A stretch of 64,000 nucleotides of DNA from Populus alba. Its lineage: Eukaryota > Streptophyta > Magnoliopsida > Malpighiales > Salicaceae. Of this stretch, positions 1-64,000 are shown piece after piece (the stretch's first letter is position 1; each line of letters starts with the position of its first letter). The stretch covers positions 14,413,875 to 14,477,874 of the forward strand of contig NC_133300.1 in the NCBI RefSeq assembly GCF_005239225.2, in the 5' to 3' direction. The position numbers and the translations under genes were made by a program. The notes below the pieces were generated by a model. It was not told the DNA's origin. It did no database searches and saw nothing but the letters and a program-made list of their open reading frames with translations.

Positions 1-640
1 CACAAATCATCAAGTTAGAGTAAAATTAATAATTCTTCCAACATATTCAATTACTAATTATATGGTAAATTCAGCATTAACAATATTAATTCAACAAATT
101 ATTAAATATTCATTATGACAATACAACAATAAAATTTATTCAATAAATTAAAAAAAATATATAAACTAACTATTAAAAACATATGCAATTACTAATTATT
201 CCAACAAATGCAATTACTAATTCTAAGGTAAATTCAACATTAACAATAATAATTTAACAAATTAATCAACAATTATATATGGCAATACAACAATAAATTA
301 TATTCAATAAATTAAAAAAAAATATTGACTAACAATTACTAATTATTCTAACATAGTCAATTACTAATTCTAAATTAAATTCAATTTTAACAACAATTAT
401 CTAATAAATTATCTAATACCAATTATGACAACACAACAATAAAAAATATTCAAAAAATTCAAAAAAAAAAAACTACATCAAGAAAAGGAACGAAATATAC
501 ATACCTTAATAATGTGTCCAGTTCAAAACTTTACCTACATTACAAAAAAATACACCAAAACAATAAAATAACAAAAATAAAAACAACTAAAACTAAAATA
601 AAAGAAAATAAACTAAATAGAAAAAATCACATACCTTTTA
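1..640 (-). other. AT-rich repetitive intron/leader of the CACTA copy 1 second gene
   Basis: This stretch has no gene. It consists of degenerate short repeats rich in attaacaa and caataaatt. On the reverse strand it matches the region at about 50400-51300 of the other CACTA copy, which precedes the first coding exon of the TnpA-like gene. The match includes the shared segment around 481-540 (accttaataatgtgtc on the plus strand). Confidence 0.65.
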
Positions 641-789
641 ATATGATGAAAACAACAACTAATCTTGCTAGAGATTGAAGGTGGGAGCCGTGAAATATTT
701 AGAGCAAAAAATCAAATGTGGAGGGCAGCGAAGGAGAAGAAAAACGAAGGAGAAGAAAAAATGAAGCGAAGCGGCAGGGCTGGAAGTTA

Positions 790-1380
790 TATGGTAGATT
801 TACCGACGGATATTAAAAAATATTATTAAGTTTTGAATTTCGCACCGAATTTTTTAATTACCCTCCAAATTTTTCACGGTCCGTCGGTAATATGACCCGG
901 TTAGAGGTGCATTCTATTCGCACCCTTTGGAATTTGCGCATTCCGTCGGTATTTTTGTCGATAAAATTTGCCCACCGACAACTTACCGACGGACAAATTT
1001 CGTCGGTATATACGTCGATAAAGTCGTCGGTATAGACGTCAGTGATTGTGGCATTTCAGTGTAATTATTTTCGAACTCTTTGTGAGATGCCCACGGACGA
1101 CTATCCGTCGGTATGGATGTCGGTGATTGTGGCATTTCTGTGTAATTATTTTTGAACTCTCTGTGAGATGCCGATGGAATCATTTCCATCGGTGACGACG
1201 TCGGTGCTTGTGGCATTTCAGTGTAATTATTTTCGAACTCTCTGTGAGATGCCGACGGACTACAGTCCTTTGGTGAAGACGTCGCTAAAGTCGTCCGTAT
1301 AAACGTCAGCGATTGTGGCATTTCGATGTAATTATTTTCAAATTCTCTGTGAGATGCCGACGGACAGTGGTCCGTCGGTA
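790..1380 (-). repeat. Internal CACTA repeat cluster with about four 81-bp units
   Basis: Tandem units of about 81 bp lie at roughly 1020-1375, each containing ctctgtgagatgcc followed by a CCGACGGA or TCCGTCGG motif (unit spacing about 81, 81 and then about 105). Because 81 is a multiple of three, an open frame of 112 codons (983-1321, minus strand) runs through them and repeats the phrase SHREFENNYTEMPQ. The complete copy has three units at 49746-49930. Motifs of this kind are usual TnpA binding sites in CACTA ends; coding use is doubtful. Confidence 0.75.
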
Positions 1381-1564
1381 ATTTTCAATGTACATTAGGT
1401 GTTGTGTTTGTATTTTCTGTTTACCTTCCTGAAAAAAATTCAATGACAAACTGTCCATCACATAAAACAATAGCAACAGTGCTTAAACGATAAATATATA
1501 TTTCATGTTTCAAAATATATCATCCATAATGTAAATTACATTAAGAAAAGGGTTTTAAACAGAA

Positions 1565-4500
1565 TTAGTCAGAATTATCTTCTTCTTCTTCTTCTTCGTC
1601 ATCAATTGAATAACCATCACCTTCATCGCAATCTTCAAAATGGATATCATCTTCTTCATCGACATTTGCTTATCCGCTAGAGCTCAAAACAATGTTCAAC
1701 TCCTCTATGTCAACATCAACAAGACTATCATCGGAAACACGAAAATTTGAATTTTCTTCCAATTCAATCGAAGGAGCAACTTAATATGGTTCAACCAACT
1801 CACTAACTTGAAAGACTTCATCCCGCATACTTGTTTCTTCGTTCTCATCCTGAACAACCTCGACACGACCCCGTGGTTTCTTTTTTAAAACGGACAACCA
1901 ATTAACTCTTGATCGATCCTTTCTAAATGAAGGGGTGTATGTGTAATAAACTTGTTGACATTGCTTAGCGAAAACAAAGACATCGTTTATGTTGCGGAGT
2001 CTAGCTTTTGAGTTGATTTCGACCAGACCATGGTGCGTATCAACTCTGATTCCTTTGTCTGTCGTGTCATACCAATAGCATTTGAATAAAAACACTGTAT
2101 TCTGCTCGCTATGATATTGTAGTTCAACAACCTCTTCTAATCTACCATAGTAGTCAACTTCTAACTCACTACTTGTGGATCCTTTAACACAAACACCGCA
2201 GTTGTATGTCTTTCTTCCTTGCCCGTATTCTTCAGTATGGAAAACATATCCATTGACAAAATACCCGTTGTAGCACTTAACTTTTTTTTCAGGCCCGAGG
2301 CTTAGTGAAGACAATGACTTAGACGCACTTTATCCCATTTGATAAACCTTGTATACATGTAATGTACATCAATAAATGGTAAATGAACGAGAATCTCGTA
2401 ATGGCATGCATACGTACAGTAATTTTGCAAGTTAGAATGAGTTTGTGATAGTGCTTACATGTGTTCTGAACCATGTGGCAAATTATTCATCTTGTAACTA
2501 AAAGATCTGGAGTCGGTCAGCTGCGAGTTATTGGAGAGCAAATATTATCGATGTTGCCTGCAAGTGATAATGAGTGTATGATTTCACAATATATAATTTA
2601 CCAATATTTTACTGACAAAGTTTAATTAGTATTACACATATAAACTTACTGAATAAATGGTCTCAGCTCATCACAGTTAAATAGAACATAGTTGTGTGCT
2701 TGTTTGAATTCTATTTCCGACAAATATCTTCCTCGTACGGCATTTTTAGGTGTGGGTCGTCCAGTTTTGGAGAATATTGACAAGTTCCCACTGGAAGGCA
2801 CTTCACCGCCATCGTCATGCCGTGGAACGCGATTGATTCTTGTTCTCATATGAGATTCAAAATAGTACGAGATAAATGTTGATATCTCTTCAACAATATA
2901 GGCCTCACATATCGAAGCCTCAACATGCGCCTTGTTCTTAACCTTTTTCTTGAGATTAAACAAGTACTTGCATTGAATTACAATTCAAGTATTTCCAATT
3001 AAGAAAAACATAGAAAAAACTTTTAGATATGAATTACATTGCAACTGTAATATCTCACCATTCGAATGGGTACATCCATCTATACTGGACCGGTCCTCCA
3101 GCTTTTGCCTCGAACGGTAGATGTATAGGGAGATGCTCCATTGAGTCAAAAATAAAGGAGGGAATATCATCTCAAGTTTGCATAGTGTCTCGATGATATT
3201 CGTTTGAAGCCTCTCAATGTGCTTAACATTCAACTTGCTGGAGCATATATCTCTGAAGAAATGACCGATCTTCGTCAGTGCATCCCATATTCCCTTTGGC
3301 AACAAATCACGAAAAGCTAATGGGATGAGTGTTTGCATAAACACGTGGCAGTCATGACTCTTCATTCCATACAATCTGCAGTCATCTATGTTAACAAGCC
3401 TTGATATGCTCGATGCATGTCCATCCGAAAAACACAGACTCTTAAGCCATTTGTAGACTAGCAGTTGTGCGTTTTTCTCTAACACGAAACTTGCCCTTGG
3501 TTTTTCGACCTGACTCCTCATAAACCAACTCCATATTTTTACGGTTACAGTATAAAGCTATATCCAATCTAGACTTGATGTTGTCCTTTGTCTTCCCCTT
3601 CACATCCATGATGGTGTTGAAAATATTGTCAAACACGTTCTTTTCGATGTGCATGACGTCAAGGTTATGGCGGATAAGATTGGTCTTCCAATAAGGAAGC
3701 TCCCAAAAGATACTTCGCTTTACCCAATTATAGGTCAAACCAAAACTAGGAAACTTTTGCTTACCTGATTGAAGGCCAAACACAATGTCACCGTACTCTG
3801 ATACAACATGATGCAATTCTTCACCAGAAAGACGCAGGGATGCAACATCTTTTTCAACTTTGCCAACAAAGAAATCTTTTTTGTTCTTTCTGAACCTGTG
3901 ATTAAGTGGCAAGAAGCGACGGTGACAGTAAAAAAAAGAAGCTTTACCTCCATTTCATAACGTGAATGCCTTGTTGTTTTCCATGCAGTATGGACATGCG
4001 AGTTTCCCATGTGTGCTCCAGCCAGAAAGCATTCCATAAGCTGGAAAATCATTGATAGTCCACATCAAAGCCGCCCTCATAAGGAAATTTTGTTTCCTCG
4101 ATATATCATAAGTCAGAGCTCCGGAGGACCACAACTGCGCCAGCTCATCAATCAATGGTCGAAGACAAACATCTATATTCCGCCCCGGGCTACTTGGACC
4201 GGGTATGACAGTAGATAAAAACATGAACTCCGGCCTCATACACATTCCCGGTGGCAAGTTATAAACTGTGAGTATGACTGGCCAACAAGAATATAGAGCA
4301 GCAAATGACCCAAATAGGTTGAATCCATTTGTACACAACCCAAGACGGACATTCTTTGATTCAGCTGAAAAGTCAGGATGCACACTGTTAAAGCGTTTCC
4401 ACGCTTCGCCGTCAAAAGGATGCACCATCACAACATCAACCGCATCATGTGCTTGGTGTCATGTCATGTGCTCAGCAATCCTTCGTGACATGAATAACCT

Positions 4501-5339
4501 CTGCAGTCTAGGTGTGATCGGGAAATATCTAAGTTTTTTATACGCCACTAGAGTCTTTCCCCTGCCAGTTCTGGGTTTGTAACGAGAATGCCCGCATGTC
4601 ATGCACTCGGTCATCTCAGCATTTTCAAGGTAGTATAACATGCAGAAGTTAGGGCACATGTCAATTTTCTGGTATCCTAAACCGAGGGGTTTCATCATGG
4701 ACTTCGCAGCATAGAAGTTCTCTTTGAGCCTGTTCTTTCAGGTAAAATGCTTCTTGCCCAATCAATAATTTTGTCATACCCGGCCTCACTCAACCCGTGA
4801 TCTGACTTGATGGTGAACACCTGTGCCACAGCCGATAATTTACTGTGGTTTGTGCAGCCATCCCATAATGGTTCGTCAGAATCTTTCAACAAATCAAAAA
4901 ACCTAGCTGCCTCTACATTAGGTTCTTCTTCTACGATTGGACATTGACTGACATTATCTTGATTCATTCTCATTGCATCCATAACCATGTTTCTGTAAGG
5001 ATTAGTGTTGTCATTTGCCGCTTCATGCACGTTGCTAGCACTAGAAGTTGACCTAACCACCGTTTCTCCCATTCTCCTATTACTAACAAATACCTCTCCA
5101 TGTGCATACCAACACTCGTAATCCTCCACAAACCCTTTGTGTAGAAGATGCATCATTACAACATCTGGATGCAGATACTTTTTATTTTGACACTTCCTGC
5201 ATGGACACCTAATACCGCCTCCAGTAAAATTTCTAGGAATAGATGTTGCGAAATTAATAAAACCCTAAACCCCGTTACAATAATCCATCCTCCGCAATCC
5301 TTGGGGTGAATCTAGATACATCCATGAATGATCATCCAT
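1565..5339 (-). pseudogene. CACTA TnpD-type transposase, broken
   Basis: This is the remains of the CACTA catalytic transposase. In order from 5339 leftwards: a transposase-associated N-terminal domain (start MDDHSWMYLDSPQG, then CPCRKC; open 4695-5156 after an early TAG that follows NGV); the tnp2/Transposase_21 region (4459-4698 with CPNFCMLYY, then C..C and SRYK; 3955-4431 with RLGLCTNGFNLFG and PPGMCM; 3442-3912 with DVMHIEKNVFDNI); DUF4218 (2985-3521 with LKSLCFSDGHAS and MKSHDCHVFMQTLIP; 2646-2963 with RPTPKNAVRGRYLS); DUF4216 (1781-2314, with GYVFHTEEYGQGRKTYNCGV); and an acidic tail ending at 1565. Frameshifts and stops separate the blocks, so no full protein can be made. Some breaks coincide with true introns, for example between PFER and YLFNLKKK. 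It is nearly the same sequence as 45743-49519. Confidence 0.9.
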
Positions 5340-5850
5340 GACTTCTATTGAACCTCTATAAAATTATGATGACATCATGTATATATTAATTAACTAAGTT
5401 AGGTAAATAAACTTGTAAATATATTACTTTACCTCGAGATTATCCAACAAACCAATCACAACTTCTCATAAATATTAAATATTCATTATCATTTATCAAC
5501 GTCCATACAAATTAATATATATATATATATATATATATATTAACAGAAATTACCACTCTGCAATACCATTAATAAAACTTAAAAAGGAACCATTAAGCAA
5601 AGCTATTAATTATTTCAAAACATAACATGTAATTCGATAATTCCACAAAGTTTTAACAGTTTACAAACAAATACAATCTTACAAAATCTAAAACAAAACA
5701 TAACAGGTATAAAATTATACATTCATAAACTACAAGTTTGTTTGAGAAATAACTATAAAACATGTACATCTACTAAAAAAAATACATATACTAAAAAAAA
5801 AATTGACATTTAAATGTTAAAATTTAAACAGATAGAATTACTTACAAAAA
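5340..5850 (-). other. CACTA 5' leader, AT-rich, with (TA)n microsatellite
   Basis: No gene is present. This is the stretch between the transposase start and the subterminal repeats, with a TA run at about 5516-5541. Its counterpart in the complete copy is 45430-45742. A decayed version also occurs at about 7540-7900. Confidence 0.6.
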
Positions 5851-6450
5851 TTGATAAAATCCGTCGGTAAATCAGAACACGGATGCTGTGACCACAAAAC
5901 TTCAAGAAATACAATTGCTGAGATCAGAAAGATTTTTGTTTGGGGGCGAGGGGGGGCTGGTTATTTGCAGATGGGGAGACTTAGGATTAGGAAGAAGGAG
6001 AAATGGGGGAGGAGAGTGTCGGCAGGGCGGCCATATATTCACTTTTTCCGATAGACTCACCGACGGAATAACACCGTCGGTGACTCTGTCGCTAATTGTG
6101 ACGGCGAATCGACACGTCACCGCAAGGACCTACTTTTTCAAATCCCTCGGTGATTTCATCGATATTTTTTGACGGTGCACCTGTCACGTCACCCGTACGG
6201 ATCTGGCATTCAAATCCGTCGGTGATTTCGTTGGTATTTTTAACGGTGAACCGGTCACGTCACCCGAACAGGTCCCAGGTTTTGAATCCATCGGTGATTC
6301 TGTCGGAAAAATCACCTGCCAAAACCTCCGCCTCAGGTACCCGCCCTTTTTTCATTAATTCTGAACTTTCCGTCCGTAATTCGGTCGAAAAATACCGACA
6401 TAAATATTTCGTCAGGGATTCCGTTTGTATTTAGCGAGTTTCTGGTAGTG
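5850..6450 (-). repeat. CACTA 5' subterminal repeats and terminal inverted repeat
   Basis: Many CCGACGG/CCGTCGG hexamer-core motifs in both orientations, for example near 5862, 6060-6080, 6140, 6200-6235, 6290 and 6370, lead up to the terminus CACTACCAGAAA at 6439-6450 (read on the minus strand). This is the classic arrangement of CACTA ends, where the second protein (TnpA) binds subterminal copies. The matching block in the other element is 44750-45430. Confidence 0.88.
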
Positions 6451-7040
6451 AAACTAGTGACCTGAGTCATGAGACCAGGATTAAACCATAGAATGGAAAC
6501 TCTAAAAAATACCAAGCAAAATCTCTAATCATCTAAAATTAGAAAAACAAAACAAAATAACAATAAAAAACTAAGAATTGAATTTGACATAAAAATTAAA
6601 TGAAAAAAAAAAAAACAATAAGGGACTAAATTGAAAATTAAAATAAATTAAGAAACTAAAAAAAATAGCAATCACATAATGCGGACCAAAATTGGATATA
6701 AAAATTAAATGAAATAAAATTATGAGGGAGTAAATTGAAAAAACTAAAGTTCAAAAAGCATTAAAAGCTAAAGCAAATAGAAATATATAACAATAATGAC
6801 TAAAATTGATAAAAATATAACCTGTTGGTGCAAATTTTAAGGTCAGGCAAGAGAAAAAAAAAAGAAGAAAAAGATTCATCGGAGCCTAACATCACCTCCA
6901 TCGTGAATGCATGCCCCACCATTGCGAAAAGGATGATGCTCTACTTCAGGCGTTGTATTGGACGACAACATTTGACCACTAGGAGGTGCCACACCCGCCG
7001 CTTGAAGAACGTGAATGCCTCTCAATTGCTGGTACGTGCG
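6451..7040 (+). repeat. Tail of the AT-rich dispersed repeat (block U), copy A
   Basis: This sequence has near-identical partners at 32560-33145 and 27780-28370 and a truncated one at 62650-63115. Landmarks are aaactagtgacctgagtcat, long A-rich runs, and cctgttggtgcaaattttaa near 6822. No conserved protein is visible. The CACTA element sits exactly at its left edge, so the rest of this copy lies on the far side of the transposon, outside the window. Confidence 0.7.
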
Positions 7041-7930
7041 TGACATTGATCGATATGGTCATGATTCATTCTCATCGCATCTATAATCATTGTCCTTTAA
7101 GGATTATTGTTGTCATTTACAACTCCATGCATGTTGCTAAAACTAGAAATTGACTTAACCATCCTTTCTATCATAGTCTCTTGAGGAACAATTGGTTTTC
7201 CGTGTGCATACCAATACAAGTATTTCTCCATGAACTATTTTAATAGAAGATGCATCGTTACAACATTTGGATCGAGAAACTTTTTATTTTTACACCTCTT
7301 GCATAGACACCTAATACCGCCTCCATTAATATTTCTCAAAGTAGATATTGTGTGATTAATAAAACCTTAAACTCCATTACAATAATTCATCCTCCACAAT
7401 CATTGGTGTGAATCTTGATATATTTATGAACAATCATCCATCACTTTTATCAAACTTATATCAAATAATGATGAAAACATGTATTAATTAACTATGTAAA
7501 ACTAAATAAATTTGCAAAAATATTGGTTTAGCTCAAGATTATTCAGCCTATTTTAATACTTCTCTTAATTCATTATCAATTATCTAAATAGATACAAATT
7601 TGTACACTTTTACAAAAATTACAATTTGACAATAAAATTGACAAAATATAAAACGGACCCGTTAAACAAGCCATTATTTATTTCATCACAGCACATCTAA
7701 GTTCGTAATTCGACATAAGTTTCAACAATTTATAAACAAATATAATTTTATAAAATCTAAAATAAACCATAACATGTACAAAATCATAAATCCATACAAC
7801 AAGTTTGTTTGAAAAAAAAAAAAAAAAAAACAAGTAAACACATAAACAAAATACATATACTACAAAAATATACAATAAAAAATTAACATTTTAAAATTAT
7901 ATTCAAATTAAAAAAAGAAGAAGATAAATT
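7041..7930 (-). pseudogene. Fossil CACTA transposase 5' end (TnpD N-terminal region)
   Basis: On the minus strand, 7041-7330 is a decayed copy of 4965-5225 of the CACTA transposase. It shares the segment around cataccaa.acaagtatttctcc, the stretch atgcatc.ttacaacatttgga and cacctaataccgcctcc. The 7540-7900 part corresponds to the CACTA leader (aaatctaaaa.aaaccataacatgtacaaaat...caagtttgtttgaaa). Reading frames are destroyed. An older CACTA insertion must therefore predate the duplication that produced the partner at 33145-34010. Confidence 0.75.
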
Positions 7931-9040
7931 TACTTAAATGAAAATCCTTAATAAAATTTCAACAAAAATTCCATTCAAGTGTCTTAGACGACCTCTGATG
8001 CTTTGGGGGCTCGCTTTTATCTATAGAGGAGCTGGACCCCACTAATTATTACACAAATAATAGGAGAGCTTTTATTTGTGGGATGCTTATGTAAATATAT
8101 TGATAGGAGAGCTTATATTTATGTTGACCAAAGAAAAATCAAGAAAGCAATAGTGATAATAGATGAGTGAGTAAGAGAGAAGAGAAGAAATAAAATAAGA
8201 ATTATAAATAGGATTATTTAGTTTAGATTTAGTTTTGGTGTTTTAATATAGAATATCATTGTGTTCAATTAAAAGCGTAAATTTAATTTTTTTAGAAAAG
8301 GTCGATTTAACTATGAGTTTTTGGATCTTTATATCTATGGAGTTCAAATTAGTTGGTATTAGAGTAAGGTGTTAAAATCATGTTATACCCCTTTATCTTT
8401 TTGTTTCTGTGTTATTTCATCGTTATCGCTTGCATATAGAACCTAGTTGTAGAAAAAATTAGAAAAAAAGAGGAAGATTATTTTTTTATATAGTTGAATA
8501 CAATTAAAGAAAACGAAAAAAAAAAGGATAAATGAAACCACATAAGGGAAAAAAATTTGTTATTGATTTCAAGTTTGATACATAAAAATCAGTCTAAAAA
8601 TAGTGTATTTACTTAGTTTGAATTATTTAAATCTATTTCATTAGTTTTCATATTTTTTTAATGTTTATTTGTGTCCTAATATCATTTATATTACATAAGA
8701 ATTTGTTTTTCTATTCATGATTTTGTATTTATAGTTTTGTATTGATAATTGTTTTTTGGTTCTTAGGACTATATATTATTTTGAATTGTTTCACTAAGTC
8801 TTTATTTCTTTTTTTTGGGAATTAATTTCTTAAAAAACTAAAATTTTTGAGATTAGATGGTAAAAAGTGAAATATAAGCTTGTTATAATGAACAACCAAA
8901 AATTTATATGAAGCATAAGAGGATTGATACTTATTAAGTGTAAACATGTGAGAGTGTGAGGATATATTTTCTATTAATATTAATGTTATTTCAAGATCTT
9001 GTAGATGTCAACCAAAAGATGACCATCACTGTCATAATCT
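7931..9040 (+). other. Non-coding retroelement-like debris, duplicated at 34020-35130
   Basis: No gene is present. The stretch is about the same in both segment copies. At about 8352 ttggtattagagtaagg resembles a primer-binding site for initiator-Met tRNA (tggtatcagagc) as found after copia-type LTRs; the partner at 34460 reads gtaggtatcagagtaagg. This suggests the end of a decayed LTR at about 8000-8350, but no coding domain follows to confirm it. Confidence 0.4.
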
Positions 9041-10189
9041 AATTTTTAACCCATTTGCTTTTAATTTAATTTTAGGGGGTTAAAAGATCAGGGACTTGTT
9101 TAGAAAATTCAAAACTCTAAGGACCAAATTGAAAATGGTCATTCCCAAGTAGAAATGAGGGTGTCCCAATCCTACCAGAAAACACACCCAAGCTTACTCA
9201 GTGTTTTCGGTTTTCTTTTGTCCCACACAACTCCAACTCCATTAAAACACCGAGGAAACCGCCACCAACAGTCCGGCATGTGCAGGATTGTTGGTGCCCT
9301 AATCCGATTGAAACACAATGTCCCCATGCCTCATCATAGTCCTGGGGAGATAAGTAGTTGGCAACCCTATAAAAGGTAAAGGAAAGAAAGAAAAAGGGAT
9401 GGACAAAAAGACGAAACGAAAACCGAAAAAACAGGGGACCTTTTGGGTTCCCTTTTAGAATACTAACAAAGGATTGCCCATGGTATTTTATTCATTTTTT
9501 GTTTTGATATCTGGTCAAACGAGATAAATTTAGGGATCTTCATTGATTTATTTATGAGCCTCTCGTGCTTTCTTTTATTATTTTTTTCTTTGCATATTTT
9601 GTTTTTCATTTCACGTTCAATCTAAAAACCTTTACTGCTAACAGAAACTTGTTATGCAATGCATTTTTTTTCTTCTTGTCTAAAAAGAGAAACAATAAAA
9701 AATAGAAAAAAAGGTAAAAAAAAATGCATAGAAAAATTATTTCTTCTTCATTTAAATTCAAATCTTGTGGATTTATTTACTAGCGTTATAGTAAGGAGTA
9801 CCACACTTTTTGGGTTGTGCAATATTTACCAACGCTAGAGTTGGGAATATTTGTAAGTAAATGTCCACGGATGCCAGAGTCAGGAACATTGTAGGAAGAC
9901 GAAAAAAAAAAAAACAAAGAGGAAAAATTTTTTTTAACAATTTTAAACAAAACAAGCAATGCAGCTTGTCTTAGGTAGGACGTTTAAGGGGTGATAATAT
10001 ATATATTTTTTTTATGTAACCAGTCTCGTACCATAGAATCTCTGTTAACTAGTTAGGGTTTCTAGTGACCATAATACTAGGTGGTGACTCCTTGAACTAG
10101 ACCTTTTCTCCAAAAGAAAAGGATGCCAGATATCTTTTTTTTTTCCATGAAAAGTTTTTAATCGATCGCCACGATGTCTGGGTATGACA
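9040..10189 (+). mobile_element. Degenerate Tat/Ogre-like LTR, copy A (5' end missing)
   Basis: The right end reads gatcgccacgatgtctgggtatgaca (10164-10189), which matches the reverse complement of the LTR edge at 56000 and 58793 (tgtcgcacccgacatcgcgg). Inside, accaacgctagagttggg and gatgccagagtcagg mirror the actctggcg repeats of the young element, and 10021-10100 mirrors its 56090-56180 stretch. A TATA-like ctataaaagg lies at 9367-9376. The segment copy B (35130-36826) is about 0.5 kb longer because copy A lacks the stretch corresponding to about 35625-36145. Confidence 0.65.
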
Positions 10190-10966
10190 ATCACAATCAA
10201 AGGATAATAATATTTTAGAATGAGATTATTTGGCTATGTAACAAAAATTATAGATAATAAAAATTAGGTTTGGAGAAGTTATGAATATGATGGTTGGATT
10301 GAGAACTAAAGTAGTTAGCCTTCAAAATGGGACAATTTATAGAGGTATCGAGGGTAGAAGGCTAGCAAGATGAGCTATTTCACCTTCAAAGGAGTCCATA
10401 GCAAAAAATATAGATGAGGAGGTTGAAGATTTTGATAATGGGCATGTGCTAGGTTTTGGCAATATAAGACTCACAAACATGAGATAGTTCGACCACAAGA
10501 TTATTCCAACCATAGAAAAGCAGATAAGGAGTATGGTTTTCATGATTATTTGAATTAAAATAAAGATTCTGACTTTTCAGGGCAAAAACGATTCTGAAAT
10601 ACATTTGAAATAGGAGAAAAAAAGATAGTTGATTTTTTATTGTTGCCATTACTATGAGAAAATGAAGGTAAAACTTATTGTTATTGTGGTTTTTGACTAT
10701 GCTATTATGTAGTTGGATCAAATTGTTTTAGGTAGAAGGAGTTAAGAGAGACCCGCAGAAAGTTGGGATGAGATAAAAGCAATCATGAAAACAAAAAAAA
10801 GATTTGTTCTTGGACATTATTATAGATAATTATTCTAGAGATTCTAGAGTTTAGCTCAAGGGCATAAAAGTATAGAGGATTACCACAAGAAGATGAACAT
10901 TGATTGATTATAGCTAATGTTGTGGATGATTAAAAGTCTACAATGACAAGATTTTTGAATGGTTTG
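10190..10966 (+). pseudogene. Ty3/gypsy gag remnant, copy A
   Basis: Translating the plus strand in pieces gives gag-like phrases separated by stops and frameshifts: FQGKNDSEIHLK and IGEKKIVDF near 10575-10640, then W-DEIKAIMK near 10766-10790 and QGHKSIEDYHKKM near 10855-10895. These match the order seen in plant gypsy gag proteins (retrotransposon gag domain, where a phrase such as FQGKNDPE..LEWEKK precedes W..L...R.....Y...L...L.QG...V..Y). Nothing downstream encodes protease or reverse transcriptase. The partner remnant is 36827-37607. Confidence 0.65.
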
Positions 10967-11570
10967 TGTCACAACCCAATTTTAGGTACCTTAAAAATTA
11001 TCTTTTATTGTATACACATATAAAAAAGAGGGATCTACATGTATACATAAGAGATGGAGGGACCAAACTGGATCTTTGAAACTTTTTAGAAACTCAATTG
11101 CACCCTTTAAAGACCTAAATATGAAAAGTAATGCAAATTCAAGGCTAAGTTAAATGAATATTGGAAACATTTACATAAAAATTAGGTCTGAGAACCTAAT
11201 TAGATTTTTAATAAGTTAATTTGATTTAATCATAGGTCTAATTAAAGGTTGAATTAAGTTTATAAATTAATTTAGACCAAAATTAAAAAAATTAATTAAG
11301 TGCAAGGATTTAATTAGACTTTTAATAGGTCAACTTAATATTACGAAGGACTTAATTAGTGAAAAACTAAGTTTGAAAGCTTAATTGAAAAGATTTGAAT
11401 TTTGAAAGACAGACTTAATTTTTACAAGATTAATCAGATGAAATCAGGGGTGAAATTACAAGCAAATCAAAGTTTAGGAGTTAGTTAAAGATAAATTGAA
11501 GAAATTCAAAATCAAAACCTTGGCCATAAAAAAAAAAAAATTAGGGGTACGAGATTGAATTCTCAACCAC
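10967..11570 (+). mobile_element. Truncated 3' LTR start of the gypsy remnant, copy A
   Basis: The segment starts tgtcacaaccc, like the outer LTR edge of the young element (reverse complement of ...gggttataaca at 61234). It continues with the alternating taattaa / caattgcaccc text typical of that LTR's outer part. It stops near 11560-11570, where the 3' flank shared by all RALF copies begins (attgaattctcaaccac). Confidence 0.55.
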
Positions 11571-11774
11571 AATTAACGTAATTTAAAGTTTAACGCAAAT
11601 TTATTCTAGCATGAGAGTTATATGATTCAATTCAAGACCCCCTCGATCCAACAGCTAATAATAACAGTAGTAGTAAGGGAATTTAACAAACTCCCTAAAA
11701 AAAGAGTACATATTAGAGAGAGACCTCCCTCCATCACGCATGGGCATGGAATAACTGCTAGTAGATTAATGAAA

Positions 11775-11936
11775 CTAGCAGGTGCGTTTGTACACCGACA
11801 AGCAGTTCTTTTTAAAACGACCGCAACCAAACAATGCTTTATAAGGATTTTGAGTACCTCCGGTTGTATCGGCAGTGCGAGAGCCAGCACTAAGAATCCT
11901 GTTAATTTCAGAATCCATCATGAACTCCAAATCTAA
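11775..11936 (-). pseudogene. RALF-1: truncated RALF-like peptide gene, 3' half only
   Basis: Only the region from LDLEFMMDSEINRIL to the C-terminal SVYKRTC stop remains. Cysteines survive in the phrases FGCGRF, KKNCLSV and KRTC. The signal peptide and promoter are gone: at 11937 the sequence switches to an AT-rich repeat that matches 18005-18470, which in the RALF-2 copy lies about 1.1 kb upstream of the gene. A start codon supplied by that repeat (11999) would give a 74-residue chimera without a recognisable signal peptide. The 3' flank is almost identical to that of RALF-3, whereas the phrase after NRIL (SAGSR) is closer to RALF-2, so the copy looks mosaic. Confidence 0.7.
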
Positions 11937-12400
11937 TTCAATAAAAATATTAATTTTAATAAACAAATTCAAAAATACACAACCAAGTAAATATTTCATT
12001 TATTAACATACCTGAATTTTCTAATTTTATTTTTAGTTATCATGAATACCTTTTTTTCAATTATTAATTCACATAGTTATCGATTTATTTAATTACATGA
12101 ATGCATAAGCTTTTTAATTTAAACTTTAAACTTTTTACGTAAAAAATGCATCAAAAAAGCATGCACGTACAACATTTTTGCAAGAGAAAAAAATATATAA
12201 CCAACGAATGACGCATCATTTTATTTGTTTTTTTCATAAACAATTTGCAAAAAAGAAAACGTCAATGCGCATGGGCCCTAACAAAATGGGCCAAGCAGGC
12301 TGACCTAGCTTGCTAGGTCCAGCAATGCTTGGCCTTTGTTTTTGTTTTTATTTTTTGAGTTTCTATTTTTTTAAAATTAATTTTTTTTTTTTTTTTTTAT
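11937..12400 (+). repeat. AT-rich repeat shared with 18005-18480
   Basis: Both copies share taataaacaaattcaaaaa, aaaaatgcatcaaaaaagcatgca, a run of gacgcatcatttta and ccaagcaggctgac(c/t)tagcttgctaggtccagcaa. No coding potential was recognised. Its contact point with RALF-1 marks a deletion junction. Confidence 0.7.
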
Positions 12401-13479
12401 ATTTAGATCAATACCTTTTTTTGATGTGTTTAAAGAGCCTCTTTGAAATGAAAATTATTTTTTAATTATTTTTTTTAATTTTTTAGGAGGTTCTTCTGAT
12501 TTATCTATAATTTTTTTTGAATCTTTTGTATAGATGAATTTTATTTTTGAAAATAAAAAAAATTATTTTCAAATAATATTTCTAATATGTGCAGGCTTGC
12601 ATATTAGTTTTTTCATTAGTTGAGGAGTAAAATTAATGTGCTGGAAGATACATGAATTACAGAACAAGAATCATTATGAAATTTTGGTGTAAATCTATCG
12701 TCGTGAAGATTTCAAAAAAATGTCATACACTTTCAAATCTCAACCGTTAATTTTGTATGAATCTGTAACCATTGAATATGCAAAAATAAGGATTCAAAAA
12801 TGTTGTTGACAGCCATGACCAGAACGCAAGGAGATCGCCCATCTATGTCTTTGTTTTTTAAAAGGCTACTGGGCCTGGAGAAAGACCTAGGCGTGCATGG
12901 ACATTGGCCCTAGCGTGCCTGGGCTCAACTCTATGGCCTATTTGTGTTTTTTTTTTTTTTTGTCATGAGATTTTTTTATGATTTAATTACTTAATTTAAT
13001 TTAATATTTTAATTTATAAAATGTATCATAAATATTGTATAAATTTCTTAAATTATTTAAAAATTTGATATTAAACTTTTATGGATTTCAAGGGAAAAAA
13101 TATTTTTATCAAAAATAAAAAAAATATAAATCATGCATAATGTATTGAGTATTTTTCATTTTGAGTGGAAACAATATAAATAATTAAAGATAATATAATG
13201 AAAGAAGTCTCAAAACCATGTATCAAACATAACACGCATAAAAATGCATATAAAAACACAATAAAAATTTGATTTTAAAAAAATTAGCATAATAAATTAA
13301 AAATATTGGTTGAATAGTATAATTTGACAAACAATAGGTAAAATAATATAATTTGTATATTTCACTATTTATAATTGTGACATTTAAGGATATTATATTT
13401 AAGAATCATGACATCTAGCTATTGTATAGTGACAAATCATCCAATGTGCTTAATAGTTTTACAAAATGGTCTAACCATT
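12401..13479. other. AT-rich intergenic DNA
   Basis: Mostly poly-T/A tracts and short GC-richer text (12830-12930, gggcctggag...ggccctagcgtgcctggg) that resembles LTR fragments. No gene, RNA gene or intact transposon is seen. Confidence 0.5.
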
Positions 13480-13990
13480 TTCTAAAATTTCTAGAATTTT
13501 CAGAATGTGTTCTCCATCTTATAACATGCATTTTCTCTGTATTCAAGGACATATGCATACATCACAACATCCTATGAAAATTCAAGAACTCAACAATATT
13601 TAAATTAAAATTAAACTCAACAAGATAAGAAGATTGTATGGTGAGTTTAATCTTAATTTAAATATTGATGAGTTCTTGGATTTATAGTTGTCATGAACCA
13701 AATAATTATATGATTAATAAACCAAATAACCATTAAACAATTGTTATAATTCCTTATAAATTCAAAAGAAATTTTATTTACAAGCTACTTTAAAACCACA
13801 TAAATTATAAGAAAACAAACATGTCAAAAAGGGTAAAAATTATGATATTATGATGATATATTTGGATACTGATATGCCAAAGGATGTTGTGATGCATCCA
13901 TATGTCCTTGAATATGAAAAGGAAATGCATTTTATAAGATGTTGAACACATTCTAGAATTTCTAGAAAATAATCAGATTACTTCGGCTAC
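13480..13990. repeat. Imperfect inverted repeat (foldback), about 0.5 kb
   Basis: The left arm, 13480-13640, reads tctagaattttcagaatgtg ... tattcaaggacatatgcata ... caagaactcaacaatattta. The right arm is its reverse complement in two parts, 13650-13690 (taaatattgatgagttcttgg) and about 13875-13985 (gatgcatccatatgtccttgaata ... attctagaatttctagaaaa). About 185 bp at 13690-13875 has no partner and may be a later insertion. No coding frame covers it. Confidence 0.8.
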
Positions 13991-15600
13991 CCGAATATTT
14001 TAGCAACTTCATGCATTTTAAAGGCTATCTCAGTTCTAAAATGCAACATATATTTAATATCATGTTTTTCAAAACATGACATCTACTAAATTGTGTTATT
14101 TCACGAATTATTTTTGAAGCTGTGTTATTATATCAAAATTTTAAGTTTTATGTGCTACAACCAAAATATCCCAAATATTTATTGTATTTATTGTATCATC
14201 CAAAGGCAGAGATAAAAAATTATGTTCCACCCGTAGTGTTCTGTCTCGTGTACCATCTCATATTACATTGTATGCATTGTCTTGCCTCCAAACCAAATAA
14301 TGCCATCTATTTTCTTTTATATGCTATTTAGTGAACGTACCTTCCATGTGTTTGGTCCCCCAAGCATCTCCTTTGATCTTCCTTATTCTAAAATACAATG
14401 GTCTCTTTTAGTGATTTAGTTCAACGTTGATCTCGTAATCGATTCATACTTAATAATTTAAATTTTTTTTAGTTGAAATGATTTTTTTTAAAAATTATCA
14501 ATATAAAATAAATAAAAATAAAAAATAAAAAAATTTACGATATGATATATAGCAGTTCATTCTAACTACAATAAAAAATTAATAAATAACAATGAAAATA
14601 TCAGTAAAAAATATTACATTGGTATTTTCTGATATAAATAGTGATATAAATATTTTTGTTGACAATTACAGATAGAAATTGTGATGAAATTTCTTTCATT
14701 AGTAATTTTTGACAGAATGGAAAAGATAAAAATAAATAACAAAAATTCTATAGCAATTCCATCAAAAATACAACAAGTTAATGTTTTTTGAATGAATTTT
14801 TGAGTCATTCAAACATTAATTGGTTAATTTTTCCAAGACTTAGTCATTATCTTTTAAAGAGGTAACACTATTATCCTCGTCAAGTTGCTTTCATTGTTTT
14901 TTTATTTTTTTGAAAAAATTTAGCTTTATATTTTATATTATAGAAACCATGCTTCACATTATCCAGGTTCTTGCATTCATAATAAATTATAGTGTCTCTA
15001 TTGCTTGATTCTTCTTTATCATCCTTTTATCTTATAAAAATTCTTTGATTGTCATACTTTTTATTTCTTAAAAACTTTGTGAATCTTTTGGCAATAATGA
15101 CTATATCATCATCATATCCATTTATATCCTCATGATGATTAATTGATTTTTATAAGTGTTTTGAGTGTTTTGGCCTCCTCTATGGCTGTGACTTTGGGTT
15201 CCAAGCCCTAGGCAAAGACCTTAGAATTTTACCAATTATTTTCTTATTTTTGATCTTTTTTTCTAGGCTAATTAGTTCATTAACGAAGATAATGAATCTA
15301 ATGTGCATTTCATAAATGTTTTCATTGGGTTTCATTTTGAAAAATTATATTCTCTAGGAAGGTTTATTACCCTAGAATTTCACCAATTCTGCTGCAAAAG
15401 AGACCGAATAATATTCATGATAATTGCATACCATGGATGACAACTTACAGTAAGTTGGTATTAGTGATCGAGCAATGAAAATTGTTTTAAATGAGAGAAA
15501 CATATTTTTTAAGCTTCAGGGGTGGCCATGGCCCCCTGTCTCCCTAGCCTCTGCAAGGGTTTGTGTGTGATTATATCTTCTCCATGACAACACTTTTCTT
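13991..15600. other. AT-rich intergenic DNA
   Basis: No gene is supported; short frames such as 14122-14331 have AT-driven composition. From about 15600 the text becomes the 3' flank of the RALF copies (attctcaaccacaagtaacg). Confidence 0.5.
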
Positions 15601-15787
15601 TATATCTATATATTGAATTCTCAACCACAAGTAACGTAATTTGAAGTTTAACGCAAAATATAATCTACCATGAGTACTATATGATTCAATTCGACACCCA
15701 CTCGATTCCAATAGATAATAATGACAGTAGTAGAAAGGGAATTAACAAGCTCCCTAAAAATTAAATAGGCGTGGAATAACTGCTAGT

Positions 15788-16570
15788 CAAGATTGTCAAT
15801 TCCGTTCCGTTCCGTCCGGAATGGCTGAAATATTCTGTACCAATTCAAAAAATGGAATAAAACGGAACAAATTTCATCTCATTTTAAATCTTGGTTCGTT
15901 CCGGATTTTTCGGTTAAATTCCGCCCGAAAAGTTCCGGTTTCATTCCACATGTTCCGTTTCGCTCTTGAAAAGCTATTGAATCAAATTGAACCTTGCTTA
16001 ATTTCATTAATTAAACCATCCGATTATTAAAAAACTTTTTTTCATTGCTATTTTCAATAGCAATGATATTAATAATAATATTGAAAATTATTATTACTAT
16101 TTTCATTAACAATAATATTAATTTTTTACAATTAGATTTATCACTAATACATATGGTTTATATTCATGTTGTTTTTTTCATGTTTATATTTTGTATGAAT
16201 TTGAGCAAAACAAGAGATGTTTTAGATTTCATTAGCCACTTGATGATATTGACCTAACTTTATATTTAAAATATTTTTGTTAAAATATTTTACTTTCATA
16301 ATATTTTGATATTTTGTTTAAGTTGAATTACTTTAAGTTAAAAATCTATTTAATCTTGACTATTTAGAAATATTTTAAATTTTAAAATTATATTTGTTTA
16401 GCATTGTATTTGTATTGCATAATTTATAATTAATTTATCTTGAATTTGAATTATAATTATATATATAAACAGTACAACCCCGAAACAGCACGTTAAAATA
16501 CTTCAAAACTGAAATATTCCATTCTAATTAGAAAAATAAAATACCTATCAAAACAGAATTGACAACCTTG
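15788..16570. mobile_element. hAT-like non-autonomous DNA transposon with 8-bp target duplication
   Basis: The element is flanked by the direct repeat ctgctagt (15780-15787 and 16571-16578). The ends are inverted: CAAGATTGTCAATTCCGTT on the left against CAAGGTTGTCAATTCTGTT from the right, i.e. 19 bp with two mismatches. The other RALF copies show the empty site (ataactgctag without insert), which confirms the boundaries. 783 bp, with no transposase; the left third is rich in ttccg/gaacg and the rest is AT-rich. An 8-bp target duplication fits the hAT superfamily. It sits just downstream of RALF-2. Confidence 0.88.
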
Positions 16571-16616
16571 CTGCTAGTACATGAGAGAAACTATTTGCAG
16601 TCGCATTTGTACGGAT

Positions 16617-16925
16617 TCAGCAACTCGGTTTACCATCAGGACCCTTACCCAAGTTGTATCGATTACCTGGGCCGCCACCAAACACTGGTTTCTCTGGATC
16701 GAAAGCACCATCTACAACAGGGCGAGAGCCAGCATTAAGAATCCTGTTGATTTCAGAATCCATCATGAACTCCAAATCGATGTTGGAATCAGCTATGGAG
16801 TACAAGGGGACGTCACCCTCTATTTCCGGCAGTGAAATACTAGCACCGCAACTTTTTGTGTTGAGCAGCATCATCGTCAACAACAACGACGACAATGTTA
16901 GAGCTGACAAGGAAAGGCTCTTCAT
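16617..16925 (-). pseudogene. RALF-2: RALF-like peptide gene with frameshifted C-terminus
   Basis: The frame is open for 102 codons: signal peptide MKSLSLSALTLSSLLL to about residue 28, then a propeptide with EFMMDSEINRIL (about 52-63). The mature region has lost the first two cysteines of the family pattern (FNCGKGNRYC in RALF-4 is FGGGPGNRYN here). A single-base deletion after GPDGK then brings a stop at GKPSC. In the shifted frame ELLNPYKCDCK follows, which is the lost C-terminus. Upstream, about 50 bp containing the TATA segment of RALF-4 is absent. A hAT-like element lies 46 bp beyond the stop. It is most likely a pseudogene; a truncated one-cysteine peptide is the alternative. Confidence 0.72.
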
Positions 16926-18955
16926 GGTATCTCTCTTAGTTTTAGCTATCTCTTCTTAACGCTGTCTATCTAATCAAATATAAAAGCAAGCAGCTAAGAA
17001 AGGTGAGGAATGTGGCAATGGTTGACTGCTTAGCTCATATTTTCCTATACATGAAATTAAATGACATCACAAGAGATCAATTTCATGCTAGCGTGGATCA
17101 ACAGCGTTATACTTTACCTGTTTCAGATGGGATCCGGGTCACGGGTTTAATTTTCTTTTTTTAAGTTAAATATAAATTTTAAAGAAAAAAATATTGCATT
17201 GAGTTTATAGACTGAAACATGGATTTAATGAGTTAAGCCATAATAATTAGATATTTTTTCTTTGATATTGCCTCTTTTTATTGGTATTTTTTATATATAT
17301 ATTTTTAGATAACTTAAATTTATGTTTCAATTAATATCATTTATCTGTAATTTTTTTTATTTTTTATTTTTTGGATATAAATTGTTTTTTAATCGTGTTG
17401 TGTGTTTTTAATTTATTTTAAAGGTTGAATATAAACTTAAAGGAAAATAATTTATTGAATCCAGTTGAGTTCATGGTCCATATAAAGGGTTTAGTTTTTT
17501 TCTAAAATTTAATGGAAACAAATATTAAGCCCGGTTGAGTTTATGGTCCAGGTCACGGGTTTAATCTTTTTATGTTAACAGTTGAATATATATTTAAGGG
17601 GAAAAACTATTAAACCTGATAAAGTTAAATTTATTGTTCGGGTCATAAGTTTAATGAGTTAAGCCACAATAACTAAACATTTTTTTTTATATTGCTTTTT
17701 TCTATTGGTATTTTTTATGTGTCTTTTTTTAAATATTTTTTAAATTTATGTTTTAATTAATATCCCTCATTTGTGGTTTTTTTTTGTTAATTTTATTTTT
17801 TTAGGATAGAGATTATTTTTTATAGTGTTGTTCGTATTTAATTTTTGAAAAACTCATTCTAATTAATCAACAATTTTTTATTTTATCTTTTTGTATACAA
17901 GAATTTTATTTTAAAAATAAAAAATATTTATTTTCAGATAACATAATATTTATAACCTTGCATAATATTTTTTTTCCTCTTTTATTTTAATATGTGTATT
18001 TATTTTTAATATTATTTGATTGAATAAAAATATTAATTTTAATAAACAAATTCAAAAAACTCAACTCGGTTAATATTCCGTTTATTAACACATCTAAATC
18101 TTCTAATTTTATTTTTAGTTATCATCAATATCTTTTTTTACGATTATTAATTCACATAGTTGTTGATTTATTTAATTGCATGTATGCATGAGCCTTTTAA
18201 TTTAAACTTTTAATATTTTTATGTAAAAAATGCATTGAAAAAGCATGCATGTACAATGTTTTTGCAAGAGAAAAAAAAAATATAGCCCATTGGCGACACA
18301 TCATCTTATTTTTTTTTCATAAACAATTTGAAACAAAAAAAAAAAGAGTTAACATGCATGAGCCCTAACAAAATGGGTCAAGCAGGCTGACTTGGCTTGC
18401 TAGGTCCAGCAACGCCTAACCTTTGCATTTGTTTTTGTTTTTTATGTTTCTATTTTTTAAAAGTAATTCTTTTTTTATATGTATTTTTAATATTGTTTTT
18501 ATTTATATTTAGATTAATACCCTCTTTTTTATGTTGTTTAGAGAACCTCTTTGAAATGACAATTATTTTTGAATTATGCATTTAATTTTTGAGGAGGTTT
18601 TTCTGATTTATCTATAATTTTTTTTAATTGTGTAGATGAATTTTATTTTTGAAAAAAAAAATTATTTTCAAATAATATTTCTAATTTATGTAGCCTTGCA
18701 TATTATTTTTTTTTTCTTTTATTTTATTCAATCAATTTAATGTGTGTATATTTATTTCTACTATCGTTTGATTGAATAAAAAGCTTATTTTAATCAATAA
18801 ATTTAGCAAACACAATCATATAAATGTCTCGTCTTATAAAATTAAATATTTTAATCTATATATTTTTTTTTAATTTTATTTTTAGTTATTGTTTATAGTT
18901 TTTTTTTCCACTTAATAACACATATAATTCCACTTAATCTAAATATCAACTGTTT
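16926..18955. other. RALF-2 upstream flank, then AT-rich repeats
   Basis: Up to about 17060 this is the RALF promoter region shared with 54310-54510 (gaggaatgtggcaatg, catgacatcacaag). From 17100 there are two or three decayed repeats of a motif with gggtcacgggtttaat and tgagttaagccataataa (17130-17245, 17540-17670). From 18005 it is the repeat shared with 11937-12400. No gene is seen. Confidence 0.6.
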
Positions 18956-19440
18956 TTGATGCCTGGATCACGACGACACAATACAGAGGACCTTTCAAAG
19001 GTCTTCCATGGCCAATGGGTCCACTCAATTTGCTGCCTCATAACGTGCATTGGATATTTACATGAAACTTTACCAGCGACTTGTATATGGTGGAGTGGGC
19101 ATCCTATTTTAAAAATTGACCCTTTATATATTTTTTTTGTTCAACCAATCGTATTTTTGCATAATGAACTTTCCCTCAACGACAATCTATCTACTTGTTT
19201 GATAATGAAGTACGACAGCATGAACTCCAGAAAGTCTACACCATAAGTTTTGAGGATTCACCGCACCACCAGGGCGTCAGTAGCACAATCAACATTGATC
19301 TGAACCGATTTTTCTTTTTATTTGGCCACTCGACGGCGACATCCCTATTCCCTATTATTTCTTTTTCCTTTTTTATATTTTTCGAATCAACTTCCCTTTT
19401 CTTTTCAAGCTGGAAATATTTTGAATGTGCTAACTAATTT
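18956..19440 (+). repeat. Receptor-locus flank repeat, copy without a receptor gene
   Basis: 18989-19003 is the 15-bp palindrome GACCTTTCAAAGGTC, followed by tcttccatggccaatgggtcc, tgcctcataacgtgcatt and gagtgggcatcctattttaa; the first part is shared with the region upstream of the receptor gene at 20480. 19195-19290 (cttgtttgataatgaagtac) and 19317-19400 (atttggccactcg.cg.caacatc) are shared with 29150-29500, and the latter with the receptor's 3' flank at 23610. Upstream-type and downstream-type flanks are thus adjacent with no kinase sequence between them. Confidence 0.65.
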
Positions 19441-19469
19441 CAAAGATCAAATTAAAAAAAATAACTAAA

Positions 19470-19790
19470 TTAAATTAAAAAAAAAAACTGAAACGAACCA
19501 GTTCAAACCGACCGGTTTCGGTTAAGTTCGGTTATTTTAGAACAAAAACCAAAACTCAATCGATTGGTTTCAATTCGGTTCGGTTTCAGGTTTGGTTTGG
19601 TTATTTTATATTAAAAATAAAAAACTATATTCTTTTAATTTTTTTTTTGTAATTTCTAATGGGTTTGGTTTTGGTTTGGCTCGATTTTTATCTGTTTGGC
19701 TCGGTTATTATTTTTGGTTTGGTTTGGTTTTTCTTTTTCAGGCTTATAAAACCGAAACCGAATCGAACATGTCAGTTTTTTAACTATTCT
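19470..19790. repeat. CGGTT-rich imperfect inverted repeat, possible small transposon
   Basis: The left part is rich in ccgaccggtttcggtt and the right part in aaaccgaaaccgaatcg. The outermost matching text is aaaaaactga on the left and its reverse complement tcagtttttt on the right. No target duplication could be defined, so the boundaries are approximate. Confidence 0.4.
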
Positions 19791-20437
19791 AAGTGGCTTA
19801 ATTGATTTTTTTTCACGGTTCGATTGTTTTAATTATTTTTTTTTTAATTTTCTCAATTTAATTAATTTTTTAATTTTCTTACTCAACCCTACAAAAAAAA
19901 GATTTGTCAAAATATATTTCACAATATTGATAAATTGTGGTAACCATTGATCAATCATATTTTACAAAGTTAGGTGTTTTACTAGTCTTGAACGGTATTT
20001 TTATTATTAAATATACCTCGTTAAACCTTATATTATTTTATTTTATTTTCAAATATTTAGTTGTCAATCTATTTCTTTTTTTTCTATTATTAGTTTATTT
20101 TAATTTTAGTTCTATTATATATTGGATTATATCTAGATTATCTAGATTATTTTTTTTAATTAACATAGATTTTAAAGTTAATAACCATATAAAATCTTTA
20201 ATGATACTGAGATATCTATATAAACATATTATTTTAATCATGAAATTATCTAAGATTGCTTTTAATATAAAGGAATACCAAATTTCTTAAATTGAGCAAC
20301 ATCTTTAACGATTATATATTCCTAAAAAAAAAAGAAGAAAAACATATATCAAATAAGAAATGGATGGATTTTTATTCAATCTAATCAAATGGAAAAATCT
20401 AAAGGCACGGAAATCTCTAAAGTTGATAGAATACAGC
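19791..20437. other. AT-rich intergenic DNA upstream of the receptor gene
   Basis: Poly-T/A tracts. A frame of 117 codons at 19937-20290 has low-complexity hydrophobic composition and no recognisable domain, so it was not called as a gene. It may hold distal regulatory sequence. Confidence 0.45.
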
Positions 20438-20719
20438 CAACGACTTGGAAGTCCTTCATGCCCCACTCGTACTATCAAAGACCTTTCAAAGGTCTTCCAT
20501 ATATTGCCCCCTTTGCCAAATGCTACATTGATACTACTCCATGAGACTTTTATAATTACTAATACTTGAAAACGATTTTACATAAATAATAATAATAATA
20601 AAAAAGAATAAAAATCAGAATCAGTCAACTATAGCATGACTTAAACTCCTCTCAGCATATAATTAAAAGGAGCTTCTCCTCTTGATTTCTTCATCTCTCC
20701 TCCTCTGGCCAAAAACAAA
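20438..20719 (+). promoter_or_regulatory. Upstream region of the CrRLK1L gene: palindrome and TATA-like box
   Basis: A perfect 15-bp palindrome GACCTTTCAAAGGTC lies at 20480-20494, about 226 bp before the ATG. Perfect copies occur at 18989-19003 and 30439-30453, and imperfect ones at about 24216, 26356 and 55258. A TATA-like catataatta lies at 20656-20665, 55-64 bp before the ATG, followed by a C/T-rich leader (cttctcctcttgatttcttcatctctcctcc). The assignment as a core promoter is inferred from position. Confidence 0.5.
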
Positions 20720-23422
20720 ATGAGTAGCAGCAGCAGCAGCAGCAGCAAATCTCTCTCTCTCACAAACTTATCTCTCTTCACTCCTCTGCACCTCTCCTTC
20801 CTGTTCCTCCATCTCACCATCCTTGTAACCGGGGATCCACCACCACCACCTTACGTCCCCCTCGATAGCATAGCGCTCGATTGTGGTTCATCCGCCGATG
20901 GTGTTGGAATCGATAGAAACTGGACTGCAGACATCAACTCAAAAGTGGTCATTCTAGATCAAGGCAGCCCCTCAACAAATCTCAAAGCAAATGGAGCCTC
21001 CACTAGCTCTGTACCTTATTGTACTGCTCGCGTCTCTCACTCCAAATTCACCTACACGTTTCGTGTCAATACAACGGGACCTAAGTTTGTTCGCCTCTAT
21101 TTCAATCCAGCTTCCTACACTGGTCTCAACAGGTCTAAAGCATCTTTTTCTGTCACATCCGGTCGCTATACCTTGCTTAGCAACTTCAGTGGCTTCCATT
21201 ACACTGACCCTCGTGGTGAACGAGGTTACGCCAGAGAATTCATCTTAAGTGTTGTAGATGAGCAGAAAAATCTGAGCATAACGTTCACGCCAAGCCCTCA
21301 TGTAGCTGATGCATATGCTTTCATCAACGGGATTGAAATCGTATCCATGCCCACCAATCTTTATTACACTGCAGGAGACGACCGAGGGATGTATGGTTTT
21401 GACCAGGATTTCTATCTTCCCCTTCAAAATGACACTGCTTTAGAGATCATGTACCGAGTAAATGTGGGTGGGACAGAGATCACACCGCCCAACGACAATG
21501 GCATGTTTCGAAGTTGGTTAAACGATGTCGTTTACTTGACGGATGCTCGACCAAGCGCTTTTCATTTTAATTACACTATTCAACTTCAGTATAATAGCCA
21601 CACTCGCTATGCTGCACCTGACGTCCTCTATCGAACTGCTAAGACCATGGGGCCCGATTCTACTGTAAATAAGAAATACAATATGACTTGGGAGTTTCCG
21701 GTCCACTCCACGTTCAACTATCTTGTTAGGCTTCATTTCTGTCAGTTTATACCGATTATATTGCAAAAAGGCGACCTAGTCTTTAAAATATATATCGCTA
21801 ATCAAACGGCAGAGCGTTACGCAGATATAATCTCTTGGGCTGCTGGATATGGGGTTCCCATATACAAAGATTACGTAGTGATGATGGATGCCGGAGGAAA
21901 CGAAGGGATACAGAATTTATCAATTGCATTGCACCCTATTCCGTCTACTAAAACCGTGGATGCAATGTTGAATGGAGCTGAAATCTTCAAATTGAGCAAA
22001 TCAGACAATCTTGCCGGACCAAATCCTGCCACGTATCCGGACAGCCCCGTTAGTAATACTCCTAGCGCGACCTCAACAAAGCCAAAGCATAGTCGAAGAA
22101 CAGTCGCCATTATTGGTGCTGCTGTTGCGGGCATTGCTGTCTTCTCAGTTCTATTTCTCTTGATTTTCCGTAGAAGAGTCCAAAAATTCAAGGACCTGGT
22201 TTCTGGTGATGCAGCTTCAAACTTAAGCCCTCTTGTTTCCTCTTCGAGAAAGTCAACAAAGACCCATAGGCCATCTCTACCTTCTGATCTATGCTACCTT
22301 TTCTCGCTAGTTGAGATCATAGCAGCTACAAACAACTTCGACGATTCATTCATTATTGGTGTTGGTGGCTTCGGTAACGTGTACAAAGGATTATTTGATG
22401 GTGGAGTCAATCGTGCTGCGATCAAGCGATTGAATCCAAGTTCACGGCAGGGTGCAACCGAGTTCAGGACAGAGATTGAGATGCTCTCCCAGCTTAGATT
22501 CCGCCATTTGGTTTCTCTAATTGGTTACTGTAATGAGAATAATGAGATGATCCTGGTGTATGATTATATGGCTCGGGGGACGCTTCGTGATCATCTCTAC
22601 AGAACTGATAATCCTCCACTTTCATGGACTCAGCGCCTAGAGATTTGCATCGGTGCTGCCCGTGGGTTGGATTACCTTCACACAGGTGCCAAGCACACTG
22701 TCATTCATCGTGATGTGAAGACAACAAATATCCTGCTGGATGAGAAATGGGTGGCCAAAGTTTCGGATTTCGGATTGTCCAAAACAGGCCCTACGAGCAC
22801 ATCGAAGGGCCACGTGAGCACCGTTGTGAAAGGTAGCATAGGGTACTTGGATCCCGAATATTGTCAACGCCAGCAATTGACAGAAAAATCTGATGTCTAC
22901 TCATTTGGGGTTGTGTTGTTCGAGGTATTGTGTGCTAGACCAGCAATAAACCGATCAGCAGTGCCAGCAAGTCTAGCAGAGTTGGCTAGACAAAGCCACA
23001 GCAACGGAACGATTAATGAAATCATTGATCCGTATCTGGATGGAAAGATCTCACCAGATTGTCTGAAAAACTTTGTTGATGTTGCAGTGAGATGCTTGCT
23101 CGAGAATGGAATCGAAAGGCCATCGATGACGGATGTGGTTTGGGGCCTTGAGTTTGCATTACAACTGCAAGAGAGCGCGGAAGAGAATGTCAAAGTGGCC
23201 CAAACTGAGAAAGAAGTTAACATAGAGACTCCTCTGAAAGGCTCCTCAATCGATGACAGCAGTGATTTGTTTAGTACTGGCAGTGAACTAGTTGTGAATT
23301 CCCGCATTTTGGAAATGGCAACAACAAGCAGCAGCGACGGACAAAGTTTTCTAAGCAACGAGTCGGAGAAAATGATGTCTGGTGCTGTGTTCTCTGAGAT
23401 CATGAACCCAGAGGGGCGATGA
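20720..23422 (+). CDS. FERONIA-like receptor kinase (CrRLK1L, malectin-like receptor)
   Basis: A plasma-membrane receptor Ser/Thr kinase of 900 residues in a single exon, as is usual in this family. Family members sense RALF peptides and cell-wall state in growth, fertilisation and immunity. In order: a Ser-run and hydrophobic signal peptide (about 1-38); an extracellular part with two malectin-like domains (about 50-210 and 225-425) with many N-glycosylation sites (NWT, NTT, NRS, NFS, NLS, NDT, NYT, NMT, NQT); a transmembrane segment at about 461-483; and a kinase domain at about 543-818. Key residues are present: Gly-loop GVGGFGNV 547-554, Lys569, HRD 663-665 with Lys667 and Asn670, and DFG 683-685; the kinase should be active. 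The C-terminus SGAVFSEIMNPEGR is close to the FERONIA tail. Compared with FERONIA, the SLAEWA phrase reads SLAELA. No frameshift or stop. The ATG is the first in frame after a pyrimidine-rich leader. Whether it is the FERONIA orthologue or a lineage-specific paralogue is open. Confidence 0.95.
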   Translation: MSSSSSSSSKSLSLTNLSLFTPLHLSFLFLHLTILVTGDPPPPPYVPLDSIALDCGSSADGVGIDRNWTADINSKVVILDQGSPSTNLKANGASTSSVPYCTARVSHSKFTYTFRVNTTGPKFVRLYFNPASYTGLNRSKASFSVTSGRYTLLSNFSGFHYTDPRGERGYAREFILSVVDEQKNLSITFTPSPHVADAYAFINGIEIVSMPTNLYYTAGDDRGMYGFDQDFYLPLQNDTALEIMYRVNVGGTEITPPNDNGMFRSWLNDVVYLTDARPSAFHFNYTIQLQYNSHTRYAAPDVLYRTAKTMGPDSTVNKKYNMTWEFPVHSTFNYLVRLHFCQFIPIILQKGDLVFKIYIANQTAERYADIISWAAGYGVPIYKDYVVMMDAGGNEGIQNLSIALHPIPSTKTVDAMLNGAEIFKLSKSDNLAGPNPATYPDSPVSNTPSATSTKPKHSRRTVAIIGAAVAGIAVFSVLFLLIFRRRVQKFKDLVSGDAASNLSPLVSSSRKSTKTHRPSLPSDLCYLFSLVEIIAATNNFDDSFIIGVGGFGNVYKGLFDGGVNRAAIKRLNPSSRQGATEFRTEIEMLSQLRFRHLVSLIGYCNENNEMILVYDYMARGTLRDHLYRTDNPPLSWTQRLEICIGAARGLDYLHTGAKHTVIHRDVKTTNILLDEKWVAKVSDFGLSKTGPTSTSKGHVSTVVKGSIGYLDPEYCQRQQLTEKSDVYSFGVVLFEVLCARPAINRSAVPASLAELARQSHSNGTINEIIDPYLDGKISPDCLKNFVDVAVRCLLENGIERPSMTDVVWGLEFALQLQESAEENVKVAQTEKEVNIETPLKGSSIDDSSDLFSTGSELVVNSRILEMATTSSSDGQSFLSNESEKMMSGAVFSEIMNPEGR

Positions 23423-23990
23423 GAAGCAAGCTAGTTAGCATGCTGCGTTAGTATAGGCCTCAAGACAAAGGTTTCTAGCTGAAATACCTATCGATGCATA
23501 TATATGCATTACTTGTTTGAATAATTTTGTTAGTGATAATTAGTGTGTCTGATAGAATGATTTTATTGCAGCACTCTGTATATTCAGCATTAATTGGAAC
23601 TAATTTTTCATGTTATTTGGCCACTCAGCCGCAACATCACCACTCTTTCAAGCTCACAATATGAACAATTGCATGCTTGATAATTAAGAAGTTAGGGATG
23701 CTCAAGCTATCTGATTCAAAATTCGGCTCACTTTCATCGTTAATTGTAAATACATGAGAAAAGAAAATGCAAAATGCATTCATAAATTAATTTATGATAA
23801 ATTATTATTTATACACAAATAATTGATTAAATTTACAATTGATCAAATTAATTCAGAGACTAGATTCCATAATATTAATAATGTCTTTGTTTTTACATTT
23901 TTTTAAAAAAAATAATTGTTTAAGAATTGATTAATTATCTGTAATGAAAATCAAACTCAAGTCGTACGTGTAAATTTAAGAAAATCAATA
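23423..23990. other. Receptor 3' flank
   Basis: Contains the 3' UTR region and the text atttggccactcagccgcaacatc at about 23617, which recurs at 19317 and 29437. The rest is AT-rich with no gene. No clear polyadenylation signal could be singled out. Confidence 0.5.
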
Positions 23991-24500
23991 AAGAAAGGTC
24001 CACATGTTAAGGACGAAAAATCTGACGTTTCATTTCCTGCAGAACGTTACCAATATATTTCCATAATGTTTTTTTAAAAAAATACAATTCCAAGGAAATA
24101 TGCAGAAGTCTGATTCTGATGTCTTAAAAGTTAATTTTCTTGGAAAGTGCGGATTTTTTTTTAATGTTGAATTATTGATTGCATAACGCCAACGACTTGG
24201 AAGTCATTGATGCCTTTCAAAGGTCACTGCTACACAGCACAGACGAGACGACCTGTCAAAGGTCTTCTTCCATTTCTAATTGGTTCACTCTATTTGTTGC
24301 CTCATAACGTGCATTAGACATTTCAAAGGCAACAACTTGGGATTTTTTAATGTTGAATTATTGATTGCATAATGCCAACGACTTGGAAGTCTTTGATGCC
24401 TTTCAAAGGTCACTTCTTTCATTTCCAATTGGTCCACTTTATTTGCTGCCTCACAACGTGCATTAGATGTGAAATATTCCATTTTTCACGCCGGAGTGGG
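23990..24500 (+). repeat. Receptor-locus flank repeat, two partial copies
   Basis: Begins aaaggtccacatgttaagga and contains two adjacent copies of the unit gattgcataacgccaacgacttggaagt followed by tttgatgcctttcaaaggtc (at 24178 and 24360). It continues with tgcctcataacgtgcattaga and ggagtgggcat. Partners are at 26220-26590, 29990-30560 and 55020-55450. Short frames in it are not conserved as protein. Confidence 0.7.
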
Positions 24501-24502
24501 CA

Positions 24503-24547
<45 letters not shown>
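24503..24547. repeat. (TA)n microsatellite
   Basis: Uninterrupted TA dinucleotides. The same position in sister copies of the repeat is also a TA run (26969-27001, 31409-31422, 61571-61602). Confidence 0.9.
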
Positions 24548-24549
<2 letters not shown>

Positions 24550-25500
24550 ACAAATAAAAGAACTAGGTACACATTTCTCTCTTTTATTTTACTAATATGG
24601 TGACCCACACTACATCACATATGAAAAAACATTCAGGTGATGATAATCTAAGTCAAGGTTAATTTGACTAACCCATGATCTAGGATAAAAGTTTAGGACA
24701 ATGCTATAGAAAAGAAAGCAAAAATAAATAATAAAACTTGAAAAAATAAAACTCAAAAATAGAAACGTCGAAGAAAAAACACGAGTCAACGTTCACCCAA
24801 ATACCCGCTAACCTTGATATAATATCAAAATAAAAAAATAATTTAAAAAAAAAACTTAAAAAGGACCGAAGTTATATCAATAAATAAAATGACAAGAAAC
24901 CAATTAAGTCTACTCGAGTTAACTTAACAAACTCGTGACTCAGGTCAACCACATATAAAGAAAAGTGGAAAAATCACTAAGATCATAGCCCAACAATCTA
25001 ATGTCAAAGAATTAAATTGAAATCATAAAAAAAAATGTAAAAAAAAAAAAATTAAATCAGTCGAGGTTCACTTGACTAACTAGCAACCCGCAAAATGTGA
25101 TCGGGATAAAAAAATAAAGACCCAAGTAAAATAAAAGGAATATAAAAAAATCGAAGTCAACTCGGGTTAACTTGACAAACCTGCGACCCAAGATAACCCT
25201 ATAGAAAGAAAAATAAAATAAAAATCATAAAGCTCAAGGTCTAATAATATAATTTCAAATGATGAAAAAGAATAAAAAAAATATATAAAAAAGTCTAAAA
25301 ACTATGATATGAGATCGAGAGAAAACCCACATAAAGGAATGTGGAAAATATCATGAAGCTCAAGATTTAATAACTTAATGTCAAAGGATAACATAAAATA
25401 AATAAATAAGAAAAAAACTCGAATAAACCTGGGTTCACCCATCAAACCTATGACCTAGGATAAGATACTGAGATAACTCCATAAAAAAAATGAAAACAAC
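24548..25500 (+). repeat. AT-rich dispersed repeat (block U), copy 1
   Basis: Shares its order of landmarks with 27000-28370, 31420-33145 and 61615-63115: gacaaataaaagaa, tggtgacccac, aatctaagtcaagg, ttgacaaactcgtgac, acccacataaagga and ttcacccaacaaacc. No open frame is conserved. It is cut at 25500 by an LTR fragment. The family was not recognised. Confidence 0.7.
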
Positions 25501-26090
25501 TGTTGTTACTCAATTTTAGACCCTAGGTGCTTGAGAAGACATTGTTAGTTTCCTGAATCAGATCAGGAAATCTTTTTGACTAACCAGGTTGCTGTTAGAT
25601 TCTGTTCTCTGAAATAATTTTATCTCACTTTCAATCCTTCATCAAAGTTGTAGTCTTGGACGCGTAGATGAATTTGGGCTTTTGAATCGCTTGATTTCGA
25701 TATCAGAAGCTCAAGATATTCTTGTTTGAAATCTAGCATGATCCAACCAAGTTTGGTTGCAATTCTGTTATTCAAAACAATTTTATCTCACTTCTAATCC
25801 TTCATCAAATTTGTAGTTTTGAACGTGTAGATGAATTTTGGTATTTGAAATGCCTAATTTCGATATCAGAAGCTCAAGATATTCCTGTTTAAATATCTAG
25901 CATGAAAATAGAGAATCCTACGGTGAGAAGGATCCTGACCTGAGTTTGCCGGTTTGATTTAAAGGACCCGATTTAATGTTTCAAGAATTTATCAGTTTAA
26001 TTAAAGACCAATTTTAAACTTTCGAAAGTAATTGGTTTCATTGAAGGGATTGAAAAAATAGGAACTTGATCAGAAAATATCATAATAATG
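25501..26090 (+). mobile_element. LTR fragment with an internal direct repeat
   Basis: Begins tgttgttactcaattttagacc, interrupting block U (compare 32440-32470, which is uninterrupted). Two direct copies of about 140 bp lie at about 25600-25742 and 25762-25913, each with aattttatctcactt, ccttcatcaaa, gtagatgaatttt and gatatcagaagctcaagatatt. This text style is typical of gypsy LTRs, but no coding region is attached. Confidence 0.5.
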
Positions 26091-26219
26091 TTTGGCTAAA
26101 ATCAAGAAAGCAATATATCAAGGAGATAATAATTGAATCATATATAATTACTATAATATAAAAATATAATAGATATATGATTTGATTTATCTAGTTATAA
26201 AAAAATAATCATTGAAAAA

Positions 26220-26640
26220 TAAAATAAAAATTATACGGAAATCTACAAAAGCCTGATTATGATGTCTTAAAAGTTGATTTTCTTGGAAAGTGCGGATTTT
26301 TTTAATGTTGAATTATTGATTGCATAACGCCAACGTTGGAAGTCTTTGATGCCTTTCAAAGGTCACTGCTACACAGCACAGACGAGACGACCTGTCAAAG
26401 GTCTTCTTCCATTTCCAATTGGTCCACTCTATTTGTCGCCTAATATTTACATGAAACTGGGCCCAGAGGCTTGGAACTTTGCCACCAACATGTATTTGCC
26501 TTTCATATTCCATTTTCCATGCCGGAGTGGGCATCCTATTTTAAAAATTGACCTTTTATTTTTTTGTTCAATTCTGCATAATTCTTAATTTCCCTTTCAC
26601 TACCTACTTATTCTTAATATGAAATAAAAAATAATAATTA
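26220..26640 (+). repeat. Receptor-locus flank repeat, third copy
   Basis: Shares cagaagtctgattatgatgtctta-type text, cttggaaagtgcgg, gattgcataacgccaacg, gcctttcaaaggtcactgctac, gacgagacgacctgtcaaag and gagtgggcatcctattttaa with 24100-24500 and 55150-55450. Non-coding. Confidence 0.7.
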
Positions 26641-26963
26641 GCCAACTCAAAGCATCGTTGATGCAGGAGAGAACTAAAAGGATAGTAACAATATTATAGG
26701 AAACACAAAAATTTAATGAGCAAAAAAAATTACATATGTGAATCATAAATTCATATGAATTTTATTTAAAAAAAAAAAATTGTTTGTGTTGTCATGAAAA
26801 ATAGGATTTCTAATCTCTACCAAGATTTTAGCTTCTTTTTTCGTGTGTGTGGATGAATGACATCAAACTTTACGTAATGTTCATATAACTAAACTAATAA
26901 TATTTTAATTAATCTAATTTTGTATTTTTATTCATCATGAATATGTCAAACTTACTTTTCGTC

Positions 26964-27004
<41 letters not shown>

Positions 27005-28370
27005 TGACAAATAAAAGAATTTGGTACAGCCCAACAATAAATAAAATGCCAAGAAAACAATTGGGTCCACTTGGATTAACTTGACTAATTTGTGACTTAG
27101 GTCAACTTCATATAAAGAAAAGTGAAAAAAATCACTAAGATCACATCCCAACAATTTAATGTCAAAGAATTAAATTGAAATAAAAAATTATTTTTAAAAA
27201 ATGTAAAAAAAAAATTGAGTTAGTTGAGATAAAAAAAAATTATTTTAAATTAAAGGCACATAGAAAAACAGAACAGAGTAAAATAAAAGGAATATAAAAA
27301 AAAAAAAACCAAAGTCAACCCGGGTTAACTTGACAAACTTGTAACCTAGGATAACCCTATAAAAAGAAAAATAAAAAAAAAATCACAAAGATCAAGGCCT
27401 AATAATATGATTTCAAATGATGATGTAAAAAAATAAATAAAAAAACATAAAAATAAAAATCTAAGATTTGTGATATGAGATCGAGAGAAACCCACATAAA
27501 GGAATACGGAAAAGACCATGAAGCTAAAGACTCAATAACTTAATGTCAGGTGATAACATAAAAAAATTAAATAAAAAATATTGAATGAACCTAAGTTCAC
27601 TCAACAAACCCATGATCTACAAAAAGAGACCGGGATAACTTAAAAAAAAAAAAAACTAGAAACAACAATGAAACTCAAAGCCCAATAACATAAAGTTAAA
27701 TGATAAAATTAAAAAATAATCAATTTTAAGAAAATAGCATAAAAATATCAAAGTTAAATCAGGATAATTTTTGAGACTAGTGACTCGAGTCATGAAACTA
27801 AGATTAAATCATAGAAGGGCAACTTTAAAAAATACATATCAAAATCCCTATTCATCCAAAATTAGAAAAACAAAGCAAATATTAATAAAAAAAAATAAAA
27901 ACCAAATCTGGCATAAACATTAAATGAAAGAAAACAATGAGGGACTAAATTGAAAATTAAAATAAATTAAGAAAATGATAAAACAAAATAGCAATCACAT
28001 AATGAGGATCAAAATTGGATATAAAAATTAAATGAAATAAAATTCTTAGGGGAAAAATTGAAAAAAGAGAGTTAAAAAAGCATTAAAAGAAAAAGCAAAT
28101 AGAAATAATTAAAAAAAATATGACTAAAATTGATAAAAATACAACATGTTGGTGCAAATTTTGAGGTTAGGAAAGAGAAAAAAGAGAGGATAAAAAAAAG
28201 AGTTAATTGGAGCCCAACCTCATCTCCATCATGAACATGTGCCTTACCATTGCAAAAAGAATGATGCTCTGCTTCAGTCACTGTAATGGACAACAACATT
28301 TGATTATTGGGAGGTGTTGTACGTGCTGTCTAAAAAACATGAATGTCTTTTAATTGTTGGTGCATGTGTG
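26641..28370 (+). repeat. AT-rich dispersed repeat (block U), copy 2
   Basis: Contains cttttttcgtgtgtgtggatgaatgacatc, then a TA run (26969-27001), then the block U landmarks down to gttggtgcaaattttgagg (28147) and tggacaacaacatttgatta. It ends near 28370. No coding potential; apparent frames are AT-driven. Confidence 0.7.
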
Positions 28371-28440
28371 ACATATATCAACTACTTTTTTTAAAACTAA
28401 TTTTATATATGGTCAAAGAGTTAATTGCCTCCCATCCAAA

Positions 28441-28441
28441 T

Positions 28442-28525
<84 letters not shown>
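28441..28525. repeat. Compound (TA)n(AAT)n microsatellite
   Basis: TA dinucleotides to about 28484, then AAT trinucleotides to about 28525. The apparent frame across it encodes only IY and N runs. Confidence 0.95.
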
Positions 28526-28526
<1 letters not shown>

Positions 28527-29150
28527 TTGAAAAGGCCTTAAGTGCCTCTAAACATGAGTTCTCTTACGAAGGCAAAATGGTTCTTTCACGATGCATTCAA
28601 AGTGCAAAAAGACTAGAAATCCCTTCTCCTAATTTGTTTTTTTATACTTTTAAGGGCATGTAAGCTATTACAATATTCATTTGACATGTAAAAAAAACTT
28701 ACTTACACCCATCCAAAATGATACTAACTAATAAATCTAATAGATCTAGCGAATGAGTTTTTATCTTCAGAGAAAAATAATAGTTTTACAATGATGAAAT
28801 ATGAGTGTATGCATAGTGAAAAACCAAGCTTTTTATTTTATTTTATTATTATTTTGTAATATCTTGAAATTATGGTTGCATGTTGACTTTTGTTACTATC
28901 CCTCACAATGATTTTTCTCTTTTTTAATATTTGGTTCTGGTTGGATAAAGAATATTAATTATGATGATTGAAAATAAATAACGTTTTCACTTTATGTTTA
29001 TTTAGTATTAATAGATCAATATTTTCATTCACTAGTAAAAAATCGTAACATTGAAATATGGATCCTTTAAAATAATATTTGTTACAATGCAAGAAATAAG
29101 TATCGTAATTGTTTTTCCCAGTTTTATAGAATGAGTTTTTAACGAAAATC
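28526..29150. other. AT-rich intergenic DNA
   Basis: No gene, RNA or transposon recognised. Confidence 0.5.
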
Positions 29151-29560
29151 ATCCTCGTCTATCTACTTGTTTGATAATGAAGTACAACACCATGAACTCC
29201 AAAAAGTTTGTAGCACAAACTAATTTTTTTTTTTATTATTAATGCGGATATTTTTATTAACATGAATGTCTAGGCTAACTTCCGAGTATCTCAACTAATT
29301 TTACGGGCCCTAAAGTTAATGAATATATAAGTTTTTAATGACTATAATATTAACAATCACAGGACTCGAATATAAGACCACATGGAAAGCAAATTCTTTA
29401 ATCTTAAACTTATACCTACTAGATGGTTACCAACTTTTCTTTTTATTTAGCCTCTCGGCTGCAACATCCTTATTCCCCATTCTTTCTTCTTCTTTTTTTT
29501 TGTTTTTCTCTTTTTTCGAATGAACAACCCTATTCCTTCAAGCTGGAAATATTTGCAAGT
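29150..29560 (+). repeat. Receptor 3'-flank-like repeat
   Basis: Carries ctacttgtttgataatgaag and tttagcctctcggctgcaacatcc, shared with 19190-19400 and, for the second text, with the receptor 3' flank at 23610. No kinase coding sequence is nearby, so it marks a duplicated flank without the gene. Confidence 0.55.
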
Positions 29561-29989
29561 GATAACTAATTGAGCCAGTACTTTATTTAAGTAATTACGA
29601 TAAAAAGTTATTAAAAGTTATTTAGGAATGTTCAGTCGATCTTGGAATGAGAATAAATTAAGAGATTAAGAAGTTATTTTTTAAATGTTTATTTCGAAGA
29701 CCAAAAAAAAAGAGTCGACTTTTTTTTGTAAATAAAAATTCTTTTTTCCTATAATGGTATGTTTAATACAATTTTTTTTTAATGAAAACCACATTAGAAT
29801 AACTTTTCACAGATATATATGGGTGTCGAAAAGCCCTATTATAAATAAGTCTTTCCTATATTTTAAATAAAAAAACAAATTTCTACCTTATAATTTATGT
29901 TATGTTCCCACTCTTCTCACAACCTTTATGTAATCTTTTTCATGAATAAAAGAAAGGTCCATGAATTTACTAGTTAAATCTAAATTTAT
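29561..29989. other. AT-rich intergenic DNA
   Basis: Nothing recognised in this stretch. Confidence 0.5.
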
Positions 29990-30680
29990 GAAAATCAATA
30001 AAGAAAGGTCCACATGTTAAGGACGAAAAATCTAACGTCTCATTTCTAGAACGTTACCAAATATATTTCCATGATTTAAAAAAAAAAAAAAAAACAATTC
30101 TAAGGAAATATACAGAAGTCTGATTATGATGTCTCAAAAGTTAATTTTCTTGGAAAGGGCGGATTCTTTTAATGTTGAGTTATTGATTGCATAACAGCAA
30201 CGACTTGGAAGTTTTTTTTTTTTTTTTTTTATTGACGTGGATACAGATGAGCTTGTGTTTATTTTAATTAATATTACAAATTTTAAAATTAATAATTATA
30301 TAAATCCTCTAATAATCCTGAAAAAATTTAAATTTATAATTATTAAAAAAAAATTCAAAATATAATTAATTGAACTATCCCTTAAAATTAACTTGAATTC
30401 TAAGATGCCTTCAAAGGTTACTGCTACCCAATACGGAGGACCTTTCAAAGGTCACTTCTTCCATTTCCAATCGGCTCATAACGTGCATCAACATGTATAT
30501 GCCTTTAATATTCCATTTTTCACGCCGGAGTGGGCATCCTATTTTAAAAATTGACTTATATTAATTTTTTTGTTCAATTCTGCATAAGTCTTAATTTCCC
30601 TTTCACTACCTGTTTATACTGAATATGAAATAAATAATAATAATTAGCCAACTCGAAGCATGGTTGACGCAGGCAAGAAC
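29990..30680 (+). repeat. Receptor-locus flank repeat, fourth copy
   Basis: Begins aaaggtccacatgttaaggacg and includes cagcaacgacttggaag, the perfect palindrome GACCTTTCAAAGGTC at 30439-30453 and gagtgggcatcctattttaa. About 190 bp of AT-rich sequence (30205-30405) splits it relative to the other copies. Confidence 0.7.
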
Positions 30681-33145
30681 TATAAGAATAAATTTAAGCT
30701 TGGAAAAAATAATCAAGATATGAAGCATAAATTTATAATTTATTTATATGAAAATAAAACCAATAAAGTCTATTTTTTTAGATGTTTACAAGACTTATAA
30801 ACAGATTAAAAAAAAAAAAAAACTCTATATCTACTAAAAAAAACTAGAAATCCGAAAGCACAAAGGAAATTAAAAAAAAAAAACCAAATTAAATCATAAA
30901 TTAAAAAAAACCCATGAAAAATAACAAAATTAACCTAAACAACAACATCTAGGCTTGATTCCTAATCTCGGAAGACTCAACAATCTGATAAGAGATGCAG
31001 TTTTAATGTGTTAACCCAATTTGACGCGACAAAAACCTACTCTTAAATCTAGACGTGTCTTATTGATTCATAAAAGCATATGTTAGGCCTTCCACATAGT
31101 ATATCTAGTTCAAATCTCTATCTAGTTATATAAAATTTTAATTTAATTATATATTATATTCATCTGAATACTCATAACCTTTAATTACTACAGATTCGAT
31201 TACATCAATTATTTTGAATCACTTTCAAAGTACTTGATTAATCTCCTCTCCTTTGTATATCTCCCTTTCTAACCTCTTCCAAGATTTTAGCTTTTTTTTT
31301 TTGGAGTGGATGAATGACATCAAAATTTATGTAATATTTATATAACTAAAATAATAATATTTAAATTAATCTAATTTTTTACTTTTATTAATCATGAATA
31401 TGTTCTCCAATATATATATATATGCATGACAAATAAAAGAATTTGATACTCATTTCTCTCTTTTAATTATTTTACTAGTACGGTGACCCATGCTACCTCA
31501 CATATGAAAAAAAAATAAATCAGGCGATGATAATCTAAGTCAAGTTAGGTTAACATGACTAACCCGTGATTCAAGATAAAAGTTTAGGATAATGCTATGG
31601 AAAAGAAACGAAAAAAAAATAATAAAACTCAAGGCCCAGTAATCTAATATCAAAAGATGAAACTCAAAAAATAAAATTCAAAAATAGAAACGTCGAAGAA
31701 AAAACATGAGTTAGCCTGAGCTCACCCAAATACTCGGTACCCTCAATATGAGATCATAATAAAAAAAAATAATTTAAAAGAAAACTTAAAAAAGAACCAA
31801 AGTTAAATCAATAAATAAAATGCCAAGAAAACAATTAAGTCCACTCGAGTTAACTTGACAAACTCGTGACTCGGGTCAACCATATATAAAGAAAAGTGGA
31901 AAAATCACTAAGATGATAGCCCAACAATATAATCCCAAGGAATTAAATTGAAATAAAAAAATCATTTTTAAAAAAATGTAAAAAACAAATTGAGTCAGCC
32001 GAGGTTCACTTGACTAACTCGCAACCCGGAAAATGTGATCGGGATAAAAAAAAAATAAAAACCCAAGTAAAATAAAAGGAATATTGAAAAAAATCAAAGT
32101 CAACCCGTGTTAACTTGACAAACTTGAGACCCAGGATAACCCTATAGAAAGAAAAATTAAAAAAAAAAATCATAAAGCTCAAGGTCCAATAATATAATTT
32201 CAAATGATGAAATAAAAAAGAATAAAAAAAACCATAAAAAGTCTAAGACTTGTGATATGAGATAGAGAGAAACCCACATAAAGGAATGTGAAAAATATCA
32301 CGAAGCTCAAGACTCAATAATTTAATGTCAAAGGATAACATAAAATAAATAAATAAGAAAAAAACTTGGATGAACCTGGGTTCACCCAACAAACCTATGA
32401 CCTAGGATAAGAGACCGAGATAACTCCATAAAAAAAATTTTGGAAACAACTATGAAATTCAAGGCCCAATAACCTAAAGTTAAATGATAAAATTAAAAAA
32501 TAATGAATTTTAAGAAAAGGACATAAAATATATCAAAATTAAATCGAGCTAATCCTCAAAACTAGTTACCTGAGCCATAAGAGCAGGATTAAACCATAGA
32601 AGGGAAACTCTAAAAAATACCAAGCAAAATCTCTAATCATCCAAAATTAGAAAAACAAAACAAATAACAATAAAAAAATAAGAACTGAACTGGCTTAAAA
32701 ATTAAATGAAAAAAACAATAAGGTACTAAATTGAAAATTAAAATAAATTAAGAAACTAAAAAAAGTAACAATCACATAAGGAGGACCAAAATTGGATATA
32801 AAAATTAAATGAAATAAAATTATTAAGGAATAAATTGAAAAAAATAAAGTTCAAAAAGCATTAAAAGCTAAAGCAAATAGAAATAAATTAAAATAACGAC
32901 TAAAATTGATAAAAATATAACCTGTTGGTGCAAATTTTGAGGTTAGGAAAGAGAAAAAGAAGAAGAAGAAGAAAAAGATTCATCAGAGCCCAACCTCACC
33001 TCCATCATGAACACGTGCCTCACCATTGCGAAAAAGATGATGCTCTGCTTCAGATGCTGTAATGGACGACAACATTTGACCACTAGGAGGTGCTACACCC
33101 GCCGCTTAAAGAACATGAATGCCTCCCAATTGCTTGTGCATGCGT
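30681..33145 (+). repeat. AT-rich dispersed repeat (block U), copy 3, longest uninterrupted
   Basis: This is the most complete copy of the unit. It gives the empty sites that define two insertions elsewhere: the Tat element (empty site near 31095) and CACTA copy 1 (empty site near 32555). Landmarks run from aacaacatctaggcttgatt through a short TA run (31409-31422) to gttggtgcaaattttgaggttagg (32925). No conserved protein. Confidence 0.7.
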
Positions 33146-34010
33146 GACATTGATCGATATAGTCATGATTCATTCTCATCACATCTATAACCATTGTCCT
33201 TTAAGGATTATTGTTGTCATCTATAATTCCATGCACGTTGCTAAAACTAAAAATTGACTCAACCATCCTTTCTATCATAGTCTCTTAAGGAACAATTGGT
33301 TTTCCTTGCGCATACCAACATAAATATTTCTCCATGAACTATTTTAATAGAAGATGCATCGTTACAACATTTGGATCAAGAAACTTTTTATTTTTACACC
33401 TCTTGCATAGACACCTAATACCGTCTCCATTAATATTTCTCAAATTAGATATTGCGTGATTAATAAAACTTTAAACTCCATTATAATAATTCATCCTCCA
33501 CAATTATTGGGGTGAATCTTGATATATTTATGAACAATCATCCATCACTTCTATCAAACCTATATCAAATAATGATGACAACATGTATTAATTAACTATG
33601 TAAAACAAAATAAATTTGCAAAAATATTGGTTTAGCTCAAGATTATTCAACCTATTTTAATACTTCTCTTAATTCATTATCAATTATCTATATAGATACA
33701 AATTTGTACACTTTTATGAAAATTACAATTCGACAATAAAATTGACAAAATATAAAATGGACCCGTTAAACAAGCCATTATTTATTTCATCACAACACAT
33801 TTAAGTCGGTAATTCGATATAAGTTTCAACAATTTATAAACAAATATAATTTTACAAAATCTAAAACAAACCATAACATGTACAAAATCATAAATCCATA
33901 CAACAAGTTTGTTTGGAAAAAAAAAAAAAAACAAGTAAACACGTAAACAAAATACATATACTACAAAAATATACAATAAAAAAAATAAAATTTTAAAATT
34001 ATATTCAAAT
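33146..34010 (-). pseudogene. Fossil CACTA transposase 5' end, copy B
   Basis: Segmental partner of 7041-7930, carrying the same decayed TnpD N-terminal text on the minus strand (cctaataccg.ctcc, atgcatcgttacaacatttgga) and the leader text. Frames are broken. Confidence 0.75.
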
Positions 34011-35130
34011 TAAAAAAAAGAAGAAGATAAATTTACTTTCTTAAAAGGAAATCCTTAACAAAATTTCAACAAAAATTCCATTCCAGTGTCTTAGACGACC
34101 TCTGATGCTTTGGGGGCTCGCCTTCATATATAAAGGAACTGGACCCCACTAATTATTGCACAAATATTAGGAAAGCTTTTATTTGTGGGATGCTGCTGTA
34201 AATATATTGATATGAGAGCTTATATTTATGTTGACCAAAGAAAAATCAAGAAAGCAATAGTGATAATAGATGAGTGACTAAGAGAGAAGAGAAGAAATAA
34301 ATAAGAATTATAAATAGGATTATTTAGTTTAGATTTAGTTTGGTGTTTTAATATAGAATATCATTGTGTTCAATTACAAGTGTAAATTTAATTTTTTTAG
34401 AAAAGGTCGATTTAACTATGAGTTTTTGGATCTTTATATTTATGGAGTTCAAATTAGTAGGTATCAGAGTAAGGTGCTAAAATCATGTTATAACCCTTTA
34501 TCTTTTTGTTTCTGTGTTATTTCATCGTTGTCGCTTGCATATAAAAACCTAGTTATAGAAAAAATTAGAAAAAAAGAGGAAGATTATTTGTGATATAGTT
34601 GAATACAATTAAAGAAAAAGAAAAAAAAAGATAAATGAAACCACTTAAAGAAAAAAAAAATTGTTATTGATTTCAGGTTTGATACATAAAAATCAATCTA
34701 AAAATAGTGTATTTACTTAGTTTGAATCATTTAAATCTTATTTCATTAGTTTTCATAATTTTTTAATGTTTATTTGTGTTTTTAATATAATTCATATTAC
34801 ACAAGAATTTGTTTTTCTATTCATGATTTTGTATTTATAGTTTTGTATTGATAATTTTTTTTTTTTTTTGTGAATTAATTTCTTAAAAAACTAAAATTTC
34901 TGAGATTAGATGGTAAAAAGTGAAATATAAGCTTGTTATAATGAACAACCAAAAATTTATATGAAATATGAGAGGATTGATATTTATTAAGTGTAAACAT
35001 GTGAGAGAGTGTGAGGATATATTTTCTATTAATATTAATGTTATTTCAAGATCTTGTAGATGTCAACCAAAAGATGACCATCACTATCATAATCTAATTT
35101 TTAACTCATTCGCTTTTAATTTAATTTTAG
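34011..35130 (+). other. Non-coding retroelement-like debris, copy B
   Basis: Partner of 7931-9040, including gtaggtatcagagtaagg at about 34458, which resembles an initiator-Met tRNA primer-binding site. No gene is seen. Confidence 0.4.
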
Positions 35131-36826
35131 GGGGTTAAAAGATCAGGAACCTGTTTGGAAAATTTTGAAACTCTAAGTACCATATTGAAAATGGTCATTC
35201 CCAAGTACAAAATGACGCAGTTTCCACACGCATTGTTTCTTCTTCTTCCTCTGGAACTGGAAGCCTGTCTGCAATAAAAAAAATAAGGGAAAGAAGGGAG
35301 AAGTGGGGGTGTCCCCATCTTACCAGAAAACACACCCAAGCTTACTCAGTGTTTTTGGTTTTCTTATGTCCCACACGACTCCATTAAAACGCCAAGGAAA
35401 CCGCCACCAATAGTCTGGCATGTGTGGGATTGTTGGTGCCCCAATCCGACTAAAACACAATGTCCCCAGGCCTCATCATGGTCTTAGGGAGATAAGCAGC
35501 AGGCAACCCTATAAAAGGTAAAGGAAAGAAAGAAAAAGGGATGGAAAAAAAGACGAAACAAAAACCAAAAAAACAGGGGACCTTTTGGGTTCCCTTTCAA
35601 AATACTAACAAAGGATTGCCCATGGTCTTTTAAACAAAAAATCACTAAACCTATATACGGAGGAAAAAAGAAGACAGGGAGACCAAGAGAGAATAGGGGA
35701 GAACAACACATCACAAAAAAAAAAATCAACACAGAGAACTAAGGATGAAAAGACGAAAAGGGATAGACAGGAAGCGAACGCAAGGGAAAAAAAAGGACAC
35801 AAATATAACGAGCAGACACAGAGGAGAGAGACCAAAGCAAGCCACCGTCTTCGATTTCTCCCACTGCATTATAATTCACTAGCACTGTTGCTGTGAATAA
35901 TAATTAACTCTTTGCTGTGCTGTGCTGTACAAGTCATGCGTGCTGCTGCCTAAGCCAGACGGGTCACTGGCTTGGGCCAGTGGCCGAGCTGGGTTGCTGG
36001 ATCTTGCCCACCCTGCTAGGCTAGATCCAGCCCAGTAAAAAAAAAAAAAAGTGGGTCAGGTCTAGGCCTCAGCCCTATTCGACCCAAGCTACTTTTGGTT
36101 AAGGGTATGATTGGCAAAATACACCCTTATGTCTTTTCCATATATTTTATTCATTTTTTGTTTGATATCTGGTCAAAAAAGATAAATTTAGGGATCTTTG
36201 TTGATTTATTTATGAGCCCCTTGTGCTTTATTTTATTTTTTTTCTTTGCATATTTTGTGTTTCATTACATGTTCAATCTATCTTTACTGCTAACGGAAAC
36301 CTGTTATGCAATGCATTTTTTTCTTCTTGTCTAAAAAGAGCAACAATAAAAAAATAGAAAAAAAGGCATAGAAAAATTATTTCTTCTTCATTGAAATTCA
36401 AATCTTGTGGATTTATTTACTAGCGTTAGAGTACGGAATACTACACTTTTTGGATTCTGCAATATTTACCAATGCTAGAGCTGTAAATATTTGTAAGTAA
36501 ATGTTCACGGACGCCAGAGTCAGGAACATTATAGGAAGACCCAAAAAAAAAACAAAGAGAAAAACAAATTCTTAACAATTTTAAACAAAACAAGCAATGC
36601 ACTTGCCTTAGGTAGGACGTTTAAGGGGTGATAATATATTTCTTTTTGTGTAACCAGTCTCGTACCATAGAATCTCTGTTAACCAATTAGGGTTTCTAGT
36701 GACCATAATATTAGGTGACGACTCCTTGAACTAGACCTTTTCTCAAAAAAAAAAAAAAGATGTTAGATAACTATTTTTTTTCCATGAAAATTTTTTAATC
36801 GATCGCCACGATGTCCGGGTATGACA
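35131..36826 (+). mobile_element. Degenerate Tat/Ogre-like LTR, copy B
   Basis: Same right edge (gggtatgaca at 36826) and TATA-like ctataaaagg (35509-35518) as copy A. It contains about 0.5 kb (about 35625-36145) that copy A lacks, including GC-richer text with gggccagtggccgagctggg and ctagatccagccc, similar in style to the outer LTR of the young element (59450-59550). Confidence 0.65.
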
Positions 36827-37607
36827 ATCACAATCAAAGGATAAAAATAATTTAGAATGAGATTATTTGGCTATGTAACAAAAATTATAGATAATAAAAA
36901 TTAGGTTTTGGAGAAGTTATGAATATGATGGTTGGATTGAGAACTAAAGTAGTTAACCTTCAAAAATGGGACAGTTTATAGAGGTATCAAGGGTAGAAGG
37001 CTCGCAAGATGAGCTATTTCACCTTCAAAGGAGTCCATAGCAAAAAATATAGATGAGGAAGTTGAAGATTTTGATAATTGGCATGTACTAGGTTTTGGCA
37101 ATATAAGACTCACAAACATGCGGTAGTTCGACCACAAGATTATTCCAACCATAGAAAAGTAGATAAGGAGGATGGTTTTCATGATTATTTGAATTAAAAT
37201 GAAGATTTTGACTTTTCAAAGTAAAAACGATTCTGAAATACATTTGAAAATAGGAGAAAAAAAGATAGTTGATTTTTATTGTTGCCATTACTATGAGAAA
37301 AAGAAGGTAAAACTTATTGTTATTGTGGTTTTTGACTATACAATGTTGTTGGATCAAATTGTTTTAGGTAGAAGAAGGAGTTGAGAGAGACCCGTAGAAA
37401 CTTAGGATGAGATAAAAGCAATCATGAAAAAAAAAAGAAGAGGTTTGTTATTAGATATTATTATAGGTAATTATTCTAGAGATTCTAGAGTTTAACTCAA
37501 GGGCATAAAAGTATAGAGGATTACCACGAGAAGATGAACATTGATTGATTATAGCTAATGTTATGGATGATTAAAAGTCTACAATGACAAGATTTTTGAA
37601 TGGTTTG
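36827..37607 (+). pseudogene. Ty3/gypsy gag remnant, copy B
   Basis: A frame at 37199-37384 retains ILTFQSKNDSEIHLK, IGEKKIVDF and KKVKLIVIVVFDYT, recognisable as the N-terminal part of a plant gypsy gag core. The following DEIKAIMK and QGHKSIEDYH-like phrases (about 37407-37540) are in other frames. The rest of gag-pol is absent. Confidence 0.68.
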
Positions 37608-38170
37608 TGTTACAACCCAATTTTAGGTACCTTAAAAATTATCTTTTATTTTATACAAATATAAAAAAGAGGGATCTACATGTATACATAAGAGATGGAG
37701 GGACCAAACTGGATCTTTGAAATGTTTTAGAAACTCAATTGCACCCTTTAAAGACCTAAATATGAAAAGTAATGCAAATTCAAGGCTAACTTAAATGAAT
37801 ATTGGAAACATTTACATAAAATTAGGTCTGAGAACCTAATTAGATTTTTAATAAGTTAATTTAATTTAATCATAGGTCTAATTAAAGGTTGAATTAAGTT
37901 TATAAATTAATTTAGACTAAAATTAAAAAAATTAATTAAGTGCAAGGATTTAATTAGACTTTTAATAGGTCAACTTAATATAACGAAGGACCTAATTAGT
38001 GAAAAACTAAGTTTGAAAGCTTAATTGAAAAGATTGGAATTTTGAAAGACCAGACTTAATTTTTACAAGATTAATCAGATGAAATTAGGGGTGAAATTAC
38101 AAGCAAATCAAAGTTTAGGGGTTAGTTAAAGATAAATTGAAGAAATTCAAAACCAAAACCTTGTCCATAA
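37608..38170 (+). mobile_element. Truncated 3' LTR start of the gypsy remnant, copy B
   Basis: Starts tgttacaaccc and stays closely parallel to 10967-11570. It ends where the RALF 3' flank begins (attgaattctcgaccac at about 38197). Confidence 0.55.
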
Positions 38171-38415
38171 AAATAAATAAATTAGGGGTACGAGATTGAA
38201 TTCTCGACCACAATTAACGTAATTTAAAGTTTAACGCGAATTTATTCTAGCATGAGAGTTATATGCTTCAATTCAAGACCCACTCGATCCAACAGCTAAT
38301 AATAACAGTAGTAGTAAGGGAATTTAACAAACTCCCTAAAAAAAGAGTACATATTAGAGAGAGACCTCCCTCCATCACGCATGGGCATGGAATAACTGCT
38401 AGTAGATTAATGAAA

Positions 38416-38772
38416 CTAGCAGGTGCATTTGTACACCGACATCCAGTTCTCTTTAAAACGACCATGAGGAACGCAATATCGGTTGCCTCGGCCGCAACGA
38501 AACAAGCTGTATCGATGTGGGCCGTCACCAAACACTGCTCCCTTTTTGTGGACAGCATGGTATGCTTTATTGAGAGAGCCAGTAATAAGAATCCTGTTAA
38601 TTTCAGAATCCATCATGAACTCCAAATCTAAGATGGAATCAGCTATGGAGTAGGAGGGGACGTCACCCTCCATTTCCGGCAGTGAAATACTAGCACCGCA
38701 ACTTTTTGTGTTGAGCAGCATCATCATCAACAACAACGACAATGTTAGAGCGGACAAGGAAAGACTCTTCAT
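38416..38772 (-). CDS. RALF-3: RALF-like secreted cysteine-rich peptide
   Basis: 118 residues, single exon. MKSLSLSALTLSLLLMMMLL is a clear signal peptide; a longer upstream in-frame start (38946) was rejected because it would bury that peptide and has no homology. The propeptide carries EFMMDSEINRIL (about 51-62). The C-terminal part has Cys93 and Cys100 in RCGRGNRYCVP. The third family cysteine is Trp110 (KENWMSVY; compare KKNCLSVY in RALF-1), and the end reads YKCTC (Cys116, Cys118) instead of YKRTC, so four cysteines remain in a new spacing. A TATA-like box on the minus strand lies at 38841-38848, about 70 bp upstream. RALFs are apoplastic ligands of CrRLK1L receptors; this copy may be functional, altered or decaying. 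Confidence 0.75.
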   Translation of the reverse strand: MKSLSLSALTLSLLLMMMLLNTKSCGASISLPEMEGDVPSYSIADSILDLEFMMDSEINRILITGSLNKAYHAVHKKGAVFGDGPHRYSLFRCGRGNRYCVPHGRFKENWMSVYKCTC

Positions 38773-38990
38773 AGTATCTCTCTTATGTTTCGCTAGCTCT
38801 TTCAATGCTAATCTATGATAAAAGCGAGCTGGTAACTCTGTATATATGGGATAGGGTGGCAATGATCGGCGGTCTTGAGGTGATAAGATGATCGAGGAAT
38901 GTGGCAACGCTGGATTGGTTAGCTCATACATAAAAAATGACATCACGAGAGATCCCTTTCATGCTCTAATTGAGTGGATCAACAGCACTA
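38773..38990 (-). promoter_or_regulatory. RALF-3 upstream region
   Basis: On the minus strand it contains CATATATA (38841-38848). It also carries the text gaggaatgtggcaac (38893-38907, plus strand) and a tgacatcacgag segment shared by the upstream regions of RALF-2 and RALF-4, so the promoter is conserved among the copies. Confidence 0.55.
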
Positions 38991-40290
38991 TACAATTAAT
39001 TTCTCTTGACAAAACGAAAGGCACTGTAATGTGCTCTAAAACGAAAGGTTCTAAACAGTGTTCTAGATCAGCTATTAATATACGTCGCTACGTACGGGTT
39101 AAATATTTTTATTTTTTATGATGAATGTAGATAAAGAGAAGAGTGAATCCGGAGATCAAAATGTGAAATTTTTTAAAGCAATAGGTTATAATTATAATGA
39201 ATGAAGACAAACACTAGAAAAAATGGTTATAATTAATGAGTTCTCTTCTTAGTTTATGAAGAGTTAGAGATTTAGATTATTTCATAAAACAATGCAATTT
39301 AAATTTGATGTTCCTTTTTATTTCACTATTATGAGAGATTATTTAAAAGTTTATGGTTAAGAGAAAAAAAGATTAAGTACAATTCTTAGGGATTAATGAT
39401 TGTGCTTAACAACTGATATATGAATATTAGTCCAAAACATTAATTATATTTATTTAACAGCTCATTGAATTGATAATAAATGTATCTATCTAGTTTTATG
39501 CATTTAGGTTCATTAAACAATGCTCCCAATTAACACTTGAGTGCCACTGATGAATATTCTTGGGTAACTTATTTCTTAATTTTAAAAGCCAAGACAAGAG
39601 GTGTTACTCTCTATTAGTGTTCAAGACAACCCAAAACACTACGAAAAAATAATTAAATACATTTGATTTTCAGACACAGTTTAAAAATAAATGAGAGTTT
39701 ATTGTTTTTGATATGGAATGTCATCTCAATAAGCCTTTTTGAAGTGGATTGAGACCAATTGGAATTTGCAAACTAGTTCTAAAGCCTAAAAATGTATATA
39801 TGAAAAAATAGGAGGAAATAAGATGTTGTCAAGCTAAAACAACACTAGTAATTATTAAAAACACATCAAAATACAAGATGAAAACTATTCTATAGGTATT
39901 GACCAGATGCAATTTTGAAAATAAAAGAAAATAATTTGGAAAATACAGGACTTGGTGAAAGATAGATCTTTTAGAAGACCTGCTTTAGTTGGTTTTATGG
40001 ATGACTTGAAGAAAACAAACTAAACCATACCAGTGCAGCACAAACACATTAACACAATTAAATGAAACAAACAACAACTATAAGATCCAGTTATGGCTTC
40101 CAAACCTTATCACTATGAACATAGGATACTAAAAATGTGTAATTTAGTCTCCACACCAGCAACCTACACAAAGCAAGAACAATATGATATCATACACGTA
40201 AGGTCATCCAACATTAGTATTAGAATATTGCAGCCAAAAACATTTTAAGTCCTTTCCTTGCTGCTTGTCATGGGTGCAATGTGACAATAG
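38991..40290. other. Intergenic DNA
   Basis: AT-rich, no recognised gene, RNA gene or transposon. Confidence 0.5.
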
Positions 40291-40299
40291 AGGCAACGT

Positions 40300-43200
40300 A
40301 TGAGGTTTAATGTGCCTCCTAAAGAGGTGTGTGTTGTTGGGAAGGAAAAGGTTTTGGGTTTAATAATAAAATTATGATTAAGGTTCAGGTGTCACCATCT
40401 AGTAATAGTATACCTAAGGTAAACTGCATTATTGTTTGATTATTTTTCTAGGTAAGTTTCTATTCATTGCTCTCGTCTAAGGTTCAAGGTAAATCTTTTT
40501 CTGTGTGAGTCTTTATTTTATTAGGTTAAATCCTAATCATTCTAAAATCTAAAATTTTAGCATCGTATTTATTTTACACCTTGTATCTTTAGTTCTTGAG
40601 AGTGTACTCTAATGTGTAGTTTTGAACTTTTAGATATTAAAGTCTATATCAAAATCCCTAAAAAAAAAATGTTTGGTAAAGACGTTTTGACATGTTGACT
40701 AAATCCTAATGGATAATCATAAACTGGTTGTAATATCCAATTTACATTTTAAAAACATAAGAAAAAAACAAAATTTTTAATGAAAATATGCATGGAAAAC
40801 ATTTTAGGATTTGGTCATATGTATGGAAACAAAACATTTTTTTCTATTTTTGTTTTCTAAAAAGAGAAATTAATTTAAAAGTTTTGAATTTTTTTTTTGA
40901 ATTTTGTTTTAGAAATATTTCAAAGAAAACCGAGTATTTTAATACTAGATTTATATCTTACAATGTAAATATATAGCCCGATATTATCCAAAATTAGTAG
41001 AAAAACATGTGATAAAATCACAATTTTTTTGAAAGGATTTTTGAATTTTTTTTGGATTTGTTTCACTTTTTTAGTATTATAAAATTTATGGGTTGCGTCG
41101 GTCCAGATAACTGGGCAGAACTCAGCCCAAAAAAGGTTGGGTTGGGCTGATCTCAACCTAACATATCTTTTTTTTTTCTCTCTCTTTTTTAGGCCGAGCC
41201 GAACCAAAACAATTCCAGCCCAGGCCCGCATGGTTGCTCGCCCGACCCAACAAGCGTGCTAATTAATTATGCTGCATGCAGAATGAATTCTCATTCGATA
41301 TTCAGCAACTCGGTTGCAGCAATTGAGGGGCTGCACTACATGGCACCAAAATGCCTTGCTGTAGGTCTAACTAGTCGTGACAAGGAGGGGTTGGCGTGAG
41401 GTTGGTGGCAGCATTGATGGAGGAGTTGACAGTCAGAGGTAGAGGGAGAAAAAAAGAAGAAACGACTCTATAGGAAAGAGAGAGAGAGAGAGAGGAAGCA
41501 AGTGGCGACAACTCCTGGTGGGCGGTAATTGGTTGGGCTAGCGGTCTATGGTGGAGCTTGTGACGGACAAGCTTTTGGTGGCGTTGGTCAGCGGCTAGAA
41601 CAATAGAGAGAGAAGGAGAGAAAAAATGTGCAGAAACCAAAAGGGTCTGATTTTTGGCTGATTTGTACCAAATGTTCTTCTTTTTCAAGCCATGGAATCC
41701 ACCCTTATTTATAAGGGGTGGAAGAGGAACGTTTTGTATCTAATTATGCCAAATTGTGGCCTTTGGTTCGGCTAAAAAGGATCCCAACCGTTGGTTCAAA
41801 GTGTGCATCATGAGCTATTAAATCTACAGGAAAATGACTAGTCAAGTTGGACACTTTAGGCTGGCACCATAACTGTTGTGGTTTCAATCAACTTGAACGG
41901 ACCATTCTAGGTTGGGCACTTTAGGCCGACGCCATAACCGTTGTTGTGTCAATCAGCTTAAACGAACCATTTTGGGTTGAAGAGAAATGTCAGGCAATTA
42001 TTTACATGCATGTTTTGTCAAATTTGGTAAATATTAGAGGCATTAAATGCACCTGCAAAGAGGTAGCCTAAGCAGTTGTGGTGCCAATCAGTTTGAAATG
42101 ACCATTCTAGGTTGGGCACTTTAGGCTGGCGTCATAACCGTTGTTGCGTCAATCAGCTTGAACGGACCATTTCGGGTTAAAGAGAAATGTCAGGTGATTA
42201 TTTACATGCATATTTTGTCAAATTTTATGAATGTTAGAGGCATTAAATGCACTTGCAAAGGAGGTAACCTGAGTAGTTGTGGTGTCAATCAGTTTGAACG
42301 GACCATTCTAGGTTGGACACTTTAGGCCGGCGCCACAACCATTATGGTGTCAAACAGCTTGAACAGACCATTCCGGGTTGAAGGGAAATGTCAGGTGATT
42401 ATTTGCATGCATGTTTTGTCAAATTTGGTGAATGTTAGAGACATTAAATGCACCTGCAAAGTAGGTAACCTGAGCAGTTATGGTGTCAATTAGTTTGAAC
42501 GGACCATTCTAGGTTGGACACTTTAGGCCGGCGCCACAACCATTATGGTGTTAATCAGCTTGAACGGACCATTCCAGGTTGAAAGGAAATGTCAGGTGAT
42601 TATTTGCATGCATGTTTTGTCAAATTTGGTGAATGTTAGACGCATTAAATGCACCTGCAAAGTAGTTAACCTGAGTAACTTTTCTGTGTAAAAAGGAAGA
42701 CGATAATGAACAGTGCATCAGATGACGTGTCGTCTGATTCATTTTTTTCCAAAGTTCAATGTAGTCCTCCAAAAAACTAATTTAGTTTAATTGCACCCCC
42801 AATTGACCCTAAATTTCTACTTTAATACAATTTAGCTCTTGCCGAACTTCAATTTGAACCCCAGATTTCAGCGGCTTTTACACTTTGATCCTTGGTCTTA
42901 GATTTATGCAATTTGACCCTCAATTGACCATGAAACTTTCAATTTTCTTTTAATTTCACCCTTGTTTTTTGTCAATTAAGCCCCTATAGTTCAACGTCTT
43001 TTGCAAAATGATCATTGGCTGCAAAAAATTTTAATTTGACCCCTAATTGACCTTAAAATTTTAATTTTCTTGCAATTTTTCCGCTGATTTCAATTAATTA
43101 ACTTGGTAAAAATTAAATTTGGTCTCTTAAATTCCAATATTCTCAATTAAGGCCAAATTGGGCTCCCAAACTTAATTTTTCATCAATTAAGCCCCTAATA

Positions 43201-43480
43201 AAATTAATTTGACCCATTTAAAGTATAATTAAGTCCTTGCACTTAATTAAATCCTTCAATTGGACCCAAATTAATCCTTAAACATAATTAAACTTTAATT
43301 TAACCCATGATTAAATCAAATTGGCCTATTAAAAATTTAATTATGTTCTTGGACTTTAGTTTTATGCAAATTTGTCCAATAATAATTTAATTTGATCTTG
43401 AATTTTGCATTGTTTCTCTATTTTTTAGGCATAATAAGGTATAATTAGGCCTTGAATTTTCTTTAAAATTACAGCTTGAT
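40300..43480 (-). mobile_element. Old Tat/Ogre-like LTR or LTR fragment, minus orientation
   Basis: 40380-40445 (ggtgtcaccatctagtaata ... ctaaggtaaactgcattatt) resembles the inner LTR text at 56105-56245. 41100-41260 has ggttgggctgatctcaacc and cccaggcccgc, like 59460-59550. 42760-43450 has the alternating gcacccccaattgaccc / aattaagtcc text of the outer LTR at 60480-61060. The order matches the minus-strand LTR at 58793-61234. No coding region is joined to it and the edges are uncertain. Confidence 0.55.
41840..42690. repeat. Tandem array of about four 200-bp units
   Basis: The phrase accattctaggttgg starts at 41901, 42101, 42302 and 42503, a period of 200-201 bp. Each unit also holds aaatgtcagg, catgcat.ttttgtcaaatt and cattaaatgcac.tgcaaag. 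Each unit has an internal half-repeat (cactttaggc.g.cgccataaccgtt). It lies inside the old LTR. Confidence 0.92.
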
Positions 43481-43489
43481 TTAATGTAT

Positions 43490-44316
43490 TATTTTGGCAT
43501 TCTCCCCGACCTTCTTTCTCCACATCACCAATTTTTATTTTATTTTTTGGTTTTTGATTTTGAAAAAAAGTGAATTTTAAAGAATAACTCAAAAATAAAT
43601 TATGACACTGCTCATGACATCTTATCACAAACTTAAAACATTTTTTTTTTTAAGGCATGAATGGCATTAAACAACTATAATAAATCAAACAAATGACCCT
43701 AAAGTCTCAAACAAATCAAATTCAAGCTTAAACCCACACAACAAGACTCAAGATTACTAAAAATGACAACTTTAAACATTCTTTCATATGGTAATGCCAG
43801 ATTAATAACTTAGGTTTATACACAACAACGGACATCATCATTATTCAAAATGACACTTGAAGTAAAAGGCAGTGATAAAGATTATACTTAGATTGGAGAG
43901 CAAAATATAGTTGAAGTAGCTTTGAATCAATGGATTCCTAATGGTTGTATACCCCTCATTGTCTTTCTCTTTATCCAAGATATAGAGAAAAATAGGCACA
44001 CAAACCGTAATTTTTCTTCTTTTTCTCAATATCACAATCATTCTGTAGTGGTAATAATATTATATATCCAATTCCTTTTTCCCTCTTTTTTTTTTCTAGC
44101 TTTCTAAACATTATACCTTTTTTTATAGAATGGTCCATGACTTTTATTCAAGAAGCTCATTTACCTTGCATTATTGTTGTTGTTATAAATATTAAATTTT
44201 ATTATCACTCTCATAAAATAATCAAAAATATAAAATAATCATAATATCAACCTAGTAACAAATTTAAGTACCTTTAAAAGATAAATTATTCGGAATATAC
44301 AGGAAAATATATAAAA

Positions 44317-44371
<55 letters not shown>

Positions 44372-44746
44372 TGGATTTGGGTTTTTCACAAGCAGAAAGA
44401 AGAGGTTTCCATCACTAATTTGAATGGTTAAAGAATAAGTTTTTTTTTTTAAACGCATGCGATGGGAAAGGTTTTTTATCTTTACAAATTATGCATTAAA
44501 TATTTTTTTTATGTAATTAAAAACATAAAAGGAAATAACTTTAGTTAAGCAGGGAGAACATTGTCTATTAAAATATTCCCAGCCCTTGATTTAAGTCGAA
44601 GGGCTAAAATTAAACAAACATGATATATCATGTTAACAATAACTTGAATGAAGCTCCCTCCATGTAAACATGTATTAACAATTAATTATATTAAAAAAAA
44701 GAATATTAAGGGAAATAAAATATAAATATTACCATTGTAGAGAAAC
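43490..44746. other. AT-rich DNA with (TA)n microsatellite
   Basis: A TA run spans 44320-44371 with one break. No gene was recognised. The last few bases before 44747 are the left flank of the CACTA insertion and may be the RALF-4 3' flank. Confidence 0.5.
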
Positions 44747-44749
44747 TTA

Positions 44750-45430
44750 CACTACCAGAAAATCGCTAAATACAAACGGACATACCGACGGAATTTTTTC
44801 TGTCGGTATTTTTCGGCCGAAATCACCGACGGACAATATTCATCGGTAATTCGGTCGGTCATTACCGACGGACTCCGTCCGTCGGTAATTACCGACCGAA
44901 TTACCGACCGAAAATTCAGAATTAATGAAAAAAGGGCGGGCAGTGGCGCGGAGGTTTTGGCGGGTGATGTTTCCGACGGAATTAAAAACTGGGGCCCGTA
45001 CGCGTGATGGGACCTATTCACCGTCAAAAAATACCGACGGAATCACCGACGGATTTGAAATGCCAGATCCGTACCGGTGATGTGACGGGTGCACCGTTAA
45101 AAATACCGACGGAATCACCGAGGAATTTGAAATGCCAGGTCCGTGCGGTGACGTGTCGATTGCCCGTTAGAATTGCCGACGGTCTTGCCGACGGATTCAC
45201 CGACGGGCTTTATTCCGTCGGTAAGTCCGTCGGCAAAAGTGAATATATGGCTCCTCTGCCGACACTCTCTCCCCCATTTCTCCTTCTTCTTCCTAATCCT
45301 AACCCTCCCCATCTGCAAAATAACCAGCCCCCCCTCGCCCCAAAACAAGAATTTTGCTCATCTCAGCACAACAAGTTGTATTTGTTTTGTGGTCACAGCA
45401 TCCGTGTTCTGATTTACCGACGGATTTTAT
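44750..45430 (+). repeat. CACTA copy 2, 5' terminal and subterminal repeats
   Basis: At least a dozen copies of ACCGACGGA or TCCGTCGGT in both orientations lie between the terminus and 45430, many forming short palindromes such as accgacggactccgtccgtcgg (44865-44887). Expected role: TnpA binding and synapsis of the ends. Confidence 0.9.
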
Positions 45431-45742
45431 CATTTTTTGTAAGTAATTCTATCTTTTAAAATTTTAACATTTAAATGTTAATTTTTATTGTTTTTTTTAG
45501 TATATGTATTATTTTTTTTAGTAGATGTACATGTTTTTATTGTTATTTCTCAAACAAACTTGTAGTATATGAATGTATAATTTTATACTTGTTATGGTTT
45601 GTTTTAGATTTTGTAAGATTGTATTTTTTTGAAAATTGTTAAAATTTAATTTGTAGAATTACCGAATTACATGTTTGTGTTTTGAAATAATTAAGAGCTT
45701 GCTTAATTAATGGGTCCTTTTTATAGAGGTTCGATAGAAGTC

Positions 45743-48700
45743 ATGGATGATCGTTCATTGGATGTATCTAGATTCACCCCAAGGATTGCGGAGGATGGAT
45801 TATTGTAACGGGGTTCAGGGTTTTATTAATTTCGCAACATCTATTCCCAGAAATTTTACTGGAGGCGGTATTAGGTGTCCATGCAGGAAGTGTCAAAAAT
45901 AAAAAGTATCTGCATCCAGATGTTGTAATTGATGCATCTCTTCTACACAAAAAGGGTTTGTGGAGGATTACGAGTGTTTGGTATGCACATGGAGAGGTAT
46001 TTTGTTAGTAATAGGAGAATGGGAAGAAACGGTGGTTTGGGTCAACTTATAGTGCTAGCAACGTGCATGAAGCGGCAAATGACAACACTAATCCTTACAG
46101 AAACATGGTTATGGATGCAATGAGAATGAATCAAGATAATGTCAATCAATGTCCAATCGTAGAAGAAGAACCTAATGCAGAGGCAGCTAGGTTTTTTGAT
46201 TTGTTGAAAGATTCTGACGAAACCATTATGGGATGGCTGCACAAACCACAGTAAATTATCGGCTGTGGCACAGGTGTTCACCATCAAGTCAGATCACGGG
46301 TTGAGTGAGGCCGGTATGATAAAAATTATTGATTGGGCAAGAAGCATTTTACCAGAAGGGAACAGGCTCAAAGAGAACTTCTATGCTGCGAAGTCCATGA
46401 TGAAACCCTCGGTTTAGGATACCAGAAAATTGACATGTGCCCTAACTTCTGCATGTTATACTACCTTGAAAAATGCTGTGATGACGAGTGCATGACATGC
46501 GGGCATTCCCGTTACAAACCCAAAACTGGCAGGGGGAAGACTCTAGTGGCATATAAAAAAACTTAGATATTTCCGATCACACCTAGACTGCAGAGGTTAT
46601 TTATGTCACCAAGGACTGCTGAGCACATGACATGGCACCAAACACACGATGTCGTTGATGGTGTGATGGTGCATCCTTCTGATGGCGAAGAGTGGAAACG
46701 CTTTAACAGTGTTCATCCTGACTTTTCTGCTGAATCAAGGAATGTTCGACTTGGGTTGTGTACAGACGGGTTCAACCCATTTGGGTCATTTGCTGCTCCC
46801 TATTCTTGTTGGCCGGTCATTCTCACAATTTATAACTTGCCACCGGGAATGTGTATGAGGCCGGAGTTCATGTTTCTATCTACTGTCATAACCCGGTCCA
46901 AGCAGCCCGGGGCGGAATATAGATGTTTGTCTTCGACCGTTGATAGATGAGCTGGCGCAGTTGTGGTCCTCCGGATCTCTGACTTATGATATATCTAGGA
47001 AACAAAATTTCCTTATGAGGGGCGGCTTTGATGTGGACTATCAGTGATTTTCCAGCTTATGGAATGCTTTTCTGGTTGGAGCACGCATGGGAAAATCGCA
47101 TGTCCATACTGCATGGAAAAACAAGGCATTCACGCTAGCAAACGGAGGTAAAGCTTCTTTTTTTAACTGTCACCGTCGCTTCTTGCCACTTAATCACAGG
47201 TTCAGAAAGAACAGAAAAGATTTCTTTGTTGGTAGAGTTGAAAAGATGTTGCATCCCCGCGTCTTTCTGGTGAAGAATTGCATCATGTTGTATCAGAGTA
47301 CGGTGACATTGTGTTTGGCCTTCAATCAGGTAAGCAAAAGTTTCCTGGTTTTTGGTTTGACCCATAATTGGGTAAAGCGAAGTATCTTTTGGGAGCTTCC
47401 GTATTGGAAGACTAATCTTATCCGCCATAACCTTGACGTCATGCACATCGAAAAGAACGTGTTTGAGAATATTTTTCAACACCGTCATGGATGTGAAGGG
47501 GAAGACAAAGGACAACATGAAGGCTAGATTGGATATAGCTTTATACTGTAACCGAAAAAATATGGAGTTGGTTTATGACGAGTCACGGGTTGCAAAACCA
47601 AGGGCAAGCTTCGTGTTAGAGAAAAACGCACAACTGCTAGTCTACAAATGGCTTAAGAGTCTGCGTTTCCCGGATGGACATGCATCGAACATATCAAGGC
47701 TTGTTAACATAGAGGACTGCAGATTGTATGGAATGAAGAGCCATGACTGCCACGTGTTTATGCAAACACTCATCCCATTAGCTTTTCGTGATTTGTTGCC
47801 AAAGGGAATATGGGATGCACTAACGGAGATCAGTCATTTCTTCAGAGATATATGCTCCAGCAAGATGAATGTTGAGCACATTGAGATGCTTCAAACGAAT
47901 ATCATCGAGACACTATGCAAACTTGAGATGATATTCCCTCCTTCATTTTTTGACTCAATGGAGCATCTCCCTATACATCTACCGTTCGAGGCAAAAGCTG
48001 GAGGACCGGTCCAGTATAGATGGATGTACCCATTCGAACGGTGAGATATTACAGTTGCAATGGAATTCATATCTTAAAGTATTTTCTATGTTTTTCTTAT
48101 TTGAAAATACTTGAATTGTACTTCAATGCAGGTACTTGTTTAATCTAAAAAAAAAGGTTAAGAACAAGGCGCATGTTGAGGCTTCGATATCTGAGGCCTA
48201 TATTGTTGAAGAGATATCAACATTTATCTCGTACTATTTCGAACCTCATATGAGAACAAGAATCAATCGCGTTCCACGGCATGACGATGGCGGTGAAGTG
48301 CCTTCCAGTGGGAACTTGTCAATATTCTCCAATACTGGACGACCCACACCTAAAAATGCCGTAAGAGGAAGATATTTGTCGGAAATAGAATTCAAACAAG
48401 CACACAACTATGTTCTATTTAACTGTGATGAGCTGAGACCATTTATTCAGTAAGTCTATATATGTGTAATAGTAATTAAACTTTGTCAGTAATATACTGT
48501 TAATTATATATTGTAATATCATACACTCATTATCACTTGCAGGCAACATCGACAATATTTGCTCTCCAATAACTCGCAGCTGACCGAATCCCAGATCTTT
48601 CAATTACAAGATGAACAATTTGCCACATGGTTCAGAACACATGTAAGCACTATCACAAACTCATTGTAACGTATGCATGTCATTACGAGATTCTCGTTCA

Positions 48701-49519
48701 TTTACCGTGTATTGATGTACATTTAATTACATATATTTACAAGGTTTATCAAATGGGAAGGAGTGCGCCAAGTCATTGTCTTCACTAAGCCTCGGCCCTG
48801 AAAGAAAAGTTAAGTGCTATAACGGGTATTTTGTCAATGGATATGTTTTCCATACTGAAGAATACGGGCAAGGAAGAAAGACATACAACTGCGGTGTTTG
48901 TGTTAAGGGATCCACAAGTAGCCAGTTAGAAGTTGACTACTATGGTAGATTAGAAGAGGTCGTCGAACTGCAATATTCATAGCGAGCAGAATAAAGTGTT
49001 TTTATTCAAATGCTATTGGTATGACACGACGGACAGAGGAATCAGAGTTTGATCCGCACCATGGTCTGGTCGAAATCAACTCAAAAGCTAGACTCCGCAA
49101 CATAAACGATGTCTTTGTTTTCGCAAAGCAATGTCAACAAGTTTATTACACATACACCCCTTCATTTAGAAAGGATCGTTCAAGAGTTGATTGGTTGTCC
49201 GTTTTAAAAAACGAAACCACGGGGTCGTGTCGAGGTTGTTCAGGATGAGAACGAAGACACAAGTGTGCGAGATGAAGTCTTTCAAGTTCGTGAGTTGGTT
49301 GAACCATATCGAGTTGCTCCTTCGATTGAATTGGAAGAAAATTCAAATTTTCGAGTTCTCGATGATAGTCTTGTTGATATTGACGGAGAGGAGTTGAATG
49401 TTGTTCTCAGCTCTAGCGGACAACCAAATGTCGATGAAGAAGATGATATCCATATTGAAGATTGCGATGAAGATGATGACAATTCAATTGACGAGGAAGA
49501 AGAAGAAAATTCCGACTAA
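45743..49519 (+). pseudogene. CACTA TnpD-type transposase, broken (copy 2)
   Basis: Same domain order as in copy 1: transposase-associated domain from ATG 45743, tnp2/Transposase_21 (46333-46566 CPNFCMLYY; 46603-46950 VRLGLCTDGFNPFG and PPGMCM; 47087-47527), DUF4218 (47433-48044 and 48136-48453), DUF4216 (48776-49248, GYVFHTEEYGQGRKTYNCGV) and an acidic tail (49265-49519, DEEDDIHIEDCDEDDDNSID). Lesions are frequent and differ from copy 1: an extra base in tcattggatg near 45755 shifts the frame at once, and an extra A lies in caaaaataaaaag near 45895. Genuine introns can still be read: 48042-48131 (between PFER and YLFNL), about 48450-48541 (between PFI and QQHRQY) and one starting near 48642. 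It cannot encode an active transposase. Confidence 0.9.
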
Positions 49520-49714
49520 TTATGAACATGAAGCCCTATGTAAAAACATTTGTCTCATGTAATTTAGATTATTGATGATGTATTTTGTAAAACAAAATAT
49601 TTACTGTTTAAGCAATGTGGTTGTTGTGTTTATGTGATGGACAGTTTATTAGTTAAGTTTCTGCAGGAAGGTAAACAGGCAATACAAAGACAAACTTTCC
49701 TGCATAATGCAAAC

Positions 49715-50240
49715 TTACCGACGTCCATACCGACGGAATCACCGTCCGTCGGTATCTCACAGAGAGTTCGAAAATATTTACAACAAAATGCCACAATCAC
49801 CGACGGCCCTGCCGACGGATCGCCATCCGTCGGTATCTCACAGAGAGTTCGAAAATATTTACAACAAAATGCCACAATCACCGACGGCTATGCCGACGAA
49901 TCGCCCTCCGTCAGCATCTCACAGTAAGCTCGAAAACATAACACCACCATCGACGGTATTACCGACGGCGTAGGTCCGTCGGTAATTTGTCGGTTACCCA
50001 TTTTACCGACAGCATTACCGACGGACCGCGCGTTTCCCAAAGTGCGTTAATTAATGCGCCCCTGAACTTGTCAGCTTTCCGACGGAATCACCGACGGACT
50101 GCGAAAATTTTGGAGGGCTTTTAAAAATTCGGGGTGAAATTCGAAAAATACCGACGGAATTTTGACCTTTTACCGACGGATTTGTAACCTTTTACCGACG
50201 GATGTTAATTCCGTCGGGGATTCCGTCGGTAAAATTGACC
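49715..50240 (+). repeat. CACTA copy 2 internal CCGACGG cluster with 81-bp units
   Basis: ccgtc(g/a)g(t/c)atctcacag recurs at 49746, 49827 and 49908 (period 81). This gives an open frame (49707-49973) with repeats of SHREFENIYNKMPQSPTA. Further CCGACGGA motifs follow to 50240. It sits between the two genes and could serve as the promoter or insulator of the second gene; this is inference. Confidence 0.8.
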
Positions 50241-50399
50241 TATAAGTTCCACCCCCGCCGCTTCGCCTCATTTTTTCTTCTTCTCCCCGCCGCTTCTTCT
50301 CTTCTCCTGCGTTTTTCAGCCTAGATTTTTCATTTTTTTCCCCCTCAATCCTTAAACACTTTCACCTTTAATCTCTAGCAAGATTTGGTGTTGTAAATC

Positions 50400-51447
50400 T
50401 TTCATTATATTAAAAGGTATGTGTTTTTTTCTCTAATTTATTTTATTTTATTTTATTTTTAGTTGTTTTTATTTTTGTTGTGTTGGTGTTTTTTGTTGCA
50501 ATGTAGATAAAGTTTTGAATTTGACACATTATTAAGGTATGTATATTTCGTTCCTTTTTTTTTTTGAATATTTTTTGAATTTGTTGAATATTTGTTAATT
50601 TAATTGTTGAATAATTGAATTTAATTGTTGAATTTATTGAATATTTTTTGTTGTTGTGTTGTTAGAATTTTTATTAGGTAATTTAACTTAGAATTAGTTA
50701 AAGTTGAATTTTTTGAATTTGTTGAATAGTTGTTAATTTAATTGTTGAATAATTGAATTTAATTGTTGAATTTATTGAATATTTTTTGTTGTTGTGTTGT
50801 TAGAATTGTTATTAGGTAATTTAACTTAGAATTAGTTAAAGTTGAATTTTTTGAATATTTTTTGAATTTTTTGAATTTGTTGAATATTTGTTAATTTAAT
50901 TGTTGAATAATTGAATTTAATTGTTGGATTTATTGAATATTTTTTGTTGTTGTGTTGTTAGAATTGTTATTAGGTAATTTAACTTAGAATTAGTTAAAGT
51001 TGAATTTTTTGAATATTTTTTGAATTTGTTGAATATTTGTTAATTTAATTGTTGAATAATTGAATTTAATTGTTGGATTTATTGAATATTTTTTGTTGTT
51101 GTGTTGTTAGAATTGTTATTAGTTAATTTAACTTAGAATTAGTTAAAGTTGAATTTTTGAATTTTTTTGAATTTTTGAATTTGTTGAATTGTAATTGTTA
51201 ATTTGTTGAAGTATAATTTGTTGCATTTATTGAATTTATTTTTTATATATATTTTTTATTGTTTTGAATATAATTATTGATTAATTTGTGAATTGTAATT
51301 GTTAACGTTGAATTTATCTTAGGATTAATAGTTGAATATGTTGGAATAATTAGTATAGATTGTTTAGATATAAAATCCAACAAATTAATCCGATTTTTTT
51401 TTAACTTTTGAATTTTATTTTACAATTATTAATATAAAATTGTTTAG
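50400..51447 (+). repeat. Leader/intron of the TnpA-like gene with about four 140-155-bp repeats
   Basis: The phrase gttgttgtgttgttagaatt recurs near 50650, 50788, 50945 and 51095, each followed by aggtaatttaacttagaattagttaaag. It is T-rich and non-coding, and lies directly upstream of the first coding exon. A decayed equivalent is at 1-480 on the other strand. Confidence 0.8.
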
Positions 51448-53181
51448 ATGCGCAAAATGAAAACCAGAACTGGTCGTCCAGTCGAATCAAGTTCGTCTAG
51501 CAGTGATGATGATGTTTCCTTAGGTGCCTCTCAAGAAGAGGCACCTACACCACCTGCGCCGTCAACCGATGCTGCCTCTTCCAGCGATGTTTCACATCGC
51601 AGACGCGGCATGCCTTCAAAGCGGAATCAATTTACCCGCCAGTTCGAGGCACAGTGGAAGGACGATCTTTCAATGTAAGTTTGTTAATGTTTTAGTTTTT
51701 TTTATATAAAAAAAACAAATTTAAAACATAATTTATGAAGTAATCACAAATTAATTTTCATTTCTTTCAGGTTCACAAACATTGAGGCCGCCCGATTAAT
51801 ATCATCGGCGTTTAAAGCGTCGATGGAGATTCCATTGTTTCAATGGAGTCAGATATCCAGACATCCTGAATGGATGCCTCAAATCAATGCATGGTTTCGT
51901 AGATTTGAGGTTCGTGTTAATATATAATTTTCAGCTTATTTCTAATTATAAATTCATATTATAATTGTAAATAAATTATTAACATTTTAAAAAAATTATT
52001 TTTTTATATACAGCATCGATTCTGCTGGGACGATGAACATGACAGTGTTGTGAGGAGGGTGTGGGAAAATCACGCGGCAATTAGGTAACATCGAAAACAA
52101 TACGACTTTTTTTTTACATAATTATTTATGTTTTGAAATGTAATTTTTTCGTGCGTGAATTAGGTTGCGTGATTTTTGGTATGACGCCCAGAAAAAAGCA
52201 AAAAAAACAGCGAGGGATAAGGGGTTACAAGGCTGGAACGATGTTGCGGTTTGGAGGGATTTCAAACCAATATACATCCCGGAAGATATATGGCCGCACT
52301 ATCTTCAGCACGTGACGTCTGAGCGGTTCACTCGACGCTCACAGTCCGGTGCCGGCAACCGGAATCGGCAAATTCATGGCTCGGTTACAACGCACACCGG
52401 CGGCTCCGTTCCGTTTGCTGCACATGCGAAACGGATGGTAAGATTAATTTAAATGAAATATATCGTTCAATTAATTTGTTGTTAATACATTTTTTTCATT
52501 ATATATAGGCTACGTCTCTTGGATGTGAGCCGAGCCCTATGGAGCTGTTTGTGGAGACGCACGTGCGGAGTCATGACCGCCAAAAGGGGACGCAACAGTT
52601 CGTTGACAACCGTGCTCAACAGTTTGTGGTGTGTTTGTTTAACCATTTTATTTTGTAAGTTATTATTATGTTTATTGAATTGAATATGATTTTTTTTTTT
52701 TCAGGAGACCTATAATAATCGGTTGAGGGAGAGATACGGGGATGATCCTTCGACCCATCCGGAATTCGATCCGGATTTGTGGATGGAGGCTGGATCGTCA
52801 GGTGGACCCGATAAAAATCGGGTTTACGGGCTCTCCAACACTACCGCTGCCAAGTTGCGGTCGACCGGTACTGCTTCAACCGTGGGAGCTCCCAATCTGT
52901 ATCGAGCTCCCAATCTAAGGAGTTTGTGGCCTTGCAGCAAAGGTTGCGACCACCTATCAGAGGCGTACACACAACTCAAAGAAGAGCAAAGATTGGCAAA
53001 CGAACAACACAGATTGGCGGACGAACAACGCAGAGCAGAGTCTGAACAACAAAGAGCGGCCTATGAAGAGCTTCGTCAAATGGTCATGAACATGACACAA
53101 GGCGGAACATGTGCGCCTAATCCTTTTTGGCCGCCTAACCCCCACCCTCCTCCTCCTCCTCCTCCTCCACCTTTATATTAA
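51448..53181 (+). CDS. CACTA TnpA-like protein (Transposase_24 / Ptta-En/Spm family), six exons
   Basis: Joining six exons by GT-AG boundaries gives an open frame of 435 residues: 51448-51674, 51771-51909, 52014-52084, 52164-52437, 52509-52628 and 52705-53181. Phases fit at every junction (for example SM/FTNIEAARL and HAAI/RLRDFWYD). The N-terminus is Ser/Asp-rich with SHRRRGMPSKR (basic, likely DNA-contacting or nuclear). The middle holds the plant transposase region with WxxxxRHPEWMPQINAWF, RVWENH, LRDFWYDAQKKAKK, WNDVAVW, RRSQSGAGNRNRQIHGS and MELFVETHVRS. The C-terminus is a coiled-coil Glu/Gln/Arg-rich segment (EEQRLANEQHRLADEQRR) and a Pro-rich tail. In En/Spm the equivalent protein binds subterminal repeats and helps excision. 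No stop or frameshift was found, in contrast to the neighbouring TnpD. Confidence 0.82.
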
Positions 53182-53334
53182 TTGTTTTTTTTTTTAAAAC
53201 ACATTCATTTTGTAATGAATATTATTTAACTTTGAGTTTTTGTTGCTTAATATAAATTTTATTTGCATAATTGGTTTGTATTACTATTAATTTATATTTA
53301 TTTTTTCTAAATAATTAAAAAAAAAAATTACACA

Positions 53335-53789
53335 GGGATTTACCGACGGAATAAATCCGTCGGCATTGGACAGTGTTTGAGGTATGCCATCCCATCACCG
53401 ACATACTCACCGACGGACATACTCCGTCGGTATAAAAATACCGACGAATTTACAGACGGATTTATTCGGTCGGTATGAAATATCACCGACACTTTTGCCG
53501 ACGGAGTTACTCCGTCGGTATTTAAATAACACCGACGGAATGTATTCCGTCGGTATATTCCAAGCGGGAAACTTTTTTTTTTTGGCGCGCACCGGCCGTC
53601 GGTAAAACCGTCGGTAAATGTGTTTTTTTATTACCGACGGATATAGCGACGGAATGTGGAATCACCGACAAAAGGTATTCCGACGGAAGTATTCCGTCGG
53701 TAATATAGTCGGTAAATAATTTACCGACGAACGTTCTGTCACACACCGACGGAATATGTCCGTCGGTAAAACTGTGAAATCTTGTAGTG
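53335..53789 (+). repeat. CACTA copy 2, 3' subterminal repeats and terminus
   Basis: Dense alternating ACCGACGGA / TCCGTCGGTA motifs (for example 53341-53362, 53400-53433, 53500-53520, 53530-53555, 53630-53705, 53745-53768) lead to the terminus cttgtagtg at 53789 and target duplication tta at 53790-53792. Confidence 0.9.
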
Positions 53790-53904
53790 TTATTATATGA
53801 TTAAATTCGACACCCATTCGATTCCAATAGATAATAATGACAGTAGTAGAAAGGGGATTAACAACCTCCCTAAAAATAGGTACATATCACTGGCATGGAA
53901 TAAC

Positions 53905-53973
53905 TGCTAGCAGCCGCGTTTGTACGGCGACCGGCACGTCGGTTTACCATCAGGACCCGCCACGTTGTATCCA
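53905..53973 (-). pseudogene. Extra copy of the RALF C-terminal coding module, downstream of RALF-4
   Basis: 53912-53973 repeats the text of about 53985-54048: cgcgtttgtac, cggcac.tc.gtttaccatcag and gacccg.cacg..gtat. It is a tandem duplicate of the C-terminal codons (GPDGK...YKR in the source), lying beyond the RALF-4 stop. It is not in frame with RALF-4 and has no start of its own. Confidence 0.75.
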
Positions 53974-54309
53974 TTACTTCTCGCAGTCGCGTTTGTACAT
54001 GTCCCGGCACATCAGTTTACCATCAGGACCCGGCACGCAGTATCGATTACCTTTGCCGCAATTAAACGGTGGTGCCCCTTTGTGGACAGCATCGTATGCT
54101 TTATTGAGAGAGCCATCACCCAGAATCCTGTTAATTTCAGAATCCATCATGAACTCCAAATCTAAGTTGGAATCAGCTATGGAGTACAAGGGGACGTCAC
54201 CGTCCATTTCCGGCAGTGAAATACTAGCACCACAACATTTTGAGTTGAGCAGCATCATCGTCAACAACAACGACGATAATGTTAGAGCTGACAAGGAAAG
54301 ACTCTTCAT
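53974..54309 (-). CDS. RALF-4: RALF-like secreted cysteine-rich peptide, best-preserved copy
   Basis: 111 residues, single exon. Signal peptide MKSLSLSALTLSSLLLTMML to about residue 28 (CCGA/SISLP). The propeptide has LDLEFMMDSEINRIL (49-63), the RALF landmark before the mature peptide. The mature part has four cysteines in the family order: Cys84 (FNCGKG), Cys91 (RYCVP), Cys101 (LMCRD) and Cys109 (YKRDC). RALFs are apoplastic peptides that signal through CrRLK1L receptors, often with LORELEI-type or leucine-rich extensin partners. This copy lacks the second Arg of the usual RRIL processing site and the YISY receptor-contact motif, placing it with divergent (clade IV-like) RALFs. Upstream it has TATA-like boxes at 54391-54400 and 54361-54372. 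The stop is about 180 bp from the CACTA insertion edge. Confidence 0.8.
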   Translation of the reverse strand: MKSLSLSALTLSSLLLTMMLLNSKCCGASISLPEMDGDVPLYSIADSNLDLEFMMDSEINRILGDGSLNKAYDAVHKGAPPFNCGKGNRYCVPGPDGKLMCRDMYKRDCEK

Positions 54310-54510
54310 GGTATCTCTCTTATTTTTAGCTAGCTCTTCTTAACGCTGTCTATCTAATCAAATATATATAAAAGCAAGCATCCAACTCTCTATATAATAT
54401 ATGGGATAGAGTGGCGGTGTTGAAGGAGATAAGATGAGGAATGTGGCAATGATTGATTGGTTAGCTCATATTTCCTCTATATGAAATTACATGACATCAC
54501 AAGGAGATAA
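54310..54510 (-). promoter_or_regulatory. RALF-4 upstream region
   Basis: Read on the minus strand it has ATATTATATA (54391-54400), about 82 bp before the ATG, and a second TATA-like run at 54361-54372. The block aatgtggcaatg ... catgacatcacaag (54430-54505, plus strand) is shared with RALF-2. RALF-2 lacks the 54380-54430 part. Confidence 0.55.
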
Positions 54511-55019
54511 GACTATACTTGACCTGTTTCAGCTGTAGGTCCGGTCACGGATTTAATTTTATTTTTTTTAAGATTGAATATAAATGTAAATAAAAAAATA
54601 TTGAATCTAATTGAGTTCTGGAGAGATGAGTTTAACGAGTTAAATTATAATAAGTGAATAATAATTTTTTTTTATTGGTATCTTTTTTTGATATAAATTG
54701 TTTTTTTGATCGTGTTATGTGATTTTAATTTTTTTTAACACTAATTACTTTTCAAGCACCATAAAATTTTCTTTACACTCAATAAAAAATAAAAAATATA
54801 TTTATTGCATGTAGATATATGGTATTAGTAAAATAGTAAATTGATTTTCATGTATGTAATATAGTGATAACAACATTATAAGACTTTCATGTTATTATTT
54901 TTTGAAATATATTGGACATCATTATCCTTGCCAACTTATCAAGTGATATTGTAGAGAAAAAAAAATTAAGAATTAAAATGATTGTATAAATTAATAAGAT
55001 AAAACAACGTGAATTTACT
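54511..55019. other. AT-rich intergenic DNA
   Basis: 54530-54720 is a decayed relative of the cacggatttaat text found upstream of RALF-2 (17130 onward). No gene is seen. Confidence 0.5.
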
Positions 55020-55999
55020 AGTTATATCTAAATTTATGAAAATCAATATAGAAAGGTCCACAATGTTAAGGATGAAAAATCTTGCGTCTTATTTCTAGAA
55101 CGTTACCAATATATTTCCATATTTAAAAAAAAAAAATCCACGGAAATATACAGAAGTTTGATTATGATGTCTTAAAAGTTAATTTTCTTGGAAAGTGCGG
55201 ATTTTTTTAATGTTGAATTATTGATTGCATAACGCCAACGACTTGGAAGTCTTTGATGCCTTTCAAAGGTCACTGCTACACAGCACAGACGAGACGACCT
55301 GTCAAAGGTCTTCTTCCATTTCCAATTGGTCCCCTCTATTTGTTGCCTCATAACGTGCATTAGACATTTCAAAGGCTTGGAAGTTTGCCAGCAACATGTA
55401 TTTGCCTTTAATATTCCTGTTTCCACACCGGAGTGGGCATCCTATTTTAAAAATTGACCTTTTATTTTTTGTTCAATTCTGCATAATTCTTAATTTCCCT
55501 TTCACCACCTACCTGTTTATGCTTAATATGAAATAGAAAAATAACAATTAAACAACTCAAAGCATGGTTGATGCAGCCGATCGAGACCTATAAGGATAAT
55601 TTTATGCATAGAAAAAGATTACATATATGAACTATAAATTTATAATTTATTTATCTAAAAATAAAACTAATAAAGTCTGCTTTCTTAGATGTTTACTGGA
55701 CTTACAAATAGATTAAAAAAAAAACTCTACATCTAACAGGAAACAACTAGAAATCCAAAAGCACAAAGAAAATTAAAATAAAAAATCAAATTAAATAATA
55801 AATCTCAAAAACACCTAGGAAAAATAATAAAATTGACCTAAATAATAATGTCTAGGCTTGATTTCTAATTCCAGGAGATCCAACAGTCTAATAAGAGATG
55901 TAGTCTTAATGTGTTAACCCAATCTGACATGACAAAACCTCATTTTAGACCTACACATGTCTCATTGATTCATAAAAACATATGTTAGCTTATCCACGT
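55020..55999 (+). repeat. Receptor-locus flank repeat (fifth copy) and start of block U copy 4
   Basis: 55055-55450 matches 23990-24500 and 26220-26560 (gccaacgacttggaagtctttgatgcc, gacgagacgacctgtcaaag, gagtgggcatcctattttaa). From about 55600 the block U text starts (ataataatgtctaggcttga at about 55842). The copy is split by the Tat element at 56000; its continuation begins at 61235. Confidence 0.72.
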
Positions 56000-56578
56000 T
56001 GTCGCACCCGACATCGCGGCGGCCCTAAAAAATAATTCTCTTGAATTAATTATGGAAAAAGAACAGATTCTGGCATCCGGTTCTTTTAGGAAAAAATGTC
56101 TTGTTTGAGGAGTCGCCACCTAGTATTATGGTCACTAGGAACCCTAACTGGTCAACAGAGATTCTATGACTCGGGATTGGTTACGTAAAAGGGAAGATAT
56201 TATCACTCCTTAAACGTTCTGCCTAAGGCAGACTGCATTGTTGGTTTTGTCTTAAATTGCTAAATATTTATTAATTTATGCTGTGATGATTTGTTTACAA
56301 TATTCCTAACTCTGGCGCTAGTGAATATTCGAGCTCGAATAATTCCAACTCTGGCGTTGGTAAAAATTCGTAGCTACGACAAAAATTAGATCAATATATT
56401 TTTTTATTCCCTACTCTAGCGCCAGTGAATAAATAAATAAAAATAAATTTATTTTTTACGCATGCACACTTTTTTTTTATCTTTCTAGCTAAACAAAATA
56501 AAAATACAATGAATAAAAATAATATAAATTTAAACTGGTATTTTTATTCCTGACTCTGGCGTCAGTGAATAAACCAAT
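56000..56578 (-). repeat. 3' LTR remnant (inner 579 bp)
   Basis: Nearly identical to 58793-59371, with the same run of actctggcg(c/t)cagtgaat motifs. Similarity stops after gaataaaccaata. Confidence 0.92.
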
Positions 56579-57198
56579 ACATTTAAAAACAAATGATTCA
56601 AGAGTCATGGGTAAGGGTGTTTATTCATTTGTTTTTTCTTTTTTTTTGGTTTATAATTTAGTCACCTCAATGATGGAGTTGCTTGATTCAATTGTCATTC
56701 TACAAGTAGAATGTTAAAAATATCATTTTTGAAAGAACATCAAATTATTTTTTGAAATCAAAATACCAGATCAATTTTTCAGAACTCCAATAGGGAAATG
56801 GATTTTGGTACAAGAGATGAATTGCATCTATAAGATCACGCGAGGCTTCAAAGGTGTATTCATGAGTTCTTATAAGAAAACTCTCTTAAGAAGATGAATA
56901 ATGCTTGGTCGTAAACACGATTGAATGAGAAACTCATTATTTCATTGAAACTTTGGAAACGAAGTTTAACAACAAAGAACTTATGCCAACATGAATATTG
57001 GCATGATAACACATAAAAGGGCTAAACATTTAGCGATCATTCATTGAAATTTTCAGGAATCTTTCAATCATTCATTCTCATTGACAAAAGGGCATCTCTT
57101 CAACACTTAGTTTCAGTCACATGTAGACCATTCTCGACCTATTATCACCATAGCTTTATCTTCAAAATAGTTGATTTCTAGGAGTCGGTGTGAAGGAA

Positions 57199-58230
57199 TT
57201 AGCTATAGGAACGATAAGTGTCTTGACAACCACCTTCAGTGAAACTGTTCTTCTTAGTCGGGTTAGCAATCTTACCTAACCCAATGGCTTGTTTAATCCT
57301 CTCAGCTATAATAACCAGGTCAGTGAAATGTTGTGCAGAGCTTCTAACCAAGTATTCAAAGTACGGAGCTTTAAATGTATTGGAAAATAAACTGATCATC
57401 TCTTTTTCCAACATGGGAGGATTAACTTGTGCAGCTACCTCACTCCATCTTCGGGCATATTCTCTTATGGACTCCTTGTTGTTCTTCTCCATAGCTTGCA
57501 AGCTTAACCGATCAGGGCCCACGTCTATATTGAACTTATATTGCCTCATGAAGGCATCAACTAAGTCCTTCCATTTTTTAACCTTGGTATTGTCCAACCG
57601 CATATACCAAGTGAGGGCAGCGTCACTCAAACTGTCTTGGAAGAAATGAATCAGCAATTTTTCATCACCAACCACCTCAGCCATTTTGTTGCAGTATGCT
57701 TTGAGATGAGTTATAGGGCATTGAGTTCCCGTATATTTGACAAATTCTGGCACTCTAAACTTTTTGGGAATGACAACGTTGGGCACCAAACACATATTGA
57801 CCACTTTCACCAGGTCACATAAATGGTTTCCCTCAACTGCCCTTATCCTCTTTTCTAGGGTAGTCCATTTTTCTAAACCCTCTTCTCTCACCATCTTGCC
57901 TTTTTGAGATTCTTTCTCTATAGAATCAATGGTAGACGAAATTATTGAGGGGTATGCTGGCTGGAAATGCATAGCTTGTTGAAATTTAGATGACACCCTA
58001 TTTGCCCCCAGATTCTGTGGATCAAAATGAGTTACATGTATATCTTCAGGCTGAGCTATAAGTGTTGCTTTTCCGGATTTATCTCTCAAGGCCTGCTCGA
58101 GTAGACTAGTAAGCCTTGCGACTTCTTCCTTAAGATTGTCCACCTCTTTTTGATATTGGGCTTCCAACTGGGCTCTTTCTTCGTTTTCCATTTCTCTTTT
58201 CCTCGAACGAGTATTATAAATGAGTTTCAA
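57199..58230 (-). CDS. Retrotransposon gag polyprotein fragment
   Basis: 343 residues. N-terminal coiled coil (about 11-50: KREMENEERAQLEAQY, then VARLTSLLEQAL); a linker with KREE-type charge; then a retrotransposon-gag core at about 159-300 (FRVPEFVKYTGTQCP, LIHFFQDSLSDAALTWYM, W.DLVDAFMRQYKFN, REYARRWSEVAAQV). It forms the capsid of the virus-like particle. It ends at residue 343 without a zinc knuckle or protease, consistent with the internal deletion. The first ATG lies about 540 bp after the primer-binding site. It could supply Gag but cannot support replication without pol from other copies. Confidence 0.88.
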   Translation of the reverse strand: MKLIYNTRSRKREMENEERAQLEAQYQKEVDNLKEEVARLTSLLEQALRDKSGKATLIAQPEDIHVTHFDPQNLGANRVSSKFQQAMHFQPAYPSIISSTIDSIEKESQKGKMVREEGLEKWTTLEKRIRAVEGNHLCDLVKVVNMCLVPNVVIPKKFRVPEFVKYTGTQCPITHLKAYCNKMAEVVGDEKLLIHFFQDSLSDAALTWYMRLDNTKVKKWKDLVDAFMRQYKFNIDVGPDRLSLQAMEKNNKESIREYARRWSEVAAQVNPPMLEKEMISLFSNTFKAPYFEYLVRSSAQHFTDLVIIAERIKQAIGLGKIANPTKKNSFTEGGCQDTYRSYS

Positions 58231-58771
58231 TGGGGGACCTATATTTCAACCTGCTAAATATAAATCATGCAATTATGCAAAAATGCTAAAGCAATAAAAA
58301 AAATAAAAAAAAATACGTATGAAATGCGAACTTGCCCTTCACAGGGTGAAAACCTAATTGGAAGATCCTAATTACTGAGTGCATCAAGGGGTTGGTCATT
58401 ATCTAGTTTCAAAGGGTCTCTCGCATGCTCAGTGATCGTCCATGAAAGGTCAATATGAGGCTTACAAGTAGTGTGAAGATAGAGGTCCTGAGTAATATCA
58501 GTTTGGCATATCAACCACTTCCAAGTAAACAATCAAGCGAGAGTTGGATGGTTTCACGAGTCTTACCCAGGCTAAAGCCATTGGGGTACCGTTACTTTCC
58601 CACTTATCCTAGGTTGCAAAGTGTGTGCTCTCAAAGTGATGCATGGCAACATAAACAAGGATGCATGCTAAAGCAGTAAATGCAGGAAAAATAAACAAAT
58701 AAACACAACAAAAAACAAATAAATAATAAAAAATAGCAATAATAAGACAAAAGACAAAGCTTAATCCTAAG

Positions 58772-58789
58772 TCCCCAGTGGAGTTGCCA
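58772..58789 (-). other. Primer-binding site of the Tat/Ogre-like element
   Basis: On the minus strand TGGCAACTCCACTGGGGA starts 3 bp after the 5' LTR. It resembles the TGGCGACTCC.CTGGGGA sites I associate with Tat/Ogre elements. The tRNA identity was not checked. Confidence 0.65.
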
Positions 58790-59554
58790 TTCTGTCGCAC
58801 CCGACATCGCGGCGGCCCTAAAAAATAATTCTCTTGAATTAATTATGGAAAAAGAACAGATTCTGGCATCCGGTTCTTTTAGGAAAAAAATGTCTTGTTT
58901 GAGGAGTCGCCACCTAGTATTATGGTCACTAGGAACCCTAACTGGTCAACAGAGATTCTATGACTCGGGATTGGTTACGTAAAAGGGAAGATATTATCAC
59001 TCCTTAAACGTTCTGCCTAAGGCAGACTGCATTGTTGGTTTTGTCTTAAATTGCTAAATATTTATTAATTTATGCTGTGATGATTTGTTTACAATATTCC
59101 TGACTCTGGCGCCAGTGAATATTCGAGCTCGAATAATTCCAACTCTGGCGTTGGTAAAAATTCATAGCTACGACAAAAATTAGATCAATATATTTTTTTA
59201 TTCCCTACTCTAGCGCCAGTGAATAAATAAATAAAAATAAATTTATTTTTTACGCATGCACACTTTTTTTTATCTTTCTAGCTAAACAAAATAAAAATAC
59301 AACGAATAAAAATAATATAAATTTAAACTGGTATTTTTATTCCTGACTCTGGCGTCAGTGAATAAACCAATAAATTTACATTATTTTTATTCATGCATAC
59401 ATATTTTTTATTTTTTTATTTTTCTGCTTTTTATTTTTTTATTTTTTTTATTTTTTGGGGCTGGGCTGGGCCGATCCCAGCCCATCATATATTTTATTTT
59501 TGGGTTGGGCCCAGCTCAGCCCATAGGGGGCTGGGCTGGACCCAGCTGGGCAAA

Positions 59555-59617
59555 GCACGCGTGAACTTGTTCACGCGTGCATGGGCACAGTGCGAAGGTA
59601 ATTAATTACCTTCGCAC
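59555..59617. other. Two adjacent perfect palindromes in the 5' LTR
   Basis: The first has 12-bp arms GCACGCGTGAAC and GTTCACGCGTGC around TT (59555-59580). The second is a continuous 28-bp palindrome with half-site GTGCGAAGGTAATT (59590-59617). They should form strong hairpins in RNA or cruciforms in DNA. The 3' LTR remnant does not include this region. Confidence 0.95.
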
Positions 59618-60599
59618 AGTGCTAAATGCGCTGAAGATTCAAAAAGAATGAAAAGGAAAAGAAAGCTTACCGTGCTGCAGATTGCTCTTCTGGAGCGTTA
59701 GCGTTTTTTTTGGGCGAAGATCAGTGAAGGCGTTCCTCGCTGGAAAACTGGAATTCCTTCTACCCTTTGCTTTCCTGCCCTCTGCTTCTTCTTCTCTCGG
59801 TCGTTCGTCTCCCCTCTACTTCTGGTTGTCCGTTCGTTCTCCCCTGTGTTTTTTCGTTCTCTCTGTTCTGCGTGCGTTCTGTTCTTTGCTGCAAGTTACT
59901 CCGCCGGAGTGTTAACGTTTTGGTCTCAAATCAGTGGTGGCGCCCGTTGATATGAAACCGAAAACCCTCCTTCTACCTCTGCTTTCCTGCCCTCTGCTTC
60001 TTCTTTGCTCCTCTGTAAAATTCTCCCGTGCTCTGTTTTTCAAAATCCCTCTATTCTCCTTTGGTTTGTTTCGGTTTCAGTTGTTTTGAAGCCGGTACTG
60101 GTAAGGGGAAACGTTCACTTCTGGTATGGGATTAACAAAAAAACTTAGGAGTCCCTCTGGTCTATTTGGGTCGATCTCGTTTCAGGTTTTTGTTCGTCCC
60201 TCTCTCTCTCTCTAACTCTCCAACCCCAGCCCCTTGCTCTCGGTGTTGCTCGGTTTATATAAGCTTCTACGGGTGGTAACGGGCGGTAGGCTGAGGGTAG
60301 ATAGACCACCATTAAGGCAGCCATAACTGAAGCCAACGGACGGCCATTACTGCTGCAACGTTCTGCCTCCTTTACTGCGGCAACGGCTACTGGCTTAAAG
60401 GAAGAAGAAGAACAGCTGACAACGTCTTCAAAACGACGCCGTTTGGGAGATAAAAACGGCCATTTTACGTTTTAGCCCATGCAGTTTTAAAATTCTTATA
60501 CTTTAGCCCCTGGTCTAAACTGTAATTGGCCCCCTGCATTTGAGCGCCTTTTCCAATGTGATCCTTGGATTTTAATTACGCAATTTGAGCCCCAAACGT

Positions 60600-61060
60600 T
60601 AATATTTCTTCAATTAAGTCCCTGATTTCATTAATTTAATTAAATCCAAGTCCAATTAAGTCTAAAACTTACCAATTCTCCAATTAAGCCCCTAATTGGA
60701 TTAATTAAATTAATTCCAAGCTTAATTAAGTCTCAAAACTTATCAATTCTCCAATTAAATCCTCGATTGGATGAATTAAATTAATTTCAAGCTTAATTAA
60801 ATCTCAAAACTTATCAATTCTCCAATTAAACCCTTAATTGGATTAATTAAATTAATTCCAAGCTTAATTAAATTAATTCCAAGCTTAATTAAGTCTAAAA
60901 ACTTATCAATTCTCCAATTAAATCCTCGATTGGATGAATTAAATTAATTTCAAGCTTAATTAAATCTCAAAACTTATCAATTCTCCAATTAAACCCTTAA
61001 TTGGATTAATTAAATTAATTCCAAGCTTAATTAAATTAATTTCAAAGTTTAATTAAACCC
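60600..61060. repeat. Nested tandem repeat in the outer LTR
   Basis: Units of about 80 bp built on aaaacttatcaattctccaattaaa, with a higher-order period of 163 bp (cctcgattgg at 60761 and 60924). Text such as ttaattaaattaattccaag is repeated several times. Confidence 0.9.
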
Positions 61061-61239
61061 CAAAACTTTCAATCATTTTGCCATTAACCCAAATTTTAAT
61101 TCATCTTTCATTTATTTCATTTTACTTATTTTTTCATCATTATTATTTTTTCATCATCATTTTTTTTTATCATTTTCAGTAAATAAAATAATAATAATAA
61201 TTAGAATAAAATGGTCAAAAATTGGGTTATAACACACGT

Positions 61240-61540
61240 AATCTTTATAGATTAGATCTCTATTTAATTGTATAAAATTTTCATTTAATTGTATAATATC
61301 TTTATCTCAATACTCAGAACCTTTAATTACTATAAGCTCAACTATATCAATAGTTTGAATCATTCTTTGCATATTACTGATAAATTTCATTTTCTCTATA
61401 TATCTTTTTTTTACAACTCCTAGCCAAAAAAAAAAAAAAGAGTTTGTGTTGTCAAGGAAAAATTCTCTATATAATCTTTACTAGAATTTTGAATTTTTTG
61501 TTGTGTAGATAAATGACATCAAACTTACTTTTAGACTTCA

Positions 61541-61606
<66 letters not shown>

Positions 61607-63115
61607 TGTGTGTGTGTGTTGAAAAATAAAAGAATTTGGTCGCATGATGATAACCTAAGTTAAGTCAGGTTAACTTGGCTAACCTATTATCCATTATAAA
61701 ATAGTAGGATAATTTTATAGAAAAAAAAAAAGAAAAAAAAAAACTCAAAACTCAATAACCTAATGTCAAAAGATGAAACTAGAAAAATAAAATTCAAAAG
61801 TAGAAACATCAAAGGAAAAACATGAGTCAGCTCGGGCTCACCCAACTACTCGTTACCCTCGATATGAGATAGAAATAAAAAATAGTTTTTTTTTAAGACT
61901 TAAAAAAATATCGAAGTTAAATCAATAAATAAAAAGTTAAGAAAACAATTAAGTCCACCCGGGTTAACTTGACTAGCTCGTGACTCGAATCAACCTCATA
62001 TAAAGGAAAGTGGAAAAAATCACTAAGATCATGGACCAACAATCTAATGTTAAAGAATTAAATTGAAACAAAAAATCATTTAAAAAAAATGTGTGAAAAC
62101 AATTGAGTTAGTTGAAGTTCGCTTAGCTAACTCGCAACCTACAATGTGATCTGTATAAAAAAAATTATTTAAAATAAAAAGGACCTAGAAAAAAGACCAA
62201 AGTAAAATAAAAGGAATATTGAAAAACTTAAAGTCAAACCGAGTTAACTTGACAAACCTGTGACTCAGGATAATCCCATTAAAAAATGAAAAAAATCACA
62301 AAACTTAAGGCCCAATAATGTAATTTCAAATGATGAAATAAAAAATAAAATTTGAAAAACCATAAAAAAAATCAAAGACTCGTGATATGAGATCGAAATA
62401 AACCCACATAAAAGAATGTGGAAAAAATCATGAAGCTCAAAATCCAATGGCTTAATATCAAATAATGAAATAAAAAAAAAAACTTGAATGAACCTGGTTC
62501 ACCCAACAAATCTATGATCTAGGATAAGACAAAAAAAGAAAAGTGAAAAAAATCATGAAACTCAAGGCCTAATAACCTAAAGTTAAATGATAAAATTGAA
62601 AAAATAATCAATTTTAAAAAAAGAGAATAGAGAAACAAAATTAAATTTGGGCTAATCCGCGAAACTAGTGACTTGTGTCATGAGATCAAGATTAAAACAT
62701 AGAAGACAAACTCTAAAAAAATACTAAGCAAAATTACTAATAATAAAAAAATTAGATAAACAAAACAAATAGTAATAAAGAAAATGAAAACCAAATTTGA
62801 CATAAAAATTAAATGAAAAAAATAACGAGGGACTAGATTGAAAATTAAAATAAAATAAGAAAATGATGAAAAAAACAATCCAAGAATGAAGACCAAATTT
62901 GGATATAAAAATAAAATAAAATAAAATGATGAGGGATAAAATTAAAAAAAAATAGTAATTAAAAGAATGAGAACCAAACTGATTAAAAAATTAAATAAAA
63001 TAAAATATTTATGGATAAAATTGAAAAAAATAAAACTAAAAAAAACATTAATAAAAAAATAAATAGAAATAAAAAAAATAATAACTAAAATTAATAGAAA
63101 TACAACCTGATATGA
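61240..63115 (+). repeat. AT-rich dispersed repeat (block U), copy 4, right part
   Basis: Continuation of the copy split by the Tat element. Includes a (CT)n(TA)n(TG)n microsatellite (61545-61619), then gacctaagttaagtcaggttaac-type text, acccacataaaagaatgtgg, ttcacccaacaaatc and aatacaacctg at about 63100, where similarity stops. No conserved protein. Confidence 0.7.
61545..61619. repeat. Compound (TC)n(TA)n(TG)n microsatellite
   Basis: TC to 61570, TA to about 61602, then gtctgtgtgtgtgtg. Confidence 0.95.
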
Positions 63116-63561
63116 GAATAAATATTGTTGATGGTTTAGGAATAAGTCTTGATAAATGGAAGTGATGATGTAGAAATAGCTTTATTGATGATACGAGAAT
63201 AAATATTGTTGATGGTTTCAAATAGAAGTATATATTGCTATTACTTCTATTATTCTAAAAACAAATTCTAAATATTGAAACTTTAACACGGAATTTTTTT
63301 TTAAAGATATAAAAAAATAATTTAAAATAAAAAAAAAATTATTATTTTTTCAAAAAAAACCTCTTAAAGCTGTGCACATGCTTGAAGCGCAGATTGAAGA
63401 CGTCTTTTGGACATGTACCTCATGCGCCCAATAACATATTTAAAAGGTTTTCAACTCAATTGATATGATCTTTATGTGCATTATATGCATAAAAGATGAT
63501 TTATTAAGGCTAATACGGGATATGGAATATTTTATTAGTTTTTTAGTTATTTTCATTGTAA

Positions 63562-63596
<35 letters not shown>

Positions 63597-64000
63597 GGGA
63601 TTAAGAATGACAAATATACTAATAGTATCATAATTTATTTTCATATAAAAAGTCATAAGGAACCGATTTGGTCATTAATGAAGCTAGCTCTAAGTTAACC
63701 ATTTCTTGTGTGCATAGAAATATAAACAAGCCAGCAAATAAAAGGCCAATCGCTATGAGGAAACCGGGTGGCTATTTTAACTTATAGGTGTCATATCTCT
63801 TGCATGCTATTTGCTTATAATTTGTAGTTTTATATTTTGTTTGGTATTGTAAGTATTAGGTTTCGGATCTTAAACCAATGATAGGTTTTTCTAATTTTTT
63901 TATTTATTTTTATTAAATTATTTTTTTCTATTTTATTTTGTTTGTGCCACTAAAAAATTTTGCGTGTATACTATTTCCAATTGATGTTAATTTTAATGGA
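63116..64000. other. AT-rich DNA, (ATT)n microsatellite at 63560-63596
   Basis: Two short direct repeats at 63110-63140 and 63188-63220 (gagaataaatattgttgatgg). A run of TTA trinucleotides at 63560-63596. No gene was recognised to the window end. Confidence 0.6.

Follow-up and report, generated by a model that had tools for sequence, protein, structure and literature searches.

A Chromosome 17 Array of RALF-Derived Peptide Genes and FERONIA-Related Receptor Kinase Genes in Populus alba, a Candidate Recognition Locus

Introduction

RALF peptides and CrRLK1L receptor kinases are usually studied in the context of growth and wall-integrity signalling. In the Brassica S locus, a variable cysteine-rich ligand, SCR/SP11, is linked to the receptor kinase SRK. 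To our knowledge, no ligand–receptor gene array has been described for the lock-and-key recognition of the Brassicaceae stigma. In that system, stigma and pollen RALFs act on FER, CVY1, ANJ and HERK1 (excerpt of PMC12786044). A solved complex has RALF23 docked to LLG2 through its YISY motif (excerpt of PMC12034098). Tandem expansion of malectin-domain genes has been described in P. trichocarpa; the excerpted text of that paper names RALFs as ligands and leaves adjacent peptide genes unmentioned (PMC7783096).

Here we describe a locus in a 64,000-nucleotide stretch of Populus alba DNA (the window; NC_133300.1, positions 14,413,875 to 14,477,874), for which an earlier note had reported four minus-strand RALF-like loci around one intact plus-strand FERONIA-like receptor gene. 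A literature search by the poplar gene numbers of this region found no paper treating these genes as a cluster.

Peptide Loci of the Window

The coordinates, strands and receptor given in the earlier note hold for this set of related loci; two of the peptide loci are incomplete, as R1 has no signal peptide and R2 has lost its C-terminal cysteines. R1 (11775–11936, minus strand) is a 5′-truncated remnant of 53 aa retaining the pro motif and a mature part with three cysteines; the same truncated form recurs at C17:14007064 and 14058255 (C17, chromosome 17). R2 (16617–16925, minus strand) retains signal and pro parts, followed by an early stop that shortens the mature part to one cysteine. R3 (38416–38772, minus strand) is an open frame of 118 aa with four mature cysteines at altered spacing; its copy at C17:14089838 has an altered start codon. 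A longer in-frame start for R3 is present at 38943. R4 (53974–54309, minus strand) is intact, with 111 aa comprising a hydrophobic leader, a pro part bearing the motif MDSEINR and a mature part with four regularly spaced cysteines, and has a 97% identical copy at C17:14098922. By-eye inspection found a hydrophobic leader in R2, R3 and R4 and none in R1. Two 73-bp tandem copies (TRF; 53903–54050) cover the C-terminal segment of R4 and the bases just downstream, and tblastn places the second copy of that segment at 53910–53981.

A profile comparison (hhalign; 97.3%, E 2.5e-11) aligns the family with RALF precursors across the pro and mature parts, and on this evidence the peptides descend from RALF precursors. 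The label "RALF-like" is thus justified by descent, but not by the Pfam RALF model PF05498, which matches none of the four window loci even at E 10 and only 2 of 28 aligned family members (best E 0.0024). As the peptides mostly fail this model, the array is overlooked by domain searches. The RRXL cleavage site for S1P is missing (INRIL in place of the INRRIL of other poplar RALFs), and none of the 28 aligned members contains YISY. All four cysteine positions are present in 27 of these 28 proteins from several species, a set that had been picked for the four-cysteine layout; several family members have no mature cysteine at all. An origin from the neighbouring RALF27-like gene was considered and is weakened by profile comparison, as other poplar RALFs match the family better (E 2.5e-11 vs 8e-5).

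An AlphaFold2 model of R4 with the 28 aligned members reached a mean pLDDT of 53 and a pTM of 0.17, and neither the family profile nor R4 alone matched any solved structure. A search of plasmid records returned nothing, as expected for a plant gene.

Receptor Gene

The receptor gene (20720–23422, plus strand) is intact, a single open reading frame of 900 aa with Pfam matches to Malectin_like (4e-30) and kinase (1.1e-45). It combines a tandem malectin-like ectodomain with a kinase, the architecture of the typically intronless CrRLK1L genes, and its nearest solved chains are the FERONIA kinase and ectodomain. Against the FER chain 6a5b, its ectodomain scores 296 bits, compared with 602 for the C6 gene and 423 for the gene L022, and the C6/C16 pair is positioned apart in the tree. 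Judged by these scores and the tree, the window receptor is a relative of FERONIA, not its orthologue.

Array Layout and Segmental Duplication

The wider count that the earlier note had proposed reveals a cluster larger than the one it described. At least 35 peptide loci and 13 receptor loci are interleaved at C17:13.92–14.57 Mb, with 34 of the 35 peptide loci on the minus strand and all 13 receptors on the plus strand. Damaged copies are frequent among both, and 7 of 12 receptors of the window type are broken. In a search of the whole 416-Mb genome, 38 of 40 peptide-family matches fell inside C17:13.92–14.52 Mb together with receptor loci, the remaining two being weak and 2 Mb away; the co-cluster in its present form therefore exceeds chance. 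A second RALF type, RALF27-like, passes the Pfam model and occurs nowhere but in this array; one occurrence lies 1.6 kb from an intact receptor, another ahead of a receptor pseudogene.

The module R1, R2, receptor, R3, R4 is present twice in identical order, the second copy lying 370 kb away with one extra peptide locus and some members broken. The main duplicated block (19204–44749), holding the receptor and R3, is shared with C17:14069917–14098737, its main pieces being 94–99.6% identical. A 9-kb insertion between R3 and R4 (44750–53789), carrying pieces of a CACTA-type transposase (tnp2, DUF4218), is missing from the second copy, and the end of the block with R4 (53790–54737) is 94.9% identical to C17:14098735–14099691. 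Local duplication, which the earlier note had coupled with chance in one of its two options, is certainly part of the history of the array.

The chance that some RALF group and some CrRLK1L group lie no more than 100 kb apart is 15%, so the founding linkage by itself could be accidental. A RALF gene may have lain beside a CrRLK1L gene by accident, with an unstable transposon-rich block duplicating both; the peptides would then be unrelated to the receptors, and ectodomains would diversify for other reasons, such as pathogen molecules or wall fragments. The plain segmental duplication and transposon pieces, along with the many broken copies, fit this explanation; the presence of a second RALF type, whose match to the first is poorer than that of other RALFs, speaks against it. 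We regard it as possible but rather doubtful.

Variability of Mature Peptides

Mean pairwise identity among 33 members is 0.77 in the signal part, 0.89 in the pro part and 0.28 in the mature part; so great an excess of variability in the mature part also argues against accidental neighbours. For half of the peptide pairs (14 of 28) the mature parts cannot be aligned, and R4 and the locus at C17:14062834, whose leaders differ by one silent change in 63 codons, have unrelated mature parts. The 14 alignable P. alba pairs are divided: the mature part is less alike than both flanks in five and equals or exceeds the likeness of both in four. Mature-part dN/dS is just 1.1–1.2, and we rejected it as proof of positive selection on the peptides, given the uncertain alignment and the raised silent divergence of the mature part (0.40, vs about 0.1). 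The mature part is very variable, but positive selection on the peptides is not proved.

This variability could arise if many of the loci were pseudogene copies with swapped or broken 3′ parts, their leaders homogenised by gene conversion. The near-identical leaders of R4 and C17:14062834, the higher silent divergence, the members devoid of mature cysteines and the four alignable pairs just mentioned are all consistent with such decay and reshuffling. However, the four-cysteine proteins found in several species, within the limits of a set chosen for that layout, the leader pN/pS of about 0.5, and the 3′ flanks that still align at 0.77–0.88 over at least 98 bases in 8 of the 14 unalignable pairs make this a fairly unlikely account.

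Many defence peptide families combine a constant leader with a variable cysteine-rich mature part, and the poplar peptides share this pattern. They might thus be antimicrobial-like effectors built on a RALF precursor and not receptor ligands; as this would explain neither the interleaving with receptors nor the ectodomain selection described below, we consider it very improbable.

Selection on the Receptor Ectodomain

A comparison of site models M2a and M1a gave 2ΔlnL of 106 for the ectodomain and 0.86 for the kinase part; null simulations reached at most 8.0 (24 runs), or 34.5 with heavy recombination (24 runs). By these codon models, receptor ectodomains are under strong positive selection, with none detected in the kinase. 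The strongest signal comes from the third of the ectodomain at codons 181–315. Nine of the 14 sites with posterior >0.9 (224, 226, 230, 231, 252, 258, 268, 282 and 285) lie within codons 224–285 (21389–21574, plus strand), which, by alignment with the FERONIA chain, would be about the MalA–MalB linker and the start of MalB. Between the window receptor and its segmental copy there are 4 silent and 33 replacement changes in the ectodomain, and 0 and 1 in the kinase. A tandem CrRLK1L pair on C10 also shows an ectodomain dN/dS of 1.22, though 10 Mb separate it from the nearest listed RALF; ectodomain selection therefore need not involve linked peptides, a point in favour of accidental neighbours.

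The ectodomain signal, like the expansion of the cluster, resembles resistance loci. FERONIA-type receptors might sense microbial molecules, among which would be RALF mimics, or guard against them, and the RALF-derived peptides would tune these receptors or compete for them. RALF homologues are found in fungal plant pathogens (excerpt of PMC5258720), and a malectin-like receptor kinase of soybean serves as target for a RALF from a nematode (excerpt of PMC8719587). In addition, the receptor-like kinase gene Potri.017G094400, whose tag is near that of the P. trichocarpa peptide POPTR_017G095500 and which may be one of the array receptors, is listed as down-regulated on Marssonina infection (excerpt of PMC5867875). 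Nevertheless, a guard model does not require variability of the plant's own peptide, and we rate such an immune array as unlikely.

Other Populus and Salix

Neighbouring peptide and receptor locus tags occur in P. tomentosa, P. x canadensis, P. trichocarpa, Salix udensis, S. suchowensis and S. dunnii; linkage outside P. alba was judged from locus-tag numbers, which in the S. suchowensis gene set OIU76 are 44 apart. These gene names, the sole basis here, suggest a mixture of peptides and receptors in other Populus and Salix. The earlier note had treated absence of the linkage in related genomes as a refutation; as far as locus tags show, it is not absent. The tree indicates that receptors expanded independently in Populus and in Salix, and the families stay mixed in both genera by their tags despite these separate expansions, which again argues against accidental neighbours.

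Discussion

Starting from the observed anatomy, the confinement to a single array, the joint segmental duplication and the contrast in selection between ectodomain and kinase, we hypothesize that the array is a Salicaceae recognition system, in which RALF-derived ligands of variable sequence were amplified jointly with diversifying receptors related to FERONIA in one 650-kb block, serving pollen–pistil or immune recognition. We give this reading an even chance. The peptides would be secreted, with a near-constant signal and pro part and a variable mature part. The mature peptides may act as cell-surface ligands, agonists or antagonists, of the receptors encoded among them; an LLG-type co-receptor would probably take part, and the constrained kinase would transduce ligand binding. 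Both cognate peptide–receptor pairing and the process served are our inference.

Linked recognition, the other option of the earlier note, is favoured by the variability of the mature peptides together with positive selection found in the receptor ectodomains and not in the kinase. It is further supported by the confinement of 38 of 40 matches, the twice-occurring module, the RALF27-like genes restricted to this array and the neighbouring tags in Populus and Salix. It is weakened by the 15% probability of founding proximity, the loss of RRXL and YISY, the many broken copies, the dN/dS of 1.22 in the C10 pair, the mature-part dN/dS of 1.1–1.2 and the finding that only 5 of 14 pairs have the mature part less alike. 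Should the recognition reading be correct, pollen–pistil recognition would be our first choice, carrying about half of the weight, because in Brassicaceae divergent pollen RALFs are keys on FERONIA-type receptors; immune recognition comes second, as a tentative choice short of even likelihood.

We also speculate that the array could be a RALF/CrRLK1L supergene, in which the peptides of a module match their own receptor, haplotypes differ in modules, and compatibility between mates or in hybrids, or else the recognition of microbes, is under the control of the array; we consider this improbable. In any case, joint amplification with strong ectodomain selection provides a compact, directly testable case of possible ligand–receptor co-evolution. 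It could be relevant to species barriers in Salicaceae or to how these plants recognise pathogens.

Compared with RALF–FERONIA/LLG signalling (Arabidopsis RALF1 and RALF23 with FER), the array shares the malectin-like/kinase receptor layout and the descent of the peptide from RALF precursors, but the poplar peptide lacks RRXL and YISY, the receptor is not the FER orthologue, and the genes are amplified in one array. Clade IV or "RALF-related" peptides have likewise lost RRXL and YISY and have a variable mature part; they average 88 aa and have no acidic region (excerpt of PMC5258720), whereas the poplar peptides have about 110 aa with an acidic pro part and MDSEINR. The Brassicaceae lock-and-key also employs RALF-type peptides and CrRLK1L receptors, there in species recognition (excerpt of PMC12786044); a role of this kind for the poplar array is hypothetical. 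The tandem malectin-domain clusters of poplar share tandem expansion with the array, whose adjacent peptide genes have no counterpart in the excerpted text on those clusters (PMC7783096).

As at the Brassica S locus, genes for a small variable cysteine-rich peptide, here a putative ligand, are physically linked to those of a receptor kinase whose ectodomain is diversifying; the families are unrelated, and the poplar array has many copies versus one pair. Poplars are dioecious, so the array is not self-incompatibility in the S-locus sense. A supergene in poplars and willows, if true, would parallel the S locus but have arisen independently, made from cell-wall signalling parts.

Receptor and Peptide Loci

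The window spans C17:14413875–14477874. Its CrRLK1L gene occupies positions 20720–23422 on the plus strand as a single 900-aa open reading frame with malectin-like and kinase domains, and its nearest solved chains are FERONIA, confirming the intact FERONIA-like receptor proposed in the earlier note. The four minus-strand peptide loci described there are present and mutually related by sequence comparison, but they are unequally preserved: R4 (53974–54309) is intact, R3 (38416–38772) has an uninterrupted frame in which the cysteines are spaced differently, R2 (16617–16925) is missing its C-terminal cysteines and R1 (11775–11936) lacks a signal peptide. A 73-bp tandem duplication (53903–54050) extends over the C-terminal coding segment of R4 and may represent one route by which new mature C-termini could form.

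The designation of these loci as RALF-like stands as regards descent but not as regards the usual hallmarks. PF05498 fails to detect any of the four, even with the threshold relaxed to E 10, and matches only 2 of 28 aligned family members (best E 0.0024); the cleavage site is short of one arginine and the YISY motif is absent. On the other hand, comparison of the family profile with seven RALFs of the same genome scored 97.3% (E 2.5e-11) across the pro and mature parts; the pro part contains EFMMDSEINRIL, the counterpart of which in another RALF precursor of this genome is EFEMDSEINRRIL. According to a passage in PMC5258720, clade IV RALFs also lack both the cleavage-site motif and YISY. Judged by sequence, the peptides are here named RALF-derived.

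Organization and Growth of the Array

Searching the 416-Mb genome with R4 produced at least 40 matches, 38 of them within C17:13,919,946–14,517,628 on chromosome 17. The other two, weak and restricted to the mature part, lie on the plus strand 2 Mb off the array (C17:16679781–16690631) and were not found by the RALF model search. When matches less than 700 bases apart are merged, the 38 become 35 peptide loci, of which 34 are minus-strand; these counts are lower bounds, as three truncated R1-type loci in the array fall outside the 38. The same interval is filled with receptor relatives, plus-strand throughout and intermixed with the peptide loci: 12 window-type loci with at least 82% identity and a thirteenth at 50%, with an additional pseudogene of the 50% type at 14.297 Mb. 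Five of the 12 are full length with no inner stop (the window receptor, L010, L011, L013 and L014), and seven are split, truncated or carry a stop. A second, RALF27-like type, which passes the Pfam RALF model, occurs in two copies found only in the array. One lies 1.6 kb upstream of the intact 50% FERONIA-related receptor L030, on the same strand (C17:14562858–14567443); the other (14294196), 99% identical, precedes the broken copy of an L030-type receptor.

The module order R1, R2, receptor, R3, R4 is repeated at C17:14,058,255–14,099,254. Window segments 19204–44749 and 53790–54737 are collinear with this segmental copy, the main pieces being 94–99.6% identical. The copy has an extra peptide locus (14,062,834) between its R1 and R2, a leaderless R2 counterpart and an R3 counterpart with an altered start codon, and it lacks 9 kb that, in the window, lie between R3 and R4 and contain fragments of a CACTA-type transposase. 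Two fragmented CACTA-type elements (tnp2, DUF4218) lie in opposite orientation at window 2985–5156 and 46603–48044; in the segmental copy there is a 3-base overlap between the two ends of the 9-kb stretch surrounding the second element, resembling a target-site duplication. A Ty3-type gag ORF is located at window 57199–58191.

The earlier note had weighed joint inheritance against chance followed by local duplication. With 15 RALF and 23 CrRLK1L groups placed at random, 15% of trials bring some pair to within 100 kb, so the founding linkage was possibly luck; given such a start, passive duplication of the linked block could yield much of the remainder. A pair within 2 kb arises in 0.4% of trials, and beyond the array the nearest listed RALF/CrRLK1L pair is 458 kb apart, at a small CrRLK1L group (C5:12132317–12222260).

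Relatives in Populus and Salix

The R4 protein search, which detects just those relatives with short words in common, returned 69 proteins; all 37 with a named organism come from Populus or Salix. Outside P. alba, linkage was read from locus-tag numbers rather than coordinates. Tags neighbour each other in Salix udensis (peptide OIU84_028822, receptor 028823, peptide 028824), S. suchowensis (peptide OIU78_026224, receptor 026225) and P. tomentosa (peptide POTOM_055112, receptor 055113; peptide 053944, receptors 053945 and 053946). They also do so in P. x canadensis (receptors Peur_026720 and 026725, peptide 026722, RALF27-like 026726), P. trichocarpa (receptor BDE02_17G080900, peptide 081100) and S. 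dunnii (peptide Sadunf17G0093000, receptor 0093200). Tags are not neighbours in S. suchowensis OIU76 (peptide 028159, receptor 028115), and the 120 receptor matches listed included none from the gene sets to which the peptides of S. purpurea and S. koriyanagi belong.

A receptor tree was built from 46 sequences, 16 from the P. alba genome and 30 taken from the 120 listed matches. Its 9 Salix members fall into one clade and its 18 array-type Populus members into another (support 1.0 each); the two are sisters (0.97), beside Euphorbiaceae relatives. This separation implies that receptor expansion, or homogenisation, proceeded independently in each genus. In the peptide tree, 16 of 17 Salix peptides cluster together.

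Peptide Variability

Mean pairwise identity among 33 of the 38 named members is 0.77 for the signal, 0.89 for the pro and 0.28 for the mature part. In the 28 pairs formed by eight P. alba loci, leader identity is 0.86–0.99, and mature parts are unalignable in 14 pairs and 0.69–0.99 identical in the other 14. Among the alignable pairs, the mature part falls below both flanks in 5 and equals or exceeds both in 4; where the mature parts do not align, 8 of the 14 pairs still have alignable 3′ flanks, at 0.77–0.88 over at least 98 bases. R4 and the locus at 14,062,834 have almost identical leaders and unrelated mature parts, and mature-part changes between close copies (R4 and 14,098,922; the R1-type trio) are mostly replacements, suggesting that reshuffling of the 3′ part and point change are both active. 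Mature-part dN/dS is 1.1–1.2, with silent divergence likewise raised. Positive selection on the peptides is likely but not proved.

Selection on the Receptors

Among nine paralogues, dN/dS is 0.82 in the ectodomain and 0.35 in the kinase. Site models were fitted by a custom script with a fixed tree and grid search; M2a against M1a gave 2dlnL = 106 for the ectodomain (codons 45–451, ten paralogues) and 0.86 for the kinase (codons 521–740, nine paralogues). In null simulations with the same script (n = 24 each), 2dlnL was at most 8.0 without recombination and at most 34.5 with four random-topology blocks; recombination thus inflates the statistic, yet falls short of 106. Ectodomain thirds, each on its own tree, gave 19.7, 54.6 and 9.6, and recombination could explain the two weaker signals. 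Fourteen ectodomain sites have posteriors above 0.9, nine of them within codons 224–285, and the densest correspond by alignment to the MalA–MalB linker and the start of MalB. Part of PMC8791635 suggests that FERONIA MalB is sufficient for the RALF response, and a solved complex described in a section of PMC12034098 places it near LLG2 and RALF23.

Set against its segmental copy, the window receptor shows 4 silent changes and 33 replacements across the ectodomain, and in the kinase 1 replacement with no silent change. Two older receptor pairs have ectodomain dN/dS of 0.26 and 0.20. High ectodomain dN/dS is not confined to the array, as the tandem CrRLK1L pair L027 and L028 (C10:14707614–14717553) reaches 1.22 (kinase 0.23), and the closest listed RALF on C10 is 10 Mb from it.

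Possible Function

On the combined evidence, we consider it about an even call that a recognition array fits better than plain duplication. We found no description of a RALF-derived peptide/receptor array of this kind in the open-licence papers that our searches covered. Immune recognition would be a serious second option for the process served, given pathogen RALF mimics. By analogy, we suggest as the first choice that a recognition array could serve a pollen–stigma key-and-lock, as in the Brassicaceae stigma, where, according to part of PMC12786044, pollen RALFs are the key and CrRLK1L receptors the lock.
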